64,000 bases of DNA. It comes from Bolinopsis microptera (Eukaryota; Ctenophora; Tentaculata; Lobata; Bolinopsidae). This document shows positions 1 through 64,000 of the stretch, piece after piece; the first letter of the stretch is position 1; each line of letters begins with the position of its first letter. The stretch lies in contig NC_087074.1 of assembly GCF_026151205.1 (NCBI RefSeq), positions 20,614,765-20,678,764 of the forward strand, in the 5' to 3' direction. The position numbers and the translations under genes are program-made. Under the pieces are notes generated by a model. The model was not told where the DNA came from. It saw nothing but the letters and a program-made list of their open reading frames with translations, and ran no database searches.

Positions 1-233
1 AGATGTTGTTTAGATGTTAACCGCACGTTTAGTGAACTTAAAAGCATGTAAAAGTTTACCAGGAATATGATGAGCATGGTTTAACGATTTAGTCTATTCT
101 CTAAAATGTCAGCTGTCAATCTTTATTTTATTAAACTTTTTAGTTCACTTTCCTTCCCACCTAACCTAGTTTCTACCCCACTATATGATACATTATATCT
201 CCACTAGAGTCTAGACAGCTCCCCATGTTTCAG

Positions 234-487
234 ACAACTACCCTATAGAATGTGAGACCTGCGCCAGACTAATTCAACGAGGGACCTGGTTCTATCGCCG
301 TCACTACAAATCCGTCCACCTCCGCCTTAAAGAGTTCACATGTCAGGATTGCAACAAAATGTTTGCTGAAAGTGGAACCCTGAAGCGACACAAGACAAGG
401 TGTCTTGCAATGATGAACAGGAAGACGCGCTCCTATGCTCATCTTACCCTGGATCCCAGGATCTTCCCTCCATCTGACGACTTCTGA
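234..487 (+). CDS. E1: two-finger terminal exon
   Basis: The acceptor CCATGTTTCAG ends at 233 and TGA is at 485-487, giving 83 complete codons. Finger 1 is C6, C9, H23, H28 (RRHYKSVH), followed by a seven-residue linker LRLKEFT. Finger 2 is C36, C39, H52, C56, a C2HC finger with helix AESGTLKRH. A 27-residue tail, basic and then proline-rich, follows. No ATG precedes the fingers. The nearest relative by eye is E2. First unit in the window; earlier units may lie upstream. Confidence 0.85.
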
Positions 488-1082
488 GACTCGTCTAATT
501 GAGTTATTTTGTAGACTGGGCTGTGTAACCCCGTTATCTTATTCTCAGTAGACTTTCCATCCCCACTCAGATAAAGAGATTCATGTAGTTCTTAGCAATT
601 TACTTTTTTATTTGAATTCGATTTTCTCCTTCAATTTTTACCGCCTGATCTTATTACTACTTTATTTTCTATCGCTTTCTTAACAGATATAAAAGTGTAA
701 CTCACAGTTAAACTGAATGGTATGCGGGAAATATTTTTGGCAACTAGACAAATTTCACCAGTAATGTCGTCAGTTCACATATTACGTAATCATTTTATGG
801 AACATTTTGACCCCCCCCCCCTCCGTAATCAGTTTTACACATAGCTATTGTGTCAAAATTACACTAGCGTAATCATTCGGAAACCCCCCCCCCCCTCAGC
901 TGATTACGTAATATATGTGAACGACCCCTTATGAACCAAAGGAGTGAAATTTCCGTAATATCATAATCATGATTACAAAATAAGTCGAGGATCAGATACC
1001 TTACATTCCATAAATGTTATCCTAGCCTGGCACCCTGTCAATTTTCCTATTGACACGTGGTCTTTAAGTCACGTGCTTTCAG
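488..1082. other. Intron/3' flank between E1 and E2
   Basis: AT-rich, with no finger-coding frame. It contains two C-homopolymer runs (near 811 and 885) inside the fold-back element listed separately. The last 40 bases lead into the E2 acceptor. Confidence 0.6.
765..928. mobile_element. Short fold-back element (MITE-like)
   Basis: GTTCACATATTACGTAATCA at 773-792 is matched as an inverted copy at about 901-922, with two extra bases in the right arm. The interior of about 110 bases holds two C-rich runs. No target-site duplication could be fixed. It has no coding capacity, so it is most likely a small non-autonomous DNA element. Confidence 0.5.
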
Positions 1083-1336
1083 GACAATCCCTAGTGTACA
1101 AGCGAGTGAGCGTGACCTACGAAGGCTGCAAAGTGTGTGACAGACTCAAAGATAAACGAGGTCAATGGAACCGCCACTTCAAGACCGTCCATCTGAAGAT
1201 CAAGAACTATCAGTGTCCGTTCTGTAACCGGAAGTTTGGTGAAAGTGCTACAGTTAAAAAACATATGCGAGTATGCAAAGAGAAACAGGAGAACGTTAAA
1301 TGGGAGGAGGAGGAAGGAGGAGCTTATAAGCCTTGA
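1083..1336 (+). CDS. E2: two-finger terminal exon
   Basis: Acceptor CGTGCTTTCAG ends at 1082; stop TGA is at 1334-1336; 83 codons. Finger 1 is C15, C18, H31, H36 (NRHFKTVH), with linker LKIKNYQ. Finger 2 is C44, C47, H60, C64 with helix GESATVKKH, close to E1. The tail is strongly acidic (WEEEEGG), unlike the basic tails of most units. An AATAAA lies 50 bases after the stop, consistent with a true last exon. Confidence 0.86.
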
Positions 1337-1385
1337 TCTGTAATACTTGTGTTTTAAAACCTTAAGTTATGTTCCAAAATTTATT

Positions 1386-1391
1386 AATAAA
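1386..1391 (+). promoter_or_regulatory. Candidate polyadenylation signal after E2
   Basis: AATAAA 50 bases downstream of the E2 stop and before the E3 acceptor, as expected for a 3' terminal exon. Confidence 0.5.
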
Positions 1392-1502
1392 ATTGCTCCA
1401 CGATTGGCCGTGCACGAGTGTGACTCGTTGCAATTAGGTATGCAAAATTCGTCGTACTCCTTACATTACACCAATTATTAGTCAGACACATCTACATTTC
1501 AG

Positions 1503-1720
1503 TGGACGATAAAGTAATTGTGTGTCCAGTGTGCCACAAAGAGTTTACGGGCAGGCGGGAGGGCAACTTCCGTAGACATATTAGAACGGTTCATCTCCGT
1601 ATAAAGGACTTTGCCTGTCGTTACTGTAACCGTCCGTTTACCCTGAAACACCACCGTATCCGTCATGAACAAACGTGTAAAGAAGCTGAGAAGCTTATTA
1701 AGCTAGGCCCTGAGTCATGA
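1503..1720 (+). CDS. E3: two-finger terminal exon, parent of a 52-bp satellite
   Basis: The acceptor ATCTACATTTCAG ends at 1502 and the stop is at 1718-1720, giving 71 codons. Finger 1 is C7, C10, H25, H30 (RRHIRTVH), with linker LRIKDFA. Finger 2 is C38, C41, H54, C58 with helix TLKHHRIRH. From the final H-C part of finger 2 onward the exon is itself the first copy of a 52-bp tandem repeat, and the stop codon lies in the first repeat unit. The C-terminal residues therefore belong to the repeat. Confidence 0.86.
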
Positions 1721-3222
1721 ACAAACGTGTAAAGAAGCTGAGAAGCTTATTAAACTAGGCCCTGAGTCATGAACAAACGTGTAAAGAAGCTGAGAAGCTT
1801 ATTAAGCTAGGCCCTGAGTCATGAACAAACGTGTAAAGAAGCTGAGAAGCTTATTAAACTAGGTCCTGAGTCATGAACAAACGTGTAAAGAAGCTGAGAA
1901 GCTTATTAAACTAGGCCCTGAGTCATGAACAAACGTGTAAAGAAGCTGAGAAGCTTATTAAGCTAGGCCCTGAGTCATGAACAAACGTGTAAAGAAGCTG
2001 AGAAGCTTATTAAACTAGGCCCTGAGTCATGAACAAACGTGTAAAGAAGCTGAGAAGCTTATTAAGCTAGGCCCTGAGTCATGAACAAACGTGTAAAGAA
2101 GCTGAGAAGCTTATTAAGCTAGGCCCTGAGTCATGAACAAACGTGTAAAGAAGCTGAGAAGCTTATTAGACTAGGCCCTGAGTCATGAACAAACGTGTAA
2201 AGAAACTGAGAAGCTTATTAAGCTAGGCCCTGAGTCATGAACAAACGTGTAAAGAAGCTGAGAAGCTTATTAGACTAGGTCCTGAGTCATGAACAAACGT
2301 GTAAAGAAGCTGAGAAGCTTATTAAACTAGGCCCTGAGTCATGAACAAACGTGTAAAGAAGCTGAGAAGCTTATTAAGCTAGGCCCTGAGTCATGAACAA
2401 ACGTGTAAAGAAGCTGAGAAGCTTATTAAGCTAGGCCCTGAGTCATGAACAAACGTGTAAAGAAGCTGAGAAGCTTATTAAACTAGGCCCTGAGTCATGA
2501 ACAAACGTGTAAAGAAACTGAGAAGCTTATTAAGCTAGGCCCTGAGTCATGAACAAACGTGTAAAGAAGCTGAGAAGCTCATTAAGCTAGGCCCTGAGTC
2601 ATGAACAAACGTGTAAAGAAGCTGAGAAGCTTATTAAGCTAGGCCCTGAGTCATGAACAAACGTGTAAAGAAGCTGAGAAGCTTATTAAACTAGGCCCTG
2701 AGTCATGAACAAACGTGTAAAGAAGCTGAGAAGCTTATTAAACTAGGCCCTGAGTCATGAACAAACGTGTAAAGAAGCTGAGAAGCTTATTAAGCTAGGC
2801 CCTGAGTCATGAACAAACGTGTAAAGAAGCTGAGAAGCTTATTAAACTAGGCCCTGAGTCATGAACAAACGTGTAAAGAAGCTGAGAAGCTTATTAAGCT
2901 AGGCCCTGAGTCATGAACAAACGTGTAAAGAAGCTGAGAAGCTTATTAAACTAGGTCCTGAGTCATGAACAAACGTGTAAAGAAGCTGAGAAGCTTATTA
3001 AACTAGGTCCTGAGTCATGAACAAACGTGTAAAGAAGCTGAGAAGCTTATTAAGCTAGGCCCTGAGTCATGAACAAACGTGTAAAGAAGCTGAGAAGCTT
3101 ATTAAACTAGGCCCTGAGTCATGAACAAACGTGTAAAGAAGCTGAGAAGCTTATTAAACTAGGTCCTGAGTCATGAACAAACGTGTAAAGAAGCTGAGAA
3201 GCTTATTAAACTAGGTCCTGAG
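1663..3222 (+). repeat. 52-bp minisatellite grown from the 3' coding end of E3
   Basis: About 30 copies of a 52-bp unit beginning TCATGAACAAACGTGTAAAG. Single-base variants recur in different combinations (GGCC/GGTC, AAGCTAG/AAACTAG), suggesting repeated unequal exchange or slippage. The first copy codes for the end of E3; the rest is untranslated if the E3 stop is used. Confidence 0.95.
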
Positions 3223-3304
3223 ATACTGTACCCTGAAACCTAGGTTTTGTCTGCTTGCTGCAGTCCACTGTTAGGCTGTACCTCACGTATGTTTAGTAAA
3301 CATT

Positions 3305-3348
3305 ACCTTATGTGGTAGTGTTGCCATGGTAGCACTACCATATAAGGT
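3305..3348. repeat. 44-bp hairpin, copy 1
   Basis: A near-perfect inverted repeat: ACCTTATGTGGTAGTG against CACTACCATATAAGGT around a short loop containing GCCATGG. A second copy lies at 3769-3812. Confidence 0.8.
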
Positions 3349-3768
3349 TTGGGATATATCTCACTTATGTTATTACCGGGAAAACTGTTGATTTTAATAG
3401 AATTATGGGATGAGTTTTAAATTATTGTTTCTGATATTAACGAAGTGTGGGGAGAGTGTGTTTCATATTAATTTCGTTGTATTTCATATAACATATTCAG
3501 ACTCCGTTGAGACGGTAGAACATATCTAAATCTGGCGTATGAACCGTTAAAAGACACTTAAACTTAATTATACTTATAATAGATGTAGACTGCCCGCTCC
3601 TCAATAATTCAATTTGCCGAAAAATATGAGCGAAACGCGGTGATTTCGGCATGAAATTGGTAATCATTACTGCGGTTGAAATGCAAAGTAACCGTTAAAT
3701 ATTTACAGACTAAATTAACAGTAATAACCCTCTTTGCCTACCAGTACCACTGAGTCCCTGTAAATGTT

Positions 3769-3812
3769 ACCCTATATGGTAGTGTTGCCATAGTAACACT
3801 ACCATATAAGGT
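3769..3812. repeat. 44-bp hairpin, copy 2
   Basis: Same fold as the 3305-3348 hairpin, with a few substitutions (stem TATGGTAGTGTT against AACACTACCATA). It ends 36 bases before the first base of E4. Confidence 0.8.
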
Positions 3813-3848
3813 CATGTTTTGAATAATACCGCTGAGTCTCTGTTTCAG

Positions 3849-4150
3849 TCTATGAGTTTGAAGCTGGCTACACTGTGACCATGAAGTGCCCTCTTTGCGA
3901 GATGAGGTTCTGTAGCAAGCGCAAGTCTCAGTATTACCGCCACTACAAGACTGTTCATCTGAAACTCAAAGAGTTCACCTGTGACTTCTGCTGCAAGAAG
4001 TTCAGTCGAGGAGAACACAAAAAAAGGCATATTCTGAGGAATTGCAAGCTGGCCAAACAGTTTATGGATGGCGTAGAAGGGGCACCGACCTCGGTGGAAA
4101 GCTCTGCCATGAATCTTACAAATTCTAATGATCTTTTTAGCCAGATCTAG
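3849..4150 (+). CDS. E4: two-finger terminal exon
   Basis: Acceptor GTCTCTGTTTCAG ends at 3848; TAG at 4148-4150; 99 codons. Finger 1 is C13, C16, H31, H36 (YRHYKTVH), linker LKLKEFT. Finger 2 is C44, C47, H60, C65 with helix SRGEHKKRH; the H to C spacing is four rather than the usual three. The tail of about 34 residues is Ser/Asn-rich. An internal ATG at residue 11 lies directly before finger 1, but starting there would leave no upstream domain. Confidence 0.85.
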
Positions 4151-4862
4151 TCGATTATAGGTAAAACTGATTTCTGTCGACGTATTTGTAAAAGTTTATG
4201 TAAGATAAACGTTTGGAACAAAAAGTAAGTTTTGGGTAATAAGAAATAAGGTGGCGCATGGTAAATGTACTAAATACGTTATAATTCCCGCATGAACTCG
4301 TTTAATCCAGTCTCGTTATTCCTCCTAGTTCTTTCTTTAAAGTCTTCTTCGAATGTATTCAAACCTAACGTTGTTAACAGAGCATTTTAGTAATATGTAA
4401 TTTTCTTAATATGATGTGTTTATTGCCGTTGTACGAGTACTATAAAGTTAGGAGTGTAACTCAGCTCCATTTAGGAGAGTTACTGATTGTTAGGTGATTA
4501 GATATTGTTTTCATCTACATTTTATACATTTTTGGTTACTTTAATCACATGACAATGATTATGATTCCAGTTAATTTTTGACAACCAGATCGCACTTTTC
4601 GTGTTCATGAATCTTTTTATGTCATCACATCTATGTTTTAATTCGTTAATATTTTTTTCTTAAAAGTTTTTATTCATCGTTAGTAACTGCTGAGTTTTCA
4701 TTGTAAATGAATTTTTGAAACGTCTCTCAACAATGAGATAAAATAAAAGAGCTTGCCAAATAATTAAAACTGAATTATAAAACCTATGCTTTCAACTTTC
4801 AGAATTCAATGCAATTTATCCCATGCAGATATAATATCATTATTTAAATCATACTTTGGCAG
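4151..4862. other. Intron between E4 and E5
   Basis: A plain AT-rich stretch of 712 bases. I see no repeat, finger relic or element in it. Confidence 0.6.
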
Positions 4863-5194
4863 ATATCAGGCGACCCAAACGACTACGAAACCTGGGAGAC
4901 ACTGAAATGGTTGCATTTGACTACGAGAGCGTTCTCCGTAGCCACAAGTTCACCCACAACATCAGGGAATCACTCCGGGGCCTGGGTATCGCCAAGGACC
5001 ACTTTTACCGGGGGAGACACATCGCAGAGCTCCGGCTCATCGACAGAGACGTGTTCGATGGGCTGCTGAGACGGGCCATGGCCAATAACTCAAGTCTCTA
5101 CGAGTTTGATCGGATCTGCAAGTTCAAGATGTTGGACAGTACTATGAAACTTAAGGCGGAAATATTGAAGAGAAGTGGGAAATTATTACCATGA
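4863..5194 (+). CDS. E5: terminal exon without zinc fingers, unknown domain
   Basis: The acceptor CATACTTTGGCAG ends at 4862, entry is phase 1, and TGA is at 5192-5194, giving 109 codons. The base composition is clearly coding, with GC higher than the flanks. There is no C2H2 pattern and only one Cys. The protein is basic and predicted helical. The central motif LGIAKDHFYRGRHIAEL has the look of a helix-turn-helix recognition segment (inference only). I do not recognise the family. Acceptor, phase and position make it an alternative 3' exon of the same gene with another, perhaps DNA- or protein-binding, end. Confidence 0.75.
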
Positions 5195-5580
5195 GAGTAA
5201 GGTTGTTAGTACCGAGATTATTTCAGCTAGATTACAGTAATTGCTTAATCGTGCAAATAGAAACCTGCTCGTAGACCCATGTCCCATAGCTCGCACCTGT
5301 ATAATTTAGCACTACAATTTAGCACTACTTTACTTGGGATAAGTACTTAATTGACCTTTATAAGGGCTACCGATCTGCATTATTATTATTCAACTTAATT
5401 GGCTCTCCTCCGGAAATTTGTGAAATTTACTAATAATCTTTCAAATTAATTCGCCGCTATCAATCTAAAATGTGCACATCTTTCCTCCTTTTTACTGAAA
5501 TTTATGTCTGTTAGTTCATAGCTATTGGCTACCTTTTTCTACCCGGGCCGGGTGATGCTGATGAATAATCCCTGTCCCAG
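5195..5580. other. Intron between E5 and E6
   Basis: No repeat or relic seen. The last 60 bases contain a GC-rich patch (CCCGGGCCGGG near 5541) unlike the surrounding AT-rich DNA. Confidence 0.55.
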
Positions 5581-5810
5581 TTCGCGGAAAAGATTTCCTT
5601 GTGTGCGGAAGCTGCGGCAAACAGTTCCGTGGATCCCGTCAGAGCTCCAACTTTAGAACCCACTACAAAGCGGTCCACCTCGGTCTGAAGGAGCACCCGT
5701 GTCGGCTGTGTGGCAAGAGGTTCTCTCAGATGAATAACCGTAGTCGCCACGAGAAGATTTGTGACAAGAACAAGCGTGTACTAGAGAGGGGCTGGGGGGA
5801 GCGTGGTTGA
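5581..5810 (+). CDS. E6: two-finger terminal exon
   Basis: Acceptor CCCTGTCCCAG ends at 5580; TGA at 5808-5810; 75 codons. Finger 1 is C8, C11, H27, H32 (RTHYKAVH), with GKQFRGSRQSSNF between C and H. Linker LGLKEHP. Finger 2 is C40, C43, H56, C60 with helix SQMNNRSRH. The tail ends ERGWGERG. It belongs to the G-K-x-F-x-G-P/S-R subfamily shared by E7 to E9, E11, E20 and E21. Confidence 0.86.
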
Positions 5811-6082
5811 GTCTGACTCTTCATCCGAGCATGTATTTTAATAACTGCTCAGTAAAGATCCTAGTGTTCGGTCGTTTCTGTGACTTCAGAGCCATACCCT
5901 CCGCATGATACAGTTTTACGGATTTTGTTTAACCTTGATTTTATTATTTTCATGTTATATATCACGTTAAATTATGCTAAAATATATTGCTTTGAAGATT
6001 AAGATCGAAAATTACATGAAATAAGCCATAATTGTGGAGCTTTTGAGTTCATTAAATCCATCAGAAATCCTGCAATTAACAG

Positions 6083-6278
6083 ACGTGACGTCACACCACG
6101 TGTAACGTGACGTCACACCACGTGTAACGTGACGTCACACCACGTGTAACGTGACGTCACACCACGTGTAACATGATGTCACACCACGTGTAACGTGACG
6201 TCACACCACGTGTAACATGATGTCACACCACGTGTAACGTGACGTCACACCACGTGTAACGTGACGTCACACCAGGTT
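6083..6278 (+). repeat. 22-bp minisatellite with CRE and E-box words, before E7
   Basis: About nine copies of ACGTGTAACGTGACGTCACACC. Each unit holds TGACGTCA (consensus CRE/ATF palindrome), and each junction CACGTG (E-box); some copies have the variant TGATGTCA. The array ends 1 to 3 bases before the E7 acceptor, so the E7 polypyrimidine tract is missing or replaced. Confidence 0.92.
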
Positions 6279-6281
6279 CAG

Positions 6282-6505
6282 ATGGCGGTATAAGGTGTGG
6301 TGTGTGCAGGAAGACCTTCCTGGGGCCCCACTCCCAGCCCCACTACCGACTCCACTACAACACAGTGCACCTAAAGATCAGGAAACACCAGTGTGCTGTG
6401 TGTGGCAAGCGGTTCTCACAGAATGGGAGTAAGAACAGACATCAGAAAAGTTGTGAGGCTAAACGGTCCGGTGTAACGTGTAACATGACGTCACACCACG
6501 TGTAA
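6282..6505 (+). CDS. E7: two-finger terminal exon with satellite-coded tail
   Basis: Acceptor CCAGGTTCAG ends at 6281; TAA at 6503-6505; 73 codons. Finger 1 is C5, C8, H24, H29 (RLHYNTVH), linker LKIRKHQ. Finger 2 is C37, C40, H53, C57 with helix SQNGSKNRH, nearly identical to E8. The last 12 codons (GVTCNMTSHHV) are read from the 22-bp satellite, which resumes inside the exon and supplies the stop codon. Confidence 0.84.
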
Positions 6506-6568
6506 CGTGACGTCACACCAGGTGTAACGTGACGTCACACCACGTGTAACGTGACGTCACACCAGGTT
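6468..6568 (+). repeat. 22-bp CRE/E-box minisatellite, continuation after E7
   Basis: Four to five further copies of the 6083-6278 unit, starting in the E7 coding end. They are followed by a repeat of the E7 acceptor and start (CCAGGTTCAGATGGC) joined to the AAACGGTCCGG coding tail. The exon has been partly copied along with the satellite. Confidence 0.85.
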
Positions 6569-6836
6569 CAGATGGCTAAACGGTCCGGTGCTCCTTTCTG
6601 GAACTTGAGTGGGGAGACGGGGGATGTTTAGAACTTCAGATTGTGGACTTCTTTAAAACCTTATAATATGTTGTGTCTGTGGTTTAAATATGGTTTTTAG
6701 CATGTGTGTTTGGTGTAAATATATCTAGTAATTATGGCCACTCCAGCGTAAACTACTAGGATGTAAACTATATACGATATTTTAAATATCATTTCATCTC
6801 CCTTGGAACATGCTCGGACTATGTGAACTGTTTCAG

Positions 6837-7156
6837 TAGTGTCTGAAGGGGGATGCGAATGTCCGGATTGCGGCAGGAAGTTTAAAGGACCTCGCAGCGG
6901 GGAGATGTGCCGGACCCACTACGAAACAGTACATCTCAAGTTGCGCAGACACAGATGCGGCATTTGTGGCAAGGGTTTCTCTCAGAACGGGAGCATGAAC
7001 AGACATCAGAAAAGTTGTGAAGCACCGGAACTTCTTCTCAGTGAGAGTGGAGGTTATGTGTGTAGGTACTGCAGTGAACATTACAAGAGTAAGGGAGCCG
7101 CCAGGAAGCATGTTAAGAGCTGTTATAGGAGAGTATTTGAAAATAAGCAGTTATGA
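6837..7156 (+). CDS. E8: three-finger terminal exon
   Basis: Acceptor GAACTGTTTCAG ends at 6836; TGA at 7154-7156; 105 codons. Finger 1 starts C8, C11 and ends HYETVH. Finger 2 has helix SQNGSMNRHQ and a terminal Cys. A 16-residue spacer leads to finger 3 (about residues 75-95: CRYC, then HVKSC). The third finger, again C2HC, is an extension not present in E7. The downstream 40 bases share a word with E10 (see findings). Confidence 0.86.
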
Positions 7157-7357
7157 GGAGTTGACATACCACGTGATGCCCATATTAGCAGTTATGAGTA
7201 GGAGTTGTTCTGAGTGTTTGAGATGGTCCAGAAACATATTGAGTGGACGGTCCCATAATACAGTTTGGCGTTTTGATTTATCGAAGTAAATTGTTTTTCT
7301 AGTTTACCTTTTTATGTTGGTGCCATTTACAAAATCTTTTCTATTCAATACTCTTCA

Positions 7358-7494
7358 AGTATTTCTAGTGAATATCTATAATATTTCTAGTGAATATCTA
7401 TAATATTTCTAGTGGATATCTATAATATTTCTAGTGAATATCTATAATATTTCTAGTGAATATCTATAATATTTCTAGTGAATATCTATAATAT
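7358..7494 (+). repeat. 22-bp minisatellite between E8 and E9
   Basis: About six copies of TATTTCTAGTGAATATCTAT plus AA. The first copies are identical apart from one G/A change. It is not derived from an exon as far as I can see. Confidence 0.9.
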
Positions 7495-7744
7495 TATAGG
7501 ATTTTTATTGTACTATATCATCTTAACCCGTTAGAGCAACCATTGCATTACCAATATAACAAGACATTCACTGTGACAAAAATTTTATACAAAAAAATAA
7601 AGAAGAAATACGTAAATATGATTGACGCTGTCATGATGACACCACTATTCCTGTTCCTAAGCTATTCCTAAGTTCTAATCTGTTCCTAAGCTATTGTTCC
7701 TATGTTCCGAAGCCATTGTTCCTAAGCTATTATCCTAGTTTCAG

Positions 7745-7980
7745 ATGGGGTAGAGTGTTCGGTGTGTCGGAGAGGATTCCTAGGCCCGTACGCTATGCCT
7801 CACTTCGTCCTCCACTACCGGACGGTTCACCTGAAAATCAAGAAGTACCCTTGCGCTTTGTGCGGCATCCGCTTCTCTCGTATCACCAACCGGAACCGTC
7901 ACCAGAAAACCTGCCAGAATAAACAGTACTACCGTTACTTGGACCCCAACACTGGACATTTGATAAACCTGCCAGAATAA
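7745..7980 (+). CDS. E9: two-finger terminal exon
   Basis: Acceptor ATCCTAGTTTCAG ends at 7744; TAA at 7978-7980; 77 codons. Finger 1 is C5, C8 to HYRTVH, linker LKIKKYP. Finger 2 has CALC, helix SRITNRNRH and a terminal C. The last 18 codons overlap a direct repeat of about 30 bp (AACCTGCCAGAATAAACAGT at about 7907 and again at 7966); the second copy provides the TAA used here. Confidence 0.85.
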
Positions 7981-8513
7981 ACAGTACTACCGTTACTTGG
8001 ACAGCACGTGATACAGTCTGTTGTGATATTGTTTGACGAATTTTGTATTATGTACGAGATCTGTGTGGAGGAGTATTGTAATTCATACTGACTGGTTACC
8101 ATGGTTACTAAATGAGAGATATGTAATTTTTGCTTTAGAGACTGTGAGATACGGGTGTAATGTTTTAAACAAGCTGAATATTCAGACTATGTGACCTTGT
8201 GTACTACTAAATAGAGTGTGTTGTATTCCGGCGTGTGACTGTTAATGGAGTTGAGCTAATTTCATATCATACAGAATAGAGATTGCATAGTGAATGTCTG
8301 ATCATATATTAGTAACAGGCCGTAAATTAGGATCTAGCACCACAACCAACTAAAAGTCAATATTAGGCTGCCAACCAGGGACAAAAGGAATTCGCGGCAT
8401 GTACGGAATCGCGATTTTTCCCATTATTTGCGACAAATTTTATGTATAGTTTAATGTATAGTCTGTTAAAAATCGCGGTATCGCCAACCAGTGTCCTAAA
8501 TCAGTGATTTCAG
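7981..8513. other. Intron between E9 and E10
   Basis: Apart from the residual repeat copy at its start, I see no structured sequence. A word CAGTGATTTCAGGCATTTCAG at its end offers two AGs near the E10 start; only the first one gives phase 1. Confidence 0.5.
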
Positions 8514-8836
8514 GCATTTCAGAGCTATTCCAGCTGACTTACCGGCCAAACAGCGAGTTTTACAAACACGTGATAAACTGTGAGTTCTGTGATCGCCAGT
8601 TTTACCACGAGGGCGGCTACAGGTGCCACCTGACAAAGGTTCACGACAAGAGAACCTGGCCTGTAGGTTGTCCATCTCCTGCAAACATACCACGTGATGC
8701 CCATATTAGGAGTTATAACTCCAGACCGCCCTCCAAACGGATCATGACGTGTCAGTATTGTAACAAGGAGTTCACAAGTACGAGGAGTAAGTCTGGACAT
8801 GAGTGGAGATGTGCCCGTATATTTCACCCTGACTGA
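8514..8836 (+). CDS. E10: two separated fingers, parent of the 34-bp satellite
   Basis: Acceptor CAGTGATTTCAG ends at 8513; stop TGA at 8834-8836; 106 codons. One finger (CEFCDRQF to HLTKVH, about residues 22-43) is followed by a spacer of about 37 residues rich in Pro, Arg and Ser, then a C2HC finger (CQYCNKEF to HEWRC). The expected second finger directly after HLTKVH has been lost or replaced by the spacer, which contains a word shared with the E8 flank. The final HEWRCARIFHPD is the first unit of a 34-bp array. Confidence 0.83.
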
Positions 8837-10610
8837 GTGGAGATACGCCCGTATATTTCACCCTGACTGAGTTGAGATGTGCCCGTATATTTCACCCTGA
8901 CTGAGTGGAGATGTGCCCGTATATTTCACCCTGACTGAGTGGAGATGTGCCCGTATATTTCACCCTGACTGAGTGGAGATGTGCCCGTCTATTTCACCCT
9001 GACTGAGTGGAGATGTGCCCGTATATTTCACCCTGACTGAGTGGAGATGTGCCCGTATATTTCACCCTGACTGAGTGGAGATGTGCCCGTATATTTCACC
9101 CTGACTGAGTGGAGATGCGCCCGTATATTTCACCCTGACTGAGTGGAGATGTGCCCGTATATTTCACCCTGACTGAGTGGAGATGCGCCCGTATATTTCA
9201 CCCTGACTGAGTGGAGATGTGCCCGTATATTTCACCCGGACTGAGTGGAGATGTGCCCGTATATTTCACCCTGACTGAGTGGAGATGTGCCCGTCTATTT
9301 CACCCTGACTGAGTGGAGATGTGCCCGTATATTTCACCCTGACTGAGTGGAGATGTGCCAGTATATTTCACCCTGACTGAGTGGAGATGTGCCCGTATAT
9401 TTCACCCTGACTGAGTGGAGATGTGCCCGTATATTTCACCCTGACTGAGTGGAGATGCGCCCGTATATTTCACCCTGACTGAGTGGAGATGCGCCCGTAT
9501 AGTTCACCCTGACTGAGTGGAGATGTGCCCGTATATTTCACCCTGACTGAGTGGAGATGTGCCCGTATATTTCACCCTGACTGAGTGGAGATGTGCCTGT
9601 ATATTTCACCCTGACTGAGTGGAGATGTGCCCGTATATTTCACCCTGACTGAGTGGAGATGCGCCCGTATATTTCACCCTGACTGAGTGGAGATGCGCCC
9701 GTATATTTCACCCGGACTAAGTGGAGATGTGCCCGTATATTTCACCCTGACTGAGTGGAGATGCGCCCGTATATTTCACCCTGACTGAGTGGAGATGTGC
9801 CCGTATATTTCACCCTGACTGAGTGGCGATGTGCCCGTATATTTCACCCTGACTGAGTGGAGATGTGTCCGTATATTTCACCCTGACTGAGTTGAGATGT
9901 GCCCGTATATTTCACCCTGACTGAGTGGAGATGTGCCCGTATATTTCACCCTGACTGAGTGGAGATGTGCCCGTATATTTCACCCTGACTGAGTGGAGAT
10001 GCGCCCGTATATTTCACCCTGACTGAGTGGAGATGTGCCCGTATGTTTCACCCGGACTGAGTGGAGATGTGCCCGTATATTTCACCCTGACTGAGTGGAG
10101 ATGTGCCCGTATATTTCACCCGGACTTTGTTGAGATGTGCCCGTATATTTCACCCTGACTGAGTGGAGATGTGTCCGTATATTTCACCCTGACTGAGTGG
10201 AGATGTGCCCGTATATTTCACCCGGACTGAGTGGAGATGTGCCCGTATATTTCACCCTGACTGAGTGGAGATGTGCCCGTATATTTCACCCTGACTGAGT
10301 GGAGATGTGTCCGTATATTTCACCCTGACTGAGTGGAGATGTGCCCGTATATTTCACCCTGACTGAGTGGAGATGTGCCCGTATATTTCACCCTGATTGA
10401 GTGGAGATGCGCCCGTATATTTCACCCTGACTAAGTGGAGATGTGCCCGTATATTTCACCCTGACTGAGTGGAGATGTGCCCGTATATTTCACCCTGACT
10501 GAGCTTGAGTGGAGATGTGTCCGTATATTTCACCCTGACTGAGTGGAGATGTGCCCGTATATTTCACCCGGACTTTGTGGAGATGTGCCCGTATATTTCA
10601 CCCTGACTGA
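8801..10610 (+). repeat. 34-bp minisatellite grown from the 3' coding end of E10
   Basis: About 53 copies of a unit that starts GAGTGGAGATGTGCCCGTAT. The first copy encodes EWRCARIFHPD and the stop. Variants (GCGCCC, GTGTCC, CCCGGACT) are interspersed and recur as blocks, suggesting higher-order duplication. It is the longest array in the window. Confidence 0.95.
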
Positions 10611-10844
10611 AACACTATTATTCTGAAGTTAAAACTTGAATTAACTATTTGATTTTGGATGCGGTTACTAAAATGTTACGGGGCTTAAATTTGGCTAAAA
10701 TCTGCGGTTCATTTTATAAGAAATTTTGCCACCAAATTTTGGCCAATTCAGGCACGCTCTAAAATCTAAAAATAGGCCTAGAAATAATGTAATTAGAAGA
10801 TAACTGAACTACAATACAATATCTTCAAACTATCCTTGCTTCAG

Positions 10845-11188
10845 TTGTCACTCTTGATGGTCTCATGTGTCCGTCATGTGACCGGACATTTCGTGGTCCA
10901 CGGAGAAAGGAAATATTCAAGACCCACTACTCGGCCATCCATCTTCACATCAAGAAGTATGTATGTTCCTACTGCACTAGACGGTTCGCTCAGAACGGGG
11001 CACGGAAACGACACGAACTGACGTGCAAAGGTCCCGGATCCTGGAATTCCAACTTCCAGATTGAAATAGTCGGCACTCAGCCAAATGCAACACCCGCTGT
11101 TTGTCGACACTGCAAGAAACAGTTCGATAGCTTGCGGAGTAGGAGCAGTCACGAGTGGCGGTGTAGCGACCGTTTCGGAGCCGGCTGA
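10845..11188 (+). CDS. E11: three-finger terminal exon
   Basis: Acceptor TCCTTGCTTCAG ends at 10844; TGA at 11186-11188; 113 codons. Finger 1: CPSC, FRGPRRKEIF, HYSAIH; linker LHIKKYV. Finger 2: CSYC, helix AQNGARKRH, terminal C. A 25-residue spacer leads to finger 3: CRHCKKQFDSLRSRSSHEWRC, whose HEWRC end is shared with E10, E13 and E17. Confidence 0.86.
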
Positions 11189-11687
11189 TGGCTGTTACTT
11201 ATCCGAAATCTACAATGTAAATGCACTGTAATGACATGCACTATGCACTTGTTATTTTGTCACAGCGTCAAATATTGTAAAGGAGCCGTTATTATTGACA
11301 TGGTTTTAACGGCGTCTTACTCTATCCGTACTATGCAGTTCACGTGTTAATCGCAAACTCGGTGAAACAATTAGATATTTAGTTACAATACATAGCTGTT
11401 TAAATCTTTATTTGCAGTTTAATTTAATACAATAGTAATGCGCTGGGAAGTTATATTTGTACAATTAAGTTCTGGGACTGTTTGGGACTCGCGACCTATT
11501 TGTTTTTACATTATGTCAATATTCGTATTAGTTTTTGCTTTATTCTTCAGATTATTCTATTATTCGACTTAAACCTTAAAATATCAAATGGTCAGATTGA
11601 ATCAAAACTGAGTGGCAAAAAAACAGAAGACAGCTCAGATGAGATCAGAGCCAGTATTATATGTGAAATTATATGTAACATTTTTAG
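11189..11687. other. Intron between E11 and E12
   Basis: The first 400 bases are plain. From about 11634 an internal repeat of E12 (GATGAGATCAGAGCCAGTAT) already occurs upstream of the acceptor, so a duplication spans the exon boundary. Confidence 0.55.
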
Positions 11688-12205
11688 ATACAACAGGAGA
11701 ATTGATGGAAGTACTAGGACTAATGCCCTCCCCAAACATGGCTCCACCACTTCGAGATCCACCACTTCAAGATTCAGATGAGATCAGAGCCAGTATTATA
11801 TGTGAATCGTCCACACCACTTCAAGATTCAGATGAGATCAGAGCCAGTATTATATGTGAATCGTACACACCACTTACATATACGACAGCTTCAGGAATAA
11901 ATTTAACTATGAATGGGGTACGAGGCAGTAAGGTTGGCGTATCGTATGCATGCAAACACTGTGACAGAAAGTTCACCGTTAGCAGATCAATGTATGCGCA
12001 TCTCGGGAATTGTTTTCTCAACCCCTCAAGAAAGAAACGTAAACCTCGGTCTTCTAAATCCATTACAAATGTTTCCCGCCAAGATTTGCAGCCGCAGAGT
12101 AGCAGGGAGAAGAAGGTGCAGGTGGCAATCAGACGTTCCCAGAGTCCCACCAACGATGCAAATCTTCCACCAGGAAAGAGACAGTACAGGCGTTTTTGTG
12201 AGTAG
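11688..12205 (+). CDS. E12: long single-finger terminal exon
   Basis: Acceptor AACATTTTTAG ends at 11687; TAG at 12203-12205; 171 codons, the longest block in the array. It starts TTGELMEVLGLM, almost the same as E13. An internal 54-bp repeat (PLQDSDEIRASIICES, twice) follows. There is one C2HC finger (CKHCDRKFTVSRSMYAHLGNC, about residues 85-105), then about 65 residues that are Lys/Arg/Ser-rich, likely disordered and possibly a nuclear localisation signal. The usual first finger is absent. Confidence 0.78.
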
Positions 12206-12610
12206 AGTCACGAGACTCGGACACTGGATGCTGTCTCAATCTGAAGTAGGGCCCTTCACGAAACAATTTATGTAATAAGATCTTCATGATATTTAGTTTC
12301 GAGAACTGTGTACTTTATAGCTCGCTGTTTTTATCAGTATATCGATACTGATTTTTAAGTTATTCAACATGATAATTGTTTTGATGTTATGATATGCATA
12401 TTTATTTTAGCCTAATATGCTCTATAGGTGTTACGTTTGACAAGAAGTTGTATCATAGTTCGTGACTAAAAGGATGAGGGTATTTTTATCAAGTGACTAT
12501 TGCAACCTGACTGCCAATCTATTGGCTGCCCCCCAACAATATCAGATATGTCCTATAACTTGACTTTCACATCCTACTTTTAACCTACCCCTAATGTAGA
12601 CCATTTCCAG
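12206..12610. other. Intron between E12 and E13
   Basis: AT-rich; no repeat seen. The final 40 bases are C/T-rich before CCATTTCCAG. Confidence 0.55.
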
Positions 12611-12897
12611 ATACAACAGGAGAATTGATGGAAGTACTAGGACTAATGTCCTCCTCGAACATGACTCCACCACTTCGAGATTACAGCTACAACCCGACCT
12701 CTGACGAGCCTGCTTTAGATTACAGCTACAACCCGACCTCTGACGAGCCAGCTTTAGATTACAGCTACAACCCGAACTCTAAGACATGTAAACATTGTGG
12801 CAGGGTCCTTGTGACTGTGAAGAGCAGGTCAGCTCATGAGTGGCAATGTAAAAAGGGACCTCCCAAGAAAAGACGTCGTTGGTTCTACTCAAAATAA
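12611..12897 (+). CDS. E13: single-finger terminal exon with YSYNP repeats
   Basis: Acceptor CCATTTCCAG ends at 12610; TAA at 12895-12897; 94 codons. Begins TTGELMEVLGLM as in E12, so the two are tandem duplicates. It contains three copies of DYSYNPxSDEPAL (a 45-bp tandem repeat), then one C2HC finger (CKHCGRVLVTVKSRSAHEWQC) and a basic end (KKRRRWFYSK). In the finger the usual Phe after the second Cys is Leu or Val. The stop codon lies in the target-site copy of a SINE candidate. Confidence 0.8.
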
Positions 12898-12910
12898 GAC
12901 GTCGTTGGTT

Positions 12911-13203
12911 AATTTAATTTGTAATTTGTAAAGTTCGTAGATTACTCTACAGGGTCATCGAATAGTTCGACCGCCCTTGTTTTACAGTACACTACATTGT
13001 AGATGTTCTGAAGGAGTATCCTAAGATTCTTGATCTTTTGGCACAGGCACCCCTCCTCATTTAACCCTCAATCAAGTTTCCTATCATTCGGCTGAGTCGA
13101 CCGAGGAGATCGCATAGATCCAATGAATCCTTAGCTTCTCCCTAGACTGAGTGAAACTGGGATTCGAACCCTGAACCTTCTGTACAGAACCACTAGGCCA
13201 CCC
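12911..13203 (-). mobile_element. tRNA-derived SINE candidate
   Basis: On the minus strand a box-A-like word TGGCCTAGTGG (13190-13200) precedes a perfect box B GGTTCGAATCC (13160-13170). The A to B distance is about 19 bases, shorter than in a real tRNA. A 24-bp direct repeat starting ACTCAAAATAAGAC flanks the unit (12887-12910 and 13204-13227, one mismatch), as expected for a target-site duplication. Confidence 0.62.
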
Positions 13204-13227
13204 ACTCAAAATAAGACTTCGTTGGTT

Positions 13228-13732
13228 CAAAACAAAATGTGTGGCTTATTGTTTATTTTATTTAATTTAACAGTTACTTACTTCGTTAGTTATGTGTGGC
13301 TTATTGTTTATTTTATTTAATTTAACGGTATAGTAATCTTTTCTTGTTTTAGAGTACTTTATTATCTGATAATTTAGATTTTACTTGTTTTGGGGTCCTT
13401 TTTTCTGCTAACTTAATACTTACTGAACAATGAACATAACTATATGTAGTATAATCAGACAACCGTTAATTAATTAACGTATTTAATTAACGGATGTAGT
13501 TAATTATAGTATCACCATAGTCTTACATCTAATCGTGCATTGATATCCCGAATCTTCTTTCTCACTAGAAAGCATCACTGAAAAATTTTGAATAAAATTC
13601 TAAATTTGGTTCAAAAACTATATTTACATTTACAATATTTTACACTAGAAGTCATATTAGATTTACAATGCTGAGGAACTAGTAGTGTAACTATGGTAAC
13701 TAGAAGTGTAACTATGGTAACTATTACTTCAG
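13228..13732. other. Intron between E13 and E14
   Basis: A direct repeat of about 34 bases (GTGTGGCTTATTGTTTATTT) occurs twice, from about 13239 and 13292. Near 13680 there are two units of the 21-bp word GTAACTATGGTAACTAGAAGT, the same satellite that forms the large array at 60.3 kb. Confidence 0.6.
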
Positions 13733-14025
13733 TTTCAACAGAGGATAGAATAATCCCAATGATCCTGAAATGTTCATTTTGTGGAAAGATATTCTACGGC
13801 CCAGAGAGAGATAACATGCACAGAAGACACACAACTTCAGCTCACCCTATTTCCTCCCACCTGATACAGAAGACAGTGCCAGAAGCAGAAAGATTGGTCA
13901 CGATCTGTACTCCTCGAAAACATGCCTGTCTACACTGTGACAGAGCTTTTGATACTCTTAAGGGTCTTAATATCCACCGGTCGCTTTATCACGAGCGGTC
14001 TTCTCCTTACGCCAAGAGGAAGTAG
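13733..14025 (+). CDS. E14: terminal exon with one normal and one deleted finger
   Basis: Acceptor ACTATTACTTCAG ends at 13732; TAG at 14023-14025; 96 codons. Finger 1 is CSFCGKIFYGPERDNMHRRH then SAH. The region after it has no second CxxC. A last finger follows: CLHCDRAFDTLKGLNIH to YHERS, almost identical to the end of E16. Compared with E16, the middle finger is missing, replaced by a 35-residue spacer. The acceptor follows two units of the GGTAACTA satellite. Confidence 0.82.
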
Positions 14026-14359
14026 ATTGAACTCAATGAGTATTTGAGCGAGCAATAACAATTTGTTGTCGCCATGTCATGGTGCAGAGATGTTTAAATC
14101 AGCGAGGAGACTGGCCTTCTGACTCGACTATGTGAAACACCGTGTTATGTAATCTTTCATGTTTAAATTATAATGATTTTAATGTTTTGCCGTCAGAAAA
14201 ACGTTACTCTTATGTAGATTTGTGGGTCCTGTGTAAATTAGCCGGCTGAGCAAATTATATTAAGGTCACAGAAAGTTTAAAGCTGGGAATGTAAGAATTA
14301 TTTCCAAAAAATTTTGTCTCACCTAGAGTTGCAAGCTTTCACAATGATAATTCCTTCAG
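14026..14359. other. Intron between E14 and E15
   Basis: No structure seen apart from the pyrimidine-containing acceptor region (AATTCCTTCAG). Confidence 0.5.
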
Positions 14360-14580
14360 CTTCAAACGGGTTAGAATGCCCCATATGTGGATGGACTTTT
14401 GATGGTCCACGGAAAAACTCAAAGTTAGAGAACCACCTCCAAACTTTCCATCTCAAGATGACAACAAGCTTCCCTTGTGAGTTCTGCGGCCGCTCTTTTA
14501 ACAGGAAGGACAACATGAAGAGACACCAGGAGACTTGCCGAATGAACCCCAACCCCCGACCATCTAAAAGAAAGCTATAG
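14360..14580 (+). CDS. E15: two-finger terminal exon
   Basis: Acceptor AATTCCTTCAG ends at 14359; TAG at 14578-14580; 72 codons. Finger 1: CPICGWTFDGPRKNSKLENH then LQTFH (linker LKMTTSFP, one residue longer than usual). Finger 2: CEFCGRSFNRKDNMKRHQETC. The tail is basic (RPSKRKL). Related to the first two fingers of E16. Confidence 0.86.
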
Positions 14581-14851
14581 CAGCGTAGCATGCTGTCACG
14601 CCTGAGATTATGGATATTATAAACTTCGATATTCGATTAAATATTTATGTTGCTGAGTTGAGAATTATTTGTGGGTCCTTATACGACGAAATATGATCTT
14701 AGTCTTAAGTATCATATTTTAATTTTTTATTTGTGGATTTTTTGGGATTAAATTAAAGATAAAATGATAAGAATTGCTAATACATTTTTCTCCCAGTTAC
14801 GCTACCAGTTCTTAAATAAAAGCGGATTAAAACACACACTCCCCTTTTCAG

Positions 14852-15171
14852 TAGTGGCAGATCAAGGCTTGGAATGTCCAGTATGCAAGATGATCTTTAA
14901 GGGTCCCCGACAGAGAGGCGTTTACAAGACACATTTCGAAACCATACACCAAGGAAAGAAGATCAGCCCCACTTGCATTATATGTGGACGTACATTCAAC
15001 AAGGAGAACGACAGGAAAATGCACCAACAGACCTGCCCAAATATCCTGAAACCCAGACTGCCGTCCAAACATGTTTGTGTACACTGTGACAGAAACTTTG
15101 ACACCCTGAAAGGCCTCAACATCCACAGGACCCTCTACCATGAGCGATCCCCTCACGCAAGAAAGAGATGA
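14852..15171 (+). CDS. E16: three-finger terminal exon
   Basis: Acceptor TCCCCTTTTCAG ends at 14851; TGA at 15169-15171; 105 codons. Finger 1: CPVCKMIFKGPRQRGVYKTH then FETIH; the linker is HQGKKISPT-like and atypical. Finger 2: CIICGRTFNKENDRKMHQQTC. Finger 3: CVHCDRNFDTLKGLNIH to YHERS, a full C2H2 shared with E14. The basic tail ends HARKR. Confidence 0.87.
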
Positions 15172-15413
15172 ATGTTTGTTTTTCCTATAATGATCAGTTA
15201 AATGGTTTCTGTGAATGTGTATGCTCGGTATAATGAATGTTAGAATGGTTTTTAAAAACTTTAAAACAATTATAAATTATTAGATCCAGGTGAAACGGAC
15301 TTAAATTTTAGTCTGGATGTGGTAGCGTCGAATTCTCAAACGCAATCAGCAGTTTTAAGATGATATGCCAACCTAGGCCTCGTTCCTTACTATAAGAATC
15401 AATTCCGCTTCAG

Positions 15414-15754
15414 TATTCGAAGAGCGTGCAATTGCGCGAGAACACCTCACGGCGAGGTGTCCAGTATGTGGTAAAACGTTCCGTGGTCCTCACTGTAAAG
15501 GAGTACTCTCAACCCACATAAACACGATCCACCTCAAAGTTAAGAGCTGGCACTGTGTCTTCTGTGCACGTGTCTTCTTCCGAAACGACAGTAGGAGGAG
15601 ACATCAGCTAACGTGCTTCAGGAACCCCGACCTGGGGAGAGAGGCTGGCGGCTCAGAGACTGTCTCGGATGAGTTTTGTAAATATTGTCATCAGATGTTT
15701 GGGAGTGTGAAGAAGAGAGCAGCTCATGAGTGGCGATGTGGACGGACTTTATAG
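15414..15754 (+). CDS. E17: three-finger terminal exon
   Basis: Acceptor ATTCCGCTTCAG ends at 15413; TAG at 15752-15754; 112 codons, all open in phase 1, although no ATG lies near the start. Finger 1: CPVCGKTFRGPHCKGVLSTH then INTIH, linker LKVKSWH. Finger 2: CVFCARVFFRNDSRRRHQLTC. Finger 3: CKYCHQMFGSVKKRAAHEWRC. An AATAAA lies 174 bases after the stop. Confidence 0.86.
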
Positions 15755-15927
15755 ATAAAGGACTCCAAAAGGACGGAGTGCAGAAAATAGTCAAAAATGA
15801 GCTTATTTATTAGAAATGGTTACGTAAATTATTATTTTGGTCGTTCTAATATTTTTTGTCGTTGACATGCTGTCTGCTTTAAGTGTGTTCTGCCAGTCTA
15901 CAGCGTGTGATTGGTTTGTTTTTCCCA

Positions 15928-15933
15928 AATAAA
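15928..15933 (+). promoter_or_regulatory. Candidate polyadenylation signal after E17
   Basis: AATAAA 174 bases downstream of the E17 stop and before the E18 acceptor. Confidence 0.45.
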
Positions 15934-16146
15934 ATGAAGTCATATCTGTTCAGTTAAGTAAGACTGTGCTTTCTGTCTGAATTCTAGCGTATAATCCGCT
16001 GGTTTAAAAATATGTTGGGACGGAGTTATTTCATGCTTTGATTTTGAATATAAACCACCCCCAAAATATGTCTACATCAAATTACTTTATTACCCGGCTG
16101 CCATATCATCGTCTTGACGAATAGATTCGTCTAAAGTAGTCCGTAG

Positions 16147-16217
16147 TCAGTACTGTTCCTTCATTATTCAGTACTGTTCCTTCATTATTCAGTACTATTT
16201 CTTCAGTACACAGTACC
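16147..16217 (+). repeat. 22-bp repeat carrying acceptor-like words before E18
   Basis: Three copies of CAGTACTGTTCCTTCATTAT, each ending TTATTCAG or TTTCTTCAG. Each copy offers a weak pyrimidine-AG acceptor upstream of the real E18 acceptor at 16230. Confidence 0.75.
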
Positions 16218-16230
16218 TCCGCTCATACAG

Positions 16231-16487
16231 GCGGTTGGGAGTGCCTGCTATGTGGAAAGATATTCACCGGACGTCAGAGCAAATCAGTCTTCAAACTCCA
16301 CCTGGACACAATCCACTATCAGAAGCAAAGTTCACCCTGTCAACACTGTGACAAGGTGTTTAACCGGGCTGGAAACCGGAAGAGACACGAACGCTCGTGC
16401 CGGGAGAATCCTGCTCATCAGATGCGGGAGGAACAGTTCAGACTGAGAGTGCACGACCCAGCAGAGGTGTCCGGTTGGAGATCCTGA
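16231..16487 (+). CDS. E18: two-finger terminal exon
   Basis: Acceptor CGCTCATACAG ends at 16230; TGA at 16485-16487; 84 codons. Finger 1: CLLCGKIFTGRQSKSVFKLH then LDTIH; linker YQKQSSP. Finger 2: CQHCDKVFNRAGNRKRHERSC. The tail of about 30 residues is charged. The end of the exon (GATGCGGGAGGAACAGTTC to the stop) is duplicated once just downstream (16486-16549). Confidence 0.85.
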
Positions 16488-16549
16488 TGCGGGAGGAACA
16501 GTTCCTGGGAGTGCACGACCCAACAGAGGTGTCCGGTTGGAGATCCTGA

Positions 16550-16928
16550 TGGTGGTCAACTTGTGTCCATTTAGGAATACTGAACTTTGATGATGTCAAT
16601 ATTTAGGAATTAAGTCCATCCCCCCTTTTTAATCGTTTACTTTACCTTTTAAGTCATTGGAAGTAGTGTATTATTTATATACACGAAAGTTGCTCTGACA
16701 TTGGTAATCTGTACCTTTAAGAGCGTGGATTGTTGATTAAGTCGGAGGACATAAGACCGAATTTTGGATGGTTCGTAATATGTAATGCAAAATGGCAAAA
16801 TTATGCAAAATCTTCAGGATTAAATGTTCGCAAAATTTACCACTCACCAGTCTGGGCCAAACTGAAAGTCCAATAAAATTCAAAAATCATGAAACCTGAA
16901 ACAATTTTTCGAACTATCACTACCCCAG
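16550..16928. other. Intron between E18 and E19
   Basis: AT-rich; nothing recognised. The E19 frame happens to be open for 13 codons before the acceptor. Confidence 0.5.
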
Positions 16929-17137
16929 TGGGTAACGACGACCATGGAATGGTGTGTACCGTCTGCGGCAAGGTTTACCGGGACAAGTTTACCTGTAGGA
17001 AACACTACCAAACAATACACCTCAAACGACGGGATTACGCGTGTATATACTGTCAAAAACTGTTCTCACAAAAAGGAAATAGATGTAGACACGAACTAGT
17101 TTGTAAACATAAACGTCCGTTACCACCTTGGAGTTGA
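16929..17137 (+). CDS. E19: two-finger terminal exon
   Basis: Acceptor ACTACCCCAG ends at 16928; TGA at 17135-17137; 68 codons. Finger 1: CTVCGKVYRDKFTCRKH then YQTIH; it is shorter than most because the G-P-R insert is missing. Linker LKRRDYA. Finger 2: CIYCQKLFSQKGNRCRHELVC. The short basic tail ends PPWS. Confidence 0.86.
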
Positions 17138-17597
17138 GATTTTAGAAAAGGAAAATATGAATCTTGATGATTGTTTCGAGACTTGATTGGTTGAATTTGA
17201 CGACGATTATGTCGGAGATATTTGTTTTTATCAAGGAAGATTATTTAAAAGTTTTAGTAGCATTCAAGAAGTATGTTTTGTTGTATCTGTATGAAGTCCA
17301 GAGAGCTTTTTATTTAATTTCAGTTACTTGTTATGGGACCACACATGATCATGAGTTTGAAGAGCTGTTTTAGCAATTGATATTGCTTTTACATTGCATT
17401 GTTTCCGAAGGTCTTTATCGCAATGATTAATTTGATCGAAAACCCGAAACCATCCTATTTTCCCAGCGAGATTAAACGCACTGCAGCGCAAAACTTTTTA
17501 ATTTGACTACCTGACCTCTAAGCTTAAATTATTATTTCCATACTTCTAACAATACTTAAACAGTAGTAAAATCTCACTGAACCCGTCCTGTTACCAG
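17138..17597. other. Intron between E19 and E20
   Basis: An open frame of 69 codons at 17164-17373 is hydrophobic and aromatic-rich, with no recognisable domain. I treat it as chance in AT-rich DNA. Nothing else seen. Confidence 0.5.
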
Positions 17598-17809
17598 ATC
17601 TAGATGGAGTCACGTGCCCAGTATGCGGGAAAGCATTCCGAGGGCACCACTACAAGAACACCTTCAAAGTTCACTATCGTACAGTGCACCTCAAGATCCG
17701 GAACTACATCTGCACCTACTGTAGTAGGAGGTTTACACAGTACGGGTCAAAGAAAAGGCACATGAGCACGTGCATTTATAATGTTGGTAACGGTGGAAAC
17801 GGCACATGA
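17598..17809 (+). CDS. E20: two-finger terminal exon, parent of a 44-bp satellite
   Basis: Acceptor CTGTTACCAG ends at 17597; TGA at 17807-17809; 69 codons. Finger 1: CPVCGKAFRGHHYKNTFKVH then YRTVH, linker LKIRNYI. Finger 2: CTYCSRRFTQYGSKKRHMSTC. The end (HMSTCIYNVGNGGNGT) is the first unit of the 44-bp array that follows. Confidence 0.87.
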
Positions 17810-18240
17810 GCACGTGCATTTATAATGTTGGTAACGGTGGAAACGGCACATGAGCACGTGCATTTATAATGTTGGTAACGGTGGAAACGACACATGAACA
17901 CGTGCATTTATAATGTTGGTAACGGTGGAAACGGCACATGAGCACGTGCATTTATGATGCTGGTAACGGTGGAAACGGCACATGAGCACGTGCATTTATG
18001 ATGCTAGTAACGGTGGAAACGGCACATGAGCACGTGCATTTATGATGCTAGTAACGGTGGAAACGGCACATGAGCACGTGCATTTATAATGTTGGTAACG
18101 GTGTAAACGGCCCATGAGCACGTGCATTTATAATGCTGGTAACGGTGTAAACGGCACATGAGCACTTGCATTTATAATGCTGGTAACTGTGGAAACGGCA
18201 CATGAACACGTGCATTTATAATGTTGGTAACGGTGGAAAG
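17762..18240 (+). repeat. 44-bp minisatellite grown from the 3' coding end of E20
   Basis: About 11 copies of a unit starting ATGAGCACGTGCATTTATAA, with variants GATGCTGG/AATGTTGG. The unit carries a CACGTG E-box word in most copies. The first unit encodes the last residues of E20. Confidence 0.93.
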
Positions 18241-18656
18241 TGATATGGGTGAAATGATGCTGTAAGTGTGGACTGTGGCCATTACCCGGCCTGCTGTATC
18301 GATGTTCTTGAACTTAGTCTGAACTATGCATTAGTTGAATGACAAGGAGAAAAAATGATTTTTTTTCGCATTGCTTTTCAGTTACAGTACTTAAAGTAAC
18401 TTTCGATATATGTATGGTATATTAACTAGCGGTGTATTCCCTTCTTAGGAACATGTACAATTATTAACATGGCTTAAACGTGAGGTTTACAATGATTTTC
18501 TTGGAGATAATATGGCACTTTCAAATTTAAACCAAGCACTGGACGAAACGGGCCCTAAATAATATAAACTGCATACATTTAGCAACCTTTGAAACGGAAA
18601 TTAACCTGCTTTTCATGATTTGTGAACCGAAAATGACTATTCAGTTGTGATTTCAG

Positions 18657-18862
18657 TTTACACAGAAGAAGGAATCGTTTGTCCAGTTTGTCAAAAAATA
18701 TTTAGAGGTCACACAAACAAAAGTTCATTCAGAGTTCACTTTCGAACTATCCACCTTAACATCAAGAACTTTGTTTGCCACCTCTGCGGCCGGAAGTTCA
18801 CTCAGAACGGCTCTAGAAAGAGACACATGCAGGTGTGTTCTGTACCCCCATTTACCAGGTAA
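18657..18862 (+). CDS. E21: two-finger terminal exon
   Basis: Acceptor TTGTGATTTCAG ends at 18656; TAA at 18860-18862; 67 codons. Finger 1: CPVCQKIFRGHTNKSSFRVH then FRTIH, linker LNIKNFV. Finger 2: CHLCGRKFTQNGSRKRHMQVC. The C-terminus SVPPFTR is followed by a stop (TAA) that is already part of the 16-bp repeat. Confidence 0.88.
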
Positions 18863-19036
18863 CTAAGTAACCAGGTAACTAAGTAACCAGGTAACTAAGT
18901 AACCAGGTAACTAAGTAACCAGGTAACTAAGTAACCAGGTAACTAAGTAACCAGGTAACTAAGTAACCAGGTAACTAAGTAACCAGGTAACTAAGTAACC
19001 AGGTAACTAAGTAACCAGGTAACTAAGTAACCAGGT
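18857..19036 (+). repeat. 16-bp minisatellite starting at the E21 stop
   Basis: About 11 nearly identical copies of CCAGGTAACTAAGTAA. The last copy is followed by a repeat of the E21 coding end (TCTGTACCCCCATTTACC), so the array lies between two copies of that segment. Each unit contains CAGGTAACT, a good match to a 5' splice site. Confidence 0.93.
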
Positions 19037-19433
19037 TCTGTACCCCCATTTACCGCGGAGTTTGGGAGAAAGTAAAAAAGCCGTGGTAAATCAGGGCTTT
19101 GATTGTTTATACACTATGTATGTTAAGCCCGATTTGTGGGAAAGGAAATGGCCGCTGTAAATCGGGGTTTTACTGTACAAACTTTAATAAGATGTGGTTT
19201 ATGAAATACCGGTGAGATTGTCATTAGTGAGATTATTTAGTGTTAAAAGAGCCAGTAATATTATTACTGATACGTTTTGTTTTAAGGTCTGTGCTGTGAG
19301 CGAGCATAGCCCGTTATACTGATTAATAATAGTTATTGATTATTATATTCTGTAATACATGAGTCATTATGTATTAGTTAGATTTATTTAATTCGTATTT
19401 CTATCTCAATTAATTTTTGTGTTTCCTTTCTCT

Positions 19434-19439
19434 AATAAA
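19434..19439 (+). promoter_or_regulatory. Candidate polyadenylation signal between E21 and E22
   Basis: AATAAA in a T-rich context, 572 bases after the E21 stop; distant, so weakly supported. Confidence 0.3.
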
Positions 19440-19560
19440 TCAAAATGAACAATGGCTAAGAAATGACGATACAGAATTTAAAAGTGAACCTTAGTTGTAT
19501 CAGTTGAAAGTATCAGTTGTCGATCCACTCATTCATGACCACTTTTAATCGAACCAAGAA

Positions 19561-19711
19561 CTTTCAGTGCTTTCCGTGCTACCTGATAACTTGAACGAAG
19601 ACTGCTGTTACCCCTAGTTACCTCCTAGTTACCCAACTTGAACGAAGACTGCTGTTACCCCTAGTTACCTCCTAGTTACCCCTAGTTACCTCCTAGTTAC
19701 CACCTAGTTAC
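19561..19711 (+). other. Truncated duplicate of the E22 start (decoy mini-exon)
   Basis: The E22 acceptor and first 15 codons (CTTTCAG then LSVLPDNLNEDCC) are copied here. The copy then runs into CCCTAGTTACC repeats, giving a stop after CCYP. It has a usable acceptor and phase but no finger. A second partial copy (AACTTGAACGAAGACTGCTG) follows at about 19630. Confidence 0.75.
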
Positions 19712-19717
19712 TTTCAG

Positions 19718-19941
19718 TGCTTTCCGTGCTACCTGATAACTTGAACGAAGACTGCTGTTTGTGTCCAGTTTGTGGTAAAATCTTTCTTGGAGTCTGGAAA
19801 AAGAAGAACGCCCATCTTCACTACCGCACTGTTCACTTGAAACAGCAAAACTACAAGTGTTCGTTTTGCGACAAACGTTTTGGTCAATGTGGTTCGAGGA
19901 AGAGACACGAGCACACCTGTCCACGACGCTCAACTTGCTGA
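19718..19941 (+). CDS. E22: two-finger terminal exon
   Basis: Acceptor GTTACTTTCAG ends at 19717; TGA at 19939-19941; 73 codons. Finger 1: CPVCGKIFLGVWKKKNAHLH then YRTVH, linker LKQQNYK. Finger 2: CSFCDKRFGQCGSRKRHEHTC. Upstream is a duplicated, truncated exon start and TAGTTACC repeats that come to within 8 bases of the acceptor. Confidence 0.87.
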
Positions 19942-20169
19942 TTTCTATTCCTCCGTATATTATATTGATGTTATTGATTTTTTAAAGGTTCCTGTGCACG
20001 ATGTATAGCACGTTAAGACACAAATTTAAGTATATTTTGGGTTTTTCTAACCCTAACAATTTACTGTTACCCTTTCTTCGTCAGATTAAAACTGGAATAG
20101 TCGAATAGATAAAGCCGCACAAAATTCGACCAGAGATACGTCATAAATCTTCAATATCTTTACTTTCAG

Positions 20170-20387
20170 TGATGAAGATCAAAGCAGACGCCTACCACCG
20201 GGCTAAGGACCAGAGGAAGTTTGTTTGCGTTCTGTGTTGCAAGTCCTTCTACCGTCGCCGTCACCTGGAGAACCATCACCGGACTCACACGGGAGAGAGG
20301 CCCTTTGTGTGTGGTCTGTGTGGGAAACGCTTCGGAGACAGTTCTAACTACAGGAAACACATCAAGCAGCCACATATGATACCTTGA
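20170..20387 (+). CDS. E23: terminal exon with classical Kruppel-type fingers
   Basis: Acceptor CTTTACTTTCAG ends at 20169; TGA at 20385-20387; 71 codons. Finger 1: CVLCCKSFYRRRHLENHHRTH. The linker is TGERPFV, the canonical Kruppel linker, which no other unit in this window has. Finger 2: CGLCGKRFGDSSNYRKH then IKQPH (H-x4-H). The N-terminus of 17 residues is basic. Confidence 0.88.
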
Positions 20388-20389
20388 TG

Positions 20390-20465
20390 TAAACTCAGAC
20401 ACGGGCCAATATGAACCACTTAAACACGGGCCAATGTGAACCACTTAAACACGGGCCAATGTGAA
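20390..20465 (+). repeat. 25-bp repeat after E23
   Basis: Three copies of ACACGGGCCAATRTGAACCA starting just after the E23 stop. Confidence 0.8.
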
Positions 20466-20779
20466 CCAATTTATTCGGTGAAGAAAGTTTTAAATAGTTT
20501 ATAACTTTGTAACGAACTAATTTATAGTATTAACCCAGTAGTAAGCTAAGAGTATTAGCTAGTTTACAGAGCTTTTGTATAATTATCATACTTTATAGAT
20601 TTAGTACAGAGAAATTACATGTAAACTGTGAGATAAACATAATATGTCAGATTTATCGAGATTATTTATACGTGACCTGCTTAGCTTTGATCGTGAGACC
20701 AATCATCAGCAAATTATTTTACCTTTTCACACGAAAGTTAATGTCCCTCCAAATATCAAACCCGGATATTTAGGACTTC

Positions 20780-21000
20780 ACTGGTAGGACCACTGCGAAC
20801 CACTGGTAACCACTGGTAACCACTGGTAACCACTTCACTGGTAGAACCACTGGTAACCACTTGTAACCACTGGTAACCACTGGTAACCACTTCACTGGTA
20901 GAACCACTGGTAACCACTGGTAGAACCACTGGTAACCACTGGTAACCACTGGTTACCACTAGTTACCACTTCACTGGTAGAACCACTGCGAACCACTGAA
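20780..21000 (+). repeat. 10-bp ACTGGTAACC satellite before E24
   Basis: Irregular array of ACTGGTAACC with interspersed CACTTCACTGGTAGAACC. It ends 18 bases before the first base of E24. It shares its core with the array after E34. Confidence 0.9.
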
Positions 21001-21017
21001 GATTATTTAACTTTCAG

Positions 21018-21223
21018 CCAGCAGGAGAATAGCGTACCAGCACAAGTGCCCCATCTGCGAGAAGATATTTCAGACCAAACAGAACTGTGCTACCCACTAC
21101 CAAGCTATCCACCTTAAAGCGAGGCCTTTCCAGTGTGAAACGTGTGGCAGGTTCTTTGGGTTCCACCAGTCCAAGATTAGACACTCTAAGACATGTCCTG
21201 CATTGAAAATGAAACGTTTTTAG
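21018..21223 (+). CDS. E24: two-finger terminal exon
   Basis: Acceptor TTAACTTTCAG ends at 21017; TAG at 21221-21223; 67 codons. Finger 1: CPICEKIFQTKQNCATH then YQAIH; linker LKARPFQ. Finger 2: CETCGRFFGFHQSKIRHSKTC. The tail ALKMKRF is short and basic. It shares the YQAIH and RHxxTC pattern with E25 and E26, forming a local triplet. Confidence 0.86.
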
Positions 21224-21497
21224 ATAAGATGGCGGACTGTTGCCCTTTAAATGTTTTAATTTAAGAGCAGGACTCAGTAATTTATAGATACGATTTTTAA
21301 TCTGATCCAGATTTATTAAATAATAGCCTGTTAATTGTAACCTAAGTTGCAAATTCTTAATACCAAACATCGAGCATTTCATTTGAATTGATTTCTTTAT
21401 ATTACTATATTTATAACAAATAGACATAGAGTATGTCCATCAACAAATTATACAACAACAAAATCAACTCCGTTAGTTTCATATCGACAAATCTCTG

Positions 21498-21575
21498 ATC
21501 TAGTTACCACCTAGTTACCACCTAGTTACCACCTAGTTACCACCTAGTTACCACCTAGTTACCACCTAGTTACCA
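21498..21575 (+). repeat. 11-bp ACCTAGTTACC satellite before E25
   Basis: About seven copies of ACCTAGTTACC ending 14 bases before the E25 acceptor. Confidence 0.9.
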
Positions 21576-21589
21576 CTTTCCTGACCTAG

Positions 21590-21771
21590 GAGGTTACAAT
21601 TGTCCCGTTTGTAATAAGACGTTTCTTGGGAAAAGCTACAAGCAAGATTACGCTCGACACTACCAAGCAATCCATCTTAAATTGCGCCAGTACAGATGCG
21701 AGAGGTGTGGCAAGATGTTTGCGTACACATTCACCAGAGCTCGACACATGAAACGAAACTGTAGAGGTTGA
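21590..21771 (+). CDS. E25: two-finger terminal exon
   Basis: Acceptor TTTCCTGACCTAG (a TAG acceptor) ends at 21589; TGA at 21769-21771; 59 codons, one of the shortest blocks. Finger 1 starts at residue 4: CPVCNKTFLGKSYKQDYARH then YQAIH, linker LKLRQYR. Finger 2: CERCGKMFAYTFTRARHMKRNC (H-x4-C). The fingers occupy nearly the whole exon. Confidence 0.84.
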
Positions 21772-21984
21772 TGGGTTTAAAACGTCTGCAGAGTATTATA
21801 GTTATAGTTAAATTATTTAGAAGCCTATATATTAGTTATTAATTGTTTTTAAAAGTTGAACCACGCGCATGTTTATGGCTTCAAAGATATACTGATAGGA
21901 CTTACGGAAGGAATTTCACAGTACGATATGAAACTGTTCTGTTTTATCGAAGCTAAGCAGTAATTTTGGAATTTTTCGGCAAGT

Positions 21985-22598
21985 TAAACCCTCCTAGTTA
22001 CCACCTAGCTACCTTCAATTACCACCTAGCTACCTCCTAGATACCTAGTTACTACCAAGACCTCCTAGTTCCCTCCTATTTACCACCTATTTACCGCCTA
22101 GTTATCCCCTAATTACCCCCTAGTTACCGCCTAGTTACCGCCTAGTTACCACCTAGTTACCGCCTAGTTACCACCAAGACCGTCTAGTTACCACCAACAC
22201 CTAGTTACCTCCAATATGCCACCTAGTTACCGCCTAGTTACCTCCTAGTTATCACCTAGTTACCACCTAGTTACACCTAGTTACCTCCTAGTTACCCCTA
22301 GTTACCACCTAGTTACCCCTAGTTACCACCTAGTTACCCCTAGTTACCACCTAGCTACCACCTAGTTACCCCTAGTTACCACCTAGTTACCCCTAGTTAC
22401 CACCTAGTTACCTCCTAGTTATCACCTAGTTACCACCTAGTTACACCTAGTTACCTCCTAGTTACCCCTAGTTACCACCTAGTTACCCCTAGTTACCACC
22501 TAGTTACCCCTAGTTACCACCTAGTTACCCCTAGTTACCACCTAGCTACCACCTAGTTACCCCTAGTTACCACCTAGCTACCACCTAGTTACCTCCTA
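21985..22598 (+). repeat. Degenerate ACCTAGTTACC satellite before E26
   Basis: About 600 bases of CCTAGTTACC and CCTAGTTACCA units with many variants (CTAGCTACC, AAGACC). A block of about 110 bases is repeated with little change (about 22230 and 22410), showing higher-order duplication. It ends 10 bases before the first base of E26. Confidence 0.92.
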
Positions 22599-22608
22599 AC
22601 ACTATCAG

Positions 22609-22796
22609 GGTGTTACAACTGCCCCGTCTGCAGTAAGGTGTTTGCAGGAAGGAACTTCAGGCAGGACTACCTGAGACACTACCAGTCTGTTCACCTAAAG
22701 TTACGGCAGTATCAGTGCGAGATGTGCGGCAAGATGTTCAGTCTGGCTCAGACCAGGAACAGACACGTGAGGTCCAAACATCTCAGTCACATGTGA
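22609..22796 (+). CDS. E26: two-finger terminal exon
   Basis: Acceptor TAACACTATCAG ends at 22608; TGA at 22794-22796; 61 codons. Finger 1: CPVCSKVFAGRNFRQDYLRH then YQSVH, linker LKLRQYQ. Finger 2: CEMCGKMFSLAQTRNRH then VRSKH, a full C2H2 with H-x5-H. A close duplicate of E25. Its upstream pyrimidine tract is made of satellite. Confidence 0.86.
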
Positions 22797-22809
22797 TTTA
22801 TTAGAGTTT

Positions 22810-22903
22810 GAACAGACACGTGATAAATTACTGTAACAGGGCATTCTCTCAGAGTAACAATAGGAATAGGCACTCTTACACGTGCAAGGAGCGGCCACGC
22901 TAG
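22810..22903 (+). pseudogene. Relic of a second finger after E26
   Basis: The frame reads YCNRAFSQSNNRNRH then SYTCKERPR and a stop. This is the half of a C2HC finger from the second Cys on, fused to a copy of the E26 end (GAACAGACACGTGA). It has no acceptor, first finger or first Cys. Likely left by deletion of an exon. Confidence 0.65.
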
Positions 22904-22979
22904 GCGCCGCTTTAGTGTTTCTGGCTAAGTGCCAACTCTCGTCACGTGTTCTCACTGTAAACATAGTGTTATGTTATTA

Positions 22980-23670
22980 AAAAAGCTAAATCACGTGTCG
23001 TTACTTTTTATTATCGGATGGTTAAATATCACATAGTTATATTATTATGTTTACTAATTTTTTAATAGAAAAGACAGACTATTCAGTTTATCATATATGG
23101 TATCTGGTTAAATTCATGATATTAAATTATTATGAATTATTATTACAACAATTTAGATTTTGAATAATCGAGTTTTATTTTGTCTGTTTATTTGGCAGGA
23201 TGTAAATTTATTCTTACAGCAACAAAATATCGGAATGCAACTCAAAATATCATTGATAATCTCAAATCATCACAGAGCAATTATGTTTGTTTGTTTGTTG
23301 TTTGTTTGTTTATAGAACCCGTCCCCAATCTCGTATCGGAAAATGACTAAACTCAGGTCTGAGTGTGAATACGGGTGGTACCTTCCAGTTTGTTCATTAA
23401 GCATTTAGAGTTTGTAAAACTGCAGTTACAATTGTGCTAGAGTATTTTTAGTTTGTACGGTCGATATCAGGTCTAAATCCCTACATGCTTCCAAAATTTC
23501 CAATCTGCAACTTTCTGCACAATGTACTGGAATGTTTTGGGAAAAAAAAAGAAAGTGATATATAAATAAAATCAACGATTTAGTGTTAGGAAGGTCAAAT
23601 TAATTCCCTGGTTTCTAAAGTCAGCTTAAAAGTCGGAAAATTTAAGTATGTAGGGTCGATACCAAACCGA
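22980..23670. other. Non-coding stretch downstream of E26
   Basis: Very AT-rich. It contains a short TTTG repeat (about 23285-23310) and an A-run near 23550. No finger relic recognised. Confidence 0.5.
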
Positions 23671-23940
23671 TTATTGAGCGATGGTAGCTAAATAGTTGGT
23701 TCCTGGGATACAGAGTCCTCCTGATTCCTCAGTCTTTGAGTGTGTTTGTTGTTCTTGTTCAGTTCTGTCCATATTTCCTCGTGTTATATAATCAAGAGGC
23801 TTACATATGAACATATTGACATGGGTGTAGAGTTGAGCCTGTACGGAACCTAGTAGTTTCAGTTCCTTGTTTAACTTGCCGTACAGCAAGGACATTCACT
23901 ACTTTAGCCCGGCGAGGCACTTAGCTCACTCCACATGTTC
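23671..23940 (-). repeat. Dispersed repeat, copy 1
   Basis: On the minus strand this contains GTCCTTGCTGTACGGCAAG, GTTAAACAAGGAACTGAAAC and GTGGAGTGAGCTA, which recur in the same order on the plus strand at 59.3-59.5 kb. An open frame of 74 codons covers part of it. The family is unknown; it could be a fragment of a larger transposon. Confidence 0.6.
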
Positions 23941-23987
23941 AAAGTTATGTTTATTAGGGCAGAGGTTCCATTGTCAATCAGATAGCA

Positions 23988-24097
23988 TCACCAGTAATTA
24001 ATTAGTGTAATTATCAAAGTTCACGTAAGTGGGTGCGAGTCATCACCAGTAATTAATTAGAGTAATTATCAAAGTTCACGTAAGTGGGTGCGAGTCA
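23988..24097 (+). repeat. 55-bp tandem duplication
   Basis: Two near-identical copies of a segment beginning ATCACCAGTAATTAATTAG, differing by one base. Confidence 0.85.
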
Positions 24098-24415
24098 AAT
24101 TCAACTGTTGTGTAGCTGGGTTGACAATATAGTGCGACTTGTTGACAGAGAGGGGGGCACAGAACAGAATATAGAATATAGATTTGTCCACCAAATGATA
24201 AAAAGGGAGTATCACATGATCGGTAGTCGGTACCAGCAAGTCATTAGCAAAATTAGAGCGTCCTCCGTATTTATGTATTATGTCTAATAATATGGTTCTT
24301 TTCATTTATTGTGGAACTTGGAGGGTTACTTTCTACTCGTATTATGTTTGTGAGATCCGACGGAAGCTAACAAGAACATGTTAACAATTGTTTGAACCAA
24401 TCCACGAGGGAGTGA

Positions 24416-24741
24416 AACAACCGAGACTGTAATAACTTGTTCCTAGTTACCACCTAGTTACCACCTAGTTACCACCTAGCGCCTAGTTACCACCTAGTTA
24501 CCCCTCGTTACCGCCTAGTTACAACCGAGACTGGAATAACTTGTTCGGCGTGTTCAAGAATGTTCCGTGGACCCCAACAGAAGTGCCACTATCGGATCCA
24601 CTACCGTACAGTACATCTCAAGATAAAAGATTAAGTTTGCAGTTGGTGTGGCAGGCCATTCTCCCGAAACAGCAACCTACAGCGTCACCAGGGATTTTGT
24701 AAAGTTGCGAAAAAGCAAACATTTAACAGATCCGGTTCTTG
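24416..24741 (+). pseudogene. E27: broken copy of E28
   Basis: A copy of E28 (about 85-90 percent identical by eye) with three lesions. The acceptor is replaced by CGCCTAGTTAC satellite, so no AG is in place. The first 25 bases are separated from the rest by about 75 bases of TAGTTACC repeat. The codon after KIKD is TAA where E28 has CAC. The second finger remains recognisable (CSWCGRPFSRNSNLQRH) beyond the stop. Confidence 0.85.
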
Positions 24742-25013
24742 AGGTCCAGAGCAAACTCTAAGTATTGGTTAATGTTATTAATACATATTCTATACGGTAT
24801 ATTATACCAACGCAATATCCGCGTTTTATATGGCAGCATTAAATCTTCTTTCTTTTTAATTTTACAAGTTTACACCTGGAAGCGTCGAAAATATAAATTT
24901 CTAATTATGGTTGGCACAGTTAATCGGTGCATGAATAATGGGTATAAACTAGCCTCGGTAAAATTTTGGAAAACTGCCAGTTTCATAGTTAATGTTATCC
25001 TATAATATTTCAG

Positions 25014-25219
25014 CAACCGAGACTGTAATAACTTGTCCGGCGTGTTCAAGAATGTTCCGTGGACCCCAACAGAAGTGCCACTACCGGATTCACTACCGTG
25101 CAGTACATCTCAAGATAAAAGATCACGTTTGCACTTGGTGTGGCAAGGGATTTTCCCGCAACAACAAGTTACAGCACCACAAGAGAACTTGCAAAGTTGG
25201 GAAATTGCAGAGCTACTAG
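25014..25219 (+). CDS. E28: two-finger terminal exon
   Basis: Acceptor TATAATATTTCAG ends at 25013; TAG at 25217-25219; 67 codons. Finger 1: CPACSRMFRGPQQKCHYRIH then YRAVH, linker LKIKDHV. Finger 2: CTWCGKGFSRNNKLQHHKRTC. It is the intact partner of E27. The stop is directly followed by TAGTAACCAGTAGTTACC satellite. Confidence 0.88.
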
Positions 25220-25539
25220 TAGTAACCAGTAGTTACCAGTGGTTACCAGTGGTTACCAGTGGTTAGAAGAATTTATTAACGTTGAGTGTTTCTGACTGTG
25301 ATTAAGATTTTATTGAAGTGTTATTATTAATGTATCTAACAAAGAGTTTAGTTTCTAACTGTTGTCTCGGGTGGAATATCCCACTGCTCACCTGTGCCCT
25401 AAAAACCTCGTTCTGAATACAGTACGTAAGATTCCCCAGTTAATTTACGAGCTCAAGGTACCAGCAAACTAGGGTGACCTAAATATCTCACAATTACAGT
25501 TATTCTAGCACCCCCCTTTACAGAGCTCTCGAATTTCAG

Positions 25540-25766
25540 GCAATTTTGAGGTAAACGAAAGCGTCAGATGTGAAGTTTGCCACCGAGTTTTCTACGGTTA
25601 CCAGCGGAAAAACCACTTCAAAATCCACTACAGATCAGTACACTTGCGGATCAAGGAACACGGGTGTGCCTGGTGCGGGAAACTGTTCGGCAGAGTTGAT
25701 TCAAGCAGGAGGCACGAGAAGATATGCCCTATGAGGGATGTCAAACATTCTAGAAAATATGAGTAG
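25540..25766 (+). CDS. E29: two-finger terminal exon
   Basis: Acceptor TCGAATTTCAG ends at 25539; TAG at 25764-25766; 74 codons. Finger 1: CEVCHRVFYGYQRKNHFKIH then YRSVH, linker LRIKEHG. Finger 2: CAWCGKLFGRVDSSRRHEKIC. The tail is basic (RDVKHSRKYE). AATAAA lies 98 bases after the stop. Closest to E30. Confidence 0.87.
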
Positions 25767-25864
25767 ATGTCTAGGATATTGCGGAGAATGAACTTCTGGG
25801 AAGAGTATTCGACCCATCACGCCATCTACATGATATTAATATAGTGGATGTCCTTAGTGCGTCC

Positions 25865-25870
25865 AATAAA
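25865..25870 (+). promoter_or_regulatory. Candidate polyadenylation signal after E29
   Basis: AATAAA 98 bases beyond the E29 stop. Confidence 0.45.
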
Positions 25871-26104
25871 CTCAACCGAACTCGGAACTAAAGCTATATT
25901 CATTTACGCGGTGATCAGCAAAACTCTTTTCTAGAAAATCGATAGTTTCATAGAATGTGCTGTTAATGTTTTGGTTTGGATTTTACGGTGCATCACGAAC
26001 ATATTTGAACATATTTGATACTTATAACTGTATTTGCACTAAGTACGCCGTTTTCTTAAAATCTAGCTACCCAATTATGAAAATCTAGAAACCATTAATT
26101 AAAC

Positions 26105-26262
26105 CGATCCCTGACTTCATTTGTACCACCAGAAACAAACAACACAGAAGTAGTCCAGTAATAACTTGTTCCTAGTTACCACCTAGTTACCCCCTAGTTA
26201 CCTCCTAGTTACCACCTAGTTACCCCCTAGTTACCACCTAGTTACCTCCTAGTTACCATGAA
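26105..26262 (+). repeat. Copy of the E30 acceptor start followed by TAGTTACC satellite
   Basis: CCCTGACTTCATTTGTACCACCAG and the first 29 bases of E30 occur here. They run into 10-11 bp TAGTTACC repeats, then the same acceptor segment appears again intact before E30. The satellite is therefore bracketed by two copies of an exon start. Confidence 0.85.
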
Positions 26263-26294
26263 GTCAGATCCCTGACTTCATTTTGTACCACCAG

Positions 26295-26503
26295 AAACAA
26301 ACAACACAGAAGTAGTCAAGTGTCAAATCTGCACAGCAACGTATCGCGGTTATAACAGAAACCGGAACCTTAGATTTCACATTGACGCTGCACATTACGG
26401 GATCAAGAAACACAGCTGTATTTGGTGTGGGAAGCTGTTCGGTAGGGCTGACTGTACCAGGAAACATGAGAAGAGTTGTAGGATGAGACTCAGAGCTATT
26501 TAA
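26295..26503 (+). CDS. E30: two-finger terminal exon
   Basis: Acceptor TTGTACCACCAG ends at 26294; TAA at 26501-26503; 68 codons. Finger 1: CQICTATYRGYNRNRNLRFH then IDAAH, linker YGIKKHS. Finger 2: CIWCGKLFGRADCTRKHEKSC. Tail RMRLRAI. The ATYRG and YGIK features link it to E33 and E34. Confidence 0.86.
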
Positions 26504-26714
26504 TTATCACTTTGTGTGCAATTTTAACGGAGACCTTTTTTCAATTTTATTCTCTTGTGCGTTAATTTTATTTCAAGTTCATTTGAGTTACTTAATAAAT
26601 CATTGCAAATCACCTTGTGCATGTTGTTGCGACAACAAATTTTCTTTTCAAAAGGGTTTTTGAAACTAAATAAAAATCTCCATCTCATGCTCAATTATCA
26701 TCACACTCCTCTAG

Positions 26715-26923
26715 ATGGCACACCAACGGTACAGTGTAACATCTGCTTCCGGGTATTTAGTGGACCTCCCAGTGTAGGGAAGCAGTCCCGTGAGCGTCAC
26801 ATCAAGCACGTGCATTTCAAGATTAAGGAGATCCCGTGTGAGTATTGTGGAAAACTCTTCGGCAGGTCAAGCACGCGGAACGCGCATTATAAGAGATGTC
26901 CTAGACGGAGGAATTATGATTGA
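26715..26923 (+). CDS. E31: two-finger terminal exon
   Basis: Acceptor CACACTCCTCTAG ends at 26714; TGA at 26921-26923; 68 codons. Finger 1: CNICFRVFSGPPSVGKQSRERH (long) then IKHVH, linker FKIKEIP. Finger 2: CEYCGKLFGRSSTRNAHYKRC. Basic end RRRNYD. The frame is also open for 53 codons upstream of the acceptor, probably by chance. Confidence 0.84.
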
Positions 26924-27336
26924 ACAATGAACTTTGTTGAACTTTTCAGTGGGCTTCAACATCAAATATATTAACAAATAGTTAATTGTATTGCACTGTC
27001 AGGAGTATTTATATTTTGGTACGTAATTTATTTAACCATTGATGGACAGATTGCTTTGTTAAGCGTTTTGGTTGGGTTATCATATTCTGTTAAATTGCTG
27101 CGATGCGACTTGCAAGGCTTTAACTAAACGTTCCCTCTAGCTCTGCACTGGTAGGCTGTAGATTATTTTTACCCGTTACCTAAACCAATTTGTTGATGGA
27201 AACTGGTGAAGATTGCCTCCTATTCTAGCTCATAAAACTAAAACACAAGTCCCAAAATACGCTTACCCAGCTCTCCTTGTTTTATATCACTCCCCAAACA
27301 GTATCTCCTACTGAGACCCATAAACCATATTCTCAG
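26924..27336. other. Intron between E31 and E32
   Basis: No repeat or relic recognised. Confidence 0.5.
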
Positions 27337-27357
27337 CTGTACCGGAATTCTCCTTAG

Positions 27358-27566
27358 CTTTATCGGAATTCTCCCTGAAGTGCCAGATATGTGAGTCCTG
27401 GTTTCGAGGAGCTCAAAAGAGCTGGGTGGCTCGGAGCTTGAGACGGCACATCAAGGAGGTACACGAACAGAGGAAGGAGTGGGGTTGTACAAGGTGTGGT
27501 AAGATGTTTACAAGGAAGTTTACTTTGGAGCTCCATCTGGTTAAACGTCATGGAATGAGGGAGTGA
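27358..27566 (+). CDS. E32: two-finger terminal exon with twin acceptors
   Basis: Two acceptors 21 bases apart, TATTCTCAG (ends 27336) and TTCTCCTTAG (ends 27357), both give phase 1 because GTACCGGAATTCTCC is duplicated. TGA at 27564-27566; 68 codons from the inner one. Finger 1: CQICESWFRGAQKSWVARSLRRH then IKEVH; linker EQRKEWG. Finger 2: CTRCGKMFTRKFTLELH then LVKRH, a true C2H2. First of a group (E32 to E36) with long finger 1 loops. Confidence 0.83.
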
Positions 27567-27842
27567 GTCACTTAGTGAGAGGAGTTTGTCGTGAATTATC
27601 GAACATATCTTGCACAGACATTGGACAAATTTATTGCTGAATGGTTTATTCCGACATGACTGTAAAAGATGCATTATGATCTTTTAATTAGGGTAATTAA
27701 AGATCTTTATTTTTATCTTTATATGGTCGCCGGCGAATTTCCCATCCTCATTCCACCCTCATTCATTTCCAACACATTGATGGTGATCATGTTCACTTTC
27801 TTCCTACGTTCTTTCCTCCTCATCTCCGATCACCTATATCTG

Positions 27843-29053
27843 AAAGAACATTGCAATGTACCCTGTGTCTCGCCACCTACGGAGGAAAGAACAATGCAAT
27901 GTACCCTGTGTCTCGCCACCTACGGAGGAAAGAACAATGCAATGTACCCTGTGTCTCGCCACCTACGGAGGAAAGAACAATGCAATGTACCCTGTGTCTC
28001 GCCACCTACGGAGGAAAGAACAATGCAATGTACCCTGTGTCTCGCCACCTACGGAGGAAAGAACATTGCAATGTACCCTGTGTCTCGCCACCTACGGAGG
28101 AAAGGACAATGCAATGTACCCTGTGTCTCGCCACCTATATCTGAAAGAACAATGCAATGTACCCTGTGTCTCGCCACCTACGGAGGAAAGAACAATGCAA
28201 TGTACCCTGTGTCTCGCCACCTACGGAGGAAAGAACATTGCAATGTACCCTGTGTCTCGCCACCTACGGAGGAAAGGACAATGCAATGTACCCTGTGTCT
28301 CGCCACCTACGGAGGAAAGAACAATGCAATGTACCCTGTGTCTCGCCACCTACGGAGGAAAGAACAATGCAATGTACCCTGTGTCTCGCCACCTATATCT
28401 GAAAGAACAATGCAATGTACCCTGTGTCTCGCCACCTACGGAGGAAAGGACAATGCAATGTACCCTGTGTCTCGCCACCTACGGAGGAAAGAACAATGCA
28501 ATGTACCCTGTGTCTCGCCACCTATATCTGAAAGAACAATGCAATGTACCCTGTGTCTCGCCACCTACGGAGGAAAGGACAATGCAATGTACCCTGTGTC
28601 TCGCCACCTACGGAGGAAAGAACAATGCAATGTACCCTGTGTCTCGCCACCTACGGAGGAAAGAACAATGCAATGTACCCTGTGTCTCGCCACCTACGGA
28701 GGAAAGAACAATGCAATGTACCCTGTGTCTCGCCACCTACGGAGGAAAGAACAATGAAATGTACCCTGTGTCTCGCCACCTACGGAGGAAAGAACAATGC
28801 AATGTACCCTGTGTCTCGCCACCTACGGAGGAAAGAACAATGAAATGTACCCTGTGTCTCGCCACCTACGGAGGAAAGAACAATGAAATGTACCCTGTGT
28901 CTCGCCACCTACGGAGGAAAGAACAATGAAATGTACCCTGTGTCTCGCCACCTACGGAGGAAAGAACAATGCAATGTACCCTGTGTCTCGCCACCTACGG
29001 AGGAAAGAACAATGCAATGTACCCTGTGTCTCGCCACCTACGGAGGAAAGGAC
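27843..29053 (+). repeat. 43-bp minisatellite expanded from the first half-finger of E33
   Basis: About 28 copies of a unit starting TGCAATGTACCCTGTGTCTC, some with TATCTGAAAGA in place of CGGAGGAAAGA. Since 43 is not a multiple of three and the unit has no stop, each reading frame runs through all three phases and stays open for 350 codons or more. One phase encodes CTLCLATYGGK, the CxxC half of a finger. Confidence 0.93.
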
Positions 29054-29244
29054 AGAAAACGGAGTCTCCGACGCGGACGGCACATCAAATACGTCCACCA
29101 GAGGGTCAAAGACGACTGACGAGGAGTGTCAGTTCTGAGGAAGTACTCTTTGCAAAGACGACTGACGAGGAGTGTCAGTTCTGAGGAAGTACTCTTTGCA
29201 AAGACGACTGACGAGGAGTGTCAGTTCTGAGGAAGTACTCTTTG
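29015..29244 (+). pseudogene. E33: degenerate finger exon
   Basis: The last repeat unit continues as CTLCLATYGGKDRKRSLRRGRH then IKYVH, a full first finger related to E34 (CEICLATYRGPSRNRSLKLH). A stop follows after QRVKDD, where the second finger should begin. That region is three copies of a 46-bp repeat containing GAGTGTCAGTTCTGA (ECQF then stop, from an ancestral CxxC). No acceptor was identified before the 43-bp array. Probably non-functional. Confidence 0.7.
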
Positions 29245-29497
29245 GCCACCCATGTTCTGATTGTCCACCCGTCCACCGTGACCAGTGACCAGTGTGTACA
29301 CCGTGACCAGCGTTTTTGCCGGATTCGTAACTTGTATGTTTTATGGATTCTTTAGAATTTTGGGGGCTTTATTAAAAGATAAAGGTTGCAAAGATTTTAT
29401 GCGGTGTTTTCTACAATATCTACCGCTGTCAAACGATTGTTTCGTTTCGCAAATAAGACCCAGAAACACATGTAATAGTCACATCCTCCCTTTCCAG

Positions 29498-29703
29498 GAC
29501 CCAGTGTAGCAGACCGAATAGTTCAGTGTGAAATCTGCCTGGCAACGTACCGGGGGCCCAGCAGGAATCGCAGTCTGAAGCTTCACATAAAGGCGGTGCA
29601 CTACGGGATTAAGGAGGGTCGATGTGAGATTTGTAATCGTACATACACCAGGAGAGCCACACTGGAGGCTCACATCGCTAAGTTTCACGGGAGAGCGAAG
29701 TAG
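29498..29703 (+). CDS. E34: two-finger terminal exon
   Basis: Acceptor CCCTTTCCAG ends at 29497; TAG at 29701-29703; 67 codons. Finger 1: CEICLATYRGPSRNRSLKLH then IKAVH, linker YGIKEGR. Finger 2: CEICNRTYTRRATLEAH then IAKFH (full C2H2). Tail GRAK. A 10-bp satellite begins right after the stop, and the last 48 bases of the exon recur at its far end. Confidence 0.88.
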
Positions 29704-30383
29704 AGTACTGGTAACCAGTGGTAACTACTGGTAACTACTGGTAACTACTGGTAACTACTGGTAACCACTGGTAACTACTGGTAACCACTGGTAACCACTG
29801 GTAACTACTAGTAACTACTGGTAACCACTAGTAACCACTGGTAACTACTGGTAACCACTGGTAACCACTGGTAACCACTGGTAACCACTGGTAACTACTG
29901 GTAACTACTGGTAACTACTGGTAACTACTGGTAACCACTAGTAACCACTGGTAACTACTGGTAACCACTGGTAACCACTGGTAACCACTGGTAACCACTG
30001 GTAACTACTGGTAACCACTGGTAACTACTGGTAACTACTGGTAACTACTGGTAACTACTGGTAACCACTAGTAACTACTGGTAACTACTGGTAACCACTG
30101 GTAACCACTGGTAACTACTGGTAACTACTGGTAACTACTGGTAACCACTAGTAACCACTGGTAACCACTGGTAACTACTGGTAACTACTGGTAACTACTG
30201 GTAACTACTGGTAACTACTGGTAACTACTGGTAACTACTGGTAACTACTGGTAACCACTGGTAACTACTGGTAACTACTGGTAACCAGTGGTAACTACTG
30301 GTAACTACTGGTAACCACTGGTAACCACTGGTAACTACTGGTAACCACTAGTAACTACTGGTAACTACTGGTAACCACTAGTA
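29704..30383 (+). repeat. 10-bp ACTGGTAACY satellite after E34
   Basis: About 68 copies of ACTGGTAACC or ACTGGTAACT, with occasional ACTAGTAACC. The two variants form longer recurring patterns. Same core as 20780-21000. Confidence 0.95.
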
Positions 30384-30432
30384 ATACACCAGGAGGCTCA
30401 CATCGCTAAGTTTCACGAGAGAGCGGAGTAGA
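30384..30432 (+). repeat. Duplicate of the E34 3' end
   Basis: AATACACCAGGAGGCTCACATCG onward matches the end of E34 up to its stop, with a deletion of about 12 bases. It shows the satellite grew inside a duplicated exon end. Confidence 0.85.
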
Positions 30433-30760
30433 GTTTTACATCTGTGGTTAAATCTTGCCTGTTTGAAGTATGGATCTTTGTTAGAAAGAAGGGCATTGGA
30501 TTTCTTTTGTATTTATTTATTTGCACGATTTGTTTAAATTTATGTGTAGGCTATGGTTTTTATAGTTAACATCGACTTTCTCTTTTTAATAACTAACGAC
30601 ATTAATTTTTCAAAAACTATGCTCATACTGTATTAGTTCACACTGTTATACGTCAAGCAAATAATATAAACTCGGAGAAGATGCCACCTAAGTTCTGCTG
30701 TTCTTTCAAATTCAATGGACCACAGCATTATAAATAACCTATAAGTCCCAGAATTTCCTT
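30433..30760. other. Intron between E34 and E35
   Basis: No repeats or relics seen; C/T-rich towards the E35 acceptor. Confidence 0.5.
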
Positions 30761-30800
30761 CTCAAGTTTCGCCCCACCTATAAGTACACATTTCTCGCAG

Positions 30801-31048
30801 CAGCAGCCCCCTTCCTACCTGAGCCCCCCTCTCTCCCCCGCTGTAAGATCTGCCACAAAGTGTTCCACGGAGCAGGAGCTATAGGGAAGTACTCCCTAAT
30901 CCGGCACGTGCGAGAGGTACACGAGAGGGTGAAGGGTGGGAGATGCCAGTTCTGTGGCAGAACCTTCTCCCGGAAAACTACACGTGATGCTCACGTGACC
31001 AAGTTTAAGGGACAGTGTGGAGAGAAGTGGTTGCATCATCACGTGTAG
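30801..31048 (+). CDS. E35: two-finger terminal exon
   Basis: Acceptor TTTCTCGCAG ends at 30800 and is followed by CAGCAG, so three acceptors 3 bases apart keep the frame. TAG at 31046-31048; 81 codons. A Pro-rich lead of 13 residues precedes finger 1: CKICHKVFHGAGAIGKYSLIRH then VREVH, linker ERVKGGR. Finger 2: CQFCGRTFSRKTTRDAH then VTKFKGQC. In E34 the same site is IAKFH, so the last ligand here is Cys or has been lost. Confidence 0.83.
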
Positions 31049-31112
31049 TGTACACTCCTTATATGGGCATCACGTGTAGTGTACACTGTACACTCCTTAT
31101 ATGGGCATCACG
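31034..31112 (+). repeat. CACGTGTAG direct repeats at the E35 stop
   Basis: Three copies of ATCACGTGTAG joined by TGTACACTCCTTATATGGGC. The first contains the E35 stop. The complement, CACGTGATGCCCATAT, also occurs near E8 and in E10. Confidence 0.8.
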
Positions 31113-31640
31113 TGTAGTAAGGGGCAGTAGGCAGTGAGTGGGTCGGTCAATTTGGCGCTGTTACATTCCTGTAATTTCAGCGGCCAAACTTTTTTACGCA
31201 ATGTTTTCTTCGAACGGTTTTGAAGGGCAAGTGACAGTAATTATACCTTCTTCTAGAGTACAATGCAGACAGTATCTTACAGTAGACCTGTTAAATTATA
31301 ACATGCAGACAGTCAGTCGGTATTGTCGATATGACGTTTAGTTATTGAACAGTTTGATTTTAAAAGCTAGTACCTATAGAATTTGATTCCCATAAGACGA
31401 ATATGATTCAAGAGAAGAGCTAGCTATAGGAACGGTATTAAATTATTGTTTCAAAATGTTTGCCATTTAACAATAGTATGATAAATGTTTTCACTAATAA
31501 ACAGATTTTAATTTTATTATAAGATTAGTCTAAATTGTTCCAAAACTATGTACGAATTAACAAAGTTAAATTCTACGTGACAAAATCTCGAATCCTACGA
31601 TATGACCCTCCTTTAAACGGTCACAACAAAAATCATCACT
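31113..31640. other. Intron between E35 and E36
   Basis: Mainly AT-rich. A 67-codon open frame at 31138-31341 has no recognisable domain. Confidence 0.45.
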
Positions 31641-31705
31641 CCTTACCACCTAGTTACCACCTAGTTACCTCCTAGTTACCACCTAGTTACCACCTAGTTA
31701 CTCCT
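31641..31705 (+). repeat. ACCTAGTTACC satellite before E36
   Basis: About five copies, ending 14 bases before the first base of E36. Confidence 0.85.
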
Positions 31706-31719
31706 TACCACCTCCACAG

Positions 31720-32033
31720 ATGAGCCTTACCCTGGTTACGACTATCGTGAGTGCACCGCCTGCCCAACAAAGTTTATCGGGAACCTCCCTCAACGTAAAA
31801 GCAACTTCAAACGACACTGGAAGGGGGTTCATATGAAGCTGAAAAACTTTGTGTGTGAGTTTTGCGGCAAATACTACAACCGGAAACATGACATGCAGAG
31901 ACACGTAATGAAACAGCACTTCAACTGCAGCAACCCTTCCCCCGACTTCAACAACCCCTCTAGCTCTCAGATATATGAGGTATTGGGATCACTCCAGCAA
32001 GCATGGGTCAACGACCTTGATCGATATGTCTGA
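31720..32033 (+). CDS. E36: two-finger terminal exon with long tail
   Basis: Acceptor CCACCTCCACAG ends at 31719; TGA at 32031-32033; 103 codons. Finger 1: CTACPTKFIGNLPQRKSNFKRH then WKGVH, linker MKLKNFV. Finger 2: CEFCGKYYNRKHDMQRH then VMKQH (C2H2). A tail of about 40 residues rich in Asn, Ser and Pro ends VNDLDRYV. Founder-like for E37 to E40, which share a Trp two residues after the first zinc His. Confidence 0.86.
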
Positions 32034-32451
32034 CCACTTTACTAGGATATTTCCAATTTTTACTACTTTTAATTGAGCATGCCATGCTATTCAACACGAT
32101 TGCACGATTGAAGCATATTTTCATGATTGATCGGATCTAACTGGGGGGATAGTATATTAGAGACTGGTTTCTCACTACCTGGAATTTTATCGACTCCGTA
32201 TCCGTTGATGTTTCGTAACAACAATATAAATATTTCGGGGAAAAAATATTTGATATGCATCAGTCATAGTATTAGTGCAATGCTCTTTGTGTGCGACCAA
32301 ATATCTGCTAATTAGTTGTGTACTTAATCTGATAACGTTTTACCGATCAGCCTACATCTCCTAATCAGACTGAGCCGGTTTCGACTCTACTAATTTCACT
32401 TATTTATCAGCTAACACGACGATTAGTTAATAATTAACTGATTTATTTCAG
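32034..32451. other. Intron between E36 and E37
   Basis: Nothing recognised apart from the TAACTGATTTATTTCAG acceptor. Confidence 0.5.
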
Positions 32452-32657
32452 TAATCTTCACTGCGAAGGACTACCTAGGCTGTCCCGTGTGTGGGCAATG
32501 TTTCCGCGGTACTGGTCCCAGTAGTAGACACAACTTCAAAGCCCACTGGAGGGTGAAACATCTGAATATAAAAGACTTCCGGTGTGACTTTTGTGGTGAT
32601 AGGTTTGCCAGGAAGCACCATCTTCACTTTCACGTCCAGGCAAAACACACGCGATGA
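32452..32657 (+). CDS. E37: two-finger terminal exon
   Basis: Acceptor GATTTATTTCAG ends at 32451; TGA at 32655-32657; 67 codons. Finger 1: CPVCGQCFRGTGPSSRHNFKAH then WRVKH, linker LNIKDFR. Finger 2: CDFCGDRFARKHHLHFH then VQAKH. Compact, with almost no tail (TR). Confidence 0.87.
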
Positions 32658-32911
32658 AGATATTGGTGTCTTGTTATACGTGTGATTATTTAACAGTTGT
32701 GTTATGAAATGAAGAGTTATATGACGAACTATTTTTAAGTAAAAAATTTGACGAAAATAACATTTTTATTAGATGAATTTTTTCTCCGTTACCATCGGTA
32801 AATTTATCATTAGTTTCAAGAATCCGGCCATGACGAACAGTATATTTACAATTCAGTGGATACAGGATATATATTAAGATAGAGATCAGATATTCTACAA
32901 CTCCTTTTCAG

Positions 32912-33150
32912 TCCCAATAGCTGAAATCATCACAAAGGACGGCCGCTTCGTCTGTCCGGAATGCAACCAACAGTTCCGGGGACCCCAAGCCAAGAACCTT
33001 CTGAAATACCACTGGCAGAGCGTCCATCTGAAGATCCGGAATCACAAGTGTGATGTGTGCGGGAGACGGTTTGCGCGGCGCTGGGATATGCAGCGCCACT
33101 TCAAGAAACTCCATCTCAAATATCCGGGCAGCTCGGATGTCACAAATTGA
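32912..33150 (+). CDS. E38: two-finger terminal exon
   Basis: Acceptor AACTCCTTTTCAG ends at 32911; TGA at 33148-33150; 78 codons. Finger 1: CPECNQQFRGPQAKNLLKYH then WQSVH, linker LKIRNHK. Finger 2: CDVCGRRFARRWDMQRH then FKKLH. GC-rich codons (CGC, CGG) compared with the AT-rich flanks. Intact relative of E40. A 22-bp satellite starts at the stop. Confidence 0.88.
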
Positions 33151-33628
33151 TATAGCGTACTGTGTGTCCGGATATAGCGTACTGTGTGTCCGGATATAGC
33201 GTATTGTGTGTCCGGATATAGTGTACTGTGTGTCCGGATATAGCGTACTGTGTGTCCGGATATAGCGTACTGTGTGTCCGGATATAGTGTTCTGTGTGTC
33301 CGGATATAGCGTACTGTGTGTCCGGATATAATGTACTGTGTGTCCGGATATAGTGTACTGTGTATCCGGATATAGCGTACTGTGTGTCCGGATATAGTGT
33401 ACTGTGTATCCGGATATAGCGTACTGTATGTCCGGATATAGCGTACTGTATGTCCGGATATAGCGTACTGTGTGTCCGGATATAATGTAATGTGTGTCCG
33501 GATATAGCGTACTGTGTATCCGGATATAATGTACTGTGTGTCCGGATATAGCGTACTGTGTGTCCGGATATAGCGTACTGTGTTTGTATGTCCGGATATA
33601 GCGTACTGCGGTCCGGTTATAGCGTATG
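33150..33628 (+). repeat. 22-bp satellite starting at the E38 stop
   Basis: About 21 copies of TATAGCGTACTGTGTGTCCGGA with variants (TATAATGT, TGTATCC). The TGA stop of E38 is followed directly by the first unit. Confidence 0.93.
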
Positions 33629-33629
33629 T

Positions 33630-34242
33630 GCTTTTTATTTATCTTATCTATGACGTGCTGCATCTGGCCTCACCTTATCAGTCGAGAAGCTGAATTATTA
33701 CAGTACAGTAATATAGTACTATAGTACGAAGAGGAAACTCCGTGGCAATTTGTGTGATTTGGAGAATTCGTAAAACTTTCAAAATGGTAATGAGTGTCAA
33801 TTTAGTTGTGGTGCTTTTGTGCAATTGTTACTTGAAAAAGATGGGACGTATATATCATTACATTTATTCTGTGATTGCATGGATCTAAATTGACATCATT
33901 AAATATAATATATCATTGCAAATATTTGGATGTTTCTTCTGTGTCGATGTGCTGTTAAAGTGATAGAAATATGTTATTACGTAAGAGTAATCTTCTATTT
34001 TCACTGTACGATGTAGTGCTTTCTTAGTCTTGATGCCCTTGTGATAGCCGCGTGCCAAAACAACGCAAAATATTAGTGACATATCTAATGGTAAACTCGA
34101 GAGCGTGAAACTTAGATATCAAATTAACTAACAAAATTTGGTTGTCTCTAAAAATTGTTTCCGAAAACTTAAGATAAAAAACAGTCTACTAGACAAAAAT
34201 AGCACGATGAGAGATACAACGCTATACGATAACCTATTTCAG
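33630..34242. other. Intron between E38 and E39
   Basis: AT-rich, no repeat or relic recognised. Confidence 0.5.
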
Positions 34243-34481
34243 TGGTAGATCTGACCGAAGAATGCCCCTATGTGTGTACCAAGTGCAACAAAGTGTTCAG
34301 GGGCAGGGCACCCCAAGCAAAACAGAACCTCCGGCAACATTGGAGAACTGTTCACCTTAAGATCCGGGACCATAAGTGTGATGTTTGTAGCAAGAGGTTC
34401 TCTACTCGGTCATACATGAAGGTCCATCTCAGAAAGTGCCACGAATATGATGTAGTTTGCCGGCCAGGCTTTAGAGAATAG
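34243..34481 (+). CDS. E39: two-finger terminal exon
   Basis: Acceptor TAACCTATTTCAG ends at 34242; TAG at 34479-34481; 78 codons. Finger 1: CTKCNKVFRGRAPQAKQNLRQH then WRTVH, linker LKIRDHK. Finger 2: CDVCSKRFSTRSYMKVH then LRKCH (both His ligands kept, with an extra Cys). Tail of 11 residues. Confidence 0.88.
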
Positions 34482-34893
34482 AGTTGATCCACCAAATTAT
34501 ATGAACTCTCCTACTGTGACATTCAAATGGGATATATTGGGATCAATATAATATATTTGAAGTAAACATTGGCCAGTAAGCAAAGCAGGTCCCCAATCAA
34601 AAGGATATTTTTCATTTATTAGCATGTTTGACTAGTAAAATCAAAACGTAATTATTCATAAATTTTAACTAAAGATTCTAGTGGAACTTATTAAATTTTG
34701 TAATCGTATGCTACATTTCTACGAGAAAGCATATTTGAAGGGCGTCCTAGTCGAAGTAGATAAATCTTTAGGCCAAACATAGCCGCTGAAAATGGGTTAT
34801 TTTAAAAGGCACAATCCTTACCAATCCTTACGTGAACATGATAACTAAAATTACAAAATTCATCCATTGATTCTGCTTTCATGCTATTCCCAG
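34482..34893. other. Intron between E39 and E40
   Basis: No feature seen. Confidence 0.5.
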
Positions 34894-35168
34894 TCTTGGA
34901 ACCCAACCACTCCGAAAACCCTGTATAATTATCTCAGAAGACGGCCCTATCACGTGCCAGCAGAGGTTCCGGGGACCCCAAGCAAAGTACCAGTTACCAT
35001 AGTTACCAAGCAAAGTACCTGTTGAAATACCACTGGAACAGTGTCCACCTGAAAATCCGGAACTTTGAGTGTGAGGCTTGTGGCAGGAGGTTCGCTCGAA
35101 AATGGGATATGCAACAGCATTTCAAGAAACTTCACGTCCAGAGAAACTCTAGATATATTCATAATTAG
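34894..35168 (+). pseudogene. E40: broken relative of E38
   Basis: An acceptor-like TGCTATTCCCAG ends at 34893, but phase 1 meets TAA after 11 codons. In another frame the lead IIISEDG and QQRFRGPQAK match E38. A small deletion has removed the second Cys of finger 1 (ITCQQRF). A 28-bp duplication containing AGTTACCATAGTTACC brings a TAG. The second half (LLKYHWNSVH, then CEACGRRFARKWDMQQH and FKKLH) is intact. Confidence 0.85.
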
Positions 35169-35398
35169 GTTTAGACATTGTTAATTTTATTTACCAACAT
35201 GTTTAACTTTATCGCCGGCCTACACTTTTCTAATCCAAATTTGTATTATAATTCTATTCGGCAAACGTGTCACGACTTGTATTAATCTAAGAATGAAGTG
35301 ATCCGGGTTCAGTTATTGACTAGGTATCGGAAATTCGCTCCATGAACCCACACTCCACAGTTCACCTTTCCATTTCTTCCACTACCACCTGTTTTCAG

Positions 35399-35709
35399 CG
35401 CACTACATCCAACAATTTACCCGGAACAAGGAGGATTGGGAACGTTGCTCACTCTGTACACGAGAATTCAAAGGAAAATACCGCCGCCCCATGATAAAGA
35501 GACACATCCTCTCTGTCCACTACGAGGTTAAAAACCACGGCTGTCCTGATTGTGACAAGAAGTTTTACAGCAAGAGTGACATGGACAGACACAGAAGGCT
35601 GGTTCACTGCGATGTCATCTGCTTTATCTGCAGGAAGAACTTTTGTAGGAAGGCTGATTTGCAGAGACACATTGAGTTTGAGCATCGCGTGAGAGATGTT
35701 ACCTCCTAG
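35399..35709 (+). CDS. E41: three-finger terminal exon ending in satellite
   Basis: Acceptor CACCTGTTTTCAG ends at 35398; TAG at 35707-35709; 102 codons. Finger 1: CSLCTREFKGKYRRPMIKRH then ILSVH, linker YEVKNHG. Finger 2: CPDCDKKFYSKSDMDRH then RRLVH. Finger 3 follows after only CDVI: CFICRKNFCRKADLQRH then IEFEH. The last codons (VTS) and the stop are read from TTACCTCCTAG satellite. Confidence 0.87.
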
Positions 35710-35845
35710 TTACCTCCTAGTTACCTCCTAGTTACCTCCTAGTTACCTCCTAGTTACCTCCTAGTTACCTCCTAGTTACCCCTAGTTACCTCCTAGTTAC
35801 CTCCTAGTTACCCCTAGTTACCTCCTAGTTACCACCTAGTAACCC
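35700..35845 (+). repeat. 11-bp TAGTTACCTCC satellite at the E41 stop
   Basis: About 13 copies. The first unit supplies the last codons and the stop of E41. Confidence 0.93.
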
Positions 35846-36056
35846 CTGATTACTGATAAAGTGAAACGTGGGTCTTTAAAGTTTAGATTTTTTAGTAAGT
35901 GATTTTTAGTAAGTGAACAACGTCACGAATATGTCAACGAGGTTACCATGGTTACCACAGGTTTTCCACATCGACATAATATTAACTACGGTAGGAACTT
36001 TCTGTGTTAATAGCACTGTGAATCTGAGTCCCGAATATGGACTATTTCGGGAGTAT

Positions 36057-36062
36057 AATAAA
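36057..36062 (+). promoter_or_regulatory. Candidate polyadenylation signal after E41
   Basis: AATAAA 348 bases after the E41 stop. Confidence 0.35.
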
Positions 36063-36212
36063 GTTTAATTGTTTGTGGCATATGAGTTATATCATAAATG
36101 TTTAAAAGTGTGATATCCTAAATGTTTGATAACCATTAGCTTGTCTACTAGGATAATCTCTTTGATAATGTCGGAGAGCTTTTAAAATAGGTGATAGCAA
36201 ACAATATATCAG

Positions 36213-36448
36213 CGTACTCTTCAGGCAAGCTCATCGAAGTTTTCACTCGAAATAACGAAATACGGGAAAAGTGCAACGTCTGTTCTCGGGAGTTCTCGGG
36301 GAGGAACCGCCGCATGATGATCAAACGTCACGTCCTCTCAGTCCACTTTAACATGAAGCGCCACAACTGTGACATGTGTGGGAAAAGGTTCTTCAGGAGA
36401 AGTGATCTGGATAGGCATAAACTGGTGCATGTGCATGTTCGTTACTGA
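36213..36448 (+). CDS. E42: two-finger terminal exon with twin acceptors
   Basis: AATATATCAG (ends 36212) and ACTCTTCAG (ends 36224) are 12 bases apart and both give phase 1. TGA at 36446-36448; 77 codons from the outer one. Finger 1: CNVCSREFSGRNRRMMIKRH then VLSVH, linker FNMKRHN. Finger 2: CDMCGKRFFRRSDLDRH then KLVHVH. Related to E41 and E43 but lacking the third finger. Confidence 0.85.
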
Positions 36449-36495
36449 GTACTCCCGCCTGCACCGACAAGTGTGTTTAGTAATGAGTGGAGTAC

Positions 36496-36903
36496 CGTGT
36501 AACCACCGTGGAACCACCGTGGAACCACCGTGCAACCACCGTGCAACCACCGTGGAACCACCGTGCAACCACCGTGCAACCACCGTGCAACCACCGTGGA
36601 ACCACAGTGGAACCACAGTGCAACCACCGTGGAACCACCGTGGAACCACAGTGGAACCACCGTGGAACCACCGTGGAACCATCCTGGAACCACCGTGGAA
36701 CCACCGTGGAACCACCGTGAAACCACCGTGTAACCACCGTGGAACCACCGTGTAACCACCGTGGAACCACAGTGCAACCACCGTGGAACCACAGTGGAAC
36801 CACCGTGGAACCACCGTGGAACCACCGTGTAACCACCGTGTAACCACCGTGTAACCACCGTGCAACCACCGTGCAACCACCGTGTAACCACCGTGTAACC
36901 ACG
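36496..36903 (+). repeat. 11-bp GTGGAACCACC satellite after E42
   Basis: About 37 copies of AACCACCGTGG with variable G/C/T bases (GTGCAACC, GTGTAACC). No stop codons occur, so several frames on both strands are open by chance. Confidence 0.93.
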
Positions 36904-37339
36904 GCCCCATCCTGATCAGAGGAAATGTGGCAGTAGAAAAGACGTAATATTAACTATTGAGAGTATTAAGTTTGATTATTGCGGGTTATTCTTTGATAAC
37001 CTGTTTCCAGTTATATTCGTTGAATAGTTCCTTGGACCATCATCTTATCACCATGCCAAATGTAACTATGGTAACTAAATGCCCATCACTACTGCAGTAA
37101 CTAGAAGTTGGCCGTATCGAGATAAAAAAGGAAGTGTCTCAATCTTATTACTATTTTTAAAACACCGACTATTGACTGAGGAAGTTTAATTTTAATTATA
37201 TTTTCAATTAGTAATAGGTAATCTTGGTTAAATATTTTATGAACTTTTTTCATTGTTATCAGTTTTTCTTTGAATAATGAGTATCGTTCCTTTTGAATAG
37301 TGTGACATATTTAGACGCCGATCATGAAATTGACGATCA

Positions 37340-38066
37340 AACCTCCTTCAATACCAGTTAAAGAAACTATATCCAATTCCTCTGCTTTCAGACAACTACT
37401 AGTAACCTAGCAACTACACTAGTAACCTAGTAACTACACTAGTAACCTAGCAACTACAATACCAGTTAAAGAAACTATATCCAATTCCTCTGCTTTCAGA
37501 CAACTACTAGTAACCTAGCAACTACACTAGTAACCTAGCAACTACACTAGTAACCTAGCAACTACAATACCAGTTAAAGAAACTATATCCAATTCCTCTG
37601 CTTTCAGACAACTACTAGTAACCTAGCAACTACACTAGTAACCTAGCAACTACAATACCAGTTAAAGAAACTATATCCTCTGCTTTCAGACAACTACTAG
37701 TAACCTAGCAACTACACTAGTAACCTAGCAACTACAATACCAGTTAAAGAAACTATATCCAATTCCTCTGCTTTCAGACAACTACTAGTAACCTAGCAAC
37801 TACACTAGTAACCTAGTAACTACACTAGTAACCTAGCAACTACAATACCAGTTAAAGAAACTATATCCAATTCCTCTGCTTTCAGACAACTACTAGTAAC
37901 CTAGCAACTACACTAGTAACCTAGCAACTACACTAGTAACCTAGCAACTACAATACCAGTTAAAGAAACTATATCCTCTGCTTTCAGACAACTACTAGTA
38001 ACCTAGCAACTACACTAGTAACCTAGTAACTACAATACCAGTTAAAGAAACTATATCCTCTGCTTT
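37340..38066 (+). repeat. Satellite that multiplies the E43 acceptor
   Basis: Seven copies of a unit of about 80-110 bp made of CAATACCAGTTAAAGAAACT, TCCTCTGCTTTCAGACAACT and a variable number of ACTAGTAACCTAGCAACT. Each copy ends in a good acceptor, CTCTGCTTTCAG (AG ends at 37391, 37499, 37607, 37689, 37777, 37885, 37987). Entry at any of these in phase 1 hits TAG after AC-AAC-TAC. Confidence 0.92.
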
Positions 38067-38069
38067 CAG

Positions 38070-38384
38070 ACATACATCGAGACGTTTGAACGAAACAACG
38101 AACAGTGGGAGAAATGCCAATTCTGCCAACGAGAATTCAAAGGAAAGAACCGCAGACCCATGATGAAGAGACACATCCTCTCTGTTCACTTCAACGTCAA
38201 AAACCACAGCTGTCAGGCGTGCGGAAAGAAGTTCTTCCGGAGGAGCGACCTGGACAGACACGTCAGACAGCATGTTGAGTGTATCTGTCCGGGTTGTGGG
38301 AGGAAGTTCTTTAGAAGAGTGGATCTGGAGAGACACATTGAGGACCATCACTTCGGGCTGAACAATGTTGGTGGTTTGGAGTAG
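38070..38384 (+). CDS. E43: three-finger block with out-of-phase acceptor
   Basis: Acceptor CTCTGCTTTCAG ends at 38069, but the finger frame begins at the first base (ACA TAC ATC), that is phase 0. Phase 1 entry would meet TGA after five complete codons. 104 codons to TAG at 38382-38384. Finger 1: CQFCQREFKGKNRRPMMKRH then ILSVH. Finger 2: CQACGKKFFRRSDLDRH then VRQH. Finger 3: CPGCGRKFFRRVDLERH then IEDHH. Compared with E41, two bases seem lost after the acceptor. The protein is well preserved, so the loss is recent or another acceptor is used. Confidence 0.7.
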   Translation, partial: TYIETFERNNEQWEKCQFCQREFKGKNRRPMMKRHILSVHFNVKNHSCQACGKKFFRRSDLDRHVRQHVECICPGCGRKFFRRVDLERHIEDHHFGLNNVGGLE

Positions 38385-39100
38385 GTCACCTTAGCTGTGG
38401 GTTCGTGTGTCCGCACGTGCACTGCGCGTGTTCACACGTGCACACCTCACTTGAACATGGTCAGCGGTCCAGCATAGTCTCAACATGTAGTTGAGGTTTT
38501 GTTAATATGTGGTATTGTGGTTTTACTTCTTTCATTGTTCTGTGCGGTTTCTTTAAAATCATTAAGCTTGACGGTGTCTTCTATGTTACGATATTTCCAT
38601 ACGTGACGCTTTATTTTGAGATATTTTTACTGTCTAGTTGAATTATTATTTTGAGATGCAAGTTACATTAAGACTTACTCTTAGAAGAAATTTCTATTTA
38701 TTTGAATTATCATGATCTTTACGTCGAGGTTAAAATTACGGTTGATTAGTGGGCTCCTAATTAGTGTGCTCTTAATTAGTGGGCTCCTAATTAGACTCCT
38801 AATTAGTGTGCTCTTAATTAGTGGGCTCCTAATATCATACAGCACCTATAATGGCAATGCACTTCCCTCTCCAATGGTTTGGACTGAACGTGACGACCTG
38901 TACCTTGCATACTAAAGGTAGCAAATAGGAGCAGTGTGGCTAGACATTCCTGGAAGTTTCATTATACCGTTATACTTAATAATAATAACAATAGTAACGC
39001 TTTATTTGTATACCGCTTATATCAGTAGGCTAATTACATGTTTATTAATTTGGTAGACTGTAAGGGTAGGATGTACAGTGTTTAAGAGACACATTTACAG
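38385..39100. other. Intron between E43 and E44
   Basis: A GTGCACGTG-rich patch near 38408-38450 is followed by AT-rich DNA. From about 38742 to 38830 there is a short repeat of GGGCTCCTAATTAGT units. An AT-rich flank leads to a weak ACATTTACAG acceptor. Confidence 0.5.
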
Positions 39101-39351
39101 GTTCACCCCACCCGGATATAGATGACTACGGGGGAGGTATTATAGATTACAAGTCTGACTGTCTAGCGCTTCAGTCAATCTGTAGGGTTTGCGGTAAAGT
39201 TTTCCTGGGCAGAAACCACAAATCTCTGGTCAGTCGTCATGTTAGGGGCGTTCATCAGAAGCTTCGACCCTACCTGTGCAAGATCTGTGGCAAAAGTTAC
39301 CAGCAGTCCAATAATTTAAAGTCTCACAATTGTAAACTGCTGCGGTTCTGA
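39101..39351 (+). CDS. E44: two-finger terminal exon
   Basis: Acceptor CACATTTACAG ends at 39100; TGA at 39349-39351; 82 codons. A long lead of 27 residues (Asp- and Gly-rich) precedes finger 1: CRVCGKVFLGRNHKSLVSRH then VRGVH, linker QKLRPYL. Finger 2: CKICGKSYQQSNNLKSHNC, with a shortened H-x-C end. Close duplicate of E45. Confidence 0.83.
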
Positions 39352-39615
39352 TGCTGTGGTTGATTGTACGTGCAATTAAAATGTGGAATTTATATTGTGT
39401 TAAAGATTTATTGAACAAAGTAGTAATTTCCAATTCGTTTTGAGGTGAACAGTTTTTCGAAGCGGCTTCAAAATTGGTTTTAAAACTCTTACATCCACAG
39501 CATTAAAAAAATTTTCGTGTAATTGTCATTTTCCCCCTCATGCATCCTTAAATGCGTCCTTTAATTAAGTAAGTAACAAAACGTGAACAAAATTTTTCAA
39601 AGAAATATCCTGCAG

Positions 39616-39809
39616 CTTATTCAGAAGAAGTTGCCTGTCGAATTTGTGGAAAGGTTTTCCTCGGTAAAAACAAGAATTCACTTCTCCGGAGACATATTGA
39701 TGGAGTGCACCTTAAGCTGAGACCCTACAAGTGCCCTTACTGTACTAAAGACTTTCAACAGTCGGGCAATCGCACTCAGCACATCAAACAGCATCACTTT
39801 ATAAGATAG
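39616..39809 (+). CDS. E45: two-finger terminal exon, parent of a large satellite
   Basis: Acceptor ATATCCTGCAG ends at 39615; TAG at 39807-39809; 63 codons. Finger 1: CRICGKVFLGKNKNSLLRRH then IDGVH, linker LKLRPYK. Finger 2: CPYCTKDFQQSGNRTQH then IKQHH. The end TQHIKQHHFIR is the first unit of the array that follows. Confidence 0.87.
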
Positions 39810-41190
39810 ATCGCACTCAGCACATCAAACAGCATCACTTTATAAGATAGATCATACTCAGCACATCAAACAGCACCACTTTATAAGATAGATCATACTG
39901 TCTACACACTCAGCACATCAAACAGCACCACTTTATAAGATAGATCATACTGTCTACACACTCAGCACATCAAACAGCACCACTTTATAAGATAGATCAT
40001 ACTCAGCACATCAAACAGCATCACTTTATAAGATAGATCATACTCAGCACATCAAACAGCACCACTTTATAAGATAGATCATACTGTCTACACACTCAGC
40101 ACATCAAACAGCACCACTTTATAAGATAGATCATACTCAGCACATCAAACAGCATCACTTTATAAGATAGATCATACTCAGCACATCAAACAGCATCACT
40201 TTATAAGATAGATCATACTGTCTACACACTCAGCACATCAAACAGCATCACTTTATAAGATAGATCATACTCAGCACATCAAACAGCATCACTTTATAAG
40301 ATAGATCATACTCAGCACATCAAACAGCACCACTTTATAAGATAGATCATACTCTGTACACACTCAGCACATCAAACAGCATCACTTTATAAGATAGATC
40401 ATACTCAGTGCACACTCAGCACATCAAACAGCATCACTTTATAAGATAGATCATACTCAGCACATCAAACAGCACCACTTTATAAGATAGATCATACTCT
40501 GTACACACTCAGCACATCAAACAGCATCACTTTATAAGATAGATCATACTCAGTGCACACTCAGCACATCAAACAGCATCACTTTATAAGATAGATCATA
40601 CTCAGTGCACACTCAGCACATCAAACAGCATCACTTTATAAGATAGATCATACTCAGCACATCAAACAGCACCACTTTATAAGATAGATCATACTCAGCA
40701 CATCAAACAGCATCACTTTATAAGATAGATCATACTCAGTGCACACTCAGCACATCAAACAGCATCACTTTATAAGATAGATCATACTCTGTACACACTC
40801 AGCACATCAAACAGCATCACTTTATAAGATAGAGCATACTCTGTACGCACTCAGCACATCAAACAGCATCACTTTATAAGATAGATCATACTGTGTACAC
40901 ACTCAGCACATCAAACAGCATCACTTTATAAGATAGATCATACTCAGCACATCAAACAGCATCACTTTATAAGATAGATCATACTCAGTGCACACTCAGC
41001 ACATCAAACAGCATCACTTTATAAGATAGATCATACTCTGTACACACTCAGCACATCAAACAGCATCACTTTATAAGATAGAGCATACTCTGTACGCACT
41101 CAGCACATCAAACAGCATCACTTTATAAGATAGATCATACTGTGTACACACTCAGCACATCAAACAGCATCACTTTATAAGATAAATCAC
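39770..41190 (+). repeat. 41- to 55-bp satellite grown from the 3' coding end of E45
   Basis: About 29 copies of a unit with CACTCAGCACATCAAACAGC and CACTTTATAAGATAGATC, in two lengths depending on an insert TGTCTACACACTC or GTGCACACTC. Long and short units alternate in recurring blocks. Confidence 0.94.
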
Positions 41191-42148
41191 ACTGTGTACT
41201 TTTCCTTCATTTGTTTGAAAGTGTGCAAAATACAAACAAATATTGAATTTTGACCTTCGTGATTGAATGCCTGTCAACAGTGCCCAAAATGCGCCATTTT
41301 GTTCTTGTTATGATTTACCTGGGGACCTCAGGCTATCATGTTCATTAACATAGAATATGTAAGTTATGATTTGAACACAACTAAGCTTGTGATCATCACC
41401 ATCTGCCAACCTATTTTACTAAGTAGTGATCACAATGTACTTGTAGTTGTACAATGTACTTGTAGTGATCACAATGTACTTGTACAATGTACAATGTACA
41501 ATGTACTTGTAGTTGGTCATAGAACAGGATTGTCTGATCCATGTGGAAATTATTTATTGTATAGATATGATATACACTTTAAAGCTAATAGTGCAAGTGG
41601 ACAGCCGAGGTACAAATAGTCTTTTAGTTTCACTATCATGACACAAATTTTTGTAACAGTGTTTAATGCGCATTGCGCAACTATGCAATTGCTATCTTTT
41701 ATATAGTGTTCTTTATAATTTACATGGATTATAAATTATTTCTTAACCATTCAGTTGTTTAAGATAAAGGCGTATTGTATTACTTATTATTACGCGTGTT
41801 GATATTTTACAAAATTTATTGTTATCACTTTATCATTTATATATGGTTTAAAATGACATTACATTTATAGCAGTAGCTTAGAAGTAAATTTATTTTAATA
41901 TGCAGTGTTTCAATTGTTTTACCTTCAACGATAATGAATCAAATAAATTTTTCTGACTTGGATTTTTAAATTAAAATACTCATCACCACTAAATTGCGGT
42001 TTTAGTATCACTCCAAGTTATATCAGTGCAAAGTTGGATCATGACTTGGATAGTTTAACGCTAACTCCTCCTCCCAGGCACATTACCCCTCACATTACCC
42101 TCCCATAACCCCTCACATTACCCCTCCCAGGCACATTACCCCTCATAG
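41191..42148. other. Intron between E45 and E46
   Basis: Holds a short repeat of CAATGTACTTGTAGT (about 41430-41515), also present at 42448-42536. A 93-codon open frame at 41338-41619 runs through it and has no domain. CACATTACCCCTC repeats (about 42078-42147) provide the C/T tract of the E46 acceptor. Confidence 0.55.
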
Positions 42149-42354
42149 AATTGACGGGAGAAGGAACGGGAGCCTCAAAGTGTCCTATCTGCCACAAAGA
42201 ATTTCAGAACCCCCGTAACGCGGCACGACACTATGAGACTGTACACCTAAAGCTTAAAAACTACGGTTGTCCATTTTGTGGGAGAAGATTTGGCCAGAAG
42301 GCCACGGCGAAGGCTCACGTCCTTAGAGTTCATGCTATGAGCCACCTAAAATGA
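42149..42354 (+). CDS. E46: two-finger terminal exon
   Basis: Acceptor ACCCCTCATAG ends at 42148; TGA at 42352-42354; 67 codons. Finger 1: CPICHKEFQNPRNAARH then YETVH, linker LKLKNYG. Finger 2: CPFCGRRFGQKATAKAH then VLRVH. Both fingers are full C2H2. Confidence 0.86.
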
Positions 42355-42447
42355 AAGAATTAATGAAGAGACGATAAAAAAGAAGTACGTTGGGAATCGT
42401 CATCGAATATGTGTTTCGTTTATCATATTTCGATTATACAAGGCTTA

Positions 42448-42536
42448 TAATGATACTTGTAGTGATCACAATGTACTTGTAGTGACCACAATGTACTTGT
42501 AGTTGTACAATGTACAATGTACAATGTACTTGTAGT
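42448..42536 (+). repeat. CAATGTACTTGTAGT repeats
   Basis: The same motif as at 41430-41515. It lies inside a 25-bp direct repeat (TTTATCATATTTCGATTATAC at about 42418 and 42535). Confidence 0.8.
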
Positions 42537-42714
42537 TTATCATATTTCGATTATACACGTAACCATGGTAACAAGGCTTATAATTTATCAAAAAATATCA
42601 CCGTAAAACATATTTCACATTATTCTTCTAGTATTCTAAATTTTTTTAAAAATTTCGAACAAAATGGGCTGCATGTTGCGTGTCTACATTCCACTAATTA
42701 AACCCCAATTTCAG

Positions 42715-42920
42715 GTTCAGATTCGGAGACCAGGTGCGGGTTATGTGACAAGGCCTTCAGAGGTATATCCCGCAGAGCAAACCTTTACCGTCACATCCAC
42801 ACCATCCACTCCAAGAGCTACAACTTCCCCTGTCCCGTCTGCAACAAGATCTTCAACCAAAAGAGCAATTTGAAGAGGCACGTCAAGAATATTCATCTCC
42901 AGAACTTTAATATCCCTTGA
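42715..42920 (+). CDS. E47: two-finger terminal exon
   Basis: Acceptor CCCAATTTCAG ends at 42714; TGA at 42918-42920; 67 codons. Finger 1: CGLCDKAFRGISRRANLYRH then IHTIH, linker SKSYNFP. Finger 2: CPVCNKIFNQKSNLKRH then VKNIH. Leucine at helix position 4 in both fingers, as in classical C2H2 fingers and in E50 to E57. Confidence 0.88.
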
Positions 42921-43380
42921 TCTCTGAGACTCTGAAGCTCATATTATTATCATTTTGTTTGAACTTTTGAATTTAGATTTTTTGGTCGGTTATTATATTA
43001 ATTGTTTTGTGCGCTTGAGAAGGGATTAATTTATGGCTCAAATATTGTTGTTTTCAGTTTAAGCTTATTTTGGTGCATCAAAAAGGAACAGAAATTTAAA
43101 ATACCGCACCGCCAATATCACAGTAGAGTACAGTATGTAGTAGGTCGCATTCTCCTACAAATAGAAAATTACGAATTTCTCAGAAAATTACGATCTTCTT
43201 CTGAACTTCTCAGAAAGATAATACTGAGATAGTTATCCTACCTTAATTTAATGGTGTCCCCAGTATCAAGGCAGTTAGCTAATTAGACTATTCCAGTTTT
43301 CCTCAGCCTCCAACCCCTTTCCGTGCCCTCCCTTCACCGACCTCAACTTAACAATGATTGACTCTACCTTAACCAATCAG
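42921..43380. other. Intron between E47 and E48
   Basis: AT-rich, then pyrimidine-rich from 43285. No repeat seen. Confidence 0.5.
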
Positions 43381-43613
43381 GTCTGACGTGTCCTCTGTGT
43401 AAGAAACGGTTCCAATGTCGGAGAAATCGAGACCGCCACTTTGACTCGGTTCACCTGAAGCTGAAGAACTTCAAGTGTCCACTGTGTGAACACAGGTACT
43501 CCCAGAAAGTACACCTCAAGGGTCACATGAAGCGAATCCACCACTTTGTGTACGATGACAACGAGGCTGCTGGGTTCCCTGAATTGGGGACAAGTCTGAA
43601 GAAGACGCCGTGA
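43381..43613 (+). CDS. E48: two-finger terminal exon
   Basis: Acceptor TTAACCAATCAG ends at 43380; TGA at 43611-43613; 76 codons. The first finger begins at residue 3: CPLCKKRFQCRRNRDRH then FDSVH, linker LKLKNFK. Finger 2: CPLCEHRYSQKVHLKGH then MKRIH. Tail of 25 residues. The stop sits at the first unit of a TACGTGA repeat. Confidence 0.88.
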
Positions 43614-43668
43614 TACGTGATACGGGATACGTGATACGTGATACGTGATACGTGATACGTGATTCGTG
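43611..43668 (+). repeat. 8-bp ATACGTGA repeat at the E48 stop
   Basis: About seven copies of TGATACG starting at the stop codon TGA. Confidence 0.85.
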
Positions 43669-43669
43669 A

Positions 43670-44680
43670 CCTGGTGTTGATTAATTTGTCGACCAGTGGC
43701 TGGCGCTAATCTTACTCTTAGGAGGCACTGATTTGCCAAACTGTTTCAAACTCTGAATGATATCTATGATAAGCCGTTAAATGGTTTCCATCGGTAGAAA
43801 TTGGTGCTTTTGAATTTTATAACGGATCCAATTAAATGGAAAATAATTAAAATAATTAAAAAGTTATCCAATTTATCCTCCGGGGAATCCTCTAAATGTT
43901 GACCATATGAATTTGATCAATTCGGTCGAATACATTTATATAAGCTGTTGATTGGTTTTAAACATTTTTTTACTTTCATTACTTAAACCGTATTTTGTAT
44001 CAGTATTGTGGAATGTGGATACATGACTGTCAACATTTCTTCACCGAATTTTTAACTAATCTCTAATTAAACTTCAAATAACCGAGTTTCCTTTCTTTCA
44101 TCTCATCTAACATTTTCAATCAATATTTCTCGAATAATTTTAAACCTAAATGGAAACTACCGCGAATAATGAAGAATAACCAAAAGTAATCGTAATTAGT
44201 AATGCTATGACGTAAGTACCGCTATGGGGTTGCTAAGAGTGTGGCGTTGCTAAGGGTGTGGCGTTGCTAAGGGTGTGTCTGACTAGTGAAAGTGGTTGCT
44301 TTTACACGAAACTGAGAGTCACATTTATTGTAAAATGGTTTGGTGTACGAGAAATTGGACAGAGTGGGATGAGATGCCGCTTTTCACTTCAGCATTTTTT
44401 CTGGGAAAGATACGATCTATGAACAGCGACCGAAATAAATATTGTAAATACTGTTTTGTGCGACGAAATGCAGCTCTTGAATTGACCTATTTGAAATTGT
44501 GTTAAAGTTTAATTTAACTAGGAGAAAAAATAACAAAAAAATTAAACTTAATAACTTTCGTAACTACCACTACTATGTTTGAACGTATACTAGTTCCTAA
44601 TCAATGTAAGTTGAGGGCTTCGTAATATACATAATATATAACACTGAAATTATTTAACACTCTACATAACAATAAAAACA
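43670..44680. other. Intron between E48 and E49
   Basis: AT-rich. Three copies of GGCGTTGCTAAGGGTGT at about 44230-44277; otherwise nothing recognised. Confidence 0.5.
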
Positions 44681-44684
44681 ACAT

Positions 44685-44785
44685 CAGATAACTAATAACT
44701 TAATTAATCACTTAGTTAATTAATTAATCACTTAACTAATCACTTAATTAATTAACTAATCACTTAATTAATTAATTAATTAAAA
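44685..44785. repeat. TTAATTAATCAC repeats before E49
   Basis: Irregular array of TTAATTAA and AATCACTTA units ending at the C/T tract of the E49 acceptor. Confidence 0.8.
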
Positions 44786-44807
44786 CCTCTCGTCCCCCTC
44801 CTCCCAG

Positions 44808-45043
44808 TGCCAGGACAGCAGTGGCGGTGTAAGGTGTGTGACAGGGTGTTCCACGGTAAGGGGTGCAAGTCCCAATACAACCGCCACTACAAGGTAGTCC
44901 ACCTCAACATCAAGCCCTTCCGGTGCGACCAGTGCGGCAAACGGTTCAGTCAGAAGTGTAACAGGAGACAACACATGGCACGGCATCACGGTGCTGAGCA
45001 GGACCTGGGGTATGCTCTCAGTATGCTGAGAAAGACGGAGTGA
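44808..45043 (+). CDS. E49: two-finger terminal exon
   Basis: Acceptor CCCTCCTCCCAG ends at 44807; TGA at 45041-45043; 77 codons. Finger 1: CKVCDRVFHGKGCKSQYNRH then YKVVH, linker LNIKPFR. Finger 2: CDQCGKRFSQKCNRRQH then MARHH. Tail of 23 residues. Last exon before a 10-kb gap filled by repeats. Confidence 0.88.
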
Positions 45044-45162
45044 GATGCTTTTCTATATATATGTATATATATAGATTTCTATATCGTGCTAAGATCTGGA
45101 GCTCTGTTTCATGAGTTTGGTTGGAATCAGGGAAATCAGTCCAATGTGGATGAACCTGATTA

Positions 45163-45485
45163 GGGGCCATCTACTTAGGACGTCCGGCAAATAGGGAGGA
45201 GGTGGTTTTGGAATTTCGGTTAAACCCGGACAGGGGGAGGGGGTGGTTTCTGAAAATCCGGACGTCCGGAAATTTTGGCAGAATTAACGAAAAAGTCGCA
45301 TTTATTTCAACTCTTTGACAATGAATTTGAGTTGGTTTTATTTGTACTATTAAAAGTAGCTGGAAATCCGGACGTCGGGGGAGGGGGGGGGGGGGTGGTT
45401 TTGAAAATTCGAACACACCCGGACAGGGGGAGGGGGGTGGTCTGAAAATCTGTGATTTTGGCGGACGTCCTAAGTAGATGGCCCC
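45163..45485. mobile_element. MITE with TTA target duplication (PIF/Harbinger-like)
   Basis: Perfect 24-bp terminal inverted repeats starting GGGGCCATCTACTTAGGACG (45163-45186 and 45462-45485), flanked by TTA on both sides (45160-45162 and 45486-45488). Length 323 bp. Internally GACGTCCGG, GGGGGAGGGGGTGG and related words recur. A three-base TTA duplication is the hallmark of PIF/Harbinger insertions. Confidence 0.85.
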
Positions 45486-45489
45486 TTAC

Positions 45490-46677
45490 CACTTAGGAGG
45501 TTAAGATATTTTGTAACCACTAAAACTGAATGAGAAAACCGAAAAGGCGGGGAACATGCGTTAAATAAGATTTATTTTTAAGTAATTTTAAACAAACATT
45601 ATTTTTATCAGAGTTTTAAATTCTAAACAAAGCAGTTTTTACATAGGTGATTATTTTGCAGAAAACCAGATAAATTTAAAGTATAGCATGTATAAACATT
45701 TTTATGTATTATATAATCTTAACTGCATGTAATAAACATTTTCCGAGGTAACTGCTCAAATTAATCTGCTGTAAATGTTTATTGGGATTACTTTATCCAT
45801 TTCTGTGATAGCGTTACCAGTTACCGAAGATAATCTTAGTTTTTCAAATACTTTCCAGATTTTATGTTCTTAAATTTCTAAACTCATTTGTTTGCTACAC
45901 CTAAAATGTTTGGTTAAATTATATCTTAAAACAAAGCTAAACTGCGAAGTGTTGCAATAAAAATGCACGCGGAGTTGAATATATTAACATGAAAATGTTT
46001 CAATGCATTACATCCAGTATTATGCAGAATGAGACTGCATATTATTCTGGAGCGGATCTCAGCTCTCAGTTTTATCACTTCATGCATATTTCACAGCAAT
46101 TTCACGTACATTATCTTATTCGAGCATGCCAAAAAGCAGCATGATTTAAGATTTAAGCTCATCATATGCAGTATCTTATTATGCAGCATGGGAAAAACTA
46201 CGCAATCTTTTACTATCGTAGTGTTATATTCTGAGCCTGGAATGTTCTTAGCAGACACCTTGGTCGGTTGCCGCATATTTTGTTACTTTATCTTCCCGGT
46301 CACAGTTTCCCCTAGTAGGTCCAGGTCCGTGAGCATTATTAGCCGCATTATTAGCCGCATTATTAGCCGCATTATTAGCCGCACTGTCGCTAAGGTCTGT
46401 AATGTGTAACTTAAAGTTATAGTGTAACTTATGTTTGCTATTTTAACAGTTATATAACCAGATAGGGCTTTTGACAAGCAGTCTGCATGGTTAACTCACT
46501 TATGTGAAGAAGTTTTGATTTTAGAAAATTAAACTCAAATGTTAAAACACTAAATATTGTAACTTAAATTAATAAAAGAGATTGCCGAATAAAGTTGTTT
46601 CACTGTGTAAACGTCAGGGTTAATACAATTCCTCTACTGAACTGCTGAACCAATGTCCCCATTTCTTCGTACTAGCA
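45490..46677. other. AT-rich non-coding stretch
   Basis: No finger relic. A short repeat ATTAGCCGC (x4) at about 46337-46382. The overlapping open frames on both strands look like chance. Confidence 0.45.
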
Positions 46678-47066
46678 CAGTATGATTATCAAATGTGTGA
46701 TATTCACACAGTATGATTATCAAATGTGTGTTATTCACACAGTATGATTATCAAATGTGTGATATTCACACAGTATGATTATCAAATGTGTGATATTCAC
46801 ACAGTATGATTATCAAATGTGTGATATTCACACAGTATGATTATCAAATGTGTGATATTCACACAGTATGATTATCAAATGTGTGATATTCACACAGTAT
46901 GATTATCAAATGTGTGATATTCACACAGTATGATTATCAAATGTGTGATATTCACACAGTATGATTATCAAATGTGTGATATTCACACAGTATGATTATC
47001 AAATGTGTGATATTCACACAGTATGATTATCAAATGTGTGATATTCACACAGTATGATTATCAAAT
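46678..47066 (+). repeat. 31-bp satellite
   Basis: About 12.5 nearly perfect copies of a unit containing ACACAGTATGATTATCAAAT and GTGTGATATTC. Not related to any exon I can see. Confidence 0.95.
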
Positions 47067-47429
47067 GGCGCTGCTGCAAACCGGAGTCATTTACCATGGA
47101 AATGTTGTGGTCTGCCTATAGATTCTACTGCTCGACTGTCATTCCTATTCTATGTGTAGATGTAAAATACAGATTTATTGGAACTCTGTGAAATTTGTGA
47201 TATCAGTGACAATCATCTTATCTTTGGATAGTTTATGTCTAAAAAAGAGAGTCCCTTACTTTATTGGATTATTTAGCAAGATTCTGCGAGCTCACAACAT
47301 AACCGGCTGAACTAACCGGCTGATTCTGGTAGTTACCATAGTTACACTACTAGTTACCATAGTTACACTAACCGGCTGATTCTGGGGTTTGGTTGGTCAA
47401 TAGTGGAAGGTGATTGGTTTTTATCAACC

Positions 47430-48664
47430 TCTCACCAGAATCCACATGTACACAACCTACTAGCAGTTTCTCTTGAACCTCCCACCAGAATCCACATGTA
47501 CACAACCTACTAGCAGTTTCTCTTCAACCTCCCACCAGAATCAACATGTACACAACCTACTAACAGTTTCTCTTGAACCTCCCACCAGAATCCACATGTA
47601 CACAACCTACTAGCAGTTTCTCTTGAACCTCCCACCAGAATCCACATGTACACAACCTACTAACAGTTTCTCTTGAACCTCCCACCAGAATCCACATGTA
47701 CACAACCTACTAGCAGTTTCTCATCAACCTCCCACCAGAATCCACATGTACACAACCTACTAGCAGTTTCTCTTGAACCTCCCACCAGAATCCACATGTA
47801 CACAACCTACTAACAGTTTCTCTTCAACCTCCCACCAGAATCCACATGTACACAACCTACTAGCAGTTTCTCTTCAACCTCCCACCAGAATCCACATGTA
47901 CACAACCTACTAGCAGTTTCTCTTCAACCTCTCACCAGAATCCACATGTACACAACCTACTAACAGTTTCTCTTGAACCTCCCACCAGAATCCACATGTA
48001 CACAACCTACTAGCAGTTTCTCTTCAACCTCCCACCAGAATCCACATGTACACAACCTACTAGCAGTTTCTCTTCAACCTCCCACCAGAATCCACATGTA
48101 CACAACCTACTAGCAGTTTCTCTTCAACTTCCCACCAGAATCCACATGTACACAACCTACTAGCAGTTTCTCTTCAACCTCCCACCAGAATCCACATGTA
48201 CACAACCTACTAGCAGTTTCTCTTGAACCTCCCACCAGAATCCACATGTACACAACCTACTAGCAGTTTCTCTTCAACCTCCCACCAGAATCCACATGTA
48301 CACAACCTACTAGCAGTTTCTCTTGAACCTCCCACCAGAATCCACATGTACACAACCTACTAGCAGTTTCTCATCAACCTCCCACCAGAATCCACATGTA
48401 CACAACCTACTAGCAGTTTCTCTTGAACCTCCCACCAGAATCCACATGTACACAACCTACTAACAGTTTCTCTTCAACCTCCCACCAGAATCCACATGTA
48501 CACAACCTACTAACAGTTTCTCTTGAACCTCCCACCAGAATCCACATGTACACAACCTACTAGCAGTTTCTCCTCAACCTCCCACCAGAATCCACATGTA
48601 CACAACCTACTAGCAGTTTCTCTTGAACCTCCCACCAGAATCCACATGTACACAACCTACTAGC
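47430..48664 (+). repeat. 50-bp satellite, part left of the LINE
   Basis: About 25 copies of a unit containing CCCACCAGAATCCACATGTA and CACAACCTACTAGCAGTTTC. It stops abruptly inside a unit (CTACTAGCA) where the LINE begins. Confidence 0.94.
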
Positions 48665-49080
48665 ATCAATGAGATTTCATAACTCTATACAACATTCAAA
48701 ATTCACATACAAATCTATAAATAATCAAGTGCGTTCTCTTCAGTATTACTCAAGTTCAGTGCGATAGTCCCTTATTACGTAAACGCTACAAACAAATCAA
48801 ATACAAATAACACCTCACAAAACTACACAACACAAAAGCAACCACTTTATTCGATTTCTATTTTTTAGCCAAATCAGTTATTTAAATCATACTGATAAGG
48901 CCCTAGATAAGGACACTTTATTTCACTTAATTATCCGATTTTAGCTTAGAATAATATAATTTACTTTTAAATCATATCACGATTCTGTAGCATACAGGAC
49001 CTCCGGTTCTCGTGAAAGAATCTGATTTGAACTATAGTTTTATATACTATCAGTATCATAATCATAATATTTAGTTATAA

Positions 49081-49488
49081 ATGGAACCCACTGTTACATC
49101 TGAAAATAAAGTCAAGATCAAATGTTCAAGCTGCAGCGGCTGGTGTTACTCTATTAGAAATATTCGCACATGCTCATGGTGTCAAAGTAATGTCCATGTC
49201 AAATGTTTTAAGGATAATTTAGGCTGTACGAGTTGCTGTGAAAGTATCATTCCTGGATTTCACGCAACCTACTATGAAATCTATGACGACTACAGTAAAC
49301 TTAATAGTGACATATTTAATCCGTACGATCAGAATAGTCGATTTAATCTTATTGGCGACGCCATGACCAACGAAGAGCATCAAGATTCAACTTGGAGCAA
49401 TATTTCATCTTTCCTAACTAGTTGTCAGTATAAACAACAACGTAACGTGAAAAAATCTACCTGCTCTCAACTTAAAACATTTTCTATA
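49081..49488 (+). CDS. LINE N-terminal part with PHD-like zinc finger (interrupted)
   Basis: Starts MEPTVTSENKVKIK. Residues 15-53 have the C4HC3 spacing of a PHD finger: CSSC, then CSWC, then HVKC, then CTSC. Such fingers are typical of the first protein or N-terminal part of CR1-like elements, where they are thought to help bind nucleic acid or protein. The frame runs into a TIR element after KTFSI. The original reading frame probably continued or ended near the endonuclease part at 51795. Confidence 0.75.
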
Positions 49489-51795
49489 GGGGTCATTCAT
49501 AAACGAAAACTCAGACTCAAATTGTGAGATAATCTTAGATTTTGAGATCAAATTCGCTTTTGGTATTCGTAAAGTTAAGTATTTGCGGGCTGAGTATTTT
49601 GTCGCTAGTAAATGCTCAGAGTTGGAACTAGCACTCAAATCGGTATTCATAAAGTTAGTATTTACTCGTCACCCAAAACTAACTCAAGATTGGTATTCAT
49701 AAAGTAAGCAAATGATCAAAACTCATGCTCAAAATGTGAGAACCGAATTCACATTCTCAAATCATTTTCTCACCTATTGCTCAACGACTTTTAACGTCAA
49801 TAACTTCCCTTCTAATTGATATTTTCACTTCAAATTTTTAGGGACGACTGATCCCCACTGCCAGTACAAAAGCTCTAATATATTTTTTCCCGATTGGATG
49901 ACGTTTTTGCAAATTTTCCCAGAAAAATAAACACGTTAGAGTATAAGCTTCCTTGTAAGTCCAATATAGATGCGACCATTACGGTTAGTTAAAGCTAAAA
50001 ATGGTGTCCCCACGACATTCAGGAGCCAAGTAACGCAGATCAGTCATCAATTCAAAAAATAGTTATAAAAAACCTCTCTGAAAGCTTTGGCTAGGACTAG
50101 CGATAAAAATTGCGTACCGAGATGATTGTAATAGGCTGAACAGTGAAAACAAACGTACACTGCTAATTGCTAATATGAAATGCAATTTCCAACCACCATT
50201 GATAGTTAAAATATAATTGAGCTTACCGTCCGCATCAAGCTGAAAACCGATGTAACATTCTGAGTATATATTGATATTTCCGCCAACACGGTAAATGTCA
50301 TACTCGTAACTTGTGATCCTACAGTGATGAAAACTTGTATTAGTACGTTTGAAAGACCCCGTCATAAAGACAATAATTTGGATTAAATTAAGTTTCAAAT
50401 TCAATGCTCATTACACACTCCGAGACTTTGTATTGTTTTATCTGATTTGCACGATTCGAGTTCATACTGACTGTAGTAGACATCTCACTGGCGCTGACAA
50501 CAGATATATCGTCTCCGTCCACAGATCTGTCTAGCTCTAGTAAATCATCCATGTATGACTTAGGGGGTGGTATATATGAGGTGGCACCAGCTACAACACC
50601 AAAATCTAACCGCTGGACAAGAGGGTCCGGAGTTATCTCAGGATTTAGATTTCCTAACAAAAAATCTAAAAACTTCTTCTCATCAGCGTTCAAATCTGGA
50701 TCTACATTTCCTGTTGATTTGTCAGTTTTCTCCAGTAGCCTTGATTTTTTATTGGAAAAAGATCTCGCTACTTGATCTTCGGTGGTCATATTATTGAGTT
50801 CTTGAGCTATTTCTCTAGAAATGTCCATTCTCGCTTGTTTTTTTTTGACGATTTATCTCTTGGTCCCAAAAAATGCCTGGCCATCCAGTCAACGGACGGT
50901 TCTTCAAAGCGGAACTGGGTTTTGTAGTAAAAGTCCGTTTGGGGCTGACGTCGGGTCTTGAATGTTCTAGTCGAATGTGCAGGGCCGGTGGTAAAAGAGG
51001 AAGTGCCATAGAGCTCAGACTTAACACAAGCTGAGTTCAAACTTCGTCAATTAATCAATAACAAAATTAATCAATAACAAAAGACACAATCATGTCGAAA
51101 ACATGCCACGAACATGATCATACAAAAGTTCAGCTTACCTTTCTATCACTGTCGGTATTGGGTTAGAATAATCTGCTAGGTAATTTTTGAACATCGATAT
51201 GTATTTAATAAAGTTTGAGAAATTGACGGCAAACCACAGTAAAACTACGGTGGGTTTCGGGAAACTACCGTGGGTAAAAGAAAATTACCTGTAGGGGACA
51301 CAATATCGCACACGCAACATTCATTATAGATATCAAGAATGATTCTGAATTATCTTCGGAGTCAAGGGTGTTGTCATTTTGCCGCCATTTCAAGATTGCG
51401 ATATCACAAATTCCATCACAGACATATGCGGTACGTGATGTGCGAATGTCGAATGTACTCGACACAAATGTTTATTTCACATTCCTTCGATACATCGATG
51501 TACATCCGAATTTGGGTGTTTTCCCATTAACATAAGATGGCAAACAAAAGATCTGAATTAACCTGTCGTTCTTCTTAAAATACTGATTTGAGTATTTGAG
51601 TGCTAGTTTGAGAGCATTTTAGTGAGTATTTACTTGAATGTAAGTCATACTCACGATGAATTCAGCTTGAGTATTAGTTTTTACTGGGCAGTAAATGCTC
51701 AAACTTTGTGAATACCGATTTTGAGACTCAGAAAAATCTAAGTAATCACTAGCGAGTATTTACTTAAGAAATACTTAGTTATTATGAATGACCCC
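49489..51795. mobile_element. DNA transposon nested in the LINE
   Basis: Terminal inverted repeat GGGGTCATTCATAA (49489-49502) against TTATGAATGACCCC (51782-51795). Inward of this, both ends contain imperfect inverted blocks of about 200 bases built of words such as GGTATTCATAAAGT and AGTATTTACT. The target duplication is not clear (left flank TTCTATA, right flank TTCTGAA). Length 2307 bp. Minus-strand open frames inside may be remains of its genes; no transposase catalytic core was recognised. Confidence 0.75.
50388..50828 (-). CDS. Possible accessory protein gene of the nested DNA transposon
   Basis: 146 codons on the minus strand, starting MDISREIAQELNNM. The first 35 residues (IAQELNNMTTEDQVARSF, then NKKSRL) recall the last helix of Myb/SANT-like DNA-binding domains found in the second protein of PIF/Harbinger elements; this is a weak resemblance. 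The rest is acidic and Ser-rich. An overlapping frame (50807-51040, containing FRFEEPSVDWMARHFLG) lies upstream and may be an earlier exon or a frameshifted part. Confidence 0.35.
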   Translation of the reverse strand: MDISREIAQELNNMTTEDQVARSFSNKKSRLLEKTDKSTGNVDPDLNADEKKFLDFLLGNLNPEITPDPLVQRLDFGVVAGATSYIPPPKSYMDDLLELDRSVDGDDISVVSASEMSTTVSMNSNRANQIKQYKVSECVMSIEFET

Positions 51796-54371
51796 TTCTG
51801 AACATAAGATCCCTTATTAAGAATATAGATCAACTACGTGATGATATTGAGACTTATGATAAGTATGATATATTGTGTTTTAACGAAACTAATTGCACTT
51901 TAGGGAAATTACCGAACGGAATAAACGACGTTACCTTAGATGGATTTCATGAACCATTTATCCAGGATCCAATTCGCCCATCTGGAAAAGGTGGGGGGCT
52001 AGCCACTTATGTACACAAACGTGTAGTCGATTATGATAAAATTGATATTTTCACTCCAAACCCTGAACCAACTAATACTAGTGGCGAATTTCAATTTATC
52101 AAGCTCCATCAGTGCAAAGGATACAACAGAACGAAAATAATTGGCAATGTTTACCGTTCTCCCGCTAGGAGACCTGAAGCGTTTCTAGAAATTTTCAAAA
52201 ATACGCTGCACAACCTAGGGAGACACACCCGTAAACATATGACGCTTCATGGAGATTTCAACCTTGATTTACTGAAGCACAGCAGCGACCAAGCATGTCA
52301 GAACATTATAGATATTGCGTCCTCTTACGGTTTTATTCAAATTGTATCACGCCCAACTCGCCTAACGGACCATAGTGCCACGCTTATTGACCACATCTAC
52401 ACAAACAATCTTGAGGATACAATAAGCTGTAACGTCTTAACGACAGATATGTCTGATCACTTAGCAATAGTCACTACAATAAATCTTGATAACACGCCAA
52501 CCAGCAGCTACCGCTCTGCGTCTAACTCACAAAATGTATCTCAAACTGAAACACGTAGATTTAACGACACCAACAATCAAAAATTCAGAGACTTAATTAC
52601 AGATGAAAGTTGGTCAGAAATTTTTAACAATACCAATGATGCCAACGAACAGTTCAATAATTTAAATACGGCTTATAATAAGATTTACGAGTCCGCCTAT
52701 CCCACAAAAAGACAAACACGAAGACAAAATGAACGTGTTAATCCGAAACCATGGATGCTACCCTGGCTCGAAGAAGCTATAGAACGTAAAAATGAGTCAT
52801 ATTATGATTTTGTTAAGGAACCATCTGATAGTAACCGCAGTAAATATGACCGTCTGAAGAAGTTTTGTAATAAACACATCGATAAAGCTAAAAACAAGCA
52901 CTTCAAAAAATTTTTTGAGCAAAACAAAGAAAATTCTAAGAAGCAGTGGCAAATGATAAACAGTCTTCTTAATAGGAAAAAATCTAAACCTACTTCAATT
53001 AAACTGACTGACGAAGACGGCTCAATCAGCACTCCGGCAGCTGTAGCAGAAAAATTTAACGATTACTTCTCAAACATCGCTCCTAAAATTAAGTCTGAAA
53101 TTAGTAGTAGGACCACTTTTGATCCTGGTGGAACCCATAGCACACTTCGCAAAGCCACTCCAAGTAGTATTTACTTAAAGCCAGTCACTGCCACAGAAAT
53201 TCAGGACGTCATAAACCTGCTTAAGAATAAAGCCACACTAGACACTAAAATTGAACCTCTAAAAATCGCTAACAGCTGTCCCAGTTTTACTAGTGTACTA
53301 GCCCACGTTGTCAACAGTTCTTTTGAACAGGGGATCTTTCCACAGGCTTTGAAAGAAGCGAAGGTGGTCCCAATTCACAAAGGTGGATCTAAATCTGACA
53401 TAAAAAATTACAGACCAATATCTCTTCTTGCTTCTTTCTCTAAAGTATTTGAAAAGCTAATGCATAACCGAGTTATAAGTTTTTTAGATAAATACAGCAT
53501 ACTATGTGAAAACCAATACGGTTTTCGCCCGGGTAGGTCTTGTGAACATGCTCTTCTCAACGCAAAAGACACCATTCTTAATTCAATGTCTAAAAAGCAG
53601 GTAACTTTACTTCTTTTAATCGATTTCAGCAAAGCTTTCGACCTTGTGGATCATTCCATACTCTTGCGCAAGCTGGACCATTACGGCATAAGGGGTCAAG
53701 CCTTAAACTGGTTTAAGTCATATCTCACTAACAGGAAACAGTTTGTATCAATTGGCTCGTCAAAATCTTCAACCAACCAAATTTTATACGGCGTGCCTCA
53801 AGGGTCAATATTAGGACCTTTACTTTTTATAATCTACATAAACGACCTGCCTCAAATATCAGATATAGCCAATTTCATTATGTACGCAGATGATGCCAAC
53901 ATCTTCCTGATAGGAGAAAATCTTAATGAAGTTTACGATAAAACAGTACACAATATCATTGTAAAGAACGCACTCATTTTAATGCATAAATTGAAAAACT
54001 TTCCTCATCTAGTACCATTGTCTCTCAAGAAAACAATTCCCAAAAGCGCACCATTATTTAATACTAACCTGGATTCTATTCTCACTACACAATGGTCAGA
54101 AAAGTATGGTCAACACCCTTACAACAACTCAGTATTTTTTAAAGGTCCATTATTAGCAATAAACCGATATAATGTTGCAGCAACTTCCCCGCCTAGTCTA
54201 TTTAACCTGAACATTTACAAAACTTGTATAAAAACTATGCTCATCGATCAGCAAAATGAAAACATCGAAGACGATTGGCCTAATTTCATGTTATATTGTA
54301 TAACAGGACTAAGAAAATCAAAGCGTAACATAAACCAAAATGCCGATAATAACCTTGTCTCTACATCTTAG
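51795..54371 (+). CDS. LINE endonuclease and reverse transcriptase polyprotein, deleted
   Basis: From 51795 the frame reads LLNIRSL, the usual start of an apurinic-type endonuclease; the first ATG is 51873. Counting from that ATG, endonuclease motifs are DILCFNET (before or at residue 1), HGDFNLD (about 126) and SDHLAIVT (about 193). RT motifs are NYRPISLLAS (about 512), DFSKAFD (about 582), GVPQGSILGPLL (about 640) and YADD (about 670). After LNEVY the frame jumps to VHNIIVKNALILMHKL, a C-terminal block. About 150 to 200 residues of the RT thumb are missing by an in-frame deletion. No stops otherwise. Confidence 0.9.
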   Translation, partial: LLNIRSLIKNIDQLRDDIETYDKYDILCFNETNCTLGKLPNGINDVTLDGFHEPFIQDPIRPSGKGGGLATYVHKRVVDYDKIDIFTPNPEPTNTSGEFQFIKLHQCKGYNRTKIIGNVYRSPARRPEAFLEIFKNTLHNLGRHTRKHMTLHGDFNLDLLKHSSDQACQNIIDIASSYGFIQIVSRPTRLTDHSATLIDHIYTNNLEDTISCNVLTTDMSDHLAIVTTINLDNTPTSSYRSASNSQNVSQTETRRFNDTNNQKFRDLITDESWSEIFNNTNDANEQFNNLNTAYNKIYESAYPTKRQTRRQNERVNPKPWMLPWLEEAIERKNESYYDFVKEPSDSNRSKYDRLKKFCNKHIDKAKNKHFKKFFEQNKENSKKQWQMINSLLNRKKSKPTSIKLTDEDGSISTPAAVAEKFNDYFSNIAPKIKSEISSRTTFDPGGTHSTLRKATPSSIYLKPVTATEIQDVINLLKNKATLDTKIEPLKIANSCPSFTSVLAHVVNSSFEQGIFPQALKEAKVVPIHKGGSKSDIKNYRPISLLASFSKVFEKLMHNRVISFLDKYSILCENQYGFRPGRSCEHALLNAKDTILNSMSKKQVTLLLLIDFSKAFDLVDHSILLRKLDHYGIRGQALNWFKSYLTNRKQFVSIGSSKSSTNQILYGVPQGSILGPLLFIIYINDLPQISDIANFIMYADDANIFLIGENLNEVYDKTVHNIIVKNALILMHKLKNFPHLVPLSLKKTIPKSAPLFNTNLDSILTTQWSEKYGQHPYNNSVFFKGPLLAINRYNVAATSPPSLFNLNIYKTCIKTMLIDQQNENIEDDWPNFMLYCITGLRKSKRNINQNADNNLVSTS

Positions 54372-54747
54372 ATTATATGCACACACTTATGCATCACTCA
54401 ATAAACGTCGCATATCTCATCAATTACACTGCCAACATAGGACATTCTTTTTTATCGCCGCGATTTCAAATCAAGTTACAAATTCTACAAATTTGAAGTG
54501 CTCAGTCTTGTTTTACTTTTCTTATCTTTACCTATTAACCATTGGAAAATAAAACTTTAAGCTATAAACCTTCATTGCATACTTTACCGGTAGAGTCTAA
54601 ATTGAATAGTTTGAGATTTCCTTTACATTTTATATTTATGCATGTGCCCCACGGGGATGAATTTCTTATTACCATTGATATTATATATACTTTTTTGAGT
54701 AAACATTGGCTGGTACCACGGGCCAGTCCCCAACAAAAAAAAAAAAA
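54372..54747 (+). other. LINE 3' untranslated region and A-tail
   Basis: AT-rich, ending CCAGTCCCCAAC then about 14 A. The tail joins directly to a 50-bp satellite unit. Confidence 0.75.
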
Positions 54748-54866
54748 AGCAGTTTCTCTTGAACCTCCCACCAGAATCCACATGTACACAACCTACTAAC
54801 AGTTTCTCTTGAACCTCCCACCAGAATCCACATGTACACAACCTACTAACAGTTTCTCTTGAACCG
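54748..54866 (+). repeat. 50-bp satellite, part right of the LINE
   Basis: About 2.3 copies of the same unit as 47430-48664, starting in the middle of a unit (GCAGTTTCTC). Confidence 0.95.
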
Positions 54867-55183
54867 GAAGGTGTTCCTCTCGGCTCTCATGCTGGTGCTG
54901 AAAAATGCAACGACAAAGTTCCAATCATGAGAGTTAAAGTTTGTTTTTGGATGATTCGTCATATTCTTGCCAGACTTAATCCACATTTTTTTCCGGGTCA
55001 GGTTGGTCGAGAAAAATTACAATACAAAACTTACACGCGAAACTTTCTCTTTTCAAAGCATAACTTACGTTAATGCGAATGTGGTCCAAGAAGTTCAAAT
55101 CCTCTTCGCGTGGCGGTTCTCTAGTATCTATTATGTGAAAGTGAAAGTGAAAGTGAAAGTATCTATTATGACAACTATTTCAG
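54867..55183. other. Intron before E50
   Basis: The E50 frame is open back to 54967, but without an acceptor or domain. GTGAAA repeats at 55134-55160 recur after E51 (56209-56228). Confidence 0.5.
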
Positions 55184-55413
55184 GTTCCCTTAACATTTCC
55201 TCATCCTACTTATGGCAACTACGGAAAGAAGAGGATGCGGGAAGAAAAAGTGTCGAATGTCCGGTCTGTTTCAAAATATTCAGCAAGAAAAGTAACTTGA
55301 AGCAGCATCTACGATCAGTACATCAGAAACTTCGGCCCTTCAAATGCGTGACTTGTGGAAGAACGTTTACTCAGATGAGGGATATGAAGGAGCACGCTAA
55401 GCGGATTCACTAG
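55184..55413 (+). CDS. E50: two-finger terminal exon, distal subfamily
   Basis: Acceptor ACAACTATTTCAG ends at 55183; TAG at 55411-55413; 75 codons. A lead of 24 residues, then finger 1: CPVCFKIFSKKSNLKQH then LRSVH, linker QKLRPFK. Finger 2: CVTCGRTFTQMRDMKEH then AKRIH. Both fingers are full C2H2 with Leu or Met at helix position 4. The stop is read from the first unit of a TAGGTTACTAGAACTGGTTAC satellite. Confidence 0.87.
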
Positions 55414-55545
55414 GTTACTAGAACTGGTTACTAGGTTACTAGAACTGGTTACTAGGTTACTAGAACTGGTTACTAGGTTACTAGAACTGGTTACTAGGTT
55501 ACTAGAACTGGTTACTAGGTTACTAGAACTGGTTACTAGGTTACT
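55411..55545 (+). repeat. 21-bp satellite at the E50 stop
   Basis: About six copies of TAGGTTACTAGAACTGGTTAC, beginning exactly with the TAG stop. Confidence 0.93.
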
Positions 55546-55660
55546 ATGTGTGACTTGTGGGAGAACGTTTACTCAGATGATTGTTTACTTGATGAAGGAG
55601 CACGCTCAGATAAGGGATATGAAGGAGCACGCTAAGCGGATTCATCACCGTGCTTCCTGA
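55546..55660 (+). pseudogene. Duplicate of the second finger of E50
   Basis: TGTGACTTGTGGGAGAACGT onward repeats E50 finger 2, then GATATGAAGGAGCACGCTAA and a later stop (HRAS). It has an internal rearranged duplication of GAAGGAGCACGCT. As at E34 and E21, the satellite is bracketed by two copies of the exon end. Confidence 0.8.
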
Positions 55661-56003
55661 TTCTGGATTGTTTATTTGAAATTCTTTAGATGAAGGGGAT
55701 GTACTGCATTTATTGGATTTATTTAGTGATTGTATGAGTATATTTAACTTACGATTTTATTAATTATGAAATGGTGGCATCCTTTTTCGTTATATTCGAA
55801 TACAAAGCCAGAAAATTTAATACAGAACTAATTATTAAATATTTGTGTTTTTGTTATTAATGATGTTAAATTTATTTTCCAAATAACGACCTTAATTTCA
55901 ACACTTTACATTTATTTTAAATGAGAGATTTTTTATTTGAAAGTCAAAAACGCTCACCCAGGTTACATTAAAAAAATTGAATTATAAAAAAACGGTATTA
56001 CAG

Positions 56004-56212
56004 GTTACGAATACATCTGCCATTTCTGCAACAAGCAGTTCAGCAAGAGAGCCACCCTGACACGACACGTGACCACCATACATTTCCAAGTGAAGCCATT
56101 CCAGTGTCACATGTGCAAACGGTCCTTTTCACAGAAAACATGTCTGAAGATCCACCTGGAGAGCGCCGAGAAGAGGGGATCGTGTTTTATTAAAAATCAG
56201 TTTCGGAAGTGA
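56004..56212 (+). CDS. E51: two-finger terminal exon
   Basis: Acceptor CGGTATTACAG ends at 56003; TGA at 56210-56212; 68 codons. Finger 1 starts at residue 5: CHFCNKQFSKRATLTRH then VTTIH, linker FQVKPFQ. Finger 2: CHMCKRSFSQKTCLKIH then LESAEKRGSC, where the second His is replaced by a distant Cys in a fixed S-x-x-R-G-x-C motif. This motif marks E51 to E57. The stop overlaps GTGAAA repeats. Confidence 0.87.
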
Positions 56213-56440
56213 AAGTGAAAGTGAAAGGCTTTATGTGAAGTAAATGTTTCGTGTTATCAGCTATTTTATTTAGACGACTGTATGTGTCTTTTATTAACAG
56301 ACCATTTAAAAGTAACTTTAATGGACACTTATCTAATTATTTTAATAATTTACTGCAAAGCTCCCTGAAAAACTGTTCATGTAATTCGTATACTCGTGGA
56401 AAGTTATGACTATCAAATCTCAATTAATTGTATCAACCAG

Positions 56441-56673
56441 GACTCATCTGCTATGTCTGCAAACAAGAGTTCTCGCAGAAAGGAAACCTTAACCGACATA
56501 TCAGAACAATCCATCATCAGATCAAAAAGTTTCAATGTGACAGATGCAAGCGAACGTTTTCGCAGAAAACCTGCCTTAAAATCCATTTGGAGAGTGCAGA
56601 AAAACGGGGATCATGCTATCCTGGTTGGATTGGTAATGCTTACGAAACTAGTGGAAATAACAAACAATTGTGA
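56441..56673 (+). CDS. E52: two-finger terminal exon
   Basis: Acceptor TGTATCAACCAG ends at 56440; TGA at 56671-56673; 76 codons. Finger 1 starts at residue 3: CYVCKQEFSQKGNLNRH then IRTIH, linker HQIKKFQ. Finger 2: CDRCKRTFSQKTCLKIH then LESAEKRGSC, nearly the same as E51. Tail of 15 residues. The finger 1 helix Q-K-G-N-L-N-R matches the QGNLxR type that in other proteins reads GAA. Confidence 0.88.
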
Positions 56674-56877
56674 CATTAGCGAACTGCATTTAACCAGTGT
56701 ACTTTATGCTGTATTTTCATGACACTGTCAAATATTCACAGCATCACTTATAATGATGTATAAATTCTAGCATTTGTAACACGCTTAATCCATTCAAGCG
56801 AGACTTATTTAATGCACTATTATATCAGTTCACAATTTATGGACAACTGTTGGTTATTGAAGTCGAAAATTAAGCTA

Positions 56878-57115
56878 CCTTACTCGGGAATATTATAGCG
56901 GGTTAATTTATGACTGGGAAAATTAATGACCGGGAAAAATATGGCGGAATGTTCCAAAACCCACCAAGCATCAAAATGTATTACTATTAGTTTACCTTAC
57001 TCGGGAATCTTATAGCGGGTTAATTTATGACTGGGAAAATCAATGACCGGGAAAAATATGGCGGAAATATCCAAAACCCACCACGTTATCCCAGTCATAA
57101 TATTCCCGAGTAAGG
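56878..57115. mobile_element. MITE with TA target duplication (Tc1/mariner-like)
   Basis: Starts CCTTACTCGGGAATATTAT (from 56878) and ends with its complement (to 57115), flanked by TA on both sides. The left arm with GCGGGTTAATTTATGACTGG is present twice (56878 and about 56995), so the element carries an internal duplication or two copies sharing one right end. Confidence 0.7.
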
Positions 57116-57339
57116 TAGATAAAGTCACCTTTATTATCGCCCAAGCAACCAATGTTTTTTAGTATATTTACTTTTAATAATCTGCACTAGTCTGGCAAAT
57201 TAAAATAACAATGCGGTGATGTTTGTTGACTATATATTATTTTATGTAATTTTAACAATAAATATTTCTTATTTTTATCTATATCCAATCGCCCAGATTT
57301 TATTTGTAAACACTGTCATCACACGTTCAATTAGATGTT

Positions 57340-58062
57340 CAGCCTAGACATCCACATTTCAACTATTCAGACTAGACAGCCACATTTCAACTATTCAGAC
57401 TAGACAGCCACATTTCAACTAATCAGCCTAGACAGCCACATTTCAACTATTCAGACTAGACAGCCACATTTCAACTAATCAGCCTAGACAGCCACATTTC
57501 AACTATTCAGCCTAGACAGCCACATTTCAACTATTCAGACTAAACAACCACATTTCAACTATTCAGACTAGACAGCCACATTTCAACTATTCAGCCTAGA
57601 CATCCAAATTTCAACTATTCAGACTAGACAGCCACATTTCAACTATTCTGGTACACAGCCACATTTCAACTATTCTGGTACACAGCCACATTTCAACTAT
57701 TCTGGTACACAGCCACATTTCAACTATTCTGGTACACAGCCACATTTCAACTATTCTGGTACACAGCCACATTTCAACTATACTGGTACACAGCCACATT
57801 TCAACTATACTGGTAGGTACACAGCCACATTTCAACTATTCTGGTACACAGCCACATTTCAACTAGTCTGGTACACAGCCACATTTCAACTAGTCTGGTA
57901 CACAGTCACATTTCAACTAGTCTGGTACACAGCCACATTTCAACTATTCTGGTACACAGCCACATTTCAACTAGTCTGGTACACAGCCACATTTCAACTA
58001 GTCTGGTACACAGCCACATTTCAACTATTCTGGTACACAGTCACATTTCAACTATTTATTTC
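57340..58062 (+). repeat. 27- to 28-bp CAGCCACATTTCAACTATT satellite
   Basis: About 26 copies. The left part has ...CAGACTAGACAGCC (28 bp), the right part ...CTGGTACACAGCC (27 bp), so two successive expansions. On the minus strand part of it is open by chance. Confidence 0.93.
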
Positions 58063-58184
58063 GGAATACGGGTCTGATTTTAGTAATATTTTCATTTCTA
58101 TTTGTGATGGTGATAACAAGTGATACGATAACGTACTAACAGTAGTAAATTGTAAAAGAAGTGGACGGTTACGATGTTTCATAT

Positions 58185-58268
58185 CACGTGGTGCGCTTTC
58201 GTGTCACGTGGTATAGACTCGGCGTATGCTATTGGTGGCACGTGGTACGCACGTGACGCGCCCACGTG
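58185..58268. promoter_or_regulatory. Cluster of five E-box palindromes in a CpG-rich patch
   Basis: CACGTG at 58185, 58205, 58239, 58250 and 58263 within 84 bases, with many CG dinucleotides (GACGCGCCCACGTGATCGCGCG) in otherwise AT-rich DNA. It could be a regulatory element bound by bHLH factors, an internal promoter or an insulator; function is inference. Confidence 0.5.
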
Positions 58269-58777
58269 ATCGCGCGTCTAACTGTTCTACTATTATCGAG
58301 TTCTAATCAGCAGTATCATTGATTATTGTAAGTCGGAGAATTGAATGATAAACATCAGTTACGACTAAAAAGCGGGCCGGGTTTATACAAATTTCCGGGG
58401 CGGGATGATATCACCTTGAGATGTTTATCTAACAGCGGGCCGGGCTGAGTGATAATATGATCCCGCGTCGAAATCCCGGAGATATTTATAGTAGTGTAAC
58501 CATGGTAACTAGTAGTAACAAGTAGTAACCGAGTGTTGGAACTGTAAACTTGCTGCCACTTAGCAAAAAATGCGTACTATTACTCGGCTTAGAGTGTTGC
58601 TTATCAAATGTAAAAGAATTAAGAAATGCTGACGAGCCATTAAGGTTATGTTCAGTATAAAAATTACCGTTTTGATCGGTTCTTATTAAAAAAGTTAAAA
58701 CATAGTCATAGTCAGTCCACTAAGAAGATGAATGACATTAAATAATTAAATGTACTTACACAAACTTAATAACCCAG

Positions 58778-58983
58778 GTCATGTTTGCCTGCGCTGCAAC
58801 CAAAAGTTCAGTCACCGAGGAAATCTGAGACGGCACATTTCTACGATTCACCACCAAGTGAAGCCATTCCAATGTGTCACGTGTCAGCGAAGCTTTTCTC
58901 AGAAACAAGCTCTCAACATTCACCTGAAAAATTCCGAACGAAGGGGCTGGTGTTTCATTCCGGATTCTTACCGTGACTTTTAA
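58778..58983 (+). CDS. E53: two-finger terminal exon
   Basis: Acceptor TTAATAACCCAG ends at 58777; TAA at 58981-58983; 67 codons. Finger 1: CLRCNQKFSHRGNLRRH then ISTIH, linker HQVKPFQ. Finger 2: CVTCQRSFSQKQALNIH then LKNSERRGWC. Same subfamily as E51 and E52. Confidence 0.88.
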
Positions 58984-59324
58984 ACAGATTGGAATTTGTT
59001 ACGACAAAAACGTTTCGTATGAAAAGCAGATTTGAGTAGTGTTTGGCAACGTAAATTATTGAAAACAAGGCATACTTATCTGATTCAATTTCATCAAATT
59101 TGAGAAATTTGACTAAAATGTTAATTTGTTAATCAAGTGTTGGCTAAAAAGAGCGAAGTTATTAGTACACTATATGCTTGGTGTAGCTTGTTGGGATAGT
59201 ATAGGAATTCTGGTTCCTATAGTTGGGAATGAGGTAGTTGTCTGTTCACAGATCGCCCTCTAAAACTTACAAGGAAATATTTCCTGTAGATCCTTGGTAT
59301 ATAAGCAACATTTGACAGAGCATT

Positions 59325-59470
59325 GTGTGGAGTGAGCTATGTGCCTATCCTTGGAGAAACCGGCGAATGTCCTTGCTGTACGGCAGTGTTAAACAAGGAA
59401 CTGAAACCGAGGGGTTCCGTTCAGGCCCTTCACACTTTGTTTCTGTCTAGTTCTAATGTACCGTCACAAT
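59325..59470 (+). repeat. Dispersed repeat, copy 2
   Basis: Contains GTGTGGAGTGAGCTATGTGC, GTCCTTGCTGTACGGCAG and GTTAAACAAGGAACTGAAAC in the same order as the minus strand of 23.7-23.9 kb. Confidence 0.6.
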
Positions 59471-59621
59471 AGTGACTTAAATGTATGATGAACGGGACTG
59501 AATTTTATCAGATGGTGCCAAATTATTCAACAAAAATAGGAATGACACTATCGGTTGCTTTAAGTTTAAAGTCCAGTTATAAACTACTAAAAAGTTTCCA
59601 ACTGTTAATTCCACCACCTAG

Positions 59622-60055
59622 GTGTCGAAGTCGAGCTCATTTGTCAGCACTGCGAAAAAAAGTTCTCCCAAAAGGGAAACCTAAAGCGACACGTAATAAC
59701 AGTAGTGTAACCATGGTAACTAGTAGTAACTAGTAGTAACAGAGGACAGCTCTACAACAGCACAATAACAGTAGTGTAACCATGGTAACTAGTAGTAACT
59801 AGTAGTAACCGATGTGAGCGCTGCTTTACCCAGAGGACAGCTCTACAACAGCACAATAACAGTAGTGTAACCATGGTAACTAGTAGTAACTAGTAGTAAC
59901 AGAGGACAGCTCTACAACAGCACATCTCTAACGTTCACCACAACATCAAGCCTTTCCAGTGTACGCGGTGCAAGCAGTGGTTTTCTAGGAAGACCGGCCT
60001 GAAGTCTCATTTGGAACGATTTGATAGAGCTGGATCTTGCTATATTAGAAATTAG
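59622..60055 (+). pseudogene. E54: exon cut apart by satellite insertions
   Basis: Acceptor CCACCACCTAG ends at 59621; phase 1 reads CQHCEKKFSQKGNLKRH then VITVV and stops. Three blocks with GTAACCATGGTAACTAGTAG interrupt the rest. One isolated fragment is CERCFTQRTALQQHN. The last part is complete: QRTALQQHISNVHHNIK, then CTRCKQWFSRKTGLKSH and LERFDRAGSC, ending at TAG 60053-60055. As it stands it codes for one finger only. Confidence 0.8.
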
Positions 60056-60278
60056 TACATGTAATTTGATTAGAATATGAGATGATTATTATATAATGGG
60101 ATATGTGATTATATTTTAAACATTCTTAACGGCGATTTTAAACCATGATATGCTGTTCTCAATATTGGTCTTTTATGTACGGTGATAGGCGAATTTTATA
60201 AGCCCGTTAAATTTATCAGCACAAAGAAACACTCTTCCACTACTCCTTACGCAAAAAAACATTTAGCCGAGGAACTAG

Positions 60279-61138
60279 TAGTGTAACTATGGTAACTAGT
60301 AGTGTAACTATGGTAACTAGTAATGTAACTATGGTAACTAGTAGTGTAACTATGGTAACTAGTAGTGTAACCATGGTAACTAGTAGTGTAACTATGGTAA
60401 CTAGTAGTGTAACTATGGTAACTAGAAGTGTAACTATGGTAACTAGAAGTGTAACTATGGTAACTAGTTGTGTAACTATGGTAACTAGTTGTGTAACTAT
60501 GGTAACTAGTAGTGTAACTATGGTAACTAGTAGTGTAACTATGGTAACTAGTAGTGTAACTATGGTAACTAGTAGTGTAACTATGGTAACTAGTAGTGTA
60601 ACTATGGTAACTAGAAGTGTAACTATGGTAACTAGTTGTGTAACTATGGTAACTAGTAGTGTAACTATGGTAACTAGTAGTGTAACTATGGTAACTAGTA
60701 GTGTAACTATGGTAACTAGTTGTGTAACTATGGTAACTAGTAGTGTAACTATGGTAACTAGTTGTGTAACTATGGTAACTAGTTGTGTAACTATGGTAAC
60801 TAGTTGTGTAACTATGGTAACTAGTAGTGTAACTATGGTAACTAGTAGTGTAACTATGGTAGCTAGTAGTGTAACTATGGTAGCTAGTAGTGTAATTATG
60901 GTAACTAGTAGTGTAACTATGGTAACTAGTAGTGTACCTATGGTAACTAGTAGTGTAACTATGGTAACTAGTAGTGTAACTATGGTAACTAGTAGTGTAA
61001 CTATGGTAACTAGTAGTGTAACTATGGCAACTAGTAGTGTAACTATGGTAACTAGTAGTGTAACTATGGTAACTAGTAGTGTAACTATGGTAACTAGTAG
61101 TGTAACTATGGTAACTAGTAGTGTAACTATGGTAACTC
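60279..61138 (+). repeat. 21-bp GTAACTATGGTAACTAGTAGT satellite before E55
   Basis: About 41 copies with sparse variants (AGAAGT, AGTTGT, GTAGCTAG). The period is a multiple of three and lacks stops in two phases, so long repetitive frames exist on both strands. It ends 4 bases before the first base of E55. Confidence 0.95.
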
Positions 61139-61142
61139 GCAG

Positions 61143-61342
61143 GTATCTGCCGTTTTTGCAACAAGAGTTTCAGCCGGGGATGGAACATGAACCAACACAT
61201 CTCAACCATCCACCACAAGGTCAAACGGTTCCTGTGTCACAGGTGCGGGCGGAACTTTACTCGCAAGAATAGTCTGACTAACCACCTGAAGAGGTCCCTG
61301 CAGGACGGGAAATGTTTCGCTAGAAATGATTCGCATCGTTAA
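61143..61342 (+). CDS. E55: two-finger terminal exon without a normal pyrimidine tract
   Basis: Acceptor GGTAACTCGCAG ends at 61142; TAA at 61340-61342; 65 codons in phase 1. Finger 1 starts at residue 2: CRFCNKSFSRGWNMNQH then ISTIH, linker HKVKRFL. Finger 2: CHRCGRNFTRKNSLTNH then LKRSLQDGKC. The satellite reaches the acceptor, so splicing here must work without a pyrimidine run or has failed. Confidence 0.8.
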
Positions 61343-61786
61343 GTGTTTAGATTTTAGTCAAGACAAATTAAAGCAAATTAATGGCAAATGAAGCATTTAA
61401 TTTTGTCTGACGGTTAATTGGATAAATTCAATCTTTTAATTTATTGTCAAGACAAAACTGTGGTTAGTTAAATCGATGTTTAAATATTTCGATTGGGTTC
61501 GCAGACTTTTATTCTGTTCACCCTTTATTTTAAAACTGAGAGGGGTTTTAATTCAATTTAAATTTTGACTATAATATAAAATTAATGGTGCGACTTGTAT
61601 CACAGTATTAACTATTACTTTAATTTTAGATCTCTATTCTGCTACATTCATGTTAAAATGTCGTAATAATTTACGACATTTCGTGACTACTATACAGTAC
61701 AACATGCATAGCATCAACTGTCGCTGGCGCAACTTGAGTCACTAGTTGCACACATTCAATTTTAAATGCTTAAAATCTGATAATTA
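61343..61786. other. Intron downstream of E55
   Basis: AT-rich; no repeats seen. Confidence 0.45.
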
Positions 61787-62029
61787 TTGGAGCAGTTCAA
61801 TAATTGCATCCGAGATCACAGTCTTGTGCACATATCTGAGAGTCGTCAAACACAAAGATTTTGCAACAAAGGAGATTTCAATGACCACATAATATTTTCT
61901 TTTTATCATAGAGTATCAGTAATAACCCCTAAACATACCACATGTGACGGCGATCGTCTTGTAGAAAAAATTGCCAGATTCAATTATATCGGGCTGAGAA
62001 GAAAGGGCCATCTCTCATTAGACATTTGA
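61787..62029 (+). pseudogene. Possible decayed exon
   Basis: An 80-codon frame contains RFCNKGDFNDHI and a late RRKGHLSLDI, faintly like the CNKxFSxKGNLNxHI pattern of the neighbours. No acceptor in phase and no complete finger. It may be chance. Confidence 0.25.
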
Positions 62030-62104
62030 ATAGCAAAATATTTGAATAGATTATGCTAGCTTACAAAACAAAACCCTGGAGCAGATTAGAGGGCTGAGGT
62101 GCTA

Positions 62105-62516
62105 CGGAATTGTAACCTAGTAACCAGCCAGTAACCTAGTAACCAGCCAGTAACCTAGTAACTACGGAATTGTAACCTAGTAACCAGCCAGTAACCTAGT
62201 AACCAGCCAGTAACCTAGTAACTACGGAATTGTAACCTAGTAACCAGCCAGTAACCTAGTAACCAGCCAGTAACCTAGTAACTACGGAATTGTAACCTAG
62301 TAACCAGCCAGTAACCTAGTAACCAGCCAGTAACCTAGTAACTACGGAATTGTAACCTAGTAACCAGCCAGTAACCTAGTAACCAGCCAGTAACCTAGTA
62401 ACTACGGAATTGTAACCTAGTAACCAGCCAGTAACCTAGTAACCAGCCAGTAACCTAGTAACTACGGAATTGTAACCTAGTAACCAGCCAGTAACCTAGT
62501 AACCAGCCAGTAGGTG
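62105..62516 (+). repeat. 60-bp satellite of near-identical units
   Basis: About seven copies, practically without differences, of a unit made of TAACCTAGTAACCAGCCAG (x2) and TAACCTAGTAACTACGGAATTG. It is itself built from a shorter 19-bp repeat. Flanked on both sides by TAGAGGGCTGAGGTGCTACG. Confidence 0.95.
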
Positions 62517-63031
62517 CTACATTAGAGGGCTGAGGTGCTACGGAATTGTTTGTTGGCGTATAAATACTTACTCTAGGTTGGTTTGGCAGGGATTGCTTCT
62601 GGACAACAGTAAGTAGTACGTCCTCCATTCATTCCTGGTTCAGATCTTTCTGTAGATTCCATTCCAAGAGTGAGTTGTTGGTGATGGCGGTGTATCCTTT
62701 GGTTGGCGGGGTACCGGGTATCGGGAAACGTCTCCTTAGAGGGCTGAGGTGCTACGGAATTGTTTGTTGGCGTATAAATGCTGGCCCTTTCTACACAACA
62801 ACTTTAATTATGAGACATGATGATACGCTTTGAGTCGAACTCAATTTATGTATTGACTGGCAATGTAAAATGCTTTCCGGCCTTTTATATGATAATAAAT
62901 TTGACAATTTTTCGTTCCAAATTTCTAATGAAAGTTCTGCATATAAATTTCCGAATCAATCTTTCGAAATTCATACGTGGTATCTGACAAAAAATTTAAT
63001 TTTTACTTGCAAAATATCATCACGACTCCAG
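62517..63031. other. Intron before E56
   Basis: A direct repeat of about 43 bases (TTAGAGGGCTGAGGTGCTAC to GTTTGTTGGCGTATAAAT) occurs at about 62521 and 62736; a first part is at 62086. The E56 frame is open upstream of its acceptor by chance. Confidence 0.55.
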
Positions 63032-63222
63032 GTATTTGCTGTTATTGCAACAAAAGATTTAGCACAAAAGGGAATCTGAACAAACATGTTGCTTCCATCC
63101 ACCTCAACGTAAAGCCTTTCAAGTGTCATGGATGTCAGCAGAGATTTTCTCAAAGAGTTCACCTCAAAGTTCACATAGAACGGGCTCAGCGGAACGGGGC
63201 GTGCTTCATAAAATATTCATAG
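63032..63222 (+). CDS. E56: two-finger terminal exon
   Basis: Acceptor TCACGACTCCAG ends at 63031; TAG at 63220-63222; 62 codons. Finger 1 starts at residue 2: CCYCNKRFSTKGNLNKH then VASIH, linker LNVKPFK. Finger 2: CHGCQQRFSQRVHLKVH then IERAQRNGAC. No room for any domain other than the fingers. Confidence 0.87.
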
Positions 63223-63758
63223 AAATATCTTTGAACACGACGCTAAAAACACTACTGTTCAGAATCAGAGTAATGTCATTAATTTTGTTTAGTTTGTTTG
63301 ATATTGAATGCAATTGAAGTTATGCTCTGCTAAATGGTGGTTTTTGATGAGTTCTGAACGTCGTTGTTAGATTAATCTGGTTTTAGATGGAATAAGATTG
63401 GAATATGCATAAGATTAGGAATTTCCGATTTAATTCTGAAATATCCATTCTTAATAATTTCTTAATGAATATTTAAGACAAGATCAAATGTTGACTTTCA
63501 AAATTGCTAAGTTATTGGAAATAAATGATTCACTTTGTTTTCGGTGCTGCACCAAATTGAATGTATGTTTTTATCTATATTTTTGGTATGACATGGCCTT
63601 ATGGTACAATAATATAAAGGTGTTTAATTTGTATATTTCAAAATTTAACAATGACAAAAACTTACTGATAATTAATTAGTGATCTTTAAGGATATGTTTT
63701 TTAAAGTAACAAGAAATTTTTGCAATTTCAAATACATAATATAATTACTTCTTCTCAG
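63223..63758. other. Intron between E56 and E57
   Basis: AT-rich, no structure recognised; ends in ATTACTTCTTCTCAG. Confidence 0.5.
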
Positions 63759-63952
63759 ATATCACTACTTGTCGGTATTGCAACAAGAGGTTCAGTCACA
63801 GAGGAAATTTGAACCAACATGTGGCGACAATCCACCACAAGGTCAAGCCCTTCCAGTGTAACTGGTGCCATCAGAGGTTCTCACAGAGGATTACCCTCAG
63901 GATACACATGGAAAGGTCTGAGAAGAACGGGAGCTGCTACATCAAGAAGTGA
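63759..63952 (+). CDS. E57: two-finger terminal exon
   Basis: Acceptor TACTTCTTCTCAG ends at 63758; TGA at 63950-63952; 63 codons. Finger 1: CRYCNKRFSHRGNLNQH then VATIH, linker HKVKPFQ. Finger 2: CNWCHQRFSQRITLRIH then MERSEKNGSC. The array may well continue past the window. Confidence 0.88.
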
Positions 63953-64000
63953 TTTACATTCCTTTAATTATATTATATATTCTTTTAATTATATATATTA

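What the first reader, a model, noticed from the sequence alone, without database searches (positions are those of the whole stretch)
234..63952. More than 50 alternative 3' zinc-finger exons in one array
51 phase-1 finger exons plus one non-finger exon (E5) lie head-to-tail, each with its own acceptor and stop. This exceeds the roughly 20 to 30 variable exons of insect lola and mod(mdg4) as I know them. If all are spliced to one set of constant exons, a single gene would make a large family of transcription factors with different DNA-binding ends.
Basis: partly seen in the sequence, partly recalled or inferred. Interest (0 to 1): 0.95.

Follow-up and report, generated by a model that had tools for sequence, protein, structure and literature searches.

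The report
Comb-jelly gene with ~110 alternative endings
A comb jelly gene appears to join one shared beginning to any of about 110 different DNA-binding endings, several times more than the comparable insect genes, so a single gene could make a very large set of different gene regulators.

Summary
The window lies in the ctenophore Bolinopsis microptera, gene LOC134813369. It holds 52 open finger exons, 47 with two complete fingers, all on +. The array runs on outside: 112 open finger exons from -34.9 to +91.5 kb, 102 two-finger. Four constant coding exons lie at -41.7 to -38.9 kb (373 aa, ending in phase 1) and match RefSeq proteins of the gene at 100% (33 member sequences in four clusters). 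The four representatives end in four different array exons up to 120 kb apart; two short contigs of related animals end in two exons of this window; all six joins fit phase 1. Alternative 3' terminal exons of one gene are well supported; use of all ~110 is not shown. The shared part is not BTB: it is a short region without a Pfam match. E5 is a CCDC106-like, perhaps helix-turn-helix, ending. A second array with about 90 finger places lies on C10. It works like insect lola and mod(mdg4) but has an unrelated constant part. My paper searches found no description of it.

The parts
1..64000 (+). middle part of the array. Outside the window (C3 position = window coordinate + 20614764): constant exon 1 at -41737..-41581, exon 2 at -40570..-40454, exon 3 at -40090..-39304, exon 4 at -38954..-38896 (donor phase 1); upstream array part -34812..-361 with 47 open finger exons (RefSeq endings at -29213, -27745, -3898); downstream array part 64321..91548 with 13 (RefSeq ending 91334-91548, reached through an extra exon at about 91020-91124)
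234..487 (+). two-finger 3' exon
1083..1336 (+). two-finger 3' exon
1503..1720 (+). two-finger 3' exon
3849..4150 (+). two-finger 3' exon; orthologue joined to the constant part in P0005 (95% identical ending)
4863..5194 (+). E5: CCDC106-like, perhaps helix-turn-helix, 3' exon
5581..5810 (+). two-finger 3' exon
6276..6505 (+). two-finger 3' exon
6837..7156 (+). two-finger 3' exon plus a third finger
7745..7980 (+). two-finger 3' exon
8505..8836 (+). finger 3' exon, wide linker
10845..11188 (+). two-finger 3' exon plus a third finger
11826..12205 (+). one-finger 3' exon, acceptor uncertain
12611..12897 (+). one-finger 3' exon, acceptor uncertain
13733..14025 (+). finger 3' exon, wide linker
14327..14580 (+). 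two-finger 3' exon
14852..15171 (+). two-finger 3' exon plus a third finger
15414..15754 (+). two-finger 3' exon plus a third finger
16207..16487 (+). two-finger 3' exon
16929..17137 (+). two-finger 3' exon
17598..17809 (+). two-finger 3' exon
18657..18862 (+). two-finger 3' exon
19718..19941 (+). two-finger 3' exon
20170..20387 (+). two-finger 3' exon
21018..21223 (+). two-finger 3' exon
21590..21771 (+). two-finger 3' exon
22609..22796 (+). two-finger 3' exon
24519..24742 (+). damaged exon: in-frame stop between the fingers
25014..25219 (+). two-finger 3' exon
25540..25766 (+). two-finger 3' exon
26295..26503 (+). two-finger 3' exon
26715..26923 (+). two-finger 3' exon
27358..27566 (+). two-finger 3' exon
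27842..29119 (+). damaged exon invaded by a 43-base tandem repeat
29498..29703 (+). two-finger 3' exon
30801..31048 (+). two-finger 3' exon; orthologue joined to the constant part in P0008 (77% identical ending)
31720..32033 (+). two-finger 3' exon
32452..32657 (+). two-finger 3' exon
32912..33150 (+). two-finger 3' exon
34243..34481 (+). two-finger 3' exon
34929..35168 (+). damaged exon: first finger lost
35399..35709 (+). two-finger 3' exon plus a third finger
36225..36448 (+). two-finger 3' exon
38072..38384 (+). finger exon whose good acceptor is in phase 0 (off phase)
39167..39351 (+). finger 3' exon, second finger irregular
39625..39809 (+). two-finger 3' exon
42131..42354 (+). two-finger 3' exon
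42715..42920 (+). two-finger 3' exon
43381..43613 (+). two-finger 3' exon
44808..45043 (+). two-finger 3' exon
54974..55413 (+). two-finger 3' exon, acceptor uncertain
56004..56212 (+). two-finger 3' exon (last finger with a long H-to-C spacing)
56441..56673 (+). two-finger 3' exon, same type
58778..58983 (+). two-finger 3' exon, same type
61143..61342 (+). two-finger 3' exon, same type
63032..63222 (+). two-finger 3' exon, same type
63759..63952 (+). two-finger 3' exon, same type

Best explanation
One gene with four constant coding exons and about 110 mutually exclusive 3' terminal exons. Constant exon 4 ends in phase 1 and is spliced to one variable exon, which brings a pair of C2H2-type fingers (or, for E5, a perhaps helix-turn-helix domain) and its own stop. 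The product is a shared N-terminal part plus one of many DNA-binding ends. Shown: the constant exons, their phase, the array, and joins of the constant part to six different endings in database proteins. Inferred: that most other exons are used, that the choice differs between cells, that the endings bind different DNA, and that the N-terminal region joins subunits as BTB does in lola.
For: Constant exons predicted from sequence match RefSeq LOC134813369 proteins at 100% identity and coverage. Four RefSeq representatives end in exons at -29213, -27745, -3898 and 91334; P0005 and P0008 (other animals; contigs of 1,496 and 1,653 bases, far shorter than the tens of kb between the parts in this genome) end in orthologues of exons 3849 and 30801. 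The first residue after the join fits phase 1 in all six. 112 open finger exons on one strand; no two-finger frame on the other. Best acceptor phase 1 in 90 of 112 against 21 of 77 controls. 29 of 112 open segments have an in-frame Met before the first finger. Tandem repeats avoid predicted acceptors (3 of 111; mean 29.7, lowest 15 in 500 circular shifts) and exon middles (2; mean 30.0). Adjacent exons are more alike (mean identity 0.452) than exons overall (0.344), as tandem duplication predicts.
Against: RefSeq isoforms may be computed models; I read only the 4 cluster representatives, so how many exons the 33 member sequences cover is unknown. AATAAA/ATTAAA within 400 nt of the stop: 40 of 112, against 33% of random pieces, so no sign of a poly(A) signal per exon. 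In 22 of 112 exons the best acceptor is not phase 1, and my scoring missed the P0003 acceptor by 18 nt. Stops are not clearly avoided by repeats (18 of 111; mean 30.2, lowest 10). Seven exons are damaged or partial and one is off phase. No expression data were seen.
Confidence: 0.88

Rival explanations
1. Same protein logic, but by trans-splicing: the constant exons and groups of variable exons are transcribed separately and joined between molecules, as reported for lola and mod(mdg4).
For: The farthest variable acceptor is 130,229 nt from the constant donor. Ctenophores use spliced-leader trans-splicing: a leader on 56% of Iso-Seq reads in Hormiphora (PMC8527503, section 37).
Against: All 112 exons lie on the strand of the constant exons and downstream of them, so ordinary cis-splicing suffices; nothing seen here requires trans-splicing.
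Confidence: 0.15
2. Only a subset of the exons (perhaps the 30 or so in RefSeq) is used; the rest are old duplicates on the way to decay.
For: 33 member sequences against 112 exons; seven damaged or partial copies; some acceptors are weak.
Against: 102 of the 112 open exons keep two complete fingers, tandem repeats avoid them, and the most similar pair of 103 cores is only 88% identical, so most are old and yet intact.
Confidence: 0.3
3. A cluster of separate small zinc-finger genes, each capped by the spliced leader.
For: Gene clusters that share only a short 5' leader exon are described in Hormiphora (PMC8527503, section 37).
Against: 83 of 112 open segments have no in-frame Met before the first finger; the acceptors favour phase 1; six joins to the coding constant part are seen.
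Confidence: 0.03
4. The blocks are joined into one polyfinger protein.
For: 35 of 112 exons contain a GTRAG inside the frame, 42 sites in all.
Against: 23 of the 42 sites lie in a Cys codon (TGT), where coding explains them; the blocks keep stops; the six endings seen are single blocks, apart from one small extra exon in P0004.
Confidence: 0.03

Closest known systems
lola (longitudinals lacking), Drosophila
   Same: One constant 5' part, many alternative 3' ends, 17 of 20 isoforms with different C2H2 fingers (passage in PMC11426971).
   Different: 20 isoforms against 112 open finger exons; constant part is BTB there and an unrelated region here; different phylum; lola is trans-spliced (same passage).
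mod(mdg4), Drosophila
   Same: At least 30 isoforms with different ends (passage in PMC11426971).
   Different: Ends are mostly FLYWCH, constant part is BTB, trans-spliced (same passage); here C2H2 plus a CCDC106-like end, all on one strand.
LOC134821797 (Bolinopsis) and ACHWQZ_G001731 (Mnemiopsis)
   Same: Same N-terminal region and a two-finger end.
   Different: Paralogues, 30-31% identical to P0001 overall; the Bolinopsis one starts at C10:11.558 Mb.
CTEP1 and CTEP2 (Mnemiopsis loop-anchor proteins)
   Same: Ctenophore-specific C2H2 proteins (PMC12221973, passages).
   Different: Their sequences are not in the passages that I read, so any kinship is untested.

Membership tests
Genes with an array of alternative 3' terminal exons | Constant exon upstream whose donor phase fits the variable exons | tested here: met
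   Exon 4 donor phase 1; phase-1 AG in 111 of 112
Genes with an array of alternative 3' terminal exons | Transcripts or protein models with the same 5' part and different array exons | tested here: met
   Six different endings
Genes with an array of alternative 3' terminal exons | Own poly(A) signal for each variable exon | tested here: inconclusive
   40 of 112 with AATAAA/ATTAAA within 400 nt; 33% of random pieces
lola/mod(mdg4) (BTB family) | N-terminal BTB domain in the constant part | tested here: not met
   No BTB in P0001 or P0005; the N-terminal region has no Pfam match at E up to 10
lola/mod(mdg4) (BTB family) | Joining by trans-splicing | not testable with these tools
   Needs allele-specific cDNA
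C2H2 zinc-finger proteins | Match to a curated C2H2 model | tested here: met
   PF00096 42.1 bits, cut-off 25.2, in P0001. Of the endings only some pass: P0005 and P0008 stay under the cut-offs. The fixed Cys and His are required by the pattern and are no independent test.
CCDC106 (PF15794), for E5 | Score over the curated cut-off | tested here: inconclusive
   E5 30.0 bits, cut-off 30.2; of two C10 relatives tested, 35.7 and 20.9 bits

The most novel reading that the evidence does not exclude
Two paralogous loci, on C3 and C10, together offer about 200 alternative DNA-binding ends behind one ctenophore-specific N-terminal region, chosen by cell type and combined through that region, so that ctenophores built much of their regulator diversity by splicing, independently of insect lola.
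Probability: 0.3. Interest if true: 0.93.

Novelty: new variant of a known kind. Interest (0 to 1): 0.86.

Why it matters
If most of these exons are used, this is several times larger than the insect arrays cited here (20 isoforms for lola, at least 30 for mod(mdg4)), in an animal group far from insects and with an unrelated constant part. That would be independent invention of the same way of making many regulators from one gene. It also raises a testable question: how one of about 110 endings is chosen over up to 130 kb. RefSeq already lists the gene as uncharacterized, with isoforms. In the listings of seven searches of an open-access library I saw no paper on such an array in ctenophores; subscription papers are mostly not in that library.

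Tried and rejected
BTB constant exon: rejected. The nearest BTB match to the gene on C3 is at 20.41 Mb on the other strand, about 160 kb upstream of exon 1 (only 150 of 309 candidates were scored).

Pairing of shared repeats as the way of choosing an exon: TAGTTACC and GGTAACTA are about 20-fold denser in the array than in its flanks, but one or more of four motifs of this kind occurs in only 35 of 107 gaps longer than 100 nt, and the two are absent from 16.4 kb read from the C10 locus. Not supported.

Poly(A) signals: uninformative. Structure of the N-terminal region: low confidence (mean pLDDT 46.8, pTM 0.20; block means 71-80 for residues 11-50, 64 for 51-60, 50 for 61-70), so no fold search was run. 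The structure of E5 and the search for SIX domains in the genome did not run.

A third protein search, meant to find more constant-variable joins, gave 5 hits; three end in ...SMM, like exon 3 read through its donor, and none of the five has a finger ending.
Full report
What it is. The window is C3:20614765-20678764 of a 264.65-Mb assembly. A protein search names the gene: uncharacterized LOC134813369 of Bolinopsis microptera, a comb jelly. All coordinates below are window coordinates; negative ones lie upstream of the window.

The array. One search showed finger pairs all along the + strand. Fetching 100 kb on each side showed that the array continues on both sides. In one search I listed the + strand open segments with a finger motif between about -39.0 and +92.5 kb: 131. 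After looking at them I removed by hand 6 low-complexity, 2 chance and 11 broken or partial segments (the 11 belong to 7 exons); 112 remain, 102 of them with two complete fingers by a fixed pattern; 52 lie in the window, 47 upstream, 13 downstream. The same pattern finds 47 frames on the window's + strand, none on its - strand, none in 20 random sequences of the same dinucleotide make-up and none in the flanks.

The constant part. About 4 kb before the first finger exon lie four coding exons, 1,120 nt, 373 codons and one base over, so the last donor is in phase 1: exon 1 -41737..-41581, exon 2 -40570..-40454, exon 3 -40090..-39304, exon 4 -38954..-38896. I joined them on sequence alone; the protein then matched RefSeq isoforms X15, X8, X5 and X6 of LOC134813369 at 100% over its whole length. 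These four represent clusters with 27, 1, 4 and 1 member sequences, each on one contig of 21,284,423 bases, the length of C3.

The joins. The four RefSeq representatives end in four different array exons, at -29213, -3898, -27745 and 91334. Three acceptors are those that my scoring had chosen; the fourth (P0003) lies 18 nt from my choice. P0004 reaches the last exon through an extra small exon at about 91020-91124. Two further proteins come from contigs of 1,496 and 1,653 bases of other animals. P0005 (95% identical in the constant part) ends in the orthologue of exon 3849-4150; P0008 (81% identical over 51% of the constant query) ends in the orthologue of exon 30801-31048. Since the parts lie tens of kb apart in this genome, these contigs are most simply transcripts. 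In all six the first residue after the join fits an A left over from exon 4, that is phase 1. The shared part is thus joined to endings from near one end of the array to the other.

Phase and starts. A phase-1 AG lies before the first finger in 111 of 112 exons. The best-scoring acceptor of any phase is phase 1 in 90 of 112 (12 phase 0, 10 phase 2); where all three phases offer an AG it is 28 of 45; finger-free control segments give 21 of 77. 29 of 112 open segments have an in-frame Met before the first finger, 16 of 112 after the predicted acceptor. So most blocks could not be read from a start of their own through both fingers. Against this reading, or not helping it: 99 of 112 phase-1 acceptors score 2.5 or more but only 66 score 5 or more, and poly(A) signals after the stops are not enriched (40 of 112; 33% of random pieces).

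Upkeep and origin. Tandem repeats fill 35.8 of 134 kb of the gene region but cover only 3 of 111 predicted acceptors and 2 exon middles, against means of 29.7 and 30.0 when the repeats are shifted round the region 500 times; stops are covered in 18 cases (mean 30.2, lowest 10), so they are not clearly avoided. Among 103 aligned finger cores, adjacent exons are 45% identical on average, all pairs 34%, the most similar pair 88%. I read this as an old array grown by tandem duplication and kept by selection; a silent-site test was not made.

The N-terminal region. Residues 17-64 are strongly conserved in P0009, P0018, P0023, P0024, P0025 and P0026. It has no Pfam match at E up to 10. A low-confidence model shows two helices, 15-27 and 35-66. 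Of the named hits, those in which I saw this region are of Bolinopsis or Mnemiopsis; three arthropod hits (12% coverage) carry zinc-finger domains, and I did not look at which part aligned. Each search scored only about 8,000 candidates, so restriction to ctenophores is likely, not proved. P0024 joins this region to a SIX-type homeodomain. The region may be what joins subunits, as BTB does in lola; this is a guess.

E5. The block at 4863-5194 has no fingers. It resembles CCDC106 (30.0 bits, just under the cut-off of 30.2). Six related blocks lie in the C10 locus. Of two that I scanned, one passes the CCDC106 cut-off (35.7 bits) and one does not (20.9 bits); both have weak helix-turn-helix matches, under the cut-offs. 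So it is a second kind of ending.

A family of such genes. The start exon has eight matches in the genome, seven with E below 0.001. The one at C10:10849072 (-) is followed on the same strand by about 90 finger places between 10.747 and 10.839 Mb: 94 when the hits within 160 nt of each other are merged. This is rough: each search scored 150 candidates and one search was cut, which lowers the number, while two fingers of one exon may count twice. The six E5-like blocks lie among and before them, and exons 2 and 3 have the same make-up as in the window's gene. I could read only part of that locus; no isoform of it was seen.

Known relatives. mod(mdg4) makes at least 30 isoforms and lola 20, 17 of them with different C2H2 ends (passage in PMC11426971). 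The likeness is in the way of working; the constant parts are unrelated, so I do not file this gene as a lola or BTB gene. A Nature paper of 2025 describes ctenophore-specific C2H2 loop-anchor proteins CTEP1 and CTEP2 (passages only); whether they belong to this family I could not test. Spliced-leader trans-splicing is common in a ctenophore (PMC8527503, passages and section 37), which keeps a trans-splicing route open.

Verdict. A real and very large array of alternative 3' DNA-binding exons of one ctenophore gene. The gene structure and six joins are shown; wide use, regulated choice and function are inferred.

Noticed in passing
-41586..-40570 (upstream of the window): Both splice sites of the first constant intron sit in tandem repeats: four copies of the exon 1 donor about 50 bases apart, and ten copies of the exon 2 acceptor with the first bases of the exon, about 62 bases apart.
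   Followed up: partly
1662-3222, 8800-10610, 17752-18239 and others: Long minisatellites begin inside the 3' ends of finger exons; in the whole gene 18 of 111 stops lie in a tandem array against 3 of 111 acceptors.
   Followed up: partly
-34812..91548: TAGTTACC/GGTAACTA-type repeats are about 20 times denser in the array than in its flanks.
   Followed up: partly
99608-102355 (-) and 129898-134059 (+), downstream of the window: Two pairs of nearly identical open frames in mirror order downstream of the array suggest an inverted duplication.
   Followed up: no
G000:C7:13884033-13885950 (+): Four finger exons with the same scores and frame lengths as four in the C10 array (10797919-10799807): a copy on another chromosome, with no start-exon match on C7.
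   Followed up: no
-52963..-47543 (upstream of the window): Retrotransposon-like frames with a PHD-like finger and a reverse transcriptase (recalled likeness) just upstream of the constant exons; frames of the same kind lie downstream at 102977-117154.
   Followed up: no
P0024 (474 aa): The same N-terminal region joined to a SIX-type homeodomain, so the region is not tied to zinc fingers.
   Followed up: partly
-66999..-62000 (upstream of the window): A 5,000-base gap of N in the assembly upstream of the gene.
   Followed up: no
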